This document shows positions 1-64,000 of a stretch of DNA of 64,000 bases, one piece after another. The notes under the pieces were generated by a model. That model was given only the letters and a program-made list of their open reading frames with translations. It was not told where the DNA came from and searched no databases. The stretch lies in the NCBI GenBank assembly GCA_020283715.1, contig JAIQCW010000066.1, forward strand, positions 62,001-126,000, written 5' to 3'. Within the stretch, counting starts at the first letter, position 1; every line of letters begins with the position of its first letter. The position numbers and the translations under genes are program-made. Origin of the DNA: Cytauxzoon felis. Lineage: Eukaryota > Apicomplexa > Aconoidasida > Piroplasmida > Theileriidae.

Positions 1-741
1 CCATCTTCCATCATTCCCATGATGGATGATCCATCACAACCCTCATCACACCTCGAAAAATTCAAGCATTTACTAAATAGATCGAAATGGAAAGAAGAAT
101 TACTCCTAGGATGCGTTGAAAGCCTGCAAAGACACCTGACATTTCTATCAGCGTCGTCTACACCCCTGAAACGAGCCAAAATATTATTCGATTCCGTAAG
201 ATTTGGAGTTTATCTCGTAGAATACCCATTTAAAGTTACAATAGATGCTCCAGAAAATAATTTCATGAACTCAACACGTGATAAAGTCCCATTTCTTATA
301 CTAGAACATTCAATCAAACAACCAATCGAAATGTACGCCGTTCTACCAGAAAATGTAATTAAATCACAAATGAACCTATATCAAACATCACGCACAGAAT
401 CGTATTTTAATTTTATACAAGGAGAAATCGAAGATGGATCAAATGAAGATGATGAAGATGGACGCGAAGATGCAGATGATTCATCCTATTTACCAGCGTC
501 AAACTATAATGGCAAACAAATACCAAATATACGCCCATTACATATTTCCAACAATGATGAAGACCTATCCAGTGTGTCATATATCAATCATAAAAGCGCA
601 GGAGCTATATTAAATGTAAATGCAGTAAATAACACATGGATATACGTAGATCCTACCATCGGCGGTTATCGCGTTAATATACTAATATTAGACGGCAATA
701 AACATTATATACCGCATTTAAATGAAAAGATATACACGTAA
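1..741 (+). CDS. Unidentified protein, C-terminal part (5' end outside window)
   Basis: The frame is open from base 1 to a TAA at 739-741 (about 246 residues). I do not recognise the protein. It has a basic, leucine-rich start, a strongly acidic central stretch (runs of Asp/Glu around residues 140-160), and ends without a membrane segment. The first 44 bases belong to the dispersed palindromic repeat: the same sequence recurs near 58715-58760 and, inverted, near 10658 and 14665. It is read here in the same frame as in those copies. No AG dinucleotide occurs before base 65, so either the repeat is translated or the exon starts at 66 or later. The Met at 19 lies inside the repeat and is an unlikely true start. 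A signal-peptide gene (SERA) follows 61 bp downstream on the same strand. Confidence 0.6.
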   Translation, partial: PSSIIPMMDDPSQPSSHLEKFKHLLNRSKWKEELLLGCVESLQRHLTFLSASSTPLKRAKILFDSVRFGVYLVEYPFKVTIDAPENNFMNSTRDKVPFLILEHSIKQPIEMYAVLPENVIKSQMNLYQTSRTESYFNFIQGEIEDGSNEDDEDGREDADDSSYLPASNYNGKQIPNIRPLHISNNDEDLSSVSYINHKSAGAILNVNAVNNTWIYVDPTIGGYRVNILILDGNKHYIPHLNEKIYT

Positions 742-802
742 TTAAACGACCAAAATGTACACTAACGATTCGATTTTGTAAATTATTAATTATTTAATCA
801 CC

Positions 803-3058
803 ATGCCTAGATTAATACTGATTTACCTTTTATCATATACATTACATACATTTGCTCTAGTAAAGCATATAAACACCCTATTATCTATCAATATTACAGA
901 TGATAATGGACTACTCAATGTTGAATCCGTCGACGTTGTCAAGGACAAAGGTGCCGAAGAACGAAGTCAAACACATGATGAAGATACACACGGAAATGAT
1001 TGCGTAATGAATCAAATACTCTGCGCATTATCTGGCGCCAAAGGTGATAAATCAAATGCATGTATGAAATGTACTCAAATTGTATATGGAGAATCCAAAT
1101 GTCAAGATTTGGAACCAAAATTCCTAGATTTAACACCAGACTATTCATTCGAAGGCCTAACACCACTAAATATTGATTCAAAGGTACCACCAAATGATAT
1201 AATCGAAGCATTCGACTATGCTGTATGTTTCTAAACTAGACGTTTCAATTCTCCAGCACTCCATGAGCACTCATCATGATAGATTTTGCACAGATTATCA
1301 ATGCATTAGGTTAATGGATCCAAATAGCTGCATTTCACAATTACCCGCTCAAAATCAACTATCCTGGTTTGATGAGGTTTAGGATTCATCTTCACCCATT
1401 TCCATAGTGGATCATGCTGGATATTTGCAAATGTACTCCATCTAGAACTTTTGCTTTGCATGGAATCAAAGAACAAGAAAGCCGTCAAGATATCAGAAAT
1501 GTACATATCGTCTTGTCTTAGACTTAAAAATAGAGATGCATGCATGGGAGGTAACGCAATTGATTTCGCTGAAGTAATCTCAGAAAATAAATGTACGTCA
1601 ATCACTAATCTTCATTAATCCTCAGTTTTACCGTCAAAGGATGACCTAAAATATAATTTACCACTACAACACTGCCCAGCCTGGAATGAATCGTGGAGAA
1701 ATCAAAAGCCAAACATCGAGTTTATACCGCCTGGATCGTCATCATTAAACTCATTTCCAGGATATATACTGGTGATTTTCCAAACGAAAATGATGGACAT
1801 TTACAGATTAAATCAAGCGACTATATTCCAAATCGTAAGGAAGCATTAATCACACTAATCAAGGAAATTGTCAAAGAAAAGGGCAGTGTCGTCATTAGCA
1901 TGAAAGGCAAACAAGTACTGAAACCTGATCATGATGGAAGAAAAGTCTTTAGCCTTTGCCACCAAGGTAACGGGTATGTGGACTGAATTTAAGGAAGATA
2001 CTGCTATTCCACCGAAGGTTATACAGCCTCTCTTCGTCTTGCAGACAGCTTCTCCACTTGAGGTTACAACCACCGTTGGTCTTGCAGACAGCTCTTCTAA
2101 TTACTTCCCCCTCCGCTTCCCTGAGATCAGCTGCGGGATCCACTTGAGGTCCTGTACTACTCTTCATTCCACTTGAGGTTACATCCACAATGCCATCTTC
2201 ATTGCCACGATTTCTGGGAGTGGCATTACCGTTTACGGGGAGTGAATTAGAAGAGCTGACGGCAGGACTAAGAGAGCGGATTGGTCTGTTGGTAGAGGTA
2301 ACCTCAGGTGGAGACCTAACGGTCTTCGGATGGACCTCGGGTAGATGTAATCCGTGGGATGGACAACACCTCAGTCGTTTCACTTTTTCGTCTCTTTCCT
2401 TCACTCATACATCATCAGGACTCATGCGATGGTTATAATTGGTTATGGTGTGTATCAAAAGTCTAGGCATCGTAATTTGAAGCGTAAAAACAATGGTAGA
2501 TTTTGGATAATTAGAAATAGTTGGGGTCATAATTGGGGTGATGGTGGTAATTTCAAATTAGACATTGTAATTTTATATAGTATTTTTAATAGACTTTATA
2601 AATTATAGGATGGTCCTCCGGGTTGTAATGGTTATACATTTGAATATGCTGGTATGTAATGGAATAAATGAAATGATTATATAATAGTTGCATTAAATGT
2701 AAAAATTATCGAGAATATTGAAGAGGTACCACGTAGTTATATTCCTTATCGTAATTTAAATTCGAAAAGTTATAATCCATCTAGTATAGTTAGACCTTCA
2801 AATGGTATTACAAGGCGTATTAATGTAAAGTATGGAGATAAAGTATATACACGTGGTTTATTCATTGCAGATGATCAAGATTTTAATAAAGATGGTCAAT
2901 GTGCTAGAGCATTTTCAATTAGTGGTAAAAGACATGAAGATTGTAGAGATAAATGTATTGAAAATTTGGAAAAATGTATGAAATATAAAAGTGAAGAGAT
3001 TGGTTTATGTATATTTGCACAGACACAAGATTTAGATTGTATGATGTGTGGTGTATAG
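803..3058 (+). CDS. SERA-family papain-like cysteine protease (secreted)
   Basis: Multi-exon gene starting with a signal peptide (MPRLILIYLL...). Splicing introns at 1223-1256, 1367-1407, about 1593-1625, about 1720-1760, 1974-2418, about 2566-2608 and about 2655-2690 gives a full papain domain of SERA type. CGSCWIFA carries the catalytic Cys, CMGGNAIDF the substrate-side Gly-Gly, HAMVIIGYG the catalytic His and RNSWGHNWGD the Asn/Trp. Cysteine pairs precede the domain and a Cys-rich tail follows it, ending ...CMMCGV. SERA proteases of blood-stage apicomplexans act around egress from the host cell (family knowledge). The nucleophile is Cys, not the Ser of some SERAs, so it should be an active cysteine-type enzyme. 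The 445-nt intron 1974-2418 carries the palindromic repeat and interrupts the domain just before HAMVIIGYG; its GTATGT donor and CAG acceptor join in phase. Confidence 0.9.
1974..2418 (+). repeat. Palindromic modular element in SERA intron
   Basis: The intron holds element modules from about 2009 to 2375: two copies of the tag CTTGCAGACAGCT, the CCTGAGATCAGCTGCGG module, a CCACGATTTCTGGGAGTGG module, a CCGTTTACGG hairpin and the tag GCTGACGGCAGGA. The outer bases are an ordinary GTATGT donor and a CAG acceptor. Confidence 0.9.
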
Positions 3059-3072
3059 ATGAAGGAAGAATA

Positions 3073-3504
3073 TTATTGTTTTAAATCAAATGAATTACCA
3101 CAAGAACATGTCCTTGTAGTATTTTTAATATTTTCTAATATAAATTTTGAACCAATTAATTCTTGTTGATAATCTATTGTACAACCTGATATAATTGGTA
3201 TACTTGATGGATCACTTTGTATTTTTAAATCTCCAGCTTGATAAATTGTACTATATGAATGATGAATGATTATTATTATTGGGCTTACATCAACTTACGT
3301 TTGATTATTATTATTATAATCTACAAGATTGAAATTATATTGAAATCCTGAACAACCACCACCTGATATTTTTAGAAATAATGTCTTCAATGGGCCATAC
3401 TTGTTGAATAAATATTGTAAATACTTCTTGGCACCATCTGTAACATTAACTAATGCTATACTATTATTAGTTGTTGTAAATAATAATTTATTTATATGCA
3501 TCAT
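3073..3504 (-). CDS. A-type iron-sulfur cluster assembly protein (ISCA/HesB-like)
   Basis: Two exons on the minus strand. The first (to about 3296) encodes an N-terminal leader and the A-type core with GGGCSGFQYNF, the first conserved Cys. After an intron of about 48 nt (GTAAGT...ATAG) the second exon carries PIISGCTIDYQQELIGSKF and ends with TCSCGNSF, so all three cluster-binding cysteines (C...CxC) are present. A-type carriers accept and deliver Fe-S clusters in mitochondria or plastids; the GSKF...CSCG arrangement resembles ISCA2-like proteins. The N-terminus is hydrophobic/basic and could be a mitochondrial presequence. The start codon overlaps the stop of the upstream frame (TGA within ATGATG), so a longer spliced N-terminus cannot be excluded. 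Confidence 0.85.
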
Positions 3505-3743
3505 TTTAAATTAGGTAATTTTATAAATGGTTCCTTTGTAAAGAAATCCAATTGTGAAACAATATTATATTCATGACCTTTATTATTCTTGTTCAATATA
3601 TTATACTCCTTCCCGGAAGAACGAGATGTATCATTATAAATTGTTAATGGATCAAATCTTACTCTAGGCTTTTTAATATTATAAATCAACTTCATTAATA
3701 CATATAATTTCCTTAATCTAATTATATTAGATAATGTATGCAC
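3501..3743 (-). CDS. Small basic hypothetical protein
   Basis: An 80-residue basic frame (MHTLSNIIRLRKLYVL..., IKKPRVRFDPLTIYN) lying head-to-tail with the ISCA gene. Its TGA stop overlaps the ISCA ATG. I do not recognise a family; the RVRFDPL stretch and basic character would suit a small organellar ribosomal or assembly factor, but that is a guess. A direct stop/start overlap is unusual in nuclear genes, so this could instead be an alternative 5' exon of the ISCA gene. Confidence 0.4.
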   Translation of the reverse strand: MHTLSNIIRLRKLYVLMKLIYNIKKPRVRFDPLTIYNDTSRSSGKEYNILNKNNKGHEYNIVSQLDFFTKEPFIKLPNLK

Positions 3744-3793
3744 TAATAATAATATACAATACTTGACATCTACACCCCTTTTTATTCTACACT

Positions 3794-4413
3794 TTAATGA
3801 ACTCTTGTATAAATTATATAAACATAAACTAAAGGATAATATTTTAATACAAGAAAAAAAAATAAAACAAACTTGAGATGTTTTTCAATCCTTACATTCA
3901 AGATCCTAACCAATACATTAATAAAATTATTACGCAGACCTTTAAAATTAACACCTAGTAATCTCAATGATATACAAAGTATATTATTAATCCTAGATGA
4001 AATAATAAAAGCAAATCGTGATAAATAAAAACGTTTAGTCTCCAATAATAAATTACGTTCATAAATCTTATGATTTGTATCTATAATCCTCTTAAATTCT
4101 TCTATATTCTTATTACTACTCTTTATAATAGGTACTAATTCCTCAGTTTGAGTACAAGAATTCTCATGTAATAATAAATCCGTCTGAATTAACTTGCTAG
4201 ATGATACTGGAAAATGATTTGATGATAATTCCACTTTATTATCCAATATTCTACCTTGAGGACGAATATCTATAATATTTAAACATCATTTATATATATT
4301 AAATCATCATTACAAAATTTCATTATACACTTACTCTTTACAGAATTCGGCTTGGGGCATCCCATCACTTTAAAAAAACTACGAACCTTATTATATCTCT
4401 CACCCTTTGCCAT
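3794..4413 (-). CDS. Hypothetical protein, two exons
   Basis: A first exon starting at 4413 (MAKGERYNKVRSFFKVMGCPKPNS...) joins across an AT-rich intron (donor GTAAGTG near 4335, acceptor TATAG near 4270) to the longer frame ending at 3794. The middle part is rich in charged residues; the C-terminal part is basic and then strongly hydrophobic. No family recognised. Divergent from the BLM10 gene across an AT-rich gap. Confidence 0.5.
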
Positions 4414-4977
4414 TATATTCATCAATTTTATATACAAATTTCATCATTATTGTTAAATATCCACACATTATATGTTTAAAATTAAATGTTAATGCGCATT
4501 CATGTGTCCATCAATATCTACTCCATGGTACAACACATTCGTTACAATACTCCATTAACAAGTAGATTTATATATAAATATTAACATGCTCTGTATCTAG
4601 CTTATAATTAAGTCATATATATGCTATGTATATAAACTATATCAGATACTTTAGAAATATATACAAATTCCAAGGCAATACATGGATAAATATTATTATA
4701 AACTAATAGAATTACATTTATAAATATATTTAAATGCTATTTAAAGCTTAATATATACTGTCTTGTGATTGTTTCACAGTGATTGCAAAAAAAACTTGAT
4801 TTCATTTCCATCTACGAATTAATATAGTTTAATGATAATAATTTATCATATTAGTTGAGGATTGAGGATAAAATAAATGATTAATACCAAGTAATTAATA
4901 ATCTAATCCCCAGCAGGAATTTACACTGCTGATGCTTATAACAGTACAATAAATTATATATAGGTGTAAATTGAGGA
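4414..4977. other. AT-rich divergent intergenic region
   Basis: About 560 bp between two divergently transcribed genes. I see homopolymer A/T tracts but no repeat modules, RNA gene or convincing reading frame. It presumably holds both promoters. Confidence 0.5.
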
Positions 4978-7900
4978 GTGGTAGTTATGAATGATATATT
5001 ATTACACCTATCATCGGATTGTGTCAAGGCCTTGCCAGCCTTTATGTCATCTGCATTTGATGAAGAATCCAGGCAGTTCTTAGAGATTATTGATGAATAT
5101 TGGAGAGATGGTAAATGGACATTTTTGTTATCACATATTGATCGTTATTTACAATTTTCATTAGATGATAATACTATACTGTCATTAGATGCTATAGATG
5201 ATCTAATTCCTATCGTTAAACGTCTATGGTTTCTCTCCACATATGATGTAATCATAAATAATGACAATAATAAGATTAAACAAATATACCAAGATAATCT
5301 GGATATCATACAACATATTCAATTATATGAATCCGGTATTAATCTCAAGAAAAAAATACGATCACTCAAATTACTCGATAACCTACTTGATTCCATTCTA
5401 CAAATTCAACCCTCAGTTTGGGGTAAGTTTACATAATTCCACTCCACTTGAAGTCTAATCCACTCCACCTGAGGTCCAGTCCTGCCGTCAGCTCTTCTAT
5501 TTATCTCCCCTTCCAGCTCCCGTAGATCGCTTCCAGGTACTCATTTGAGGTCTCCACCTGAGGTCCAATCATTAACTTCCTTTTACCTCCAAAATTTGAA
5601 GAAAAATCTCAATTTCTGGGGAAACTAAGGAAAATATCTCAATGAATAATGGATGAAATTCTGATCTCAATACTTCATTGAAAAGGAATTTGATGATTGT
5701 ATTGAGTTTAATTATCCTTTCTTCATTGCAATTTATATTCATTGAGTTATCTCATCAAACATGAATTCCATCACTTTAGTCATATCTGATCGAAATAAGG
5801 TTTTAACCTCGAGTGGAACCTGGAAGCGATCTACGGGAGCTGGAAGGGGAAGTAAATAGAAGAGGCCACCACGGCGAGTGGCAACAGCAGGATGGACTTC
5901 AAGTGTAGTGTATATACTTCATATAATTTCATATAGAGTGTAATAGTGAGTTAATAAGTGATGTATTGAATAAAAAGTTGGATTTTATTGATATAAATGT
6001 ATTATTATTGATAATTGAGATGTATTATGATCGTACATATAAATCATCGATTCATACTAGTTCATCTAAAAGGCGTAGTTGGATGACTAATATTGTTCGT
6101 TTATCATCACGTATGAGAAGGTTATGGTTATATAGGGATGATATTGGTATGATGTTATTGGAGAGATTAATGAAAGATATAGATATAAATAGTAATAAGA
6201 TATATTATAAATTTCGTTTAATATTATTATTATGTCCTAATATAACAATATATAAGAATATAATAAATGGTAATATATTTAAATGGTGGGATATGATAAA
6301 TGGTGAATTAGTAACATCATGGAATTCATTAATGATAACATTATTATATCGTGGTATAAAATATGGTTGGGCTATTGGTAATCCATTATATAATAATATA
6401 ATAGATAGGATATCAATATTATTTAATATATTAATATTATCATTTGGTATACCAAATCGTATAAATATAATAAAATATAAAGAATATATACCAAATGAAT
6501 ATATAATATTATTAGAAAAAAATTTAAAATTTTTTTAAGAAATTTGGTAAATTTTTAGGATTAATAATACCACCAAAAAATGATGATGAGAAGAATAATA
6601 TAATATATGAATATATAATATCATTAATAAATATAATATATCCATATACACATCCATCTAATAATGGTAAATGGTCTATTAATATTGCTAATTTTATAAA
6701 ATATTTTATATTATCATATAGTAAAAGATTATGTCGTGAATATACAGGTTTACCTATTGTTAGATTAGAATGTGGTATGATTAATATAAAATATAATAAT
6801 AAATTATTATTAAATAATACAATATTTTTAATAAATTTATTTTATACATTATCATTACAAGGTATACATTCTAAAAATATACAAATTGTATATTCATATG
6901 AAGATATATTAAAACGTTTATGTTATTTACAACCATTACCATTATTAATTAATCTATTAGATGAATTATTATTATTATGTAATTCTATTACTGAACCACA
7001 ACAAATATTAATAGCATTACGTCTATTCTCACAATTAATGCCAATTATTATTAAATATACACCCAATTATCTTATACCTATACTCAATATTATACTCGAT
7101 GGTATTAATGCAGCAGATCCATTCAAAACCGTACAAACACTCACACTAGTCAATATCATATTCTCATATATACCCTGCCGAGATTTATCGAACATTATCA
7201 TCAATGATCATAACAAATCTATACTCGAATCATACTATCGTAATCATAATCGACATGTCGCGAAATATACTCCACCTGAGGTTCAACCGACGACCGTTAG
7301 GTCTCCACCTGAAGTTACATCCACCTCTGTTCCACTCGCCGTGGAGGCTTCTTTTAATAACCTATCCCTGAAGGGTGATGCCACTCCCAGAGATCGTGGC
7401 GGAAGTAGAGGTAGTGAAGAAGGTAGTGGAATGGAAGGTGATGGTAGTAACATGACCTCAAGTGGAGTACCCGCAGCTGATCTCAGGGAAGCGAAGGGTG
7501 AGATAAATGGAGAAGCTGTCGGCAAGACGACGAAAGTTGGAGGTGATGAAGTTGATATTGGTAAGGAAATCGATTGGACCTCAAGTGGAGAAAGTGGGGC
7601 AATGGGGTGTTATGGGGATAAAAAACCCCATGATAGTACTATTAGGTTTATAGGAACAGAGGGTAAAGGTAGTGAGTACATGACCTCGAGTGGAAAACCC
7701 GAGAGCGATCTCAGGGAGCTTGAGGGGGAAGTAAAAGGAAGAGCTGACGGCAGGACGACCTACGGTGGATCGCCGAGTGGAAGAGGTGACGATAGTGATT
7801 GGACCTCAAGTGTAGATACATCATCATTGACTTACAATTTATTTAAGTTACCATATGATGAGAGTGATTTATCATCATCGGATTCATTATGTATATCATC

Positions 7901-10900
7901 TCATTTTAAACATGTATTATTATTGGAGAGGGGTAATTTGGATGAATTTTCGTATAGATTGGATAATATTATAAGTGAGAGGCAATATATAACAAGTCAT
8001 TTATCATTATGGTGTCAGGATTGGTTTGAATGTATATTAAAATTATCGAGTCAATTAATAAAACCAAATATGGATACAAATTCATTAATGAATACTATAG
8101 ATGTTAGTATTTATATATTAATACGTTGTTCATTAATAACAATATTATCACAAGTAGATGATGATGTAATAAAAATAATATATAATCAATTTATAAAATG
8201 GATTATAAATAATATACCAAAAAATGATTCATTAAATTATGTTACATGTATATCAACATGTTTAAGTTATTGTAATCCAAAATTATGTATGGATATAATA
8301 TTTAAAAATTTATTTATAAAATTTAATAATGAATTTAATAATAATAATAATGAAATTAATAATGATAAATTAATTTTATATTTATATTGTTTTTCTGGTA
8401 TTATTAGATTTACTTCTATACATTTATTATCTTATTTTAATGATATTATTTTTATTATTAATATCGGTATTAAATCTAAATGTAAAAAAATATTTAAAAT
8501 TACAGCTAAATTATTACAACGATGTATTTATACACTATTAAATATCTATTTTATTGATTCTAATTGTATTCATAATTACAATCATCCATCTATACTATTC
8601 TGGGATATACCTTGGTTCTTACGTGACCTCTACTTTCATGATAATCATAATAATATACCCAATTGGCATATACCCACATTTATAGAAAAAATTACCGCTA
8701 TCAAATTCATCAATTATACCATCAATGTCATACTCAAACTTACACATAATGTACTCGGTAATCTCAAAATACCGAAGTTTTATAATCCACACGATGTTCA
8801 ACCGACGACCGTTAGGTCTCCACCTGAGGTCCAATCAACATCTGTCCCACTCGCCGTGGAGGCTTCTTTTAATAACCTATCCCTGAAGGGTGATGCCACT
8901 CCCAGAGATCGTGGCGAAGGTAGAGGTAGTGAAGAAGGTAGTGGAATGGAAGGTGATGGTAGTAACATGACCTCAAGTGGAGTACCCGCAGCTGATCTCA
9001 GGGAAGCGAAGGGTGAGATAAATGGAGAAGCTATCGGCAAGACGACGAAAGTTGGAGGTGATGAAGTTGATATTGGTAAGGAAATCGATTGGACCTCAAG
9101 TGGAGAAAGTGGGGCAATTGGGTATTATGGGGATAAAAAACCTCACAATAATGATAATAAACCCCATCATAGTCCCCATACTTCATCTGAAATACAAGTT
9201 GAAGGTAGTGATGGAAGTAGAGTTAATGATGTAACCTCAAGTGGAGGACCTCAGGTGGAACCCGAGAGCGATCTCAGGGAGCTTGAGGGACAACTAAATA
9301 GAGGAGGCTGTCTGCAAGAAGAAGATAAGGTTGTAACCTCGGGTGGAGATGATTACATTTCTGGCATGTCATTATTATGTAGATTAAACAGGGTATTGAT
9401 ATTATGTAGGTATTTACTAAAGAGTATGAAGCATTTTATGGTAGATGATAGAGAGATTGTGATTAAGGGTTTACCTAGGATTACTCCTATAGATGATTGT
9501 AATGAATTTATTGATATACAATTATTTATTAGATCTATTATATTGAGTATTATTGATGGTTATATTAAAGATGATGATATGGATATATTATTTAAGAATA
9601 GATTATTATATAAATTAATAAAGCTTATAGATTATTATTTATTACGTGATGTAAATATAAAAGATTATAATATAAATGATATAAAGAATATAATATATAA
9701 TATAAAACAAAATTGTAATATATATCCTACAATTACATGTAATAAAGGTATGTTGTTATGGTTATCATTTTATTATGGTATACATTATAAATCATATTGG
9801 CAAGATATATCTAGATTAACATTATTATCAAATATAATAGATAAATACTTGAATGTTATAAATATTAGAAAATATGGACATTATAATTGTGGGGATGATG
9901 ATGATATGATAATAATAAATTTATTAATAAAATATAATAATTATTATTATAATGAAATATCATTATATATAAATATAATTATAAAAAATTATATAATTAT
10001 AAATTTATATATAAAAAATTATATTATTTATAAATTATTTAATAATATTAATTTATATTTATATAATATTAATGATGATTTAAATTTAAAATCATTATCA
10101 ACATTACCAGATTGTTTATATCCAACATTTATAAATATTATTATTAATAATTATTATTATTTTAATAAATTTATTAATATTTTAATTTATATTATTACAA
10201 ATGCTAAAAATAAAGATTATCTTATTAATAAATTCGATAATCTATTCAATTTATTCTTAAATTCACGCCAAGTACAAAAGAATAATATAAAGTATACTAA
10301 TACTATTTATAATATACTCGTTAATCACATTAATAACATCACACATTGGAGATTACATTTATATACAACCGCTATTGTCGTCACCTTCAATTATCATCTC
10401 ATGATACAACATCTACCACTATATCTACAATGGCTCATCAAATCCACCAATCGTAATACACACACATCAATCATCACAATCGCCATATTCGCAATCACAC
10501 AATTAATCGCTAATTATATGATGAATTATACACCTGAGGTTACATCCACTCCACCTGAAGTTACATCCACCTCTGTTCCACTCGCCGTGGAGGCTTCTTT
10601 TAATAACCTATCCCTGAAGGGTGATGCCACTCCCAGAGATCGTGGCGAGGTTAGTGATGGATCATCCATCATGGGAATGATGGAAGATGGTGCTAAGGAT
10701 GTGTTGGATGTGACCTCAAGTGGAATACCCGCAGCTGATCTCAGGGAAGCGAAGGGTGAGGTAAATGGAGAAGCTGTCGGCAAGACGACGAAAGTTGGAG
10801 GTGATGAAGTTGATGTTGGTAAGGAAATGGATTGGACCTCAAGTGGAGAAAATGGGGCAATGGGGTATTATGGGGATAATAAACCTCACAATTATAATAA

Positions 10901-13900
10901 TAAACCCCATGAAATACCTGTTATACAAGTTGATGATGAGTACATGACCTCAAGTGGAAGTGGAAAACCCGAGAGCGATCTACGGGAGCTGGAGGGGGAG
11001 GTAAATAGAGGAGGCTGTCTGCAAGACGGACGTAAGGTTGTAGATGGAGATGAAGGTAATGATTGGACTTCGATTGGAATGGATGGTATTTGTGATAGGG
11101 GTAGTATAGGTGTTGTTGGGCCATTATTTTCATTTACTGATGCTTCTTTGGTGATACCAATTCTTCAGAGTCATTTATGTAATGAGTATGTGGTGGATCT
11201 TTTATTGAATGCTTTACCATTTATTAATCATGAGAATGTTAAACAGACTCCATCATCATCAACATCAACAACTATTAATTCCATTATAAATTCTGTAATA
11301 AAATTGGAGAATACTTTAATTACAAATAGGATTGCATTAAATTCTAATACTTTATCATTACACAATTTATTATTTTCTATTAATTATATCCATTTTCTAA
11401 TTAAATTTAATGGGTAAGTGATTGAATATACATTTAATTTGTTAATGATATAGGATACAATTTTTACATGTTATTATTAATGTACTCGATGAACTCTCCA
11501 ATACATCACCCACAAATTGCCCTGAAAATCATATAGGTAAATTCATCATCAATCATCACTCGAATGACCACAGCCTTTATCGAGATTTGCGGAGGATTAT
11601 TAAAATCTACAGTCACACTACCTCAATACAATGATAATATCTGGAAATCATTATATCCAACACTCGTATGTTGAATGAAAATAGTTATACCACCTGAAGT
11701 CCTCCACCTGAGGTCCAATCACTATCTTCACCTGAGGTCCAATCCGACTCTCTTCACCTGAGGTCCAATCCGACTCTCTTCGTCCTGCAGACAGCTTCTC
11801 TATTTACCTCCCCCTCCGCTTCCCTGAGATCAGCTACGGGTAGTCCACTTGAGGTCCAATCTAAAACACTTCCGCCACGATCTCCGGGAGTGGCATTACT
11901 CTTTAGAGATAGGTAATTGGAAGAGCTGACGGCAGGACCAACAGTGGTTGTAACCTCAGGTGGAGAGCTGTTCATCCGGGTAGAATTTTCTGTTCTTATG
12001 GTTTGAATTATTGAAGAATTTTCCTCGGTCCCCTTAGTTACAATTATCCATATGAGGACTTGAGAATATAAACATGATATAATGTCATATAATCACTGAA
12101 GTATTGAATAGAAATTCAAACCTGAAGAATTGACCTCCACTTGAGGTCTATCTCTTCCACTCGCCGTGGAGGCCTTCTCTATTTACTTCCCCTCGGATTC
12201 CCGTAGATCATCCTCGGTATTCTACCCGGAAGAACGAAAAGTGTAACCCATAAGAACAGGAATTCCACACGGAGGAACGTGAAGGTAATAATGTAACCTC
12301 AAGTGGAAGTGGAACCCGTAGCTGATCTCAGGGAAGCGGAGGGGGAAGTAAATAGAAGAGCTGACGGCAGGAGAACGCGAGGTTGTAACCTCAGGTGTTT
12401 ATAAACTTCATATATAATTATATAGAGGCATGAGTTGGATATAATAACGCAGGAGAGGATATTGGATTTTATGGATATGTTGCGTGTGATATTATTGGAT
12501 TATGATATTAATGATAATGATTTATATATACCTATATTTAATTTAGCTATGGATTATACTAGAGATATTGATTTAATGAATTATGTGGTATGTTTAAATG
12601 ATATGAAATTAAATTAATTATTATAGCCTATTTTATTAATAAAAAATAATGATAATACTGCTGGTTATAGTTTACAGATTGTAAAGCAATTGAAATTATA
12701 TAAAGCTATAATACAACAATTATATTGTAAGAATATAATTATTATACAACGTTTATTAAATATATTATTAAATAATGATACAATATTTAATAATTCACAA
12801 CAAATTCGAGATGAAATTGGTTATTTATATTCACTTGTTATATATTTATGTTCAAATACAATAAATAATAATGTTTATAAAGATGAAATTTATAAATTTA
12901 TATCAAATATGATAAATATTATTAATGGTATGTTTGAAGAGAAGAGGTTTGAAGAGAAGAGGTTTGAGGAGAAGTTGTTTGCACTACCTTCGGTAGATGT
13001 AACTTCAGTACTACTCTTCATTCCACTCGCCTCCACTTGAGGTCTTGCAGACAGCTCCTCTATTTATTTCCCCCTTCGCTTCCCTGAGATCAGCTACGGG
13101 TTCCACTCGAGGTCCAGTACTAGTCGTCATTCCACTCGCCGTGGTGGCCTCTCTATTTACCTCACCTCGACTCCCATAGATCGTCTCGGATAATCCACTT
13201 GAGGTTACATAACTACTACCTCTATTATCGCCACGATCTCTGGGAGTGGCTCTACTCTTTAGAGATAGGTAATTAGAAGAGGCTCCACGGCGAGTGGAAG
13301 AAGAGTTGGATTGGACCTCGGGTGGAGAGCTGTCTGCAAGACCAACGGTGATTGTAACCTCAGGTGGAACGGCAGGATGAAAAGATGTTAACATTCTTCA
13401 ATATAGATGATGATGATGAAGAAGAAGATTATAAAATTAAAGGTTTATTATCTATAATTGGTTTATTATATTCATTATCAATGCCAATAATTGATTTAAA
13501 ACATTGTTATACATCACAATATTTTGAATTTTCATTAAAATATACTAGACATTCTAATATAAATATAAATGAATTAGCTACAAAAGCTATACATAATATA
13601 GCATTAACATATTATTATATTAATGATAATAAAAATTGTATTGAAGATTTAATAAATATTATTATTAAATATAGTAAAAGTAATTATTATAAATTAAAAA
13701 TTAATATTATTAATGTATCAGAGGTTAATTTTCATATCATATCATACCACTCCATTCATTCACTCTATAGATTTTACAAAGAAATATGTGTATGTATATT
13801 AAAAAAACTAATATAGAAGATATGCTTTTAACCATGTATATTACATTATTAAAAGATAATAATGTTAGAGAAATAGCAAAAAATGCACTCGCATCTATAG

Positions 13901-14994
13901 CCATCTCTACTAATAATATCATCTATAATAAATTAACCAATGAATTCAATAATATGATCAAATCCAATAATCTAGATTTAATGATTACAGGTGTTACAGG
14001 ATTAGCATCATTAATTTCTACAGCACCCTATCATATACCCGATTGGCTACCAAATACACTAGTCACACTTGTATGTAGAATGTGTTATACAAATAATCAA
14101 TTTATAGGCCAATTGCGGTAGCTATAAATACCCACATAATATCAGAGTATGTTGAACAAACGTAACCGAAGGAAGTATGACTGAGGTGTTGTCCACTCGA
14201 GGTCCAACCGACGACCGTTAGGTCTAGGTCCACATCTTCTCCACTCGCCGTTCCACCTGAGGTCTTCCCACTCGCCGTGGAGGCCTCTTCCTTTTACTTC
14301 CCCTTCCAGCTCCCGTAGATCGCTTCCAGGTTCCACTTGAGTTCATAAACCTTATTTCAGCGAGATAAGGATAAAGTGACGGAATTCATGTCTGTGAAGA
14401 TATCTCAATGAAGACGATATGGAATGAAGTGAGGATGAAAAATCCAATACAATCATCAAATTCATCTTCAATGAAGTATTGACATTAGAAATTAATTAAA
14501 TATTCATTGAGTAATCTTCAGTAGATTCCCCAGAAATTGAGGATTTCCTTCAAATTTTGGAGGTAAAAATGAAGAAGTGAAATACAGTGATTGGACCTCA
14601 GGTGGATCCCGTAGCTGATCTCTGGGAAGCGGAGGGGGAAGTAAATAGAGGAGACGAAGGTAGTGATGGATCATCCATCATGGGAATGATGGAAGATGGT
14701 GCTAAGGATGTGTTGGATTGGACCTCAAGTGGAATACCCGAGAACGATCTCTGGGAGTTTGAGGGGGAAGTAAATAGAAGAGCTGACGGCAGGAGAACGC
14801 GAGGTTGTAACCTCAGGTGGAGTGTCAATATACATTGATATAATAATAATCTTTAGAACATAGTGCAGCGTTCATTGCAGGATTTTTTCAAATCTCATAT
14901 GGATGCGTGGTCGAGGATACATGTGAATAAGTTTACAAGGCAGCAGCTCGATGTATTAGACATGTATAAGGGTTGTCCTGTTTATTTTAATTGA
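4978..14994 (+). CDS. Proteasome activator BLM10/PA200 (PSME4-like)
   Basis: A very large HEAT-repeat gene. Conserved blocks of the BLM10/PA200 family can be read in order: PYTHPSNNGKWS near 6650, LPLLINLLDELLLLCNSITEP near 6940, LNIILDGINAADPFKTVQT near 7085, and at the C-terminus GVTGLASLISTAPYHIPDWLP (13990-14055) followed after an intron by QRSLQDFFKSHMDAWSRIH and a terminal Y-F-N like the family's Tyr-Tyr-Ala proteasome-docking tail. Introns include 5423-5936 (514 nt, phase preserved), one near 11415 and several repeat-bearing ones up to 14868. Three repeat copies near 7266-7820, 8790-9350 and 10530-11080 are open in frame and may be translated. A T7 run at about 6530-6537 shifts the frame by one base. 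The very last junction is one base off in my reading and needs transcript data. BLM10 caps the 20S proteasome in the nucleus/cytosol. Confidence 0.85.
5440..5915 (+). repeat. Modular element with 235-bp core in BLM10 intron 1
   Basis: Left arm CCACCTGAGGTCC, tag CTGCCGTCAG and AGCTCCCGTAGATCGC modules. Then comes the 235-bp core (5577-5810, forward), then the mirrored arm ending in the tag CCACGGCGAGTGG. It lies inside the 514-nt intron 5423-5936. Confidence 0.9.
7266..7820 (+). repeat. In-frame modular element copy 1 in BLM10
   Basis: Starts CCACCTGAGGTT and ends GATTGGACCTCAAGTG. Open in the host frame throughout, encoding PPEV..., [22 protein letters not shown] and DWTSSG motifs. There is no GTATGT/GTAAGT donor in the preceding exon, so it may be exonic; a TGTAG acceptor just after it leaves splicing possible. 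Confidence 0.85.
8795..9350 (+). repeat. In-frame modular element copy 2 in BLM10
   Basis: Nearly the same module order as copy 1, in the same reading frame (PPEV, LSLKGDATPRDRG, DWTSSG), with extra proline/histidine/asparagine-rich sequence around 9140-9200. Host sequence is C-rich to the left and G-rich to the right. Confidence 0.85.
10535..11080 (+). repeat. In-frame modular element copy 3 in BLM10
   Basis: Third in-frame copy, containing the GATGGATCATCCATC palindrome module (about 10658-10700) that is also found at 14665, 58730 and the window's left edge. No GTA-type donor lies in the exon just upstream. Confidence 0.85.
11700..12400 (+). repeat. Two modular elements in BLM10 intron(s)
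   Basis: One unit lies at about 11700-11975 (tag CTGCAGACAGC, CTCTTTAGAG hairpin, GCTGACGGCAGG). A second lies at about 12130-12395 (tag CCACTCGCCGTGG, CCCGGAAGAACG module, GCTGACGGCAGG). They are separated by unique AT-rich sequence. Confidence 0.85.
12985..13375 (+). repeat. Modular element in BLM10 intron
   Basis: Contains the tags CTTGCAGACAGC and CCACTCGCCGTGG and their mirror images, plus the GCCACGATCTCTGGGAGTGGC hairpin and CTCTTTAGAGATAG. Flanking exons resume the BLM10 frames. Confidence 0.85.
14175..14825 (+). repeat. Modular element with inverted 235-bp core in last BLM10 intron
   Basis: Left arm with CCACTCGCCGTGG, then the 235-bp core in reverse orientation (about 14348-14580), then a right arm with GATGGATCATCCATC and GCTGACGGCAGG. 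It sits between the GLASLISTAPYHIPDW exon and the terminal docking exon. Confidence 0.9.
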
Positions 14995-15106
14995 TTATAA
15001 TATTAGTAATTTAATTTATTATATGATTATATATAATATCCCCTATTGATATTATAATGTTCTTTATAGTGTCTATTCAGTTTATATTTTCATGTAATAT
15101 AGTGAG

Positions 15107-18100
15107 ATGGTTGATTGTACTAATATACCCTTTGATAAGGGTTGGAATCGTATAAAAAATGAATTCATGTTAGGGTATATTTTATAATTTAATTAATGAA
15201 TATATACATTTGATTTCATATAGGATAGAACATCAATTAGAAAGTATAGATGTAAATAATTGTAATGATGAACGTTTAATAAAAATAAAACCAAGAGAAT
15301 ATATAACATATTATACGTAAATTTTTTATTATATTAGATTGAATATATAATCTTTAGACTTGTATATGATATGTGTACTCAACGTGATTCTAATTGCGCT
15401 GATTTATTATATTGTAAATTGGGACAATCATTATCTGAATATATAAAATCTAAAGTTTATTAATATAAATTATATATTTTATAATATTATATTATAGATG
15501 TGTAAAGAATTAGAAGATAATAAACATAATGAACATGTATTAGGATATCTTATACTTAATAATTGGATCAAATATAAAAGATATATTAATATTATTAAAG
15601 GTATATTTGCATATCTTGATCGATTCCATGTACCATTATCATTTCAACCTACAATTTATGAATATGGTATGAGCTTCTTTCAAAAATTAGTATGTCGATA
15701 TTTAATAATTTTAATCACTACATTTAGATATTTGAACCATATGAACCTATACTAAAATCAATCGTACTTAATCTACTCGATGATAAAAGATCCGGTAAAA
15801 ATCTTAATCATTCAATGGACTCACTCACAAAAGCTATCATCGAAATGTATAATATACTAGACTCTACACCAGGATTACAATATAAAGAACAACTAGAACC
15901 ACAACTACTCGAAAGAACTTCAATCTACTACTCAAAAATCGCACAAATATGGATCAAAGAACTCTCACTCATCGACTACTTTTATATCATCGATGTTTGT
16001 TGATCAAAATGTAATTACTCCACTCGAGGTCCAATCCACTCCACCTGAGGTCCGTCTTTTCCATTGCATGGAGCTCTTTTAATTACCTATCTCTAAAGAG
16101 TAGAGCCACTCCCAGAGATAGTGGCGAAGATGAAGGTAGTGATTAACCTCAAGTGGACTACCCGTAGCTGATCTCAGGGAAGCGAAGGGGGAAGTAATTG
16201 GAAGAGGCTCCACGCCGAGTGGAAAAGATGATGTTATGGTTGTAACCTCAGGTGGAGAAGATGGGGTAATGGGGAAATGTAGGGATAAAAACCTCACAAA
16301 GATAATAATCCCATAACATACCTGGTATACAAGTTGACAATGAGTACATGACCTCAAGTGGACTACCCGAGAGCGATCTATGGGAGCTTGAGGGGGAAGT
16401 AAATAGAGAAGGCTGTCTGCAAGACGAAGACAAGGTTGTAACCTCAAGTGGAGACCTAACGGTCTTCGGATGGACCTCGAGTGGAGTGACATCATATATT
16501 GATAATATGAAATTTATTACATAGCATTGTATAAGTGAGGAGGAGATGCATAGTGAATTATATTTGTGTGGTAATTCTAGGGATTTATTGGTGAATATAG
16601 TATTGACATCATTATTATATAATAAGAAGGATTTATTATTTGATAAATTTAATGGTTTAATAAATTTATTTATAAATAATGAAACAAGGGTATGTATAAT
16701 AATAAATGTTGGGTTTATTATTTATATTTATATTTAGGATTTGAAATTAATGTATAAATATATTAAAAATATGACTGATGGTATTAATAATTTAATAAAA
16801 TATTTCAAAATATCTATTAATGAAATTTTATATAAACCTAATATTATTAATAAAATGGAACATTTAATTACATCATTTATATATTTTAAAAGTATATTTT
16901 ATTTTTCCCCATATTATTTAACCCCATATATTTCAGATATGATTGAGAAATGTTTTAGTGATGAGAAATTAGAAGATGATATTAATTGTGATTCTATATC
17001 ATCATCAAATTCTATATCAAATCCAATAATAATAAAAGCATTATATGAAGGTAAAAATTATTTAAAAAACCCCATTAAATTATAAAATATATTTAGTAAT
17101 TGAAGAATATATAAATAATCCAAATGTACCTAAACAATTATTAGATTATTGGCATGAATTAATTTTAAATAATACACCAAAATATGATATATTAGATTTA
17201 TTCACATTAATTAATAATAAAGAATGGTTTTTAGATTATTATAGAATTAAATTATCATCAAGATTATTAAATAATCCTAATGTCAATCTAGATTTTGAAA
17301 AAAAATGTATAAATTATATCAAATCCAAATGTAATGTACAATCTACTTACAAACTCGATAATATGATCAATGATCTCAGAAAATCCATCTCATTCAATCA
17401 AGATTTCAATACAAAACATACACAGTTTTACTTTGCATCCAATGTCAATTGGCCCATATTCCAAGGTATGTAAATAGACTTTCACCTCTTCCACCTGAGG
17501 TTGCAACCACCGTAGGTCCTGCCGTCAGCCTCTTCTAATTACCTATCTCTAAAGAGTAAAGCCACTCCCGGAGATCGTGGCGGAGGTAATGCCTGTTCAT
17601 CCGGGTTGAACTTTTTTTGTTCCTCCGGGTAGAATTCCTGTTCTTAGGGGTCGACATGTTCTGTTCTTCCGGGTTGAATAATATTATTATTATGGGGATA
17701 ATTATCGGGTTATAGTGTTTTTATCCCCAGTTACCACATAATTCTATATTTACCCCACTTCTGCCACGATCTCCGGGAGTGGCTCTACTCTTTAGAGATA
17801 GGTAATTAGGAGAGCCACCACGGCGAGTGGAAGAAGAGGTGGAATAGAGGACGGTGGATTGGACCTCAGGTGGAGTTGTTACATTTCTTAATAAATATAG
17901 ATTACGTTGGGGATATAAGGATCAATTCTTATTTTTCGGATAAATTAAATGAGGCTAGGGATTTATTTATATCAAGAAATCAATCTAAAGATATTAAATG
18001 GATTTTAAAGTCATCACATGTAGATGTATCATTTAATATAAATGGTCAAGAAAAAATTATAAAATGTGATGTTGTACAAGCCAGTATATTATTACTCTTC

Positions 18101-19158
18101 AATAAAAGGAAAGTTATCAATGTCAAACAACTCGAAAATGAACTCTGTGTCAATCAAAAAACACTCGATGAAATACTCGATACACTAATCAATAACAACT
18201 TCCCAATACTCATCAAAAATGGACATGTATGTCACACTTTCTTCCATTCAACAATACACCTGAGGTCGTCTTTCCACTAGCCGTGGAGGCCTCTTCTAAT
18301 TACTTCCCCCTCCGCTTCCCTGAGATCAGCTGCGGGTTCCACTTGAGGTCTAGACTCGTTGAGGTGTATACGAATGAGTTGAAGAAGTCAAAGTGTGAAT
18401 GTATACCGAAACTATCATCTACATCAGGTTACGATACTGTAAGAATAATAGGAACAATAACCCCTAAGAGGTGTGGATTCCCATACATTAAATGTATACC
18501 GTGTCCCTGTTGTGAATATGATTATCTAAAATGTTTGAAAGATGTCTACCCGGAAGAACGAAGAATATTAACCCCTAAGAACAGGAATTCTACCCGGAGG
18601 AACAAATGATGTTAGTGATTGGACCTCAAGTGGAACCTGGAAGCGATCTACGGGAGCTGGAAGGGGAGCTAAATAGAAGAGCCACCACGGCGAGTGGAAG
18701 AGGTGAAGATAGTGATTGGACCTCGAGTGGAGTGTACAAACCTCATTCACGTCGTTATATTAATATATAGAACATTGAGGTGAATAGTAATTTGGTTAGT
18801 AGTCAGGATGTAACTTCATCTATTCATAAATCTACTGATCAAGTGACATATAATGGTGAGTTGTTTAATATGGTTATATTGAATATTAGAAAATGTACAA
18901 GAACAATCTACTGTTGATTTCATTAATTTGGATGCTTTAATTGTAAAATATTTGAAACAGCATTCTAAAACATCATTAGATCAATTAATAGATCATATAA
19001 ATACGACTAGTAAGATAAAATATAATAATGGGGTGCGTAAATGAGGATAAATGGATTTCATCAAATTTCTTTTTCAGGTGATAAATGAGCGAATATCGAG
19101 TTTGAAGGATCGTGAGTATATAATGGAACTTGAAGATGAATTGGTGTATATACCATAA
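15107..19158 (+). CDS. Cullin (ubiquitin-ligase scaffold)
   Basis: Multi-exon gene starting 112 bp after BLM10. N-terminal cullin repeats are visible: REYITYYT spliced to LVYDMCTQ, then LILNNWIKYKRYINIIKGIFAYLDRF (15600 region), the family's W-x-K...YLDR signature. A later block, ELYLCGNSRDLLVNIVL (16550) and the 17870-18230 exon (ASILLLFNKRKVINVKQLENEL), matches the cullin-homology domain. The C-terminal winged helix reads DALIVKYLKQH, corresponding to the NEDD8-acceptor IVRIMK region with its Lys conserved, and ends with SSLKDREYIME...YIP. Cullins link RING/E2 to substrate adaptors. Introns near 16015-16490, 17485-17880 and 18240-18735 carry palindromic elements. The gene ends two bases from the stop of the opposite-strand carrier. 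I cannot assign it to a cullin subclass. Confidence 0.85.
16015..16490 (+). repeat. Modular element in cullin intron
   Basis: Shows tag CCATTGCATGG on the left, CTCTAAAGAGTAGAG and TGATCTCAGGGAAGCG modules, and tag CTGTCTGCAAGACG on the right. The outer arms are CCACTCGAGGTCC and GGACCTCGAGTGG. Confidence 0.85.
17485..17880 (+). repeat. Modular element in cullin intron
   Basis: Contains the tag CTGCCGTCAGC, the CTCTAAAGAG hairpin, a CCGGGTTGAA/CCGGGTAGAATTCC block, a GTTTTTATCCCC block and the mirrored tag CCACGGCGAGTGG. Confidence 0.85.
18240..18735 (+). repeat. Modular element with VESA-derived cargo in cullin intron
   Basis: Arms with CCACTAGCCGTGG and its mirror CCACCACGGCGAGTGG flank the coding-like cargo at 18350-18605. 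The cargo lies on the same strand as the cullin. Confidence 0.85.
18350..18605 (+). pseudogene. VESA1-like antigen fragment (cargo copy 1)
   Basis: An 85-residue open stretch reads [17 protein letters not shown] ... [19 protein letters not shown]. It parallels LIEEYTRQLNGNKKCEC ... CCKYNYEDCLKDGYKCG of the VESA gene at 43288-44517. The intervening part is shorter and different. A nearly identical second copy is at 25480-25775 in a LeuRS intron. No start codon or gene structure of its own. A dispersed donor segment for antigen variation is possible but is inference. Confidence 0.7.
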
Positions 19159-19160
19159 GA

Positions 19161-20120
19161 TTAGTGATTATTATTGTATATTTTAAATGCGCGTGCGATA
19201 TTGACAAGAATGAATTCATAGATGGAGAACATGATACCGCCGCTGATCATAGATCTGAAGACTTGTAATTGAAATCCAGCATATAATCCTTTAATACTAT
19301 TATTTTTTGCATTCCATTTTATAATACTTCTAATTGGTAAATGAGATATTTCAGTTTGACAACATTGTTGCATAGTTCTACTAACATATAAAGGATAAGT
19401 AATAAAGGTTGGTACAAGTCTTGATATAACACCATTAGTAAATGGTTGTAATGATTGATAAGGTGATAATAATTTATAATCATTCCAATTAATTTTAGAT
19501 AATGAATCATATAATGTAATTAATATAGCATGATTAGGTGTTGATGATAATGAAACAGATATACCGATAAAATTACTACGTATACCACCAGTTTTAAATG
19601 TATGTATAAGATAATGTATAGTACCACGATATTGTGGCCAACCATCTATTTTTGTTTGACCACTTTGTAATTCTATAGCTAATTTAGCATTCCAAAATGG
19701 ATGTAATATAATACTTGATAATAAACTACTTATAGTAGCTCTTATCATATTATTTTTTACATCATCTGTATTCTTAAAATAATTAAATTGTCCAATAGCA
19801 TCATAAAAATATCTAAATGTTAACCAACCTAAACTTGATACAAATATTGATGATGAACTACCTCTATAACATGATAATATACCATCTTTCTTAAATAATT
19901 TTAATAGCGATATCAATTTATAATTATTCTTTTTATTAATACCATGATCATATACATTCAATGACTGTAATTGAGTACGTAATACCGCTATAGGCTGGAT
20001 TAAAAAATTAGTTATACCAGCAGCAATAGCATTAGCTACAGCCGTCAATGTAGGATGTGTCTTTAACTTGTCTACATTATCATATCCCGACTCTACAACA
20101 ACCTTTTCTTTATCAACCAT
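19161..20120 (-). CDS. Mitochondrial carrier family (SLC25) transporter
   Basis: A single-exon 319-residue protein with the three-fold carrier repeat. The odd-helix signatures are visible as QPIAVLRTQLQ (about residue 42), HPFWNAKLAIELQ (about 142) and YPLYVSRTMQQ (about 248), each with Pro plus a downstream basic residue. The acidic residue of the canonical PxD/ExxK/R is replaced (Ala, Trp/Asn, Tyr/Val), so it is a divergent member. RG-type motifs follow (CYRGSSSS, LYAGFQ). Inner-membrane solute exchange is expected; the substrate cannot be read. Intronless and free of the palindromic repeats. Tail-to-tail with the cullin, stops two bases apart. Confidence 0.85.
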   Translation of the reverse strand: MVDKEKVVVESGYDNVDKLKTHPTLTAVANAIAAGITNFLIQPIAVLRTQLQSLNVYDHGINKKNNYKLISLLKLFKKDGILSCYRGSSSSIFVSSLGWLTFRYFYDAIGQFNYFKNTDDVKNNMIRATISSLLSSIILHPFWNAKLAIELQSGQTKIDGWPQYRGTIHYLIHTFKTGGIRSNFIGISVSLSSTPNHAILITLYDSLSKINWNDYKLLSPYQSLQPFTNGVISRLVPTFITYPLYVSRTMQQCCQTEISHLPIRSIIKWNAKNNSIKGLYAGFQLQVFRSMISGGIMFSIYEFILVNIARAFKIYNNNH

Positions 20121-20348
20121 TATATCTACACATTTTCTACATGTAAAACAATTTAATATACTCTTTTCAAGTTACACAAAAGCATATATACATACAATAA
20201 TGCTCTATAATTATCAGATGGTGCAATCATTATAAGGCAACCACTATCAACACAGATGTCAGCGCTATTAATAAAATCATCAACATTTATTTCAATAGAA
20301 AGTCTTTAAAATCAATTCATTGTATTAATTAATATTTTTACCATTAAA

Positions 20349-23300
20349 ATGTCCAAAAGGGCACAACTGTTAGAAAATGAAGCAAAAATTAGAGCATTAT
20401 GGCAAGATAATCACGCATTTGAAGCCCACCTACCAACCAATAATAACAAAGATAAATATTTTTGCACCTTTCCATACCCTTATATGAATGGAAGATTACA
20501 TATCGGACATGCATTCAGCCTATCAAAGTCAGAATTTCAAGCAAGATTCCAAAAAACACAAGGAAAGTCTATATTATGGCCATTTGGATTACATTGCACA
20601 GGTAAATATATCAACAATACAGAAGGAATGGATGAAAATTGGTCCAATCCACCTCTTCATCTCCACCTTGTATTCCCATTGCATGGAGCTCTTCTATTTA
20701 GTTATCCCTCCGCTTCCCTTAGATCAGCTGCGGGTAGTCCACTTGAGGTTACATTACTACCCTCGCCACGATCTCCGGGAGTGGCATTACTCTTTAGAGA
20801 TAGGTAATTAGAATAGGCTACACGCCGAGTGGGAAGAAAGTGGATTGACCTTCAGTCAGGTAACCTCAGGTGGAACGGCGAGTAGAATGTTTATAGTAAT
20901 ATGTGTATATTATAGGTATGCCTATAATGGCATGTGCGGACAAGATTAGTAATGAATTGAAGGAGGTGGGTTGTTTTGATGGTTGATGTATTATTTTTTA
21001 GTTGAATATTAATGCAGTAAAGTATAATAATACTGACTTGACCAATGGACAAGTTAAGGATTATACAAAATTTACCTCAAGTAAATCTAAATTAGAGGCT
21101 AAATCTAATGTTAAAGTAAGTATTATACTAGTTAATATCATAATTAACACTACAGATGACACAAATTGATATTATGAAACATATGGGAATACCCGATGAA
21201 GAAGTACATAAATTCGCCAACCCAGACCATTGGTTAACCTACTTCTCACCACTCGCCATACAAGATATGAAAAAATTAGGTTTGTATATCGAAGGATATA
21301 TATATATATATATATATAACCATCTACCTGAAGTCCATCCAATTGTCCTGCAGACAGCTTCTCTATTTATTTCCCCCTTCGCTTCCCTGTGATCAGCTAC
21401 GGGTAGTCTACTTGAGGTTAAATCTAATCTCGATAAGATAAATCTAAAGTGATGGAATCCACATAATTGAGGATATCACAATGAATATAAATTGGAATGA
21501 AGTGAGGATGATAATATTAAATACAATCATCAAAGTCCTCTTCAATGAAGTATTGAGATGTATATTTCATCCAATGGTCATTCCACAATCTTCTTAGTTT
21601 CCCCAGAAATTGAGATTTTCCTTCAAATTTTGGAAGTAAAAGTGAAGTAGTGAATGAGTGATTGGACCTCAAGTGGAGACCTCAAGTAGACTACCCGCAG
21701 CTGATCTACGGGAGCTGGAAGGGGAGGTAAATAGAAGAGCTGACGGCAGGAGAAGGAGAGTTGGATAGACCTCGGTGAACAATTTTTTCTTGATGTTATT
21801 GACATATTTAGGTTTGGCGGTTGATTGGCGTCGTTCTTTTATAACGACTAGTAGGAATCCATACTATAATAAATTTGTTGAATGGCAGTTTGATCGTTTG
21901 AAGGTAAGAGTTACATGTTCCTATACTTTACAAATTTTATAGAAATTGAATAAATTGTTATATGGTTGTCGTCCTTCTATATTGAGTAGATTGGTTATGC
22001 AACCATGTGCTGATCATGATAGGTACGTATGGTAATGATGATTTATTATATTCAATTCAACAATAGATCCGAAGGTGAAGGTGCTATAGCACAAGAGTAT
22101 ACTGTGGTGAAATTGAAATTGGATTCATATAATTTTATGCCTATACATTTCTTAAATGAAAGATTTAAAGATTATAAAGATATATTATCGACAAAAGATG
22201 TATATTTATTAGCCGCTACATTAAGGCCTGAAACATTATATGGACAAACCAATTGTTTTGTTGTACCAGATGGAGAGTATGTTTTATATCCACTTATCAT
22301 TACATCCATACAATCATACATCATACAGGTATGGCGCATATTTGGGATTCTCCAAACCCAATTTGACATTCAATGCACATGGTGTAGTTGAAAATAAAAT
22401 GTCGCTCGAAAATGCCATCAAATCATCCGACTCAATCTATATCACAAGCGAACGATCAGCATACAATATCGCACATCAAGTTAGTCACCTGAATAAGCCA
22501 ACGAACCTATTTACTCTATATGAGGTCCATCTTTTCCATTGCATGGAGCTTCTCCACCTGAGGTCGTCTTGCAGACAGCTTCTCTATTTACCTCCCCCTC
22601 CGCTTCCCTGAGATCAGCTACGGGTAGTCCACTTGAGGTCCAATCTAAAACACTTCCGCCACGATCTCTGGGAGTGGGTCCACCCTTCAGGGATAGGTAA
22701 TTAGAAGAGCTGTCTGCAAGACGAAGGACAGTAGGATTGGACCTCAGGTGGAGGAACATTTCATTCGATTAATAAATTATTTTTTTTATAGGGGTTGATA
22801 ATATTGGAGGACAATGATAGTATGACGAACTTATTTAATGTGGCTACATATAAGGGTATGGATTTGATAGGTTCTAGGGTGGTGGCACCATTGAGTGTAC
22901 ATTCATTGGTGTATGTAATACCAATGGTGACGGCTACAATGTATAAAGGTACAGGTATAGTGATTTGTGTACCAAGTGATTCTGCGGATGATTATATTGT
23001 ATTGAAAGAAATTAGGGATAAGATAAAGTATTATAATGAAAAGTATAATGTTAAACCTGAATATTGTAGCATAGATCCAATTCCAATCATTGATATACCC
23101 GAACTCGGTACATGTGGTGCCATCACACTCTGCAATGAAGAGAAAATTAAATCTTGCAAAGATTACGCCAAATTAGAAAAATGTAAAGAAATCCTATACA
23201 AAAAAGGATTCTATAAAGGAACACTCATCGTAGGACCTTACAAAGGCTCCAAGGTACGTCTATTCACCTGATGTTATAACCACCATTGGTCCATTCAGTC

Positions 23301-26300
23301 ATATCACTCCATCCTCTGTTCCACTCGCCATTCCACCTGAGGTCGTCTTGCAGACAGCTTCTCTATTTACTTCCCCCTCCGCTTCCCTGAGATCAGCTAC
23401 GGGTCCACTCGAGGTTACATCACTACCATCTTCGTCACCGCCACGATCTCTGGGAGTGGTATTACCGTTTACGGGGAAGTAATTGGAAGAGCTGTCTGCA
23501 AGACGATCTCGGGTGGAAGTGAAGAAGAGTTGGATTGGACCTCAGGTGGAGGAGCTGTCTTAGGACAACCTTCGGTTCACATTGTTCCACTTCACATTTA
23601 TTTTTTCAGGTTCTAGATGTTAAGGATAGGATAAGGGACGATATGATAAATGACGGGATATGTTTTGTATATCATGAGCCTAATAAGAAGGTTGTTTCAA
23701 GATCTGGTGATGAGTGTATTGTTGGTTTATGTAATCAATGGTATACAAAATTTAGTGATGATGAATGGAAGCAATCAGTTGAAAGACATGTTTCAGATCC
23801 TAATAAATTTACGTGTTATTCTGAATCTACACTTAATCAATTAAAACATGTTATACAATGGTATATTTGAAATTGTAGTTTTATTTATTAATTTAGGCTT
23901 GAAAATTGGGCATGTAGTCGTTCATATGGATTGGGTACCATATTGCCATGGGAAGATATTAATAAAAATAAAAATTCTCTTATTGAAAGTTTATCTGATA
24001 GTACTATATATATGGCATATTATACTATCGTACATTATCTACAAGGTGATATTTTCGGTACAAAACCTGGCATACTAAATATACAACCACATGAATTAAA
24101 TTATCAAATCTTCGATTATATCTTCCATATAACCAATACACCACCAACCAATAATGAAGAATTCAATCATAAACTTAATACCATGAGAAATGAATTCAAA
24201 TACTGGTACCCTATGGATCTAAGATGCTCAGGTATTATCAAATATCTCATACAATGTATAATCCAACTCTCCACCTGAGGTTACAGTCCTACTCTTCATT
24301 TCACTCGCCGTGGTGCCTTCACTATTTACTTCCCCCTCCGCTTCCCTGAGATCAGCTACGGGTAATCCACTTGAGGTCCAATGACTATACTTCGGCCACG
24401 ATCTCTGGGAGTGGCTCTACTCTTTAGAGATAGGTAATTGGAAGAGGCCACCACGGCGAGTGGAAAGACCTCAGGTGGACCTCAAGTATAGTTGAATTAA
24501 ATGATATAATTATTATAGGTAAAGATTTATTATTTAATCATTTGACGATGAGTTTATTTGTTCATGATGCTATATGGAATGGTATGGGTGTGGATGTTAT
24601 GCCTAGATCATATTTTTGTAATGGTCATATATTGGTTGATACTGAAAAGATGTCTAAATCGAAGGGGAATTTTTTAACTGTAGAGGATTGTATAAAATTA
24701 TATACATCAGATGGTACAAGAATAGCATTAGCTGATGCTGGTGATACATTAGATGATGCAAATTTTTCAAAAGATACAGCAGAAGCTGCAATATTAAAAT
24801 TACATTCTATATTATCTTGTGCTGAAAAAGATTTAAATATAGAGGAGAAAAATATTAATACAATAGATGCTGCTGTTGATGTTGTTGATGATAATAATAA
24901 TCTTCAATCAATTGCTAAAGATATATTTGAGAATGAAATTAATGTATTAATTTCTAAAGCTAAAATATCATATGAAAATTTTATTTATCGTGATGCACTT
25001 AAATCATGTTTTTATGATTTCATTACTATTAGACAAAATTATATACAACTTGTTAAAAATAATATCAATTATAATATTATTAAATATTATTATGGTTAGT
25101 TTATTATTATTATTATTTTTTATATACACCATAGAAACCTTCTGTAAAATCGCTAATCCAATCATACCACATCTATGCGAATATATCTGGATCTATATAC
25201 TCAAATCTAATACTTCACTCATAAATGAACTCTGGCCACATACCAATAATATCAACTGGAATCTATACAGGTATTATCAAATGATGAAATCAATCACAAA
25301 TACTAATCCACCTGAAGTCAATCCGACGACCGTTAGGTCTAGGTAAATGTCCACCTCTCTTCGTCTTGCAGACAGCTCTCCACTTGAGGTTACAACCTTG
25401 TCTTCCCAATGCATGGAGCCTCTTCTATTTACTTCCCCCTTCGCTTCCCTGAGATCAGCTGCGGGTTCCACTTGAGGTCTAGACTCGTTGAGGTGTATAC
25501 GAATGAGTTGAAGAAGTCAAAGTGTGAATGTAAACCGAAAGTATCACTTATTTCAGGTTATTATGACATAACAATACAAGGAAATATAACCCCTAAGAGG
25601 TGTAGATTCACATACATTAAATGTATACCGTACCCATGTTGTAGATATGATTATCTAAAATGTTTGAAAGATGTCTACCCGGAAGAACGAAGAATATTAA
25701 CCCCTAAGAACAGGAATTCTACCCGGAAGAACGAAGAATATTAACCCCTAAGAACAGGAATTCTACCCGGAGGAACAAATGATGTTAGTGATTGGACCTC
25801 AAGTGGAACCTGGAAGCGATCTACGGGAGCTGGAAGGGGAAGTAAATAGAAGAGCTGTCTGCAAGACCAACAGACGTGGATTGGACCTCAGGTGGAGTAC
25901 ATTCGATATATATTATGTTTACAATGGATATTTATAGGAAGATAAAGTTATTTTACAAGAATATGGATGAGTTTAGGCGTTGTAAGGATAAATCTCAGTT
26001 ATTGGCAAGGAGGCATTCGGATGTTATGGAGTATTCTAGTGCTGTGATATATATTGCAGAGTAAGTTTTTATATATGATTGATGATAATATATTTAGGGA
26101 GTATCCATTATTACAACAAAAAATATTATTAATATTGCAATCATTAAATATTGATGAATCAAATATTAATGAAAAGGAGATAATTAAAGAATTATGTACT
26201 ACAGATTTTGTAAAAAATTCAAATGCAAAAGATAAAAAATTGATTTTAGGATTTGCAAGTTATCAAATTAAAGAAGTTGCAACATTAGGATCAAGCGCTT

Positions 26301-26517
26301 TATTATTAAAATTACCATATTCTGAAATTGAATTATATAAAACATTCTCACCTTTTATTGTACAATCACTCAATGTCAAAGGTTAAGTTTACTCAACAAA
26401 TCTATCAACAACTATACAGAATTACATATCTTATCCAATCAAGATACATTCATACATGACAATACCAATATCAAATCAAACGCAATGCCAGGAAAACCAT
26501 CCATACTTTACTATTAA
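20349..26517 (+). CDS. Cytosolic leucyl-tRNA synthetase
   Basis: About fourteen exons. Exon 1 (20349-20601) has the class I signature in [18 protein letters not shown] and ends ...LHCTG; splicing 20602-20915 gives [14 protein letters not shown], the family sequence. Editing-domain exons follow ([15 protein letters not shown] near 22210). The second signature KMSKSKGN is at about 24650. The archaeal/eukaryotic-type C-terminal extension ([18 protein letters not shown]) reaches a last exon after a 38-nt intron (26382-26419), ending [10 protein letters not shown]. It charges tRNA-Leu in the cytosol. Six introns carry palindromic elements, the highest density in the window. The 22795-23270 block carries editing/CP1-type sequence ([11 protein letters not shown]). 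Confidence 0.92.
20640..20890 (+). repeat. Modular element in LeuRS intron 1
   Basis: Inside intron 20602-20915 (314 nt). Contains CCATTGCATGG, TTAGATCAGCTGCGGG, GCCACGATCTCCGGGAGTGGC, CTCTTTAGAGATAGG and an outer ACCTCAGGTGG arm. Splicing joins LHCTG to MPIMACADK in phase. Confidence 0.9.
21320..21780 (+). repeat. Modular element with inverted 235-bp core in LeuRS intron
   Basis: Left tag CTGCAGACAGC with CTGTGATCAGCTACGGG, inverted core at about 21428-21655, right modules GATCTACGGGAGCTGG and GCTGACGGCAGG. Preceded by a short TA dinucleotide run near 21300. Confidence 0.88.
22525..22760 (+). repeat. Modular element in LeuRS intron
   Basis: Contains CCATTGCATGG, CTTGCAGACAGC, CCTGAGATCAGCTACGGG, GCCACGATCTCTGGGAGTGG, a CACCCTTCAGGG hairpin variant and CTGTCTGCAAGACG, then GGACCTCAGGTGG. 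Confidence 0.88.
23265..23570 (+). repeat. Modular element in LeuRS intron
   Basis: CTTGCAGACAGC on the left and CTGTCTGCAAGACG on the right form the mirrored tags. CCTGAGATCAGCTACGGG, CCACGATCTCTGGGAGTGG and CCGTTTACGG lie between. Confidence 0.88.
24270..24490 (+). repeat. Modular element in LeuRS intron
   Basis: Short copy (about 220 bp): CCACCTGAGGTT, CACTCGCCGTGG, CCTGAGATCAGCTACGGG, CCACGATCTCTGGGAGTGG, CTCTTTAGAG, CCACCACGGCGAGTGG, CCTCAGGTGG. Confidence 0.88.
25305..25900 (+). repeat. Modular element with VESA-derived cargo in LeuRS intron
   Basis: Arms with CTTGCAGACAGC and CTGTCTGCAAGACC flank the cargo at 25480-25775. The TACCCGGAAGAACG/ACCCCTAAGAACAGG block is duplicated at the right end of the cargo. 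Confidence 0.88.
25480..25775 (+). pseudogene. VESA1-like antigen fragment (cargo copy 2)
   Basis: Open stretch [17 protein letters not shown] ... [20 protein letters not shown], close to copy 1 in the cullin intron (18350-18605), with several substitutions and an extra repeat of the terminal block. Same strand as the LeuRS host. No start of its own. Confidence 0.7.
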
Positions 26518-26579
26518 TAACTACATCCTTAATTTCTATAACATTATACTATATCGATACGAATGCAGAGCTAGAATTA

Positions 26580-27200
26580 ATCACCTGAAGTCTAATCCAC
26601 TCCACCTGAGGTTACAACCACCTCTTTCCCACTGCCGTGGTGCCTCTTCTATTTATTTCCCCTTCCAGCTCCCGTAGATCGCTTACAGGTATCCACCTGA
26701 GGTCTTATCCTTCATTTCATTGTCGCCGCACAATTATGTGGCATACCCCATAGTCCAAATACATATAGCATTTTAATATACTTCCAGTTATTTATAATAT
26801 ATATTAATACAATTGAAGGATGATATATAGTTATAGGAAGATATACAAGTAATTATATAAATAATTATTATAATATCTATACTATGTAACAACTAACATG
26901 ATGTAAAGTATACTAACTATATTATACTAATAAGAATACTAACTATATATACTTTTATAAATTATTAAAAATATTAAACTTCAGTTATAAATGGTTATAT
27001 TAATTTAGTAATATGATATTATAATTAAAATTAAATTAATTTACATGTTATTATAAGGTGTATCACAAGGTGTTACCCGTAGCTGATCTCAGGGAAGCGG
27101 AGGGGGAAGTAAATAAGGAAGGCCACCACCGCGAGTGGAGAAAATAGTGATTGCACATCGAGTGAATGTTATCATTCTTCCTTTGATAATAATATTCTTG
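26580..27200. repeat. Intergenic modular element with AT-rich core (copy 1)
   Basis: Between the 3' ends of LeuRS and the RUS gene. A left arm (26580-26705, with CCACTGCCGTGG and CTCCCGTAGATCGC) and a right arm (27068-27150, with GATCTCAGGGAAGCGG) flank about 330 bp of AT-rich sequence (26740-27060). That AT core recurs at 38640-38960 and, inverted, at 50205-50450. No coding frame seen. Confidence 0.8.
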
Positions 27201-27209
27201 GGTTATAGA

Positions 27210-29793
27210 TCATCTACTTTTGAATGGTGAGCAGAGTTCGAATTTATCGATATCCCAATTATTGGCTTCGATTGAGAGCATGACTTCATCGATGCATGCT
27301 TTAGCCATTGTATAGGCGTATTTGACTGTTTGTAATCCACGTTTCCAGGTTTCCATTTCTTCTTTTAATTGTTTACCATCGGTATTGAATTTATTTCTTC
27401 TTTCATTGAGTCGTGTATTAAGATGTAGTAGTATATCTTTTAAACCAACAGCTGATCTTTTAAATGCATCCCATACTTGTGAGAATTGTAGATCGATAAA
27501 ATCACCTTCAGTTGATTCTGTAACAACAGTCCATAATTTTTCTGCTATATTATATGTTAATATAGCTAAAATAGCATCTTTAGGTTTAGCTGATCTATGT
27601 ATAGCACATTCTACGATACCATCTGATCCTAATACAACTACAAATTTTTCTCCTTTAAATAATTTTAAATATTCTACTAATGTAGCATGACATACTGATA
27701 TATCATTTAATGAATATTTAATTGCACCCATTCTTAATACACCATCTAATCCTGGGAATAATAATGGTTCCTTCTTTGCTACATCATCTGGTGTTAAAAA
27801 TTTTATCTTTATTTTTTTTTGTACTAGATTTAATGGCTCTCCAGGTAAATTTACATTTGATTCAATATCATCGAAGGACGATTGATTGAATCTTCCTCCA
27901 CTTCCATCATCATCGAAGGACTCTTTAAATCTTCTCCCACCTCCATCTTCAAATGACGATTGATTATTAAACCTCCTTCCACTTCCTCCTCCTCCATCAT
28001 CAAATCTTGATACACGTAAACGATTACAAAGATGTTTAGAAGTAAATCTATATAATAATTTAGTAGCGGTATCAAATTCATAATTATAAATCAATTCAGC
28101 AATAGCACCACATTCATTATCATCAAAACATGAATTAGATGATGTAGAAGATATAGAATCTGTATCAGAAGATGATATATTAGAATTCTTTTCACGATTA
28201 GCTTCAATCCTTAATTTATGATAACGTAAATATCTATCTAAACGACGTAATAATGCACTGGCAAAATCTTCTAATACAACAAAACAACGTTGAGCATTTA
28301 AATTTCTAAAATTAACTGATTTAACAGCCATATATGCTGATATATTTGATAAAATTGATATAATAATAAATGATAATAATTGTAATATATAATGTTTACC
28401 ATTTAATAATTGTGATAAATATATACCCATAGCCATACCAGAAAAATCACATATAGGATTTTGTGCTTCTAATTTTGCTGTTATTTCACCAATATTTGTA
28501 GCAGCATTTTTTATATGAAATGAATTATAAAATGGACCTTGACATGCAGATATTGTTAATGTACCTATATGTCTAATAGCATTACAAGATACTTTTAATA
28601 ATGTTTTTGGTTCTAAATAATATAAATTACATATAAAATCAGCAAAATTAGCTAAACCACATAATAAACTACCTAATAATCTAAATGCTTTAGGATTATT
28701 ATCAAATCCAATACCAATCTCACTAAACCATATAAAATGTAATAATCTAGAAAATGCATCCTTAAATATTAATGTAGCTAATACAGATCTTATTCTACCA
28801 CCACCAATAGCTGATTGTAATGTAGACATTATACCACTACTATATACTTTTTTAATAGATACAACAGGTATAGAATTCACATTAATAGCAAATGTCTGAC
28901 CAACAGACATTAAAAAACGCTCCAACATACGCCAATAAGCAAAATTATAATACTCATTCGTCACTGCTAATGGATGAATTATATCACATATCATCCTCTT
29001 TATCCTCAAACATACATTCAATATCGGATTAAATATCGAATTTATAGATAAATCAAATCGAAGTATACCAGGAACAGCAGATGTATACGATACAACATTA
29101 TTAGAATTAACACTATGTTTTATCAGTTGACCCCGACCTATAACACCACCTTCAACAACACTTTTATTACCCACATCATCTAAAATTGAATTAAGGAATT
29201 AAATAGAAATAGACATTCCACCTGAGGTCAAATCCAAGTCTATTCGTCTTGCAGACAGCTCTTCTAATTACCTATCTCTAAAGAGTAATGCCACTCCCAG
29301 AGATCGTGGCGATATTGAGTACATGACCTCAAGTGGATTAGCCGTAGCTGATCTACGGGAAGCGGAGGGGGAAGTAAATAGAAGAGGCACCACGCCTAGT
29401 GGAAAGGAGAGGTGGATTGGACCTCAAGTGGAGAAGCCTCCACGGCGAGTGGAATAGAGTAGGATTGGACCTCAGGTGGACGAATGATTATTTCATTTAA
29501 GTTAAAAACATACCAGAATTTAGTATGAAGTTACTTAGTTTATCGGTTGATAATTTCTTGATTTGGATGGGATTACTAGAAATGAAGAGTAAATTTTTTA
29601 ATCTTTTATGGAATGCAGAAAATCTGATTGAGTTTATATCAATTTGCGATAGAGTGGCATTTCTGCCGTTATTTAAGAGAATCTTAGGATTCGACGCATT
29701 TAATAACGAGAAGTGCCTAGTTTTGTCATTTGATAGTGAAGTAACACCATAGATTATCAAATTTGGCAAGAGAATCAACGACAATAATTCCAT
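27210..29793 (-). CDS. RUS (root-UVB-sensitive)/DUF647 family protein
   Basis: Two exons joined across intron 29513-29180 (334 nt, GTATGT...TTTTAG), giving the in-phase join LNSDDVGNKSVVEGG. The N-terminal exon (from 29793) starts with a hydrophobic, signal-like stretch. The DUF647 domain is clear in exon 2: MLERFLMSVGQTFAINV, AIGGG...LIFKDAFSRLLHFIWF, KAFRLLGSLLCGLANFADF, AATNIGEITAKLEAQNP, with several membrane segments. A Ser/Asp and Gly/Phe-rich low-complexity linker (around residues 330-430 of exon 2) separates it from a C-terminal globular part. RUS proteins in plants and animals (RUSF1) are membrane-associated with poorly known function. What looks like a start at 29174 is a GTG internal to the exon, not the start. 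Confidence 0.85.
29180..29513 (-). repeat. Modular element in RUS intron
   Basis: Element at about 29215-29485: CTTGCAGACAGC, CTCTAAAGAGTAATGCCACTC, GATCGTGGC, CTGATCTACGGGAAGCGG, CCACGGCGAGTGG, GGACCTCAGGTGG. Splicing across it is in phase. Confidence 0.9.
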
Positions 29794-30406
29794 TGCCTAT
29801 ATTAAAGGCCTATCTTATGATAGGGTAGTAGTGTGTTTTATAATGAATAGTACCAACACTTATCCTTATACATTTAGTTAATCATATGATACATTCCATC
29901 CTAATATTAAGATTCCATAAAAAAACTTGGATATTTCTCTATAAAGAGGTCTTAAATGGCCCAGAATAATGAGACATTCTTAAAAATTAAAAGTAAATAG
30001 ACATTACCATACCCCTATGTAAATCTTAACAATTACCAAACACATTCGCTTTAGAATGGGTAATTGGTAACTGTTGATACAGTATATTATAAATTACCCT
30101 AATCTTAAATAATCCTGTTATATATAGCAACTCCTAGTCAACTATGTAGATGTTCAAGGCTAGTACCCCATCATTGGATAAATGTTGATATATAAAGCAT
30201 AAAAATCGACGATCAGATTCATTCTATATAGATCATATATATTATAACTTATCTATATTTTTATTTTCCTGTCGAGTTTTATAATACGGATGGAATTGTA
30301 TCTGATATTACAGAATCGTACATACTCTACAGTTAAATTACACGCCTTTAAAATTTTATACCAATTGTATTGTTAATTTCAACTGTGTTTTAAATATGAA
30401 TAAACC
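29794..30406. other. AT-rich divergent intergenic region
   Basis: Between the divergent RUS and CDKAL1 genes. No repeat modules, RNA gene or reading frame that I can support; only a small palindrome, CCTATCTTATGATAGG, at about 29810. Confidence 0.5.
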
Positions 30407-33338
30407 ATGACGCTGTGTTGTCGTTTAAGGGCTCCAATTTTGACGATAGGATTTGCTAGTGTATTGCTCCTATCGTATATCGCATATAACTATTATACCC
30501 TTAATAGAAGGAGAAAGAGAATCAATAAAGGTAGACATTCCAGAGATCGTGATGATGACTTTGATGAAGAGTCATCTTATACCAGTGACGAATTTGGTAA
30601 GGGTCACCGCTCCGCTAGGATGAATAGTTTTGTAGTTGTTGATAATAATCATACACGAAACTCCATACAACCTAATTCATCCAGACGGTCATCAAGAACT
30701 ACAAATAAAAGATATACAGATTTCGGAGGTATGTTGAAGACTAATACATTCCTAAGGAGCTCGCAGTTGATACATTCCACTCGAGGTTACAACCAGTGTT
30801 CCACTCGCCGTGGAGGCTCTTCCAATTACCTCCCCCTCCGCTTCCCTGAGATCAGCTGCGGGTAGTCCACCTGAGGTCCAATCACTACACTTCCGCCACG
30901 ATCTCTGGGAGTGGCTATACTCTTTAGAGGAAGGTAATTGGAAGAGCTGTCTGCAAGACAAGAGTTGGGGTATTCAACATATCATTTGTTATATTCTTTT
31001 TTTATAATTTACAATTTAGATTCTGAATATGCAATGACGCAATATGAAGGTTCTGATATTGCTTATATAGAGGAGATCGCAGATGGGAGGTTTGATTATG
31101 GTTATGGTGTTAAATTGAATAATCAAAGGAGGAATAGTACTGTATCGGTTGTATATAGGAATGGTATTAAGGATGACGATGAATATGATGATAATGATTG
31201 GGTAATATTGGATGATTATAGTTTAGTTGATGGTTCGGCTGAAGAATGTTCTGTAAGTGATACATCGGTATGTCTTTATATATAATTATTTTCTATAATT
31301 GACCTTAGTCGATAGATGGAATTAACAATACTTCAGCATCACTTATTAACGAGGGGGATGAACTTATATTCAATTCAATAGTACCTGGTACACAGGTTAT
31401 ATATTTTAAAGGCTTTGGTTGTGCACATAATAGTTCAGATTCAGAATATATGAGTATGTTTGAAATTATAATGGATTATATCCATCATTTTTAGTGGGGT
31501 TATTAACAGAATATGGTTATAAAATAACTAATAATATTAATGAAGCCAATTTAGCTGTCATTAATAGCTGTACCGTTAAAGGTCCTAGTCAAGATTCCAT
31601 GACCAATGAAATTCTCAAAGCTAAAAAACTTAATATACCAGTCGTAGTAGGTGGATGCGTACCTCAAGCCGATAAAAATCTAACCATTCTCAAAGATACC
31701 AACATCTCAATCCTAGGAATCTCACAAATCGACCGTATGTTTCCACCATACAACATAACCTCTTAACCATTTCACCAATGTACAATCCACCTTATTTCCC
31801 ACTCGCCGTGGTGCCTCTTCTATTTACTTCCCCTTCCAGCTCCCGTAGATCGCTCTCGGGTATTCCACTTGAGGTCCAATCACTGTATTCCACTACTTCA
31901 TTTTTACCTCCAAAATCTGAAGGAAATCCTTAATTTCTGGGGAAACTACTGAAGATATCTTAATGAATAATGGATGAAATTCTGATGTCAATAGTTCATT
32001 GAAGAGGAATTTGATGATTGTATTTAATTTTATCATCCTCACATCATTCCAATTTATATTCATTGAGCTATCCTTACTTTTGTGGATACCGTCATTTTAT
32101 ACGTATCTCGTCGAGATTAAGTTATAACCTCAAGTAGAATACCTGGAAGCGATCTACGGGAGCTGGAAGGGGAAGTAAATAGAGGAGCTGTCTGCAAGAC
32201 GACCTCAGGTGGAACAGCTAGTGGGAAAATAGTTGGATGTAACCTCAGGTGGAGACGAAGGAAGATAGTGATTGGACTTCAGGTGGATTAGATAATATAT
32301 TATTGATTGTGTTATTTTATTATATTAATTAATATAGGTATAGTTGAGGTGGTTGAGCAGGCGTTGAATGGTAATAGTGTGGTATTATTGGAGAAGAAGT
32401 CATTGCCAAGATTGGATTTGCCTAAGGTTCGTCATAATAGATTGATTGAGATAATACCATTATCATCTGGTTGTTTGGGTTCATGTACATATTGTAAGAC
32501 AATACATGCTAGAGGTGTATTATGTAGTTATAGTATGGAGGTTATATTAGATCGTGTTGAGAGTTGTATAATGGAAGGTGTAAAACAGATATGGTTATCA
32601 TCAGAAGATACTGGTGCATATGGTATAGATTTGGGTATAAATATAGTAATATTATTAAAATCTATAATAGAATTATTACCAAAAGATGTAATGTTAAGAT
32701 TGGGTATGTCTAATCCACCATATATAAAACGTCATATAATTGATATATGTAAAATATTAAAACATCCAAATGTATTTGAATTTTTACATTTACCTGTACA
32801 ATCAGGTAGTAATTTTGTATTAGATTCTATGAATCGTGAATATCATATAGATGAATTTATATATTTAATTGAAAATATACGTACAATTATACCAGATTGT
32901 ACTATTGCTACTGATATTATATGTGGTTTCCCTACAGAAACATATAATGATCATATGGATACTATAAAATTATTAAATGATTTAAAATTACCTATTATTA
33001 ATATATCACAATTTTATCCAAGACCTGGTACTATCGCATCAAAAATGAAACCATTAAAAAATAAAATCGCTAAAACACGTACTAATGAAGTTACACAATT
33101 ATTTTTATCATATGAATGTAATAGTAAATATCATAATCAAATATTAACCGTATGGTTCTCTGATATTGATCATATTAGACATCATACCATTGGACATACT
33201 AAAAATTACATCAAAGTAATAGTAGATGAAGATCCAAATCTACTTGGAATCTCAACCAATGTTCTTATACAATCAAGCTCTAAATGGCATCTCAATGGAA
33301 AAGTTTTAAATAACATCCATCATTATAACACAACCTAA
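30407..33338 (+). CDS. CDKAL1-type tRNA threonylcarbamoyladenosine methylthiotransferase
   Basis: Exon 1 encodes an N-terminal membrane anchor (TIGFASVLLLSYIAYNYY) and a basic/Ser-rich stretch. Intron 30729-31019 carries an element. A methylthiotransferase N-domain follows: FKGFGCAHNSSDSEYM, VINSCTVKGPSQ, VVVGGCVPQ (the three cluster Cys). Intron 31735-32337 (603 nt) joins ISQIDR to IVEVVEQAL exactly as in the family. Then come the radical-SAM motif CLGSCTYCKTIHARG (CxxxCxxC), FLHLPVQSGS, DIICGFPTET and NISQFYPRPGT, plus a TRAM-like C-terminus. It methylthiolates t6A37 of tRNA-Lys to ms2t6A. Vertebrate CDKAL1 is tail-anchored to the ER; here the anchor is N-terminal, as reported for apicomplexan/other eukaryotic variants only in part, so location is inferred. 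Confidence 0.9.
30775..30965 (+). repeat. Modular element in CDKAL1 intron
   Basis: CCACTCGCCGTGG, CCTGAGATCAGCTGCGGG, CCACGATCTCTGGGAGTGG, CTCTTTAGAGG and CTGTCTGCAAGAC modules inside intron 30729-31019. Confidence 0.88.
31785..32290 (+). repeat. Modular element with 235-bp core in CDKAL1 intron
   Basis: Left CCACTCGCCGTGG and CTCCCGTAGATCGCTC modules, forward 235-bp core (about 31905-32130), then CTGTCTGCAAGACG and several GTAACCTCAGGTGG arms. Lies in intron 31735-32337. Confidence 0.9.
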
Positions 33339-33384
33339 AATCAATCTCATATTTCATTAATAATCTATACACACCAACTAATAC

Positions 33385-33660
33385 AATTAACACTCCACTC
33401 GAGTTCCAATTCACCTCTCCTTCTCTTGCAGAGAGCTCTTCTCCACCTGAGGTCGTCCTGCCGTCAGCTCCTCCAATTACCTCCCCGTAGACGGTAATGC
33501 CACTCCCAGAGATCGTGGCGGTAGAGAAGGTAGTGATGCAATGAGGAATAGTACTGGACCTCAAGTGGAATACCTGGAAGCGATCTACGGGAGCTGGAGG
33601 GGGAAGTAAATAAGGAAACTGACGGCAGGACTGACCTCGGGTGTAATGGCGAGTGGAGTA
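33385..33660. repeat. Intergenic modular element between CDKAL1 and S1 genes
   Basis: Between convergent 3' ends. Contains CTCTTGCAGAGAGC, CCTGCCGTCAGC, CCGTAGACGG, CCACTCCCAGAGATCGTGGC and CTGACGGCAGG. Confidence 0.85.
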
Positions 33661-33694
33661 CTAGGAGATGCATATATATATACTAGGATGTATA

Positions 33695-36600
33695 TTAGAT
33701 GTTTTTTATGCATTTAATTGGTATTGATTCATTTTTGGTGAGGTTTAATCTGAGGCTTTTTGTGAAATCGACTTTATAATCGATGCTAAATTTATGATAA
33801 TTTTCATATGAAATTGTTAAACATACCCTTTAATGGTATAATATACTATTTCATCATTACGTATATAGCCATCATTTATATACTTTTGTTCATCTGGTGG
33901 TAATGATTCCCATGAATCCTCATTTGGAACTTGCCAAATATGTTTATTATAACCATATGATAACGCCTTATCCTCTTCCAAATAATCATCACGATCATAC
34001 TCCCACTTTATAAAATCACTATAAAGAAATGTAGGGTAATTGTGAATTATGGGGGAAATGGGGGGAAAATAGAAATGATAATAAAACATACCGTCCGTCA
34101 TCATCATCTATATATCCATCAATAAAATTGGTTTCTTCGTCAATATTATTATTATCAGTATCAGCTATAGTTAATTTATCTTTGTTATTCGATTTATTCC
34201 TTCCATTATGGAATACTTTATCATTTACATCATTAACATTTAATATATTTACACCGTCGTAATTAATTTTATTAGAACCCCATAATTCCAAATTCTCTTT
34301 AGTAATTATACCATCTTTACAATATTTAGAATTATTATACAATGATATATTATCCTCATTAGCATGATATCTTTTTAAAAATGAATTTGTATTCATTAAT
34401 TGCATATTTGTAAGATCATTAATACGTTCCGTACTTAACTCAATAATTTCATTCGACTATAATAATAATTAATACATATAAATCTCTTAACATACCATAT
34501 CTATATCCATTACTATTGCAGCAACTTCAGATTCATAACCCCTTAAATGACGCTGATATTGTAAACGACCCATATTACTCACATGCAAATGACCAATAAC
34601 ATCATTCACCTAAAATGAATTTATAAACATCAAAATAAATCGAAGATAACTATTGACAAATGTACCACCTACACCACCGGAAGTTACAACATCTGTTCCC
34701 ACTAGCCGTGGAGGCATCTCTATTTACTTCCCCCTCCGCTTCCCTGAGATCAGCTACGGGTTCCACTTGAGGTCTCCACTCGAGGTCATATCACTAATTA
34801 CACTAACTTCATTTTTACCTCTAAAATTTGAATGAAATCTTGAATTTCTGGGGAAACTACTGAAAATATCTAAATGAATATTGGATGTATTTCTGATGTC
34901 AATACTTCATTGAAAGGGAATTTGATGATTCTATTGAATTTAATAAACCTCCCTTCATTCCAATTTATATTCATTGAGATATCATGACAAACATAGATTC
35001 CATCACTTTAGTCGTATCTCAGCGAGATTAGAAATTTAACCTCGAGTGGAACCTGGAAGCGATCTACGGGAGCTGGAAGGGGAAGTAAATAGAGAAGGCC
35101 TCCACGGCGAGTGGGAAGACCTAGGTAGAGGTAACCTCAGGTGGAACGGCTAGTGGAAGAGGGGTGGAATGGACAACGACTCTTTCACTTTGTTCGTTTG
35201 CCTTAGATCAACATACATCGATGAGTATATAATTCTTTTCATATTCTACGATTTTGCCTTTAACGATATCACCGACGTTTAAATGCATTAATTTCATTCT
35301 TCTGACAGCACGTACATTAGATAGTATTGGTAGATTATTGGATTGATCGTAATCATCATAAATAACGGGTATACATGTACCGAGTATATTTCTTTCAATG
35401 ATTTCAATAGGGCTAAGATATATTGGATCTAATTCAGATAATGGTATCCAACCGACATCATAACATTTATCAATGTCAATATCATCAACATTTTGAGTAT
35501 TTTTAATATTATCATCACAATATTGTACAAGTATACCTCTATTATATCTTTGTATTACACGTACATAAAATATTTCATTCAATTGACGTTTTTTTAATAT
35601 ATTCCTAAATCTATGGAATCTCTTTATATTCTTTAATGATAATATCATATTATTGGGCCACAATTCTACAATTTCAAACATTAATTGATCACCAACATTA
35701 AATATAGTCCTAAATCCACCACTACAAGAAATTTTAAATATTTTAAACTCAAACTTACATTGGTACATCCTCTGGTACATCATAAAAATTCGATAATGGT
35801 AATACACCTAACATACGTGCATGTACATCTACAATAACTTTATCATCTTCTACATGATATACGGTACCCTTTAATACTCTACCATTATATACATCATAAT
35901 CTGGCTTACCAAACGTCTCCATATTAAATTTATAATACTCCTCTTCGAATTTCTTATGAGACAATACATCCTTGAAGAAATACCCAATTGGACGTGGACG
36001 TTCTGAAGATTCAAATTCAGATGATGTTCCAATCTCTTCATTTTGTTCTACGCTCTCTTTACCATCGCTACTTTCAGCATTACGTCGTTCTTCATTACCT
36101 TCCCTAATCTTCTTGTTAATCTTTAATAAATGATCAATTTTCTGGAGATTAATCGAGTTGAATGCTTGTAATATATACTTGACATCTCTTTTTTTACCAG
36201 CGATTGGAGGGTTCATAGTATTTTCCAAAGTTCCATCAATCAATCCTTTTATATCCTCATTTGGATCAGCGATTAAAATATCATTTAAAATTTCATATAA
36301 TGAGTTAGTCATAAAATTTTTTCGATCCCTCCAATAATCATACCATATCCAAAATGGCATTAATGGTAATGGTTTATGCGCTATACCTAAATTATGACGT
36401 CTCCGATAACTGATATAATAAATAAATTAATATTATACCCAACAAACCAAAAATCAACATATTCTTTACGTAATTTTTCTTGTTCAAGTTGTATCCTCTT
36501 TTGAAATTTATTATCTCTAATTAGTGATGCAAATGCTGTTGCAATTTCGGCACGAATTTCTTCATCTGATTGATTTTTCATATGAGAATATTTAGGATTA

Positions 36601-37642
36601 TATCTTGTAGCAATGAATCTTAATATATGTGGTGATAAATAATCTGTCCATGGTCTTAATTTTACAACTTTAGATCCAACACCAATCTTAGGACGTTTAT
36701 CATTTGGATTATCATCATCAACTAATTCATAATCATCAATAACTTTATCATCATTATCCATTATAAATTTAAATCTCTTAACATAAAATAGAAATAAATC
36801 ATCCAATTTCTTATTCCATTCATCATTATATGCATCACGTTCTGATGGATCCAAATTATTATACCCTTCTATATACCTCTTATTCCAATCATATAATACA
36901 CCAGGTAAATTATTATCTGATGGTACATAGTAATTCTTTAATATCTCCGGTATCATACGATTGCTATCATATTTAGGAAGTGGTTCAAAATGTTTTTTCT
37001 GATTTTTCAATCTATGATGATCTCTTATTGCGGATATTAACGTCTGACATATAACATCAATATCATTATATTCACCTAATTCAATTCCTTTATGCTTAGT
37101 ATTCTCAGGAATATTTTCACCTAAAATAACTACTCTATCATCATCCCTACTTCTAATAAATGGTGGTATATCACGATTAAAATTGCCCGTTAGATCGGAA
37201 TCAGCCGGGTTTGGATCAAAAAATAATGCTTTTAAATCCTCATCGGATACGTTCAATCTCGATAATGATAGGATTTCATCATAAAAATATTTCCTTGGTA
37301 ATCCCAACGCCTCAGAAATATCATCTTTATCCTCTATTCTCTTTATCAGATTTGAAATTGAATCATCTGATTCAATTTCATTATAGTTTAATGATAAGCT
37401 AAACTTCTAATATATGAGGACAAAAGTTATGGGAATATGATACTTACCGGTTTGTCTAGAGATATTAGACGATTAAAATATATGAATGATGGCGATGATG
37501 AGTAAAATGCCGATGATTTATTATATGTCTGATGTATGGTATAACAACTACCAAGTAATAGATGGTTTAATATGAAGAATATACCATACACATTCACTAC
37601 AAATCTCCATATTATAATAAAAGATAGTATATGCGATACCAT
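33695..37642 (-). CDS. Multi-S1-domain RNA-binding protein with signal/transit-like leader
   Basis: About eight exons. Exon 1 (37642-about 37445) starts with a hydrophobic signal-like segment (HILSFIIIWRFVV) followed by a Ser/Tyr/Lys-rich stretch, an arrangement seen in apicoplast-targeted proteins. Next comes a long acidic region (36387-37380), then at least three S1-type segments: GRVLKGTVYHVEDDKVIV, GDQLMFEIVELWPNN and LNEIFYVRVIQRYNRGILVQY...GWIPLSEL. A fourth, VGDIVKGKIVEYEKNYILID, is completed across the repeat-bearing intron by VNDVIGHLHVSNMGR in phase. It ends ...NESIPIKCIKNI. S1 domains bind RNA; a plastid ribosomal protein S1-like or RNA-processing role is inference. Its tail lies about 35 bp from a repeat unit next to the CDKAL1 3' end. 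Confidence 0.75.
34665..35180 (-). repeat. Modular element with 235-bp core in S1-gene intron
   Basis: CCACTAGCCGTGG and CCTGAGATCAGCTACGGG on the left, 235-bp core (about 34805-35045), then GATCTACGGGAGCTGG and CCTCCACGGCGAGTGG on the right. The host intron runs from about 35212 to 34613 and splits an S1 domain. Confidence 0.9.
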
Positions 37643-37973
37643 AAATTACTCATTTAAATCTACAGAGCTGTCCAAATTATTTATATTAGAATCTAATAGA
37701 ATCCTCAACGAGTATACAAGGATTCCAACATCACTGATATATTTACAAGTATTTTATAATTTTATATTAATTTAATATTAGTTTATAAAATATAATGATG
37801 ATTATAAAACATTAGATGAATAAATACATCACCACATCACTAAGCGTCTATCTAGGTGTATACATTTACATGACTAAACAATTAGATTATCATTAACTTC
37901 ATTAAATCATAAACTTCAGTACTAATATAGTCTATTTATCTATTGTATTATTATCTTCATGAAATCATCCACT

Positions 37974-38281
37974 TCAACTGGAGTAGCCTTTAAGACGATC
38001 GGCTGGATGTAACTTTTTCTTGTCTTTATTAGGGTATAATAAACATTCAGATACTAAACATCTTGCTTGACACTAGATGAATATGGATGAGATATAATAT
38101 AATTTCAACGTACCATATTTCTTGTAATGAAACTAAAAGTGCCTTCACGATGTCTCTCGTTACAACTATTTATACATCTCCTTTTATCTGAGCTACAACC
38201 GAATAAAAGACCATTGGCTGATGGAAATATAGCCAGTAAACCAAATATTACAGTTAGAAATATCCTTTTTAGTGATATCAT
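37974..38281 (-). CDS. Small secreted cysteine-rich protein, member A
   Basis: An 88-residue precursor: exon 1 38281-38114, exon 2 38072-37974, 41-nt intron (GTACGT...CTAG), phase 0. A strong signal peptide (RIFLTVIFGLLAIFPSANG) is followed by the pattern C-x7-C-x3-C with CINSCNERH, then immediately after the intron CQARC...C. Two paralogs with the same signal/intron/cysteine layout lie at 39269-39543 and 39751-40061. I do not recognise the family. Secretion and disulfide-stabilised fold are inferred. Confidence 0.75.
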
Positions 38282-38474
38282 ATTCACAACATTTGATTTG
38301 TGATATTTAATTATAATAAATATTTGATATCTATATCACAACACATCTATAAATAGAAATCATATCAAGCTGCTATATCTTTTTATATGAAGCCAAAAAT
38401 TCTATAGGCATTGCCAATCTAGATTTGGAAAATTCATATAAAATTTTCTACGCGTCCGAACAACACAGCAGCTG

Positions 38475-39065
38475 TGACGTAATTGAAGTCCAATCTACCC
38501 TCCTTTCCACTCGCCGTTCCACTTGAGGTCTTGCCGTCAGCTCCTCTATTTACTTCCCCCTCAAGTTCCCATAGATCACTTCCAGGTTCCACTTGAGGTT
38601 ACATCCTCACTACCTTCGCCACATATACCCCAGAATTATCGGGATAAAAAACACTATTTCCAATACATTTTAACAATCAATTGATGATTTATACATATCT
38701 ATAATATATACTCATATATCAATACAATTGAAGGATGAAGTATAGTTATATGAAGGTATTGATGTATTAATATAAATATTTATAATAATATATATACTAT
38801 ATAACTACTAACATGTTGTAAAGTTATTATAGTAACTATATTATACTTATAATAATACTAATTATATATACTTTAATAAAATTATTATAATATTATATTT
38901 CAGTTGTAAATGATTAAATGAGGTTAATTATAGAATAATAGTTATAATAAAATATCTTCGATGTCCCGAAGCTGATCTCAGGGAAGCGGAGGGGGAAATA
39001 AATAGAAGAGCTGTCTGCAAGACGGCCTATGGTGACTGTAACATCAGTTGGAACCTTATAGTTAG
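38475..39065. repeat. Intergenic modular element with AT-rich core (copy 2)
   Basis: Left arm at 38475-38630 (CCACTCGCCGTTCC, CTTGCCGTCAGC, TTCCCATAGATCAC), a TATCGGGATAAAAAACAC block, the AT-rich core (about 38640-38960), then a right arm with GATCTCAGGGAAGCGG and CTGTCTGCAAGACG. It separates members A and B of the secreted cysteine-rich family. Confidence 0.82.
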
Positions 39066-39268
39066 TCAGTGGTTTGCTCACTATGACGGTGATAATGGAT
39101 TGGATATAAGATATGTATGATGTAATTGACTACATTAATTTGATGTGTATTATATATGAATAATTTATTATAAGCGTCTATAACTTTTGGTCAATTTTGT
39201 GTCTCTATATCATTTTTGACTTCAATATCTTGCTGTAAGAACGATAGTTATGTGTGAACTATGATCTT

Positions 39269-39543
39269 TCATGGTACATAAACTGAGTTATCGGTCCTTT
39301 TGAATATGCATTGAGACACGTTACATCCTGCATGACACTAAAGGGTTGATATGTATTAAGTGAATATGACTATTTTAAACGTACTAATGATCTCAAGACA
39401 CCGATACCACCAGGGTGTTTACGATTACACTTTTCAATGCAGACCTGTTTATGCGGATGACATTTAAACAATGCTCCATTTACGGATGTAGATCCGTAGA
39501 TTAAAGATAATGTAAATGCTATAAAAATTTTAATGGCGTTCAT
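39269..39543 (-). CDS. Small secreted cysteine-rich protein, member B
   Basis: A 75-residue precursor: exon 1 39543-39385 and exon 2 39337-39269, split by a 47-nt intron (GTACGT...TTTAG) in phase 0. Signal peptide IFIAFTLSLIYGSTSVNGA is followed by C-x6-C-x3-C with CIEKCNRKHPGG, then CHAGC...C directly after the intron. Same architecture as member A. The conserved core is C-I-x-x-C-[NE]-x-[RK]-H. Function unknown. Confidence 0.75.
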
Positions 39544-39750
39544 CTTTATATTTAAATAATGAGTAGACTAAAATTATTATAAATTGACTATTTGAGTCAC
39601 CAACAGAGAATTTTTTTCCTGGAAATCACAGATCTCCTTTTTTTTCTGCGCTGATTTCTAAATTTCAGATCACTAGAAATTTAAAAATCATAGCAGCTGA
39701 TACAGATACTAATAGAATTTATTTATTTAACCCTTTAAATTTTAACCAAA

Positions 39751-40061
39751 ATGACGTCTTTACTCACATTTTTAAAATTTGTTCTCATAACTTTAACTTT
39801 GAAATTATCCTCAGTTTATTGTGATATCATATCATTTCAAACTGATTGCATCAAGCATTGTGAACTACGTCATCCAAGGAGAGGACCATCATATCCCGTT
39901 TCCGATAATCCTACACAGCAAAAGTACACGACAGATGACATATCATTCGCAGCCGTACGTTTTAACACATCTCATCTAATCTAATATTTCAGTGTAAACA
40001 AAGATGCAGACTTGCAGAAGTCATCAGACCTAAAAGAGAAACTGAAGCTTATACCATCTAA
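39751..40061 (+). CDS. Small secreted cysteine-rich protein, member C
   Basis: A 90-residue precursor: exon 1 39751-39954, exon 2 39993-40061, 38-nt intron (GTACGT...TTCAG), phase 0. Signal peptide FVLITLTLKLSSVYC precedes CIKHCELRHPRRG, and exon 2 starts CKQRC. Divergently arranged to member B, with a 207-bp shared upstream region that is AT-rich and repeat-free. It has lost the first and last cysteines of A and B and has a longer, more polar middle. Confidence 0.75.
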
Positions 40062-40109
40062 AGTTGAAGGAAAATAGTGAGTGATGAAGGATATGAGACT
40101 GAGGTGAAG

Positions 40110-40425
40110 TCTACTCCACTAGATGTCCAGTACTACCTTTCATTCCACTCGCCGTGGTGGCTTCTTCCAATTATCTCCCCGTAAACGGTAGAGCCACTCC
40201 CAGAGATCGTGACATCGTAGGGCATATTTAGATTATGTGGAAACTGGGGATAAAAAACACCACAAACTCGATAATTATCCCAACAATTCTACTGCTAAGG
40301 GCAAGACCTCAACCTGAACCCGTAGCTGATCTCAGGGAAGCGAAGGGGGGTATAAATAGAAGAGCTTACGGCAGGACTAAAAGAGTTGGATTGTACCTCA
40401 CGTGGAGTGTAATACCTAGAAGAAG
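40110..40425. repeat. Intergenic modular element
   Basis: CCACTCGCCGTGG, CCGTAAACGG, CCACTCCCAGAGATCGTG, a GGGGATAAAAAACACC...ATAATTATCCC block, TGATCTCAGGGAAGCG and CTTACGGCAGG. Confidence 0.83.
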
Positions 40426-40516
40426 AAGAAGTATAGAGTATAATATAGTACATTAAAATTAGATGTTTAATTTATTGCTGAATGTTTATGTGATGTTTAG
40501 ATTAATTCATGTCTCT

Positions 40517-40822
40517 CTAAGATGACATTTCTACAATGATGTTGGATACGTAATGTGCTCCTTGTATGAAATCATTTAATGATTTTCCTTTTATAAATTG
40601 CGATAAAATCCACCAGAAATCACATATTTGACCTGTACAATTTCCAGTACTTGAACCTCCAGTATTAGTATTACATGCTGCTTGAATATTATTACAACTC
40701 TTTCCACTCTTTACATTACCTTCACCCTGAAGACCCTTCAATTTCTCAGAAGCCTCTTTAATCATCGTCTTATATTTATCAGCCACTTTCTCAACGTTAC
40801 TCTTATTACCTTCACCTTCCAC
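40517..40822 (-). pseudogene. VESA1-like antigen gene fragment
   Basis: Minus-strand frame reads NVEKVADKYKTMIKEASEKL, then GLQGEGNVKSGKSC and AACNTNTGGSSTGNCTG, matching the start of the other two VESA genes (43288+ and 55086-). It then diverges into an unrelated tail (FWWILSQFIKGKSLNDF...) and stops. It lacks the Cys-rich middle, C-terminal block and any membrane segment. Its upstream side abuts a palindromic element (40805-41075) and the frame runs into the element arm. Likely a truncated or recombined fragment. Confidence 0.7.
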
Positions 40823-41080
40823 CTGAGGTCCAATCCTACTTCTCTTCCACTCGCCGTGGTGGCCTCTTCTATTTACCTCCCCCTCCAGCTCCCGTAGATC
40901 GCTTCCAGGTATTCCACTTGAGGTCCAATAACTATACTTCCGCCACGATCTCTGGGAGTGGCTTTACTCTTTAGAGATAGGTAAATAAAGGAGGCCACCA
41001 CGGCGAGTGGAAGAGAAGTAGGATTGGACCTCAAGTGGAGAGCTCCATGCAATGGGAAACAAGGTTGTAACCTCGAGTGG
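40805..41080. repeat. Modular element upstream of the VESA fragment
   Basis: CCACCTGAGGTCCAATCC, CCACTCGCCGTGG, CTCCCGTAGATCGC, CCACGATCTCTGGGAGTGG, CTCTTTAGAG, CCACCACGGCGAGTGG, CCATGCAATGG. Clear mirrored arms. Confidence 0.88.
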
Positions 41081-41248
41081 ACATGTGACTGATTAGTTTA
41101 AGAGTATATAAGATAATAAGTATATAAATAAAATAATTTCATGAATGTAAATTAAATGTTACATGTGTCATGTCACAAGGGTGATTGATGAGAAATGTGT
41201 ATTAATAGTGAAGGCCTAGTGATGAAAACATAGTGATAATAAATTACA

Positions 41249-42217
41249 TTAGAATCGATGAGAGAATGTATTTTTATCATATGTATTAATAGTATCAGTA
41301 AGTATAGAAGTATCTTTAGGTTTATTAAATGGTGAATCATATAAATTATTATTATTATTATTATTATATTTATTATTATTATAATTTGGACTATGATATG
41401 TATGATCATTATTATTTTTATAATCTAAATTAGGTATAGATTTACCAAGTCCATATATAATACCTTGATATTTTTGATCATCTAATTTATTTTCAAAATA
41501 TCTTTGCATTAATTTAAAAAATGTTTTACATGTAACAAGACTATCACTACCAGCTTGATGTTGTGGTCCTATTCTTTTAACATCTAAATGATCAGCTAAT
41601 TTTTGTAATGATAATCTACCAGATAAATTAACAGATTTTTCATCAAGTAAAAATTTAATATCATATAATGATGGAAAGAAATCATGTATTAATTCAAAAA
41701 ATTTTGATTGATTATTAGGTAAATTAGTACATGTTAATACTTTTAATAAATATGCAAAATCATATGAACCATGAAATGATATCCAAATTATATCTTCATT
41801 CATAACAAGACCAGATGACATTATTAATTCACCAAAATGTTCTAAATCTATACCACGTTTTTGATGTCCATCAAAATCTATACCAGAATCTTTTAATAAA
41901 TCTATAGAATCTTGTGCATACATATCATGTTTTATATCAAATTTAAAATTAAATTGCCATGTTGATATATTATTTGGACATGTACCAGATGAATCAGAAA
42001 ATGTTAAACCTAATTGTATTATTTTTAATAAATCTACATTACATTTTACAGTTTGATAATTATAATCTTCTAAATAACTTGTTGGCCTTACTACTATACC
42101 TGGAAATTCTGTATCTATAGATACATATGGATATAATTCTAATACATCTCTTATCTTCTCAAATGCATCTTCTAAGTTATCTGACCAGACGTCCACTATT
42201 TGTTGTTCTTCATCCAT
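41249..42217 (-). CDS. CAF1/POP2-type CCR4-NOT deadenylase
   Basis: A single-exon 322-residue DEDD nuclease. Catalytic motifs: SIDTEFPGIV (Asp and Glu, about residue 35), ISFHGSYDFAYLLK (Asp, about 150) and QHQAGSDSLVTCKTF (His and Asp, about 220). The spacing and FPG, LPN, FPSLYDIKFL and LQKLADHL motifs are those of CNOT7/CAF1. It removes poly(A) tails from mRNA as the CCR4-NOT catalytic subunit. The C-terminus has an Asn-rich low-complexity tail. Intronless and free of repeats. Confidence 0.93.
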   Translation of the reverse strand: MDEEQQIVDVWSDNLEDAFEKIRDVLELYPYVSIDTEFPGIVVRPTSYLEDYNYQTVKCNVDLLKIIQLGLTFSDSSGTCPNNISTWQFNFKFDIKHDMYAQDSIDLLKDSGIDFDGHQKRGIDLEHFGELIMSSGLVMNEDIIWISFHGSYDFAYLLKVLTCTNLPNNQSKFFELIHDFFPSLYDIKFLLDEKSVNLSGRLSLQKLADHLDVKRIGPQHQAGSDSLVTCKTFFKLMQRYFENKLDDQKYQGIIYGLGKSIPNLDYKNNNDHTYHSPNYNNNKYNNNNNNNLYDSPFNKPKDTSILTDTINTYDKNTFSHRF

Positions 42218-42648
42218 GTAGTTTCTTATCTACTTTTCTATATCTCCATAAACATCATATAATATACATCTAATCCTTTACTTTTCTTTTTTTTATACTC
42301 AACCTAATCCTTTACAAATCTCATCTAATACTCTCCTCCTTTTTTTCACATTCAATTTACATATATATCCATCTATCATCTATACATCTACAATCTTTTA
42401 CCTTTTAAACTATGCATTTATAACATTATCTACAAGACAATGGGGTGATCAAACCAACCTCCATTACAATCTTATACCTCTCATCATTATCACTTTATCA
42501 TCAACTTCCATAGCCCATTCACTAACCATCATTATAAAAAATCTTGCACCTCCATTCTCTAACTCCTACTCCACTTTATTCATTCTTTAATCATAACAAC
42601 ACCCACACCCACTAACATATATTATCTTCAAAATTATCTTCTATTCAT
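42218..42648. other. AT-rich divergent intergenic region
   Basis: Between CAF1 (minus) and the small plus-strand gene. The right part is unusually pyrimidine/C-rich on the + strand. No reading frame, RNA gene or repeat module seen. Confidence 0.45.
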
Positions 42649-43038
42649 ATGATTCGTATCACTAAACATAAATTAAATTTATTAAATAAACCTAATCTCA
42701 AAGAATGCCTAGCAAAATTCTATAAATTAGTCAATACTCAACAAAGGTCATGCGAGTCGTACTATACAGGATGGCCACCAAAAAATAGGATAGAAATCGA
42801 TGCAAATGTAGGTTTATTATAATTATATTATTAATATTTTATCTAGTTTAAGCCCTTGAATAGGAAGTTGTTCATTTTCAATCGTCAGCTTAAAGATGGC
42901 ATCACAGTAGAACCCACCCTTGTCTTTTGCTGCGATGATAAACCAATGCTCATGTTAAATAAAACAGAATTTCAATCACTCGTCAATAAATTACCATGGA
43001 TCAAGGAACAGTTAAGTGAATTCTACAAGAAATTATAA
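42649..43038 (+). CDS. Hypothetical protein, two exons
   Basis: Exons 42649-42807 and 42847-43038, joined by a 39-nt intron (GTAGGT...TCTAG) in phase 0, give 116 residues. A basic N-terminus (MIRITKHKLNLL) could be a mitochondrial presequence. The body has YYTGWPPKNRIEIDA and PTLVFCCDDKPML and an amphipathic C-terminus. The compact, basic character resembles small mitochondrial ribosomal or respiratory-assembly proteins, but I cannot name a family. Confidence 0.6.
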
Positions 43039-43124
43039 AAATATCGCAACGCTACTCTCAGAATAGTGCTCTATTCAGACATCAATATAATTCTCACAAC
43101 TATATATCTACATACTTCACTTCC

Positions 43125-43280
43125 TCCACCTGAAGTCCAATACTACTGTTCATTCCACTCGCTGTGGAGGCTTCTCCACCATAAGTCCATCCTTGTCTCC
43201 ATCTTGCAGACAGCTTCTTCTAATTACTTCTCCCTCCGCTTCCCGTAGATCGCTTCTGGGTTTTCCACTTGAGGTTACGT
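43125..43280. repeat. Modular half-element upstream of VESA gene
   Basis: CCACCTGAAGTCCAATAC, CCACTCGCTGTGG, CTTGCAGACAGC, TTCCCGTAGATCGC and CCACTTGAGGTTAC. It ends where the VESA reading frame opens. Confidence 0.85.
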
Positions 43281-43287
43281 AGTCCAG

Positions 43288-44517
43288 TTGTTAATCACTT
43301 TGTTATCCAATTGCTTGAGGTTTATCGATGAGAAAGTAGATGATAAGTGTCCATTAGCTACGGATATTAATTATACATGTAGAAAAATTAGGTATCCCAT
43401 CGAATCAGGATGTAATAAGAGTAAGGTTACTGAGTTGGCTGGTAAATATAAGACGATGATTGAAAAGGCTGCGGAATTGAATAAACTTCAGGATCAAAAT
43501 AACGTAAAGAGTGCAGAGAGTTGTGGTAACACTAACACAGCATGTACTACAACTACTGAATGTTCAACTACCGAAACTTGTCAAGGTAAACCATGTAATT
43601 GCCCTGATCAGACTTGTGCTTGTGGAAATACATCCGCTACAACTGACAGTGTCTTTAAGAAATTATGCGAAATGATGTGTTGCAATCAAGAGAGTGGAAG
43701 TAACGGATGTAAATGTGGTGGTGGGAATTGTAATTCTATATCCACATTTTGTAAGGAAGTAGACAAATTTATGACATTAGTGAATAGTGTTATTAAACAA
43801 AATGGAGCACCTGCACAAGAATCTACACCTACTCCATGTAACTGTACTAAGGGTAATTGTGAATCCTGTAAAACCCGTCGCTTCATTAGACTCATTGAGG
43901 AGTATACGAGGCAGTTGAATGGGAATAAAAAATGTGAATGTAAGGATATGTTTGATAACATTTTTGGTAGCATGTCGTTTTGGGTAAAGATGCCACTTGT
44001 TTTGTTTGGTTGGGATTTGGCCTGTAAATGTTGTAAATATAACTACGAAGATTGTTTGAAAGATGGATATAAGTGCGGTATAAGTCATGTAATGAGGTAT
44101 ATCTTCTGTTGTAAGGAGTGTAATTGCGTCGGTGTGCCTGAAGTGAAGCCCAAAAAGAAGAGGAGTGCGGAAACTAACAGTGAGAATGCTGATGAGAAAG
44201 ATCATACGGCTGATATAACAGACAACGATAAATTATGTAAATGCTTAGTGAAAGTATTTAAAGAAGTGGCGAGCAAGTTAAAGATATGTGAGGGTCAGAA
44301 TCAGAAATGTCCTTGTTCTTGCGCTTCCGATTCCGATTCCGATTCCTGCAGTTGTTTGAAGGAGTGTTGTAATTCCACTAATTGTAAATGTCCTTGTAGG
44401 AATGAAGGTTCTTCTACTTCTATCACTTTACCTCTCCACACATCACACACTACACACCATCATTCACGTATCACTGTAATTCACTTTAATATCTCACACT
44501 CTCATAGTGTTAAATAA
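43288..44517 (+). CDS. VESA1-like variant erythrocyte surface antigen (partial architecture)
   Basis: A 409-residue open frame with the cysteine-rich repertoire of VESA1: KYKTMIEKAAELNKL, NTNTACTTTTECSTTETC, MMCCNQESG, SISTFCKEVDKFM, a TRRFIRLIEEYTRQL helix, CKCCKYNYEDCLKDGYKCG, ECNCVGVPE and SENADEK. The listed start is not convincing (no good ATG or signal peptide), so 5' exon(s) are missing or spliced. The C-terminal membrane segment expected of surface VESA1 is absent; instead a Ser/Asp run and His-rich tail end at 44517. It is bounded by palindromic half-elements at 43125-43280 and 44620-44770. VESA1 proteins mediate cytoadhesion and antigenic variation in Babesia bovis. This copy may be a donor segment rather than an expressed gene. 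Confidence 0.75.
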   Translation: MLITLLSNCLRFIDEKVDDKCPLATDINYTCRKIRYPIESGCNKSKVTELAGKYKTMIEKAAELNKLQDQNNVKSAESCGNTNTACTTTTECSTTETCQGKPCNCPDQTCACGNTSATTDSVFKKLCEMMCCNQESGSNGCKCGGGNCNSISTFCKEVDKFMTLVNSVIKQNGAPAQESTPTPCNCTKGNCESCKTRRFIRLIEEYTRQLNGNKKCECKDMFDNIFGSMSFWVKMPLVLFGWDLACKCCKYNYEDCLKDGYKCGISHVMRYIFCCKECNCVGVPEVKPKKKRSAETNSENADEKDHTADITDNDKLCKCLVKVFKEVASKLKICEGQNQKCPCSCASDSDSDSCSCLKECCNSTNCKCPCRNEGSSTSITLPLHTSHTTHHHSRITVIHFNISHSHSVK

Positions 44518-44619
44518 AAAATTTCCAACATTCCATAGTCCTCCAATACACATTTGCCCACAAAACTAATTGTATCTATAAATTATCCACATAATAACTC
44601 ATAAGTTGTACACTTCTAC

Positions 44620-44770
44620 TCTTCCACCTGAGGTCCAATCATTACCTTCTCACCGCCACGATCTCTGGGAGTGGCTCTACTCTTTAGAGGGAGGTAATTG
44701 GAAGAGTTGTCTGCAAGATGAAGAGAGGTGGGAAACAATTGAGTAGGACTGGGCCTCGAGTGGACGTTTA
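44620..44770. repeat. Modular half-element downstream of VESA gene
   Basis: CCACCTGAGGTCCAATC, GCCACGATCTCTGGGAGTGGC, CTCTTTAGAGGG, TTGTCTGCAAGATG, GGCCTCGAGTGG. Confidence 0.85.
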
Positions 44771-44831
44771 AGTTATATATTGTATTGTATGAATGAATAA
44801 AATATAATATGAATTGATGAAATGAGATTGA

Positions 44832-47800
44832 TTATCCTTCATCGAATCTGCCATCGAATCCGCAGAATCCTGTTAGTAAAAAGACGGGGAAGTAGATTTT
44901 ATCTTCAATTTTGGAGCACCAATTCCATGCTGATGTTAATCGACCATCTATACAGCTACCAGCATCATTAAAATTATCTGCACCACTACCATCAAACGCA
45001 TGTCTAAAAAAATCCGTTAATATTATCATCTTCAAATTTTTCGGTCCACCAAATTGTGCATCTATATATTGCTTCATCGATGCAGTAGATTTATATAACT
45101 CGGGTATCTTATCAATACAAGTGACAATAGGGCTCAATATACGAGGTATCTATATATGAAAATAATTAAAAAGAATATAGAAAATAAGATTTAGTCTAGT
45201 CCATATGAAGTCCAATCCTACTCTCTTCGTCTTGCAGACAGCTTCTCTATTTACTTCTCCCTCCGCTTCCCTGAGATCAGCTACGGGTTTATCGCCACGA
45301 TCTCTGGGAGTGGCTTTACTCTTTAGAGATATGTAAATGGAAGAGCTCTCTGCAAGAGGAAGGTAAGGTTGTAACCTCAGGTGGAATAGATAACAATTTA
45401 TGAGATTCCTTCGTACATACTTGTGTGTATTTATCGATGAACATGAAGGCGTTGGGTACATTATGATCACCAAGATGGATAGAATTTGATCCGATCCAGG
45501 TACCTACTGATTGTTGTACTCTTCTTAATATTTTTCTCATTCCATTAAGTACATTTGGGCATTCTTGTACACGATTAAGACCTTGTCCTGTATTTCTTAA
45601 TCTATATGGATTATTAGAATCTAATAAATCACATTCAGAAAAATGCCATAATGCAAACATTTCATGTGCAATTTCACGCCATAATGATAATGTCTGTAAC
45701 ACATAAGTAAATTGTCGAGAATGATTATGACTTAAACGAGAACCCTCATAACCAACATTAATCGATAAATTATATTTCGGATTTGAATCAATAGGATTAA
45801 AATTATCACGCAAATACTCAATCATCTTATCACAAGGTCTACGAAATGCACGCAAATGAGCATGATGATCCGACATCGAATATATACAATTCTGAACCTC
45901 ATCCACCGTCATCTCGTTGTCATTCATTACATCACCAGACAGAGTCTGAAATCCACGAGTCAAAAATGAAAAACCTATAAAAGTTTTATATACATATCGA
46001 ATGAATACTTCCACCTCCACCTGAGGTCCAATCGACATCTTCTCCGCATTTCCTTCGTCTTGCAGACAGCTCTCCACTTGAGGTCCATCTTTTCCATTGC
46101 ATGGAGCTTCCTCTATTTATCTCCCCTTCCAGCTCCCGTAGATCGCTTCCAGGTTCCACTTGAGGTTATAAACCTAATCTCATCGAGATACATCTAAAGT
46201 GACGAAATTCACAAAAGTAGGATATTTCAATGAATATAAATTAGAATGAAGTGAGGATGATAGTATTATATGAAGCAATACTGTCCCTCTTCAATGAAGT
46301 ATTGACATCAGAAATATATCCAATAGAAATTGCACAATCTTCAGTAGTTTCCCAAGAAATTCAGGATTTCCTCAAATTTTGGGGGTAAAAATGAAACTAG
46401 TGAAATTAGTGATTGGACCTCAGGTGGAGACCTCAAGTGGAACCCGTAGCTGATCTCAGGGAAGCGGAGGGGGAAGTAAATAGATGAAGCCTCCACGGCG
46501 AGTGGAAGAAGAGTGTGGATGTAACCTCAGGTGGAGCAGCTATATGTTTCTTCATCAATGAACATACCAATGATGCCACTATTTGGTCTTTTTACAGCGT
46601 ATTTATTGGTTAGATATTTGATGGCGTTTTCTTTGAGTGTGATATCATGTTGTATTTGTGATCTAGTTTTTCCTTCGGGTGATATTTCTAGAATATGTAA
46701 TGATGATGTATTGATTATAAAATACCCATTGTAGCGATTGGTAATTTAGGATCGAATAATAATGCAAGTCCATTTTTTTTAGTAGATAAGAAATTATATA
46801 CAGTATTAACTGGTGCTACACAATCGAAATTTAATAATTCTTGTATATCAGGCTTTCTTGAATCCATTAAAAAGTATATTAATTTACCATAAGAATTACG
46901 CATACGATCAGGATTTAAAATTTTATAACGTCTACCAATTTCAAATATATTACGAAAAAATTCAGAATTTGTATGATAATCACGATCTTTAACCAAACGT
47001 TGACCAGCTTCATAATTATGTGCAATAGCTAAACCACTTAATATAGCTGATACCTCTTTTATTTCACGTAATATTATACGTGATTTACTACTTTCATGTA
47101 TAATATCAACTTTATCTGTATATTCACTAACATGAAATGTACTATCCAATAAACGCATCAATTTACGCTCCTCATATGTTAATCTTATAGGTGTATACTT
47201 TGCTACATGCTTATAATATTCACAATCAGCAGCACGCTCCTTTAAATCAACATTCACTACTTCACCATCATCCACTTTAGGCTGATCATCCAATAAACTA
47301 ATACCTGTCGCCACATCAGTCGACATCTCCGGATCAAGAACCTATATAATATAAATAACCAAACTATAAAATAAACAAGATATACTCCAGCCGAGGTTAC
47401 AACCAGTGTTCCACTCGCCTCCACCTTTCCTTCGTCTTACAGACAACTCTTCCAATTACCTCCCTCTAAAGAGTAGAGCCACTCCCAGAGATCGTGGCGG
47501 TGAGAAGGTAATGATTGGACCTCAAGTGGACTACCCGAAAGTGATCTACGGGAACTTGAGGGGGAAGTAAATAGAGAAGCTGACGGCAGGAATGTAACCT
47601 CAGGTGGAGAGCTGTCTGCAAGACGAAGGAAAGGTGGATTGTAACCTCAGGTGGAGCTGCAAGAGGAAAGGTGATGACGAGTTTTACTGTGCATCCACCT
47701 TTTTAAATTATTATGAATTTAACTTACATGTTTGGAGTAAACTTCGGGTACATTGGTCTTGAGAATGTCTAGGATATTACATTTAGTTGAGATATTATTG

Positions 47801-47988
47801 ACAACTATAAGATGAAATGAATAATGATATGATTAATAAATACCTTTATATAATTCATTTTTATCTAAACTATGTAAAATATCAATTACATTTGATATAT
47901 TGGTATCTTCATTATTATTTGTTTGGGTATCCTCCGGTTGCGATTCTATAGTATCCAATAATTCTGATAATTTATTACGTTGAGCCAT
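44832..47988 (-). CDS. DUF2009 (UPF0652) family protein
   Basis: Six or more exons. Start at 47988 (MAQRNKLSELLDTI), a short exon near 47730-47800, then HVSEYTDKVDI, LREIKEVSAILSGL, FEIGRRYKILNPDRMR and IYFLMDSRKPDIQELL, splicing PIATM to EISPEGKTRSQIQ. Intron 46567-45975 (593 nt) joins RPNSGII to GFSFLTRGFQTLSGDV in phase. The last exon carries GSCIDGRLTSAWNWCSKI and FLLTGFCGFDG, the hallmark end of DUF2009. The family is conserved across eukaryotes and has no established biochemical role that I know. Three introns (about 47726-47343, 46567-45975 and about 45418-45152) carry palindromic elements. Divergent from cyclin H across 177 bp. Confidence 0.85.
45195..45390 (-). repeat. Modular element in DUF2009 intron
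   Basis: CTTGCAGACAGC, CCTGAGATCAGCTACGGG, CCACGATCTCTGGGAGTGG, CTCTTTAGAG and GTAACCTCAGGTGG. Splicing joins FIDKYTQ to IPRILSPIV. Confidence 0.87.
46010..46540 (-). repeat. Modular element with inverted 235-bp core in DUF2009 intron
   Basis: CTTGCAGACAGC, CCATTGCATGG and CTCCCGTAGATCGC modules, inverted core at about 46168-46405, then TGATCTCAGGGAAGCGG and CCTCCACGGCGAGTGG. Host intron 45975-46567. Confidence 0.9.
47380..47670 (-). repeat. Modular element in DUF2009 intron
   Basis: CTCTAAAGAGTAGAGCCACTC, GATCGTGGC, GATCTACGGGAACTTG, GCTGACGGCAGG, CTGTCTGCAAGACG and two GTAACCTCAGGTGG arms. Confidence 0.87.
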
Positions 47989-48165
47989 GATTTATAATAT
48001 GACCATCTGAAATAGTAAATTTGATAATCAGATAGTTGACAATTAAATGAATTATTAATAGATTTATTAATTAATGGAATCTTACAATCCCCCACACATA
48101 AAATATATAAATACTTAAAACTGTAATAAATTAACCGTCTATTAGGTTTATATTTATCGCATAAA

Positions 48166-50031
48166 ATGGATAATTTAGAGATATGGCCAAAAGGTTGTAC
48201 ACATTATAAAAATTGGCTTATAGAATCTCTGGATGAATTGAAATCCATACAAAATCAAACATATACTAAGGCTTTACATAATATTAAGGGTATAAATACC
48301 TACTATAGTACTTATATGATGAATATATAGATGTAATTAAAGATCATAAGATACCTACATTAGATGAAGAGCTATGGCTTATTCGTTACTACTCTTATCA
48401 ATTATCCAAGTTTTTAAGCGCTAATCAGTTAAAGAATACAGTTAAAGTAATATTAACCAAACTATTCAATCATCATTAACTATAGGAAACATCACTAACA
48501 CTCTTCAATAGATTCTATCTTAAACGATCATTATTCGAATATGATCCACGCATTATCATGTATGTACTCTCATTCTCTTCAAATAACACTCCACCCGATG
48601 TCCAATCCATTCCACCTGATGTCCAACTCTTCTTCCACTCGCCGTGGTGGCCTTCTTATTTACTTGTCCCTTCGCTTCCCTGAGATCAGCTACGGGTGTT
48701 CCACTTCCACTTGTGGTTACATCACTATCTTCTCCAACTTTCGTCGTCTTGCAGACAGCCTCTTCTATTTACTTCCCCTCGGATTCCCGTAGATCATCCT
48801 CGGTACATTACTTCATTTTTACCTCGAAATTTGAAGGAAATCCTTCATTTCTGGGGAATCTACTGAAGATTACTCAATGAATATTGGATGAATTTCTGAT
48901 GCCAATACTTCATTGAAAAGGACTTTGATGATTGTATTTAGTTTACTAATCCTCATTTAATTCTACTTTATATTCACTGAGATATCCTCATAAACATGTA
49001 TTCCGTCACTTTAGACGTATCTCGCCGAGATCAGGTTTATAACCTCAAGTGGAACCTGGAAGCGATCTACGGGAGCTGGAAGGGGAAATAAATAGAAGAG
49101 CTGTCTGCAAGAGAAGGAGAGGTGATTGGAACTCGGGTGAGGTATGATTATATAGTTATTTATTATAGGTTTACTTGTATAACATTGGCTGTGAAATTGG
49201 AGGATATGTGGAAGTCTGTTTATGTTGATAAGTTATTGGGTTCGGTTGAGAATTTGAATATATCTAGTTTGTATAAATTATAATAGAATATATAGAATAT
49301 ATAGGGGTATTTGAATTAGAATCTATGGTTTGTGAGGGTTTGAATTTTAATTTATTAGTATTACATACTATGGAATCATTTCATATTATTAGAGAGAATT
49401 GTATAAATGTAAATAGAAATTAGATGTATTATTATTATTTATTATTATAGTATATTAAAGATACATTAAGATTAGATGATAAATCTATAGGAGATAATAT
49501 AAATTTAATTATAAATATTTGTAAAAATGCTGAATTAAATACATTATATATGTTTGAAAAACCAGAGTATATTTTAATATTTATATATTAATATTATATA
49601 AAATAATATTTATAGATTTATATTTTTATATACACCAACACAATTAGCATTATCTACATTTATATATCATTGTAAAATTAATTTAAGAGGATTAATATCA
49701 ATTGATACGTATATTGAATTATTATTAATTTTTATTTCAACTTTAGATTTATAATTGATATGTTCTTAAATGGTAATGATGAATATTTATTACCATTAAT
49801 GAATTTAATTAATAAAATTAATGTTTGTTATTAATTATTAATTCTTATAATCATAATAATTCAGAATGATTATGATGATTATATTAAATCTAGAGAATCA
49901 TTTATTAATGATGTAAATAAAGCCGGTATTTATATCAAATTATTCATACAATCATACATATAGGCAATATACTCGATAAATATATCTCAATCTGGTCAAA
50001 AAATAATACTAATATAGAAGAATTATCATGA
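48166..50031 (+). CDS. Cyclin H (CDK-activating kinase cyclin)
   Basis: Many small exons. After the N-terminal exons (DNLEIWPKGCTHYKNWL; DEELWLIRYYSYQLSKF) the cyclin box reads LFNRFYLKRSLFEYDPRIIM and, across a repeat-bearing intron of about 620 nt (about 48560-49168), FTCITLAVKLED. This matches the cyclin H sequence YFKRFYLNNSV.EYHPRIIMLTC...KV(D/E)E. Later exons read FELESMVCEGLNFNLLVLH and FIFLYTPTQLALSTFIYH, corresponding to the second cyclin fold. Cyclin H pairs with CDK7 and MAT1 in the CDK-activating kinase/TFIIH. The last exon ends ...NIEELS at 50031. Several 33-60 nt AT-rich introns lie in 49270-49970; their exact ends are provisional. Confidence 0.82.
48585..49145 (+). repeat. Modular element with 235-bp core in cyclin H intron
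   Basis: CCACTCGCCGTGG, CCTGAGATCAGCTACGGG, CTTGCAGACAGC and TTCCCGTAGATCATC modules, forward core (about 48805-49045), then GATCTACGGGAGCTGG and CTGTCTGCAAGAG. Confidence 0.9.
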
Positions 50032-50034
50032 ATT

Positions 50035-50520
50035 TTCTCCACCCGAGGTCCACTCCTCCCCTTGTGTTCCACTCGCCGTGGTGGCCTTCTCTATTTAGTT
50101 GTCCCTACGCCTACCATTTGTCGGCTACGGGTTCTCCACTTGAGGTCGAATCCTCTAATATTCTATTCATTAATTTGATTATAATCGCACAATTATCTTC
50201 CTTCAATCATTTATAATTGAAGTTTAATATCGTATTATTATTATATATATGTAACATATAAGTATTATTAGAAGTATAATATAGTTACTATAGTAGCTTA
50301 ACTTCATGTTAGTAGTTATATAGTATATATATTATTATAATTATTTATATTAATACTTGTATACCTTCAGACAACTATACTTCTTCCTTCAATTGTATTA
50401 ATATGATAGTATATGTCATATTAAAAGAGATATCTTCAATAGACATTTAAAATGTAGGGGAAATGGTGTTGTTTATCCCTACAACCCTACATTTATAGTG
50501 TTTTTTACAATTTACCCTAC
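50035..50520. repeat. Half-element plus inverted AT-rich core (copy 3)
   Basis: A left arm (50035-50150: CCACCCGAGGTCC, CCACTCGCCGTGG, CCACTTGAGGTC) is followed by the AT-rich core in reverse orientation (about 50205-50450) and a TAGGG/CCCTA-rich block to 50520. No clear right arm, so the unit looks incomplete. Confidence 0.75.
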
Positions 50521-50629
50521 TATGGAAATAATCTATTTATTACCATAAATGTTCTCATCGATGTAGAAGATATTAAAATAGATAGTTCCACACCTGATGG
50601 ATGTATCTAATGTAGATCTACTCATATAA

Positions 50630-51066
50630 CTAATGGATACTTCAGTGAAACTATATTATGAAGTAGGAAGTATGACCAATCAAGGGATCCACTTGTTGAA
50701 GATGAATGATGGGATACTGGAGTTAATCGATATTCATATAGAAACTATGGTTATAGAAATGACCACAAGTGATGAAAAGTCCACAATAATCCACAAATTG
50801 TCATATGTGTTGGAAATTTTTATATTTCCAGAGATGATGTTACTAGAAGACTGGTTCATGATGAAATGGATATTTATACTCTTATATCATTAAATCCTCT
50901 ACCATATACACATATTCTCAATTATTTACATCATGTAGATTGTCTATAAGTGGTTAAATTTATTGAAGAATAGAATGAACTTCATCAAATTGGGGTATTT
51001 CTAGTATGGAGGAATCGCCAAGGCCACATCTGGGATACAGGGTGGAAGGATGATAATAACGAAATG
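50630..51066 (+). pseudogene. Decayed coding remnant, unidentified
   Basis: A frame from about 50633 (DTSVKLYYEVGSMTNQGIHLLKMN ... in protein-like composition) continues after about 50840 in another frame (DVTRRLVHDEMDIYTLIS ... LPYTHILNYLHHVDCL). Two further in-frame stops precede VFLVWRNRQGHIWDTGWKDD. The pattern of one shift and several stops in otherwise protein-like sequence suggests a dead gene. I cannot name its parent. It lies between cyclin H and the polytopic membrane protein. Confidence 0.45.
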
Positions 51067-51354
51067 TAAAGTAATATCAATATCCAATATGAATTTGTAG
51101 TATATTAAGGTTAATTCTACTCAACACATCATGATACATCATCCCTAATTTAATGGAATGTGTAAAAATGACACAAGGGATGATGTAGAAATGTAGGATT
51201 GTAAATGCACATTTGAGCAAGAATGTAGCATAATCGCAAAAATATCGCAATGTTTTCTGTACTACAGTCTCATTTATCGCAACGTTTGTTTTTTGTAATT
51301 TTAAATAGGCTTTAAATACTTGAAGATTTCATCATCAACAAGGCTGTTATAAAA

Positions 51355-52713
51355 ATGACGGATTTTATCGACAAAGAAGCTTTGAAGAAAGCTTCAATGT
51401 TTATGGTAGGATTTGTTTCAGTATTACCATTGAGGCTAGCTTTGGCATGTGCCAAGTATGCCATTGGCAGATATAATCTTCCTGTTAGTAAACTTGGTGT
51501 ATTCATTAAGATATTTCATAATCCTATTGAACTAGGAGGGCTTGCTGGATTCGCTATATCTAATATAATTGCAACAACTTTGGGAAACGATAAGAAACCT
51601 AAGGCTGGATTATCCACTGTCACCAACTGTTTGGTGTACTTCCTCTCATTATTGACCCTTTATGCTTATACATATGGAGGTGATATAGGTGATCCTAACC
51701 TCTACTTGTGGACAATTGTAGCACATTACTTTATGGTTTGTTTTAATGTTACGTTTTCTGTAGGTTTAGAATCAGATGCTGTCAATTATTCAAACGCTGG
51801 CGTGCCACTTTCATCTGTTTTTGTTGTCATTTACCATAAAGTATTCCTATATTTTGCCGATAAATATCTCCTACAGGATGTTGATTACTGGCTTGTATAT
51901 GGACAAATTGTAGCAAATTCTGTTTTAATGTATATAACAGCCTGTTGTTGGACCACACATTGCTCATATAGTTATTTTAATGGAAACACAGATGCTAATT
52001 CAGGCGATGACAATGGAACTGATTTATCAGAAGCATTGAAGGAACCATATACTTGGTCTCCATTCATGCTTACCGTCTTCTCTCTAGGCGCATTCTACTG
52101 TGTCTATCCTGGTTTAGCTCCGTTTCAACTGGCTAATCCTAATACTGCATACAATATTGAGATGATAAATTTAATTGTACATCCTATGCCAGCCTTGATA
52201 ATATGTATATTGGATGAGCGTAAAATAGGACCAGGTCAGAAATGGGAAAAATGTAATGCATGGTGGAATGCATGTTGGATCATTGAAGCCTATGCTCTTC
52301 TTTGTGTCTACACATGTTATACTATCCTCCATTACCCAGATTCATTCTTTGGCAAATTGATAATTGGTAATTCAGCATTGGTTGGATTCATGACTGTATC
52401 ATTTGTAACTGTACAAGAAGGCCTTAAATCACTTGGACTATCAGCTGTAGGTGTACAAAAGGATAAAAACAAACCTTGTCCACAACTTCCAACAATAACA
52501 CTGGCTATATCCCTAGCTATCCTCAATTTCACGAATTTCGTAGCTGATGGATATCTACAGACATATAGGAAAGCTGATAAAGAGAATTGGCCAACTGAAG
52601 GTTACACGAGATATAGGGGGTTCAAATTCTGGCTCAATGCCGCGTTCAAGGTGGCTAAAAAGAATTTATTAAATGCTTTTAATGTAGATGTTAGAAGTAG
52701 AACGATTTTGTAG
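51355..52713 (+). CDS. Polytopic membrane protein, resembling piroplasm multi-transmembrane (mtm) proteins
   Basis: A single-exon 452-residue protein with about ten hydrophobic segments: residues about 15-35, 60-75, 90-105, 120-140, 155-165, 180-200, 230-250, 268-285, 300-320, 335-360 and 385-400. A short charged N-terminus (MTDFIDKEALKK) and a basic cytosolic tail bound them. A polar loop (NGNTDANSGDDNGTDLSEAL) splits it near the middle. No transporter signature that I can name; the layout and the WN-rich loop resemble expanded mtm families of Babesia. Codon use is less AT-extreme than neighbouring long genes, and no introns or palindromic repeats occur in it. Confidence 0.6.
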   Translation: MTDFIDKEALKKASMFMVGFVSVLPLRLALACAKYAIGRYNLPVSKLGVFIKIFHNPIELGGLAGFAISNIIATTLGNDKKPKAGLSTVTNCLVYFLSLLTLYAYTYGGDIGDPNLYLWTIVAHYFMVCFNVTFSVGLESDAVNYSNAGVPLSSVFVVIYHKVFLYFADKYLLQDVDYWLVYGQIVANSVLMYITACCWTTHCSYSYFNGNTDANSGDDNGTDLSEALKEPYTWSPFMLTVFSLGAFYCVYPGLAPFQLANPNTAYNIEMINLIVHPMPALIICILDERKIGPGQKWEKCNAWWNACWIIEAYALLCVYTCYTILHYPDSFFGKLIIGNSALVGFMTVSFVTVQEGLKSLGLSAVGVQKDKNKPCPQLPTITLAISLAILNFTNFVADGYLQTYRKADKENWPTEGYTRYRGFKFWLNAAFKVAKKNLLNAFNVDVRSRTIL

Positions 52714-52869
52714 TAAGGAGTTTTATACACGATGAACACTCCTGCAATGTTAATAGAATGTAGTTTTAAATTTTAAGTTCTGTCTTAATGTAGTCTTTTA
52801 AATGCCTTTAGGCATTGTAATTATAATCTAATGAAATTTATATTACACATTATACACATATACATTTCT

Positions 52870-53305
52870 TCCACTTACCGTTCCACCTGAGGTCAATCTT
52901 TTCCATTGCATGGAGCTCTTCTATTTACCTCCCCTCGGATTCCTGTAGATCATCCTAGGTATAATGTTAACCCGGAAGAACGTAGATATGTCAACCCATA
53001 AGAACAGGAATTCTACCCGGAGGAACAAAAGGTGTTAACCCCGAAGAACAGACATCTCTTCCACCTGAGGTCGGTCTTGCAGACAGCTCTTTTAATTACC
53101 TATCTCTAAAGAGTATAGCCACTCCCAGAGATCGTGGCTGAAGGTAGTGATTCGAGTGTAGTTAATACTGGACCTCAAGTGGAAGTGGAACCTGGAAGCG
53201 ATCTACGGGAGCTGGAAGGGGAGATAATTAGAAGAGCTCCATGCAATGGAAAAGATTGACTTCAGGTGGAAGCTGACGGCAGGAAAGACCTCAGTCGTTA
53301 CATTC
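52870..53305. repeat. Intergenic modular elements (two units)
   Basis: Unit 1 (52870-53050) has CCATTGCATGG, TTCCTGTAGATCATCC and the ACCCGGAAGAACG/ACCCGGAGGAAC blocks. Unit 2 (53055-53305) has CTTGCAGACAGC, CTCTAAAGAG, GATCTACGGGAGCTGG, CCATGCAATGG and GCTGACGGCAGG. Confidence 0.85.
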
Positions 53306-53386
53306 CTTCACTCCATTTATATTCGTTTGACATGTTGTCATCTCTCTGTTGATGTGATTATTGTATTGTGTTATAAAATGTGTATA

Positions 53387-56012
53387 TTAAGTGACTACAT
53401 TTAGATTTTTAGTGATTGTTTTTATATGTTCAAGTGTTTTTGATGATCTTTTAGCTCTTGTATCATCTGCTATTTTAATTAAATTATCGATTTTTTTTAA
53501 ATCTTCTTGTGTATAATATTCTTGTGCATATGAATATAATCTCTCACCTATATTTGCACATATCTCTGATACTTTAGATATTAATTTATTATCTTCATTT
53601 ATTAATTCTCTATTTACTGATGATTCATATCGTCTTAAAAAATAAAAAACCCCATGTGATAATATTGATGGGGTTATTTTATTATTTTCATTTAATAATT
53701 TATACCAACATTTAGAAAATTCAATAACAAATTCATCATTAGACCATATACGTAATCTATTACATAAAGCAGCTATTCTTGATAATTCAAAAGATTTCAA
53801 ATATTGTAATTGATCTTTAAGATATTCTAATGACCATTCACTAAATCTTTTATTACAACGATATATCATACGCTTTATATTCCTCTCTTCAGTCGTTGTA
53901 CCCATCAAATCCGGGGGTGGTAACATATCCAATACCATAATCAACTCACTCATACCTATTTATATTATTATTAATCAACAAATGAAGTGAATTCCACCTG
54001 AGGTTACAATCCACCTTTCGTTCCACTGCCGTGGTGGCCCTTCTATTTATCTCCCCCTCCGCTTCCCTGAGATCAGCTACGGGTGGTGGGTTAATCTGTC
54101 CCCATAAACCCCATTAGCCCCATAAATCTATTTTATAAGAATTTATTAAATACTTTCACTAAGCATTTACATAATTTATCCGAGTCCTTTATTTCTTCCC
54201 TATGTTTTTCCTCATCAGCATTCTCACTGTTAGTTTCCACACTCCTCTTATTCACTGACTTCGCTTCAGGCACACCCACACATTTACAATTGCGACTGGC
54301 AAACCAGTACTTCATCACGTGACTAATACCGCATTTGTAACCATCCTTTAGGCAGTTTTGATGATCAGTTTTGCAGCAATTACAGAGAATATGATCTGCT
54401 GCCGTTTTGAGTTCTTTTTTTTCTGTTGTTTCTGTGCTGTTACCATTACCACTTGAAGAACTAAACCAGCTCTTAAATGTATTTACAGCATTACTTACAG
54501 CACTAGTTACAGTATTATAAGCATAAGTTATTCTGTCTGAGATTTCGACATACAACTCGGCTAGCAATCCTGGTACACATCTACATTTATGTTCCTTCTT
54601 CAATGCCTCCGTATACTCCTCAACGAGTTTAATGAAGCGACGGGTTTGACAGGAATTGCAATTACCATTCTTACATTTACATTGAGTAGTTTGAGATGTA
54701 GATTCTTGTGTAGTTCCATTTTTAACAGCTTTCACTAGATCCGTGAAACTCTTTACTTCCTTACAAAATGTTGATATGGATTGACAATTCTTATCACCAG
54801 TGTTACAACCACATCCGCTAGTTCCACTATCTTTATTGCAACACATAATTCCACATAATGTCTTGAATACACCGTTCTCCGTGGATGTACTACTAGCGGA
54901 AGTTTGGCATCTACATTCAGTATTGCAATTACATGGAGTACCTGTACAAGTTTCAGTAGTTGAATCTCCAGTAGTTGTATTACATGCCGTATTAATATTA
55001 CAACTACCATTATTTACGTTACCTTCACCCTGAAGACTCCCCAAACCATTAGCTGCTGTAATCATCGCCGTATATTTACAAGCCACGGATTCAACCTTCT
55101 CCTTATTATAATCACCTCTTCCACCTGAGGTTACATCACCACCTCCACTTCTGCCACGATCTCTGGGAGTGGCTCTACTCTTTAGAGATAGGTAATTGGA
55201 AGAGCTGTCTGCAGGACCAAGAGAGGTGGATTGGATCTCAAGTATATGATCATTAGACTAATGTGTAAACATACTATTGATGGATTTGGGTATGAGATTT
55301 TGTAATTGATTGATGATTGATTGGTATAGTTGTAGATTGATTGTTTTGAGTACGATGATGGATTTTAGTATAGAGATGAGTTCGATTGTATTGAAATTAT
55401 GATTATGATTGAGTATATATTGGATATGATTGATGAGATTATGATGGAATGATTTAAGATATTTGATATGTAGATTATAATTAGAATTGTATGGTATTAG
55501 TAGTGTTAATGATGATGAATACATTGAGAGATCATATGTGGATGCATATTTTAATGTACTTGTAGCAGTATTTGTAAAATTTATCCAAAATTCTTTAGTA
55601 GTATATTGTAGTGTATTAATATTTTTAGAGATTGAATAGATTAATAATGCTAATGATTTTGTAGATGATATATAAAATTTGAAATTATAAAATAAAATTT
55701 TAAATAATTGTTCTTGTATAAAATTCTAATTTATAAATAATAATTAGACAAATTATAACATACTAATTTAGATAATGTAAATAATATAGTAGATATAGTT
55801 TGTGGTTGTAGATATATAGAGCAACTAATTAATGAACATGTAATTTTAAATAATTCTTGATGATTTATATAATTAAATTTATTATAATATTTTATTATAT
55901 TTATTAATTTATTTTTTATAATATAAATTAATACTCTTGGATGGAAATATATTTTACATTTAGTTTCAAAATTTATTATTATACTAGATGGTGATGCATT
56001 TGGTATCTTCAT
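53387..56012 (-). CDS. Heptatricopeptide/FASTK-like helical-repeat protein (VESA gene nested in its intron)
   Basis: Exons run from 56012 (MKIPNASPSSIIINF) through about 55274, then 53955-53387. Helical repeats such as TISTILFTLSKLVCYN, SLALLIYSISKNINTLQ, LSMYSSSLTLLIPYN and FELSRIAALCNRLRIW resemble the heptatricopeptide repeats of apicomplexan RAP/FASTK-type organellar RNA-binding proteins. No terminal RAP domain is visible. Intron 55274-53956 (1319 nt, GTATGT...AATAG) joins LIPKSINS to MSELIMVLD in phase and contains an entire VESA reading frame (55086-54133) between palindromic elements, on the same strand. A small intron near 55735 is provisional. Mitochondrial or plastid RNA metabolism is the likely field of action, by analogy. 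Confidence 0.65.
53990..54090 (-). repeat. Modular half-element 3' of the nested VESA gene
   Basis: CCACCTGAGGTTAC, CCACTGCCGTGG, CCTGAGATCAGCTACGGG. It lies inside the host intron between the VESA stop and the acceptor. Confidence 0.85.
54133..55086 (-). CDS. VESA1-like variant antigen gene nested in an intron
   Basis: A 317-residue frame (open further upstream into the element arm: GDYNKEKVESVACKYTAMI). Motifs in order: NINTACNTTTGDSTTETC, IMCCNKDSG, SISTFCKEVKSFTDLVKAV, TRRFIKLVEEYTEALKKEHKC, CNCCKTDHQNCLKDGYKCG, NCKCVGVPE, SENADEEK, LCKCLVKVF. This is the same order as the VESA gene at 43288-44517, with a different central insert. It stops soon after CLVKVFNKFL, so it lacks a membrane segment, and no signal peptide is visible. 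The flanks are palindromic half-elements, and the whole unit lies within intron 55274-53956 of a helical-repeat gene. Confidence 0.75.
   Translation of the reverse strand: MACKYTAMITAANGLGSLQGEGNVNNGSCNINTACNTTTGDSTTETCTGTPCNCNTECRCQTSASSTSTENGVFKTLCGIMCCNKDSGTSGCGCNTGDKNCQSISTFCKEVKSFTDLVKAVKNGTTQESTSQTTQCKCKNGNCNSCQTRRFIKLVEEYTEALKKEHKCRCVPGLLAELYVEISDRITYAYNTVTSAVSNAVNTFKSWFSSSSGNGNSTETTEKKELKTAADHILCNCCKTDHQNCLKDGYKCGISHVMKYWFASRNCKCVGVPEAKSVNKRSVETNSENADEEKHREEIKDSDKLCKCLVKVFNKFL
55115..55250 (-). repeat. Modular half-element 5' of the nested VESA gene
   Basis: CCACCTGAGGTTACATC, GCCACGATCTCTGGGAGTGGC, CTCTTTAGAGATAGG, CTGTCTGCAGGAC, GGATCTCAAGTA. On the + strand the sequence just right of it is strongly G-rich. 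Confidence 0.87.
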
Positions 56013-56357
56013 TATTATATTATTTATAATTATATTATTATATAATAATAGTGGGTATTAAAAAAAATAGAGGGTCATACATATAAAGGTCATTATATAT
56101 TTAATGTTAATTAATTATATTAAAATATAAATATAAATTTTATAATGTAATTTAAAATAATTTTATTAATTTAAAAAAAATTTTTTTTCTTTGAAAAAAA
56201 TCTTCTATTTTAATATATAATTTATATTATATAAATGTCTTATATTAATTATATTTTGATTTCTATAATAAAAAATTCCCCCCCAATGGATAATTTATAC
56301 TTGTAATTAATAAATGTGTAAATATATTATAGTGTTTATATTAATATATATATAGTA
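56013..56357. other. AT-rich divergent intergenic region
   Basis: Very AT-rich, with A- and T-runs and one CCCCCCC run near 56280. It separates the helical-repeat gene from the Rab gene. No repeat modules or frames. Confidence 0.5.
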
Positions 56358-57032
56358 ATGACTAAAAGAAGTTATAAAACTGTATTATTAGGTGATGCCT
56401 CTGTAGGTAAATCTAGTTTTGCTGTAAGATTAACTAAAGGTGATTTTAGTGATAATACAAATTCTACTATTGGTGCAGCATTCTTTACATATCTAGTACG
56501 TATAGATACTAAATCGGATAATAATAATAATACTCATACATTATCATCGCATCTTGACACTATTAAAAGTAATATTATACGTGGTGAATCTATTAATAGT
56601 GATGATTCTAATATATCATCTTTAATGACTATTAAATTTGATATCTGGGATACAGCTGGACAAGAAAGATTTAAAAGTATAGCACCAATTTATTATCGTG
56701 GTGCCGCATGTGCTATTGTCATATTAGATATCTCATCACCACCTACATTACAACATGCAGCATTCTGGGTAAATCAATTAAGAGTTGCTAATAGTAATGA
56801 TACAATAATTATACTCGTTGCTAATAAAATCGATCTATTAGGAACCAATCCTGAAACTATACAAACATTAGCAAATGCTAAAGCATACGCTAAAGAACAA
56901 TCCATCTCATTCGTAGAAACTAGCGCTAAAACAGGACAAAATGTCTCACATGTATTCGAACTTCTAGCACAAGCCATCTCTAAAGATCCATATAAATGGG
57001 ATAAAAAAAATACAACAAAAGACACTAAATGA
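56358..57032 (+). CDS. Rab5-like small GTPase
   Basis: A 224-residue Rab with GDASVGKSS (P-loop), IGAAFFT (effector/switch I), WDTAGQERFKS (switch II), NKID and ETSAKTG. GAAF and the YYRGA segment are Rab5-like. An insert of about 40 residues (Asn/Ser/Asp-rich) lies between switch I and the WDTAGQ strand. The C-terminus (KDTK) has no prenylatable cysteines. Apicomplexan Rab5b is known for a similar insertion and lack of C-terminal prenylation, being N-myristoylated instead; the listed N-terminus MTKRSYK has no Met-Gly-Cys. An upstream exon spliced at the TATATAG just before this start could supply one. Endosomal/vacuolar traffic is the expected role. Confidence 0.85.
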   Translation: MTKRSYKTVLLGDASVGKSSFAVRLTKGDFSDNTNSTIGAAFFTYLVRIDTKSDNNNNTHTLSSHLDTIKSNIIRGESINSDDSNISSLMTIKFDIWDTAGQERFKSIAPIYYRGAACAIVILDISSPPTLQHAAFWVNQLRVANSNDTIIILVANKIDLLGTNPETIQTLANAKAYAKEQSISFVETSAKTGQNVSHVFELLAQAISKDPYKWDKKNTTKDTK

Positions 57033-57104
57033 AGATAATAATCAAAAAAAAATACCAACTTCACCAAAAAATGCTGCTCATCATCACTATTTTAAATAAT
57101 ATGA

Positions 57105-57675
57105 AGAAACCTCCACTCGAAGTACAATCGACATCTTCTCCACCTTTCCTTCGTCTTGCAGACAGCTCTCCACCTGAGGTCAATCTTTTCCATTGCATGG
57201 AGCCCTTCTAATTATCTCCCCTTCCAGCTCGCGTAGATCGCTTCCAGGTATTCCATTTGAGGTCTCCACTTGAGGTTACAATCACTAATTTAACCAACTT
57301 CATTTTTACTCCCAAATTTTGAAGGAAATCTTGAATTTCTGGGGAAACTACTGAAGATTGTGTGATGAATATTGGATGAATATCTGATGTCAATATCTCA
57401 TTCAAGAGGAATTTGACGATTGTATTGAGTTTACTGAGTGTCGCTTCATTCCATATTATATTCATTGAGATATCTTCACAGACATGAATTCCGTCACTTT
57501 AGTCTTATCTCAGTGAGATTAGAAATTAACCTCAAGTGGAACCCGAGAACGATCTACGGGAGTTTGAGGGGGAAGTAAATAGAAGAGGCCTCCACGGCGA
57601 GTGGAACAGAGTTGGATTGGACCTCAGGTGGGACCTCGAGTGGAGAGTCCGTATAACCTTCGGTGGAAGTAATAG
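57105..57675. repeat. Modular element with 235-bp core between Rab5 and HAP2
   Basis: CTTGCAGACAGC, CCATTGCATGG and AGATCGCTTCC modules, forward core (about 57297-57535), then GATCTACGGGAGTTTG and CCTCCACGGCGAGTGG. Intergenic, or in a 3' UTR intron. Confidence 0.88.
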
Positions 57676-57816
57676 AAGAGATATTATTGGAAACAAGACT
57701 TAGAAAAGTAGAATATGTGTTATAGTGTAATTGTAATGTGATATAAATCTTTAAAAATATTAATGTAATTTAGATGATGAGAATTTCTCATTTGTATGTT
57801 ATTGTTTAGTTTTTAT

Positions 57817-60800
57817 TTATTTGGTTCCATTAATTTCGACTATTTGTCCACTGGTTAATGTATTTTCATTTCTATTACATATACGTCTGAATGATTTTTT
57901 GATTATTCTACAAATGAATTTTATAAATTGACTAATCAATGGTATAATGACAGGTAATAATATCAATAATAATATAACACCTAGAACTATAACTATATAC
58001 ATATATGCTTTATCAAAGAATGATCTAAAACAATCACCAACTATAGAAATGATGAATAATATTAAATCATAAAATACTTACAGTTTTTGAAGACACAAAT
58101 GATATCATAAAATCTACAATTACATTGATATCCTATAGGTTCCATATCACGTTTTGGTACTATAATGACCTATAAAGTATATATATATATATATAGACGT
58201 ATGAATTAAGGATATTCTCTATACTAACCTCATGTGATGTTTCATTTCTACGTACAATATCATCAACTGATCTTGGATCTTTACCAAGAACAATCTTTGG
58301 TACATCAACCTTTATCATCAAATCCATACTATCCAATAAATCAAGATCCTCAGAATATAACATTGTCATACATTTCACCGACTTTTTTATATCTACACCC
58401 TTAAAATCTATCGGCATCATTACAGATTTATCACCATTCGAATCCAATAATACCTTCTTCTCATCAGATGTAGCAACCACCACCGTCATCTCATAATCAT
58501 CCTCATAATAACACTTCAATCTTAATGTATACGTCGAATTTACGTCACCTATTGAAATTATATTAAACGAAGTAACATCCACCTGAGGTCCATCCTGCCG
58601 TCAGCTCCTTTATTTATCTCCCCCTCCGCTTCCCTGAGATCAGCTACGGGTTCCACTTGAGGTCCAGTATTATTCTTAATTCCACCTGATGTTACATCCA
58701 ACACATCCTTAGCACCATCTTCCATCATTCCCATGATGGATGATCCATCACAACCCTCACCACGATCTCCGGGAGTGGCTCTACTCTTTAGAGATAGGTA
58801 ATTAGAAGAGCCTCCACGGCGAGTGGAAGGTGAGATGGAGTAGAGGATGGTGGATTGGACCTCAGGTGGACTGTTCACTATGTCAATTCATCTTGTACGA
58901 ACCTGTATTTTTAATGGTAGCTTCGACATTGCATTTATTATTGGTGGAGAGTTTGCATTCACCGATTAATCTAAAGGTGTATGTTATATTTTATTGATTG
59001 AATTTACTTTGAGTTGACGATGAATCCTGGTGTATTGGAGACGATGGTTGTGATATCGGCATCGAATGTATCGAATTCTATAGTAGTTAGATCATCTACT
59101 GCATGTGAGTATTCGATGGCATGTATGAGGTTATCATTTTCCCAATGATTTTTATTTTCATCTTCAGGTTTGATTGTATCATCGATTTGTATGAAATCTA
59201 ATATTGGTGGTGATCCGAATATATGTGGTAATTTACTCTATAATAAATATTATTTGAGATTATATGTATAATATAATACTAACATCTTCTTTATATTCAT
59301 TTAGATACCATCCTAATTGATTACCAATGCATGAATCTCTTGGGCTATTACATAAACGATCAGAATCATGCCATGTAGATGTTGATACACCAATTTTATC
59401 ACATGATGTACCCGTAGGATCGACAGCATCAAAATCGATTGCTCTCATATTTATTGTACATTTATATGCTTTACATAAACTTTTATCCATACCTATTAGA
59501 TTTTAATTATAAATATATTAAGATTAATACCTTTAGGACATTTTGATGTAGTCTTATCCCAAGTTGTATCTTTACATTTATCCTATAGGGTAATTATTTA
59601 ATTAAAAAAAATATGGGATAGACAAACTTTTATTGATGAACCTTTAACTATAGGATTATCACTTGGATAGAATGGTACAGCAATATATTTATTAATTGGA
59701 GGTGGTGGTGTAGCATCTTTAGGTATAGATGAGACAATCTTTACAGATAAATCAAGATAATCTATATTATTAAAATTATATTCTAATACAAAATACTAAC
59801 CAATTTTATATGAAGTATCTGTATTATTATTCAATAGAAAATATTCGACACCATCTTGAGCCTATAATAATGTCAATAATTTTCCTCGAGTAAAAAAAAA
59901 TTACGTCTTCATCGAAATCTTTAGACACTAAAGTAAAATTTTTATATATATGATGGATTATACAAGACTACAACATACAATCTGGTAAAATATTCTTATC
60001 AGCATCAAATTTATAAACTCTAATTGATATATCACGATTTTGTTTAGGAGGATATTGAGGCTTATATAAATTATACCATGGACCAATAACCTCCAAACAT
60101 GTCATTGACATACAAATATTATTACCCAATACATCCGTAAGATCTATAATAAATAATACATAAATATACATACTAAATCATGGCCAATCATACTCTTCAT
60201 TCCACTCGCCATTCCACTCCCACCTCCCTTCGTCCTGCCGTCAGCTCTTCCAATTACCTATCTCTAAAGAGTAGAGCCACTCCCAGAGATCGTGGCGGAT
60301 TGTAATGTCTGTTCTTCCGGGTAGTCCACTTGAGGTCCGTTCTTAGGGGTTGGATTATCGAAGAATTTTCATCGGTCCCCTTAATCACAATTATCCACTT
60401 TTAAATCTCAATACGAGAACATATGATATAATTACTAGACAAATGTACAGAAATTTATTTACCCGAGAACGATCTATGGGAGCTGGAAGGGGAAGTAAAT
60501 AGAAGAAGCCGTCTGCAAGACGAAGGAAAGGTGGATTGGACCTCAGGTGGAAGAAGGATGGATTGTACTTCGAGTGGGGTGTTAATTATATTTTGTTTGT
60601 TTTAAGCATACTTGAGCATTGATAATTTGCTCTTGGTGATGATGATTTGACATTGATTGAGCATATACAGCATGTAGAGGCATTGAAATTCTCTCTGAGT
60701 GATTCGGGTACATCATCTTCTGTTGAGCATTGATTATAATCGACTTCTGCGCATGATTTAGAGCAATGTGTAGAGAGTTGTTTTCGTGATCTTGTGATTG

Positions 60801-61249
60801 TATGTTCTTTATACATTAATGGTACAGACTATATATAGATGTTTATTTATATGAATGATAAGATATTGACATACCATAACATAATCTAATTGATATTTTA
60901 CATCAGTAGAATGCGTATTAACAACAAAAAATAATCCTTTACCATTATTATTTTTATCTCTGAATATATAATAATACTCCTTCTATAAGTTAATTTATAA
61001 TTATTATTGGGATTTTTATCCCTTTAATTTATTACTAACCTCTCCATGTACTACATTAATTTGTGTATGTGATCTTAATTTACATGCATCATTATTAGAA
61101 TCTTTGTCTTGACTTCTTACACATACATTAATAGAGGATGTTAATAATCCATTTACATATAGATTATTATAATTATAGATGTACAAATAGAATGACAATA
61201 GTAATAGACTATAGTACCATCTATTGAGTAAAGACAATACCATTGTCAT
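57817..61249 (-). CDS. HAP2/GCS1 gamete fusion protein
   Basis: Multi-exon minus-strand gene. Signal peptide/hydrophobic start at 61249, then paired Cys (INVCVRSQDK...ACKLRSHTQ), a Cys-rich exon (60586-60816: CSKSCAEVDYNQC, STCCICS), CMSMTCLEVIGPWYNLYKP (60100 region), and the family hallmark CDKIGVSTSTW...C...SCIGNQLGWYL (59290-59410). Next are the exon with SVDDIVRRNETSHE and PKRDMEPIGYQCNC, and a C-terminal transmembrane helix (VIVLGVILLLILLPVIIPLI) with a basic Cys-containing tail. HAP2 is the class II-like membrane fusogen of gametes. Introns around 60195-60580 and 58575-58875 carry palindromic elements. Exon ends are only partly resolved. Confidence 0.87.
58565..58880 (-). repeat. Modular element in HAP2 intron
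   Basis: CTGCCGTCAGC, CCTGAGATCAGCTACGGG, the ATGATGGATGATCCATC palindrome, GATCTCCGGGAGTGG, CTCTTTAGAG, CCTCCACGGCGAGTGG. By hand count the + strand has 49 C to 11 G in 58321-58500 (left) and 22 C to 40 G in 58921-59100 (right). Confidence 0.9.
60195..60580 (-). repeat. Modular elements in HAP2 intron
   Basis: CCTGCCGTCAGC, CTCTAAAGAGTAGAGCCACTC, GATCGTGGCGG, a CTTCCGGGTAG block, GATCTATGGGAGCTGG and GTCTGCAAGACG. Confidence 0.86.
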
Positions 61250-62019
61250 TATTATTAGGTAGAGGTCTAGGTTTTACAGTACAATTTAGCGGCAAAAAGC
61301 GTCATATATACTAAAAATTTGCGGGGTATAAATAATTTAATCGTAATTAATAAATATTTATATCAATGAATTAAATATAAATTCCATATACAAGTTGATT
61401 TAAATTTTAATTGTAATGTATTAGTTTATATCATTAACATCTCTTGAATGCTTCAATCTCCATCGAGACGTGAATCTCTAGAAGTATAGCGAGGCATAGT
61501 GGAGATGGACGAAGTCTCGATGGAGATTGAAGTTACTAGGGAGTTAAATGATGTAATATAGAGATTTCATGAAGACTATAATCGTCATAAATACATCTAG
61601 AAAATTATTAAATCGCATCATGTTGTTGGTTCAAAGTCAAGTTTGAGATTACAGAAGGTTGGACATGGATGGAATCATAAATATCTAATCAATATAGAGA
61701 TGATACTTAATTTAAATATAAATATTTCATAATTAAATGAAATGGTAATTAATCAAGGATCAATCTTTAAACATCGATCATCAACCATCTCGAATATTGT
61801 TACATTGGGCGTGGTATTGATGAACTTCGATGTCATCTTAAAATTTCTAGACAGATAAATTTGTATAAATAATTTAATTTAAATTTATAATGTATAATGT
61901 GTCTGTGTTTATATAATATAGTTTTTTTTATCTTGTAAAATGTACTTGTAGAAAAATATTTATTTGATGGGTGGTTATTGGTGATCTTCCTGGATGATTC
62001 GGCTTGATTTATTCATGTA
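61250..62019. other. AT-rich intergenic region with a long hairpin
   Basis: Between HAP2 (minus) and the PHD gene (plus). Mostly AT-rich with no coding frame. It contains the perfect 19-bp inverted repeat at 61452-61533. Confidence 0.55.
61452..61533. repeat. Long perfect inverted repeat (hairpin)
   Basis: CTTCAATCTCCATCGAGAC at 61452-61470 is matched perfectly by GTCTCGATGGAGATTGAAG at 61515-61533, with a 44-nt loop that can pair further (AATCTCT with GGAGAT). Not one of the dispersed modules. Possibly a small structured RNA or regulatory hairpin. Confidence 0.7.
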
Positions 62020-64000
62020 TTGATGATTGAGGATATAAAGATGGCGGATGAGGTTGATGTGAATGTTGTTATAGATGGTGGTCAGGATGATGTAATGGAA
62101 CTTGATCAACGTATATCTTATGACTATAAGATGGATGATAAGGTACAATCTGATTATATATCAGCTTTGATAAGATATGATACATTGAAATCATTAATGG
62201 GTGATGGTTCATTTTCTGGTATTGGTTATAGTGTTAAAGATGATGATGGTATTGGTGACATTGCTGATGCTGATTTCGGTATTAAATCTTGTAATTGTGA
62301 TTTAGGTATTAATTTATCTATATTTCATAGTATAGATTATGATTTTATATTTGATGATGTTAAATTAGATGATATTATTATACCTAATATAGATAATATA
62401 TTATGTGATGTTTGTTTCAATGTTATTTTATATGATGAATGTACTTGTATTCATTGTAATATAAAATTTCATAATAAATGTCTTAATTATGGAATTAATT
62501 GTAATAAAATTGTTTGTGAAATATGTAAATATACTAAAGAAAATGGGGTTCCAAGTGGGGATATAAAATGTGGTATATGTAATTTATCAAATGGTTTAAT
62601 GAGATATGATGGTAATATATGGTTACATTATAGTTGTATATATTATCTACCAGATGATATGAAGAAGTTTGTTGACGTTCAGCACAAGGATAGCAGAGAA
62701 GATGATATAAAGAAGATAGGTTTTAATACTTGTAATAACATCAATAATAAATGTTATATATGTAATTTAACAATAGGTATTACTATACCATGTAATTATA
62801 TGAAATGTTATAAATATTTACATAGTCGTTGTGTATATAATAATAAACCCCATAGTTTATGTTTTAGCACTATAATAAATTATAAATTAAATGATAAAAA
62901 TATTATATATTTAAAGGTATATTTTGTAATGAACATAATAACCCCATAATAATTAAAGAATCTATAATAAATATAATAAAGAAAAATTTTATAATAAAAA
63001 TTATTATATAAATGGTAATAGTAATTATAGTAAATATAATAATGCTATTAATGAATTATATAAATTATATACAAATCATAATATAAATAAACCAATACTT
63101 AATACACATTTAAATATTAATCCACCCGATATATTAGAACATTATAATAGAAATCAAAGAACTAAACGTAAATTAAATGATCTTATCGATTATTATAATA
63201 AAAAAAATCATACTCTCAATGATAATAAATCTATACAGCCATATACACTCACCATCAATACACATAATGTAAATACTACTCATATCGATTATAATTTACC
63301 CGAAGTTAATACACCCAACACCAAACGCTCCATACGAAGTCGTCCACTCGAGGTCCAATCAAACTCTCCACCTGAAGTCCAATCCAACTCTTCTTCCACT
63401 CGGCGTGGAGCCTCTCCACCTGAGGTTACAGCCTCTGATCCCACTCGGCGTGGAGCCTCTTCTAATTACCTATCTCTAAAGAGTAATGCCACTCCCGGAG
63501 ATCGTGGCGAAGGTATTTATCGGACCTCATGTGGAGAACCTGGAAGCGATCCACGGGAGCTGGAAGGGGAGGTAAATAGAGAAAGCTGTCTGCAAGACGA
63601 CGATAAGGTTGGAGATGGTGAAGTTAGTGATTGGACCTCAAGTGGAGACATGGGGGTAAAAGAGGGTTCTGGGGATAAAAAACCTCATAAAAAGAATGTA
63701 CCCCATGATAAAGATAATAAACCCCATGATAGTCCCCATAATTCTCCACCTGTGGTCCAATCCAACTCTGTTCCACTCGCCGTGGAGGCCTCTCCCAATT
63801 ATCTATCTCTAAAGAGTAAACCCACTCCCGGAGATCGTGGTGAAGGTAGTGATGTAACCTCGAGTGGAAAACCCGAGAGCGATCTACGGGAGCTTGAGGG
63901 GGATGTAAATAAGGAAGCTGACGGCAGGACCTCAAGTGGAGTTGGAAAGACATCGGGTATGAAATATATGGATGATATATGTGTTAAGAGTATGGATGTA
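62020..64000 (+). CDS. PHD-finger/extended-PHD chromatin protein (3' end outside window)
   Basis: The first exon encodes an acidic N-terminus, then a PHD finger (ILCDVCFNV...CTCIHCNIKFHNKCL...CEICK). An extended-PHD module follows: KCGICNLSNGLMRYDGNIWLHYSC with CYICNLTIGITI and LHSRCV. This PHD-knuckle-PHD order is that of BRPF/JADE-type histone-reading subunits of acetyltransferase complexes. Around 62930 the frame changes at a probable intron, after which FCNEHNNP would complete the zinc ligands. A later exon (from about 63100) stays open to the window end through two tandem palindromic elements (63340-63960). The protein is therefore incomplete here. Confidence 0.75.
63340..63960 (+). repeat. 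Two tandem in-frame modular elements in the PHD gene
   Basis: Two complete units in the same PPEV...DWTSSG frame as the BLM10 copies. Unit 1 at about 63340-63650 has CCACTCGGCGTGG, CTCTAAAGAG and CTGTCTGCAAGACG; unit 2 at about 63747-63945 has CCACTCGCCGTGG and CTGACGGCAGG. No stop codon occurs from about 63120 to the window end. Confidence 0.85.

Follow-up and report, generated by a model that had tools for sequence, protein, structure and literature searches.

A 64,000-nucleotide stretch of the Cytauxzoon felis genome (contig JAIQCW010000066.1, positions 62,001 to 126,000; hereafter the window) carries dispersed palindromic sequences built from interchangeable hairpins, which raises the question of what these sequences are and how their modules came to be combined. 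In its accessible text, a 2022 survey reports no transposable elements in C. felis, Theileria parva, T. annulata and T. orientalis, gives under 1% for the four piroplasms with any, and discards MITE candidates as probable false positives (PMC9141347). No earlier description was known to the original prediction, and a search of open-licence PMC articles likewise found none of the C. felis family. We consider it probable that the sequences form a lineage-specific, non-autonomous, GC-rich palindromic family with freely recombining modules, whose dispersed copies lie in a piroplasm closely related to Theileria.

Copy number and architecture of the elements

The shared core of the outer repeat, CCACCTGAGGTCC, was found 115 times in the window with at most two mismatches, against 0.33 matches expected, and both variants that had been proposed for it (CTTGAGG and CTCGAGG) were recovered. 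Across the 8.6-Mb genome, assembled in 181 contigs, the exact core CCACYTGAGGTCC occurred in 2,370 copies, exact B hairpins in 2,071 and exact A1 hairpins in 2,066, and the reversed controls gave none. When a cluster was defined as at least three modules, the window contained 58 clusters with 86 arms, located between 2036 and 63939, so that the family predicted there is real and the estimate of about 40 copies was too low. A 292-kb sample, consisting of the window and 228 kb more of the genome, contained 184 clusters and 310 arms, and by extrapolation the whole genome would hold about 8,000 arms. The clusters made up 11.3% of this sample, a share of one single family that stands against the absence of transposable elements stated in the accessible part of the published survey (PMC9141347).

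Each element consists of two inverted arms, in each of which short modules follow one another: the core H, a tag hairpin, a linker and a hairpin with the near-invariant loop TCCCnnAGATC, which carries five stem types. The near-palindromic modules named beforehand were all recognised, and the elements show serial GC-rich hairpins with compensatory stems (the CTCTAAAGAG stem and the A stems). A complete A-B' element has the order H - tag - linker - A hairpin - H - B' hairpin - linker' - tag' - H'. The grammar of A- and B-arms is strict. Close facing pairs join A to B in 87/93 cases, or in 92/93 once five arms with a GAC/GTC stem, initially classed as B, are reclassified as a further A-type; facing pairs 220-330 bp apart are A-A in 27/27. 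In the class-Y element at 46017..46534, an A-arm and an A'-arm enclose an AT-rich core of about 260 bp. The first classification, with the GAC/GTC arms counted as B, underlies all figures given below for tag match within the sample, tag contingency, spacers, orientation, stem covariation, divergence, long ORFs, pN/pS, phase and mean fold z. The A/B grammar, the location in introns, the in-frame copies of single orientation in ORFs and the coding-core composites had not been part of the original prediction. The features discussed are collected in the table.

Table. Elements and host genes in the window (window coordinates).
Coordinates	Strand	Feature	Basis or remark
4987..14991	+	PSME4/PA200-like proteasome activator host gene	tblastn exons
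5444..5881	+	Class-Y element in first long PSME4 exon gap	
7272..7813	+	Insert 1, ORF 6528-11417 (B sense, A antisense, in frame)	B. bigemina ~25 residues here
8820..9346	+	Insert 2, ORF 6528-11417	B. bigemina ~22 residues here
10551..11027	+	Insert 3, ORF 6528-11417	B. bigemina ~6 residues here
13033..13367	+	Nested element in PSME4 exon gap	Includes, at 13172, the GAC/GTC-stemmed A-type hairpin
18274..18730	+	Composite element with a Cys-rich coding core between A-arm (tag V) and A'-arm (tag V')	Duplicate comparison
22536..22751	+	Complete A-B' element, tags K/K'	Extra outer tag W
24271..24478	+	Type example, complete A-B' element, tag V / tag V'	Folds as RNA and DNA
25308..25895	+	Duplicated copy of the composite at 18.3 kb	Tags W and K' at same positions
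31799..32286	+	Class-Y element, tags V and K'	
44832..47988	-	DUF2009 (non-canonical E2-like) host gene	609 aa after removing five GT-AG introns
45225..45384	-	B-A' element (gene-strand reading)	DUF2009 intron 5 (45420-45150, 271 nt)
46017..46534	-	Class-Y element	DUF2009 intron 4 (46567-45975, 593 nt)
47434..47654	-	Element	DUF2009 intron 2 (47727-47342, 386 nt)
63344..63939	+	Two successive elements in ORF 62957-64117	ORF extends beyond window

Association of tags and variation of stems

Four tags (GTCTTGCAGAC, CTGCCGTCAG, CCACTCGCCGTGG and CCATTGCATGG) interchange at one slot adjoining the fixed linker, as had been predicted. The further claim, that a tag on one arm is mirrored on the other, did not hold, and tags associate at random between arms. 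Among exact tags 125-155 bp apart in the genome, a few pairs of which are the outer tags of stacked elements, K/K was found 75 times, V/V 52 times and mixed pairs 123 times, whereas random pairing predicts 74.5, 51.5 and 123.9. Within the sample, the tests were restricted to the 79 of 87 A-B elements with a called tag on both arms, the rest being dropped. In these, inner tags were equal in 23/79 against 24.6 expected from shuffling (contingency p = 0.996), outermost tags in 28/79 (contingency p = 0.15), and any tag was shared, stacked arms included, in 40/79 against 35.8 expected (p = 0.18). The tags of A-A elements matched in 9/27 (7.9 expected). The 30-nt spacers outside the tags were not mirrored either, with scores of 9.30 against 9.08 shuffled in 84 of 87 A-B pairs (p = 0.25; arms without a called tag dropped) and 9.23 against 9.53 in 28 A-A pairs. 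Tag and A-hairpin type were not associated (p = 0.24); weak associations were seen with arm type (p = 0.013) and, over 79 pairs, with the hairpin of the tag's own A-arm (p = 0.03).

Duplicated loci offered a view of where copies part. One segment present at 18.3 and 25.5 kb can be aligned between its two linkers, and the alignment ends at each of the tags. In a second duplicated pair one end of the alignment falls at the tag, and in a set at 25.0, 54.3 and 76.7 kb the break lies at the core H, not at a tag. Between copies of a duplicated locus, the tag and the hairpin type that occupy a given slot can differ. The evidence on such seams comes from two duplicated pairs and one composite family, the latter with a Cys-rich coding core and seven aligned copies, in which all four tags were found at the same left slot. 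An A-arm lies to the left of this core in 7/7 copies and a recognisable right arm in 6/7. Two copies (C95 and C26) have cores identical over about 200 bp, yet carry tags V and P, and their identity stops within the arm rather than precisely at the tag. The composite is a candidate Pack-type (gene-capturing) unit and a possible exon-dispersal route for the Cys-rich gene family.

The stems likewise change as units. In the CTCTAAAGAG stem of the B-arm, two pairs vary as TA 55/CG 27 and CG 66/GC 14, and one-sided intermediates are absent from the 112 of 118 B-arms kept after consensus outliers were dropped. The A stems gave 60 double-change cells against 24 in shuffles, although they pair over about three positions only, the fourth being unpaired in 37/48 distinct rows. 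The B-arm GCCAC/GTGGC hairpin hardly varies, and its double-change cells (2, compared with 0.8 in shuffles) indicate no covariation above the shuffled level. The original prediction had named as its refutation a simple drift of one ancestral MITE with no excess of matched tags; the excess is indeed lacking, but drift does not take its place because tags and stems change as whole modules or pairs. Class-Y cores differ by 21-26% in mean pairwise comparison. The idea that arms are better conserved than these cores was rejected, and strong homogenisation therefore shows no sign.

Copies in introns and open reading frames

The spliced DUF2009 model matched Pfam PF09418 with an E value of 4.3e-193. 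All three long introns of this gene hold elements, and its two element-free introns measure 39 and 38 nt; similarly, all four long gaps between the tblastn exons of PSME4 hold elements. The family may offer a reason for the two intron size classes in the two genes examined. Introner elements reside in introns, where C. felis elements are also found. In introners the element ends supply the splice sites; in 3/3 element-bearing DUF2009 introns, by contrast, GT and AG are external to the element, and the idea that the core H carries the splice sites was rejected in this gene.

The first classification places 59 of the 310 hairpin modules within ORFs of at least 250 aa, 18 ORFs in all. Nearly all of these copies keep a single orientation and frame: 53/59, in 15 ORFs, are read as A antisense or B sense, each in one frame. 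Outside long ORFs orientation is mixed, and 34/73 copies were in phase where one third is expected, a weak excess (p = 0.013). The long PSME4 exon contains three in-frame element inserts, which are the copies covered by the orthologue comparison. No general enrichment in open frames was found, rather the opposite: an open frame plus 60 nt fully enclosed 42/184 clusters, compared with 43-46% of random non-element placements. In the used frame, pN/pS of the A-arm was 0.33 for 32 long-ORF copies and 0.41 for 153/158 others; about 95% of the column-shuffled controls lay higher (mean 0.87; 5% points 0.40 and 0.44). The B-arm gave 0.74 and 1.21 in the used frame and lower values, 0.50 and 0.56, in an unused one. 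Because the B-arm shows no such signal in the frame used and is lower in an unused one, the A-arm signal of purifying selection is suggestive only. A search with one query region found the element-coded peptide in 0/1,196 candidate proteins at E 0.01. As for gene annotation, element-derived segments may be miscalled or missed as exons.

Origin of the family and comparison with known systems

Several explanations were weighed against these observations. A conventional MITE family, moved by a class II transposase and with tag types as subfamilies that diverged before spreading, is unlikely: it would fit the inverted arms, the thousands of copies, their dispersed positions and the divergence of class-Y cores (21-26%), but subfamilies would keep tags together across arms and with the hairpin type, and these are independent or nearly so. 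Nor was a target-site duplication found in 21 bounded clusters, where direct repeats in the flanks scored 2.67 against 2.64 shuffled, although old copies could have lost it. Profiles of the two transposase families sought, Y1_Tnp and rve, had no match in the genome. RVT_1 matched twice in one ORF, together with Telomerase_RBD, which identifies telomerase, and this profile revealed no other reverse transcriptase such as a retroelement (SINE/LINE) reading would call for. Arm-copying replication, put forward in the original prediction, in which one arm serves as hairpin template for the other, appears very improbable. The variation of the two CTCTAAAGAG stem pairs only as complete pairs is what hairpin-templated correction over 10-20 nt would give, and possible inverted host flanks were noted at two elements (C8:27272 and C4:101241), neither scoring above the 99% level. 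However, tags and spacers are uncorrelated between arms, so that whole-arm copying is unsupported, and inverted host flanks as a rule were rejected: 3/124 elements exceeded the 99% level (1.1 expected), all three with element modules and not host DNA. Direct flank repeats scored 13.61 against 13.84 shuffled.

A function at the RNA level, by which a pre-mRNA fold shortens the effective intron length or regulates processing and is kept by selection, draws on the stability of the elements and on their presence in every long intron or exon gap of both genes. The region 24266-24481 folds as RNA at -94.1 kcal/mol (z -6.7) and as DNA at -44 (z -5.7), and in 44 of 79 eligible A-B elements the mean z was -6.5 for the 16 whose tags match and -3.2 for the 28 whose tags do not, compared with -0.5 in random windows (n=30). 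We regard this function as improbable, as a whole fold under selection would be expected to enrich matched tags, which are not in excess, while G-U intermediates are rare in the stems and the orientation is mixed outside long ORFs. Chimeric assembly joins at repeats that randomise the tags are hardly credible. Repeated elements in an assembly of many contigs leave room for such joins, but at ten element-bearing places in two genes (three DUF2009 introns, four PSME4 gaps and three PSME4 inserts) the adjoining exons, or the adjoining parts of a single exon, follow one another correctly, and misjoins at the rate needed would scramble genes.

Returning to the recombining palindromic family, its modules have probably been exchanged, as judged from standing variation in one assembly. 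This could have occurred by short-tract copying among many copies, through gene conversion or replication template switching; the copied tracts would end in the linker and core that the copies share, which would bring the tags to linkage equilibrium. The original dispersal may have been MITE-like, by an enzyme now absent or unrecognised. Persistence might be explained by introns tolerating a self-folding insert and, in ORFs, by a tolerated reading that adds only a hydrophilic, stop-free peptide to the protein. It is possible, though doubtful, that modular hairpins spread and reshuffle in this nuclear genome without a dedicated transposase, every tag or stem slot being swapped independently by template switching at shared linkers until thousands of loci reached linkage equilibrium, while the arms carry coding exons to new places and add peptides to conserved proteins in a fixed frame. 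As a natural record of module exchange, the family makes template-switching and gene-conversion models directly testable.

The results support the prediction that the nuclear genome of an apicomplexan, here a piroplasm, contains dispersed mosaic elements made of hairpin modules. Like MITEs, the C. felis elements are short and non-autonomous, with inverted arms, high copy number and stable folds; unlike them, they have non-identical, internally modular arms (A and B) with randomly reassorted tags, apart from the missing traces of transposition described above. Fungal mitochondrial double-hairpin elements (DHEs) are serial hairpins that proliferate in their genome. A Y1 transposase is linked to bacterial REP palindromes, and the C. 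felis genome differs in having no Y1_Tnp match. In the accessible part of their description, REP-type palindromes are short, tagged and of high copy number (PMC3733652), features that the C. felis elements share. Repetitive hairpin-forming elements (RHEs) are described from sponge mitochondria (PMC2800124). As far as the RHE source extends, the serial hairpins of C. felis proliferate in a genome as DHEs and RHEs do, and differ from these mitochondrial elements in being nuclear (within spliced genes and in the main assembly), in their fixed A/B architecture and in the four-way tag slot.

Rfam and tRNA scans of the window gave no hits, viral contigs had no match to one exact 23-base pattern, and plasmids none to one 216-bp element. 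Rickettsia palindromic elements are, in the available portion of their description, about 150 bp long, are found in genes unrelated to one another, with nearly half of the copies inside ORFs, and encode a conserved peptide (PMC10969869). The C. felis elements also sit in frame in unrelated ORFs and may be regarded as a nuclear counterpart with in-frame copies in one orientation. They differ from these bacterial elements in belonging to a eukaryotic nuclear genome and in their two-arm grammar, swappable hairpin tags, intron copies, thousands of copies and cargo cores; the two are set apart by description, one exact 33-base A-arm pattern having found no match in bacterial and archaeal contigs. 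Finally, in Nematomorpha mitochondria, according to the accessible text, perfect inverted repeats lie in protein-coding genes and their arms encode conserved host residues (PMC6649704). Within the limits of that text, the C. felis inverted repeats share the location inside protein-coding genes, but are added segments that are absent from, or much shorter in, the orthologues.

Abundance and arm structure

With at most two mismatches allowed, the core CCACCTGAGGTCC matched 115 times in the window, against 0.33 in dinucleotide shuffles (largest 2). In the whole assembly (8,623,106 bp, 181 contigs), CCACYTGAGGTCC gave 1,179 + 1,191 exact copies and its reversed pattern none; exact B-arm and A1 hairpins numbered 1,016 + 1,055 and 1,009 + 1,057, respectively, with 0 for the controls. 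The window contained 58 clusters of at least three modules each, comprising 86 arms and 9.6 kb, and the pooled sample (the window plus 228 kb of the same genome, 292 kb in all) 184 clusters with 310 arms (11.3% of the sequence). Scaling of the exact counts by this sample suggests, by extrapolation, about 3,200 B-arms and 4,900 A-arms genome-wide. The GC content of the window is about 32%; the Cytauxzoon felis genome is reported as 9.1 Mb with 31.8% GC in 361 contigs (PMC3748084). A mitochondrial-carrier ORF at 19161-20171 matched eight proteins; the closest named one, at 56% identity, is from Theileria equi, and the rest are from Theileria or Babesia wherever the organism was given.

Each element consists of two inverted arms built from modules. 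The A-arm runs from the shared core H through a tag, the linker CTCTTCTATTTACTTCCCC and a hairpin to a further H; the B-arm comprises H, a tag, the linker CTCTTCTAATTACC, the hairpin CTCTAAAGAG and the hairpin GCCAC...GTGGC. The module list of the original prediction was correct, and the arm anatomy bears out its proposal that four tag hairpins (V, K, W and P, primed when inverted) occupy one slot. Common to the main hairpins is an 11-base loop, TCCCnnAGATC, nearly invariant across the 310 arms and carried on differing stems (GCT/AGC, AGC/GCT, GGAT/ATCC, GAC/GTC and GCCAC/GTGGC). Additional H-tag layers are sometimes stacked outside the arms.

Of 93 pairs of facing arms separated by under 130 bp, 87 combined an A-arm and a B-arm on first classification; five of the six others combined a GAC/GTC stem with an A-type linker and had initially been classed as B, and their reclassification gave 92 of 93. 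Pairs at 130-220 bp were A-B in three cases and B-B in one, whereas A-A pairs accounted for 27/27 at 220-330 bp and 3/5 at 330-600 bp. An AT-rich core, homologous in either orientation, was found in 26 of the 27; the one exception, at 18.3 kb, is the Cys-rich composite.

Tag pairing and module differences

The mirrored tags of the original prediction were absent, as arm-to-arm pairing fitted chance. Inner tags were equal in 23 of 79 A-B elements (24.6 from shuffling) and 9 of 27 A-A elements (7.9 expected), and the contingency test between arms gave p = 0.996. Genome-wide, exact tags 125-155 bp apart were K/K in 75, V/V in 52 and mixed in 123 cases (57 K/V, 66 V/K), and random union predicts 74.5, 51.5 and 123.9. 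Tag and A-hairpin type gave p = 0.24 across all A-arms and p = 0.03 within the 79 pairs, tag and arm class p = 0.013 (Cramer V 0.19); the only strong tag association was with the two bases directly after the outer H (p = 0.0002).

The composites at 18.3 and 25.5 kb can be aligned from one linker to the other across a Cys-rich coding core, and their tags differ on both sides (V vs W and V' vs K'). A second duplicated locus (9.7 kb on contig C37 vs 44.7 kb in the window) has P vs K on one side, with the break again at the tag-linker seam. In a third set, at 25.0, 54.3 and 76.7 kb, the break falls at H and not at the tag. Five further composite copies, retrieved by position from 46 genome matches to window 18340-18630 (most of which cover a second dispersed repeat only), have two hairpin types and carry K, V, V, K and P at the left slot, so that all four tags occur there among the seven copies. 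Two composite copies are identical over about 200 bp of core yet bear V and P, the identical tract stopping within the arm.

Where stems vary, they do so by replacement of whole pairs or modules and not by drift. In the B-arm CTCTAAAGAG stem, one pair is TA (55) or CG (27) and the next CG (66) or GC (14), and no one-sided intermediates were found among 83 distinct rows. The A stems gave 60 double-change cells, which are non-independent events, vs 24 shuffled, over about three pairs; no such excess was found for the GCCAC/GTGGC stem.

Copies in introns and open reading frames

The spliced model of the DUF2009 gene is uninterrupted over 609 aa (PF09418, E 4.3e-193). Introns 1 and 3 (39 and 38 nt) are element-free, whereas introns 2, 4 and 5 (386, 593 and 271 nt) contain one element apiece, with the splice sites outside it. 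Likewise, in the PSME4-like proteasome activator gene the short exon gaps lack elements and four long gaps have them. Element orientation relative to flanking coding sequence was mixed.

Positions of features (window coordinates unless a contig is named)
Feature	Position	Strand	Remark
DUF2009 gene	44832-47988	minus	five GT-AG introns
PSME4-like gene, element-bearing long gaps between tblastn exons	~5427-5909, 11665-12426, 12914-13403, 14070-14839		
Core type of ~90 bp	7591-7682, 9106-9201, 10849-10946, 16258-16350, 63648-63743		ATGGGGATAAAAACCTCAC ... CCCCATAACATACC
Cys-rich multigene family	43273-44517, 54133-55257, 18363-18545, 25500-25680	plus, minus for the first two	
Second dispersed repeat	18545-18622, 25674-25795, 52950-53060		CTACCCGGAAGAAC...CCCCTAAGAACAGGAATTCTACCCGGAGGAAC
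Palindromic stretch	1-60, 10650-10700, 14640-14700, 58690-58790		TCCATCATTCCCATGATGGATGATCCATCA
Telomerase reverse transcriptase gene	G000:C56:73693-74436		Telomerase_RBD + RVT_1

Clusters are depleted in open frames overall (42/184 vs 43-46% of random placements). The PSME4-like ORF 6528-11417 (1,629 aa) has three inserts, with about 194, 204 and 216 codons between aligned blocks vs about 25, 22 and 6 residues in Babesia bigemina PSME4; the linkers at the first two of these sites are longer in Theileria orientalis, and the sites are thus naturally variable. The open frame and this one orthologue comparison suggest that the long-ORF segments are exonic and presumably translated. Within the 18 long ORFs (250 aa or more), the A modules lay antisense 32 times and sense 2, B modules sense 21 and antisense 4; three of the four antisense B modules were of the GAC/GTC A-type, which corrects the counts to 35 and 2 for A and 21 and 1 for B. 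On first classification 32/32 antisense A and 21/21 sense B modules used a single codon phase for each type. As copies sharing one ORF are non-independent, the nominal p value of the orientation bias was given no weight. Stop codons explain part of this orientation and frame bias: among 118 B-arm copies, the used frame is open in 102 and the best reverse frame in 43. In the A-arm, however, the unused sense frame is as open (175/192) as the used one (165/192), hence the encoded hydrophilic peptide was probably selected too. A third core type of about 90 bp lies between arms, four of its five copies inside a long ORF.

Origin and relatives

We consider it fairly probable that this is a non-autonomous palindromic family which would have dispersed in the past by an unspecified route, and whose modules would have been randomised by short copying tracts ending in shared linkers and cores. 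A spread of subfamilies carrying their own tags is spoken against by the random pairing of tags between arms. Replication by arm-copying through hairpins, as originally predicted, is very unlikely, and slightly more so since the inverted flanks scoring above threshold proved to be element modules.

Selection for the whole-element fold would agree with the strong folding, but folding strength tracks tag matching (mean z of -6.5 in 16 tag-matched and -3.2 in 28 unmatched elements, from 44 of the 79 eligible A-B elements; -0.5 in random windows) and matching is not favoured, which makes a selected fold unlikely. Chimeric assembly is very unlikely, since the flanking coding sequence is in order across ten element-bearing places.

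Pairwise identities of 74-79% between cores of class Y (A-arm, ~260-bp core, A'-arm) and 76-83% between arms of one type indicate that the copies as a whole are not of recent origin, although single recent duplications exist. The flanks of 21 bounded clusters showed no target-site duplication. Of the mobile-element domains sought, Y1_Tnp and rve had no genome match, and RVT_1 matches were confined to the telomerase gene. Single queries of bacterial, viral, plasmid and protein collections returned no relatives. Within ORFs the family behaves like Rickettsia palindromic elements, and outside them it resembles MITEs or double-hairpin elements; for each of the three, at least one of the defining features tested does not hold. 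No earlier description was found in searches of an open-licence library. A survey of 64 apicomplexan genomes gives no transposable elements for C. felis, T. parva, T. annulata and T. orientalis; its candidate MITEs were discarded as likely false positives (PMC9141347).

Host DNA flanking the elements C8:27272-27487 and C4:101241-101482, on other contigs, looks inverted-repeated over about 20-30 bp, with scores not above the 99% level of shuffled pairs. Two scanned ORFs of the Cys-rich family had no Pfam match. Exons resembling this family are flanked by A-arms, and more copies occur on contigs C141, C95, C153, C30 and C26. The palindromic stretch lies beside or inside elements at three of its four positions.
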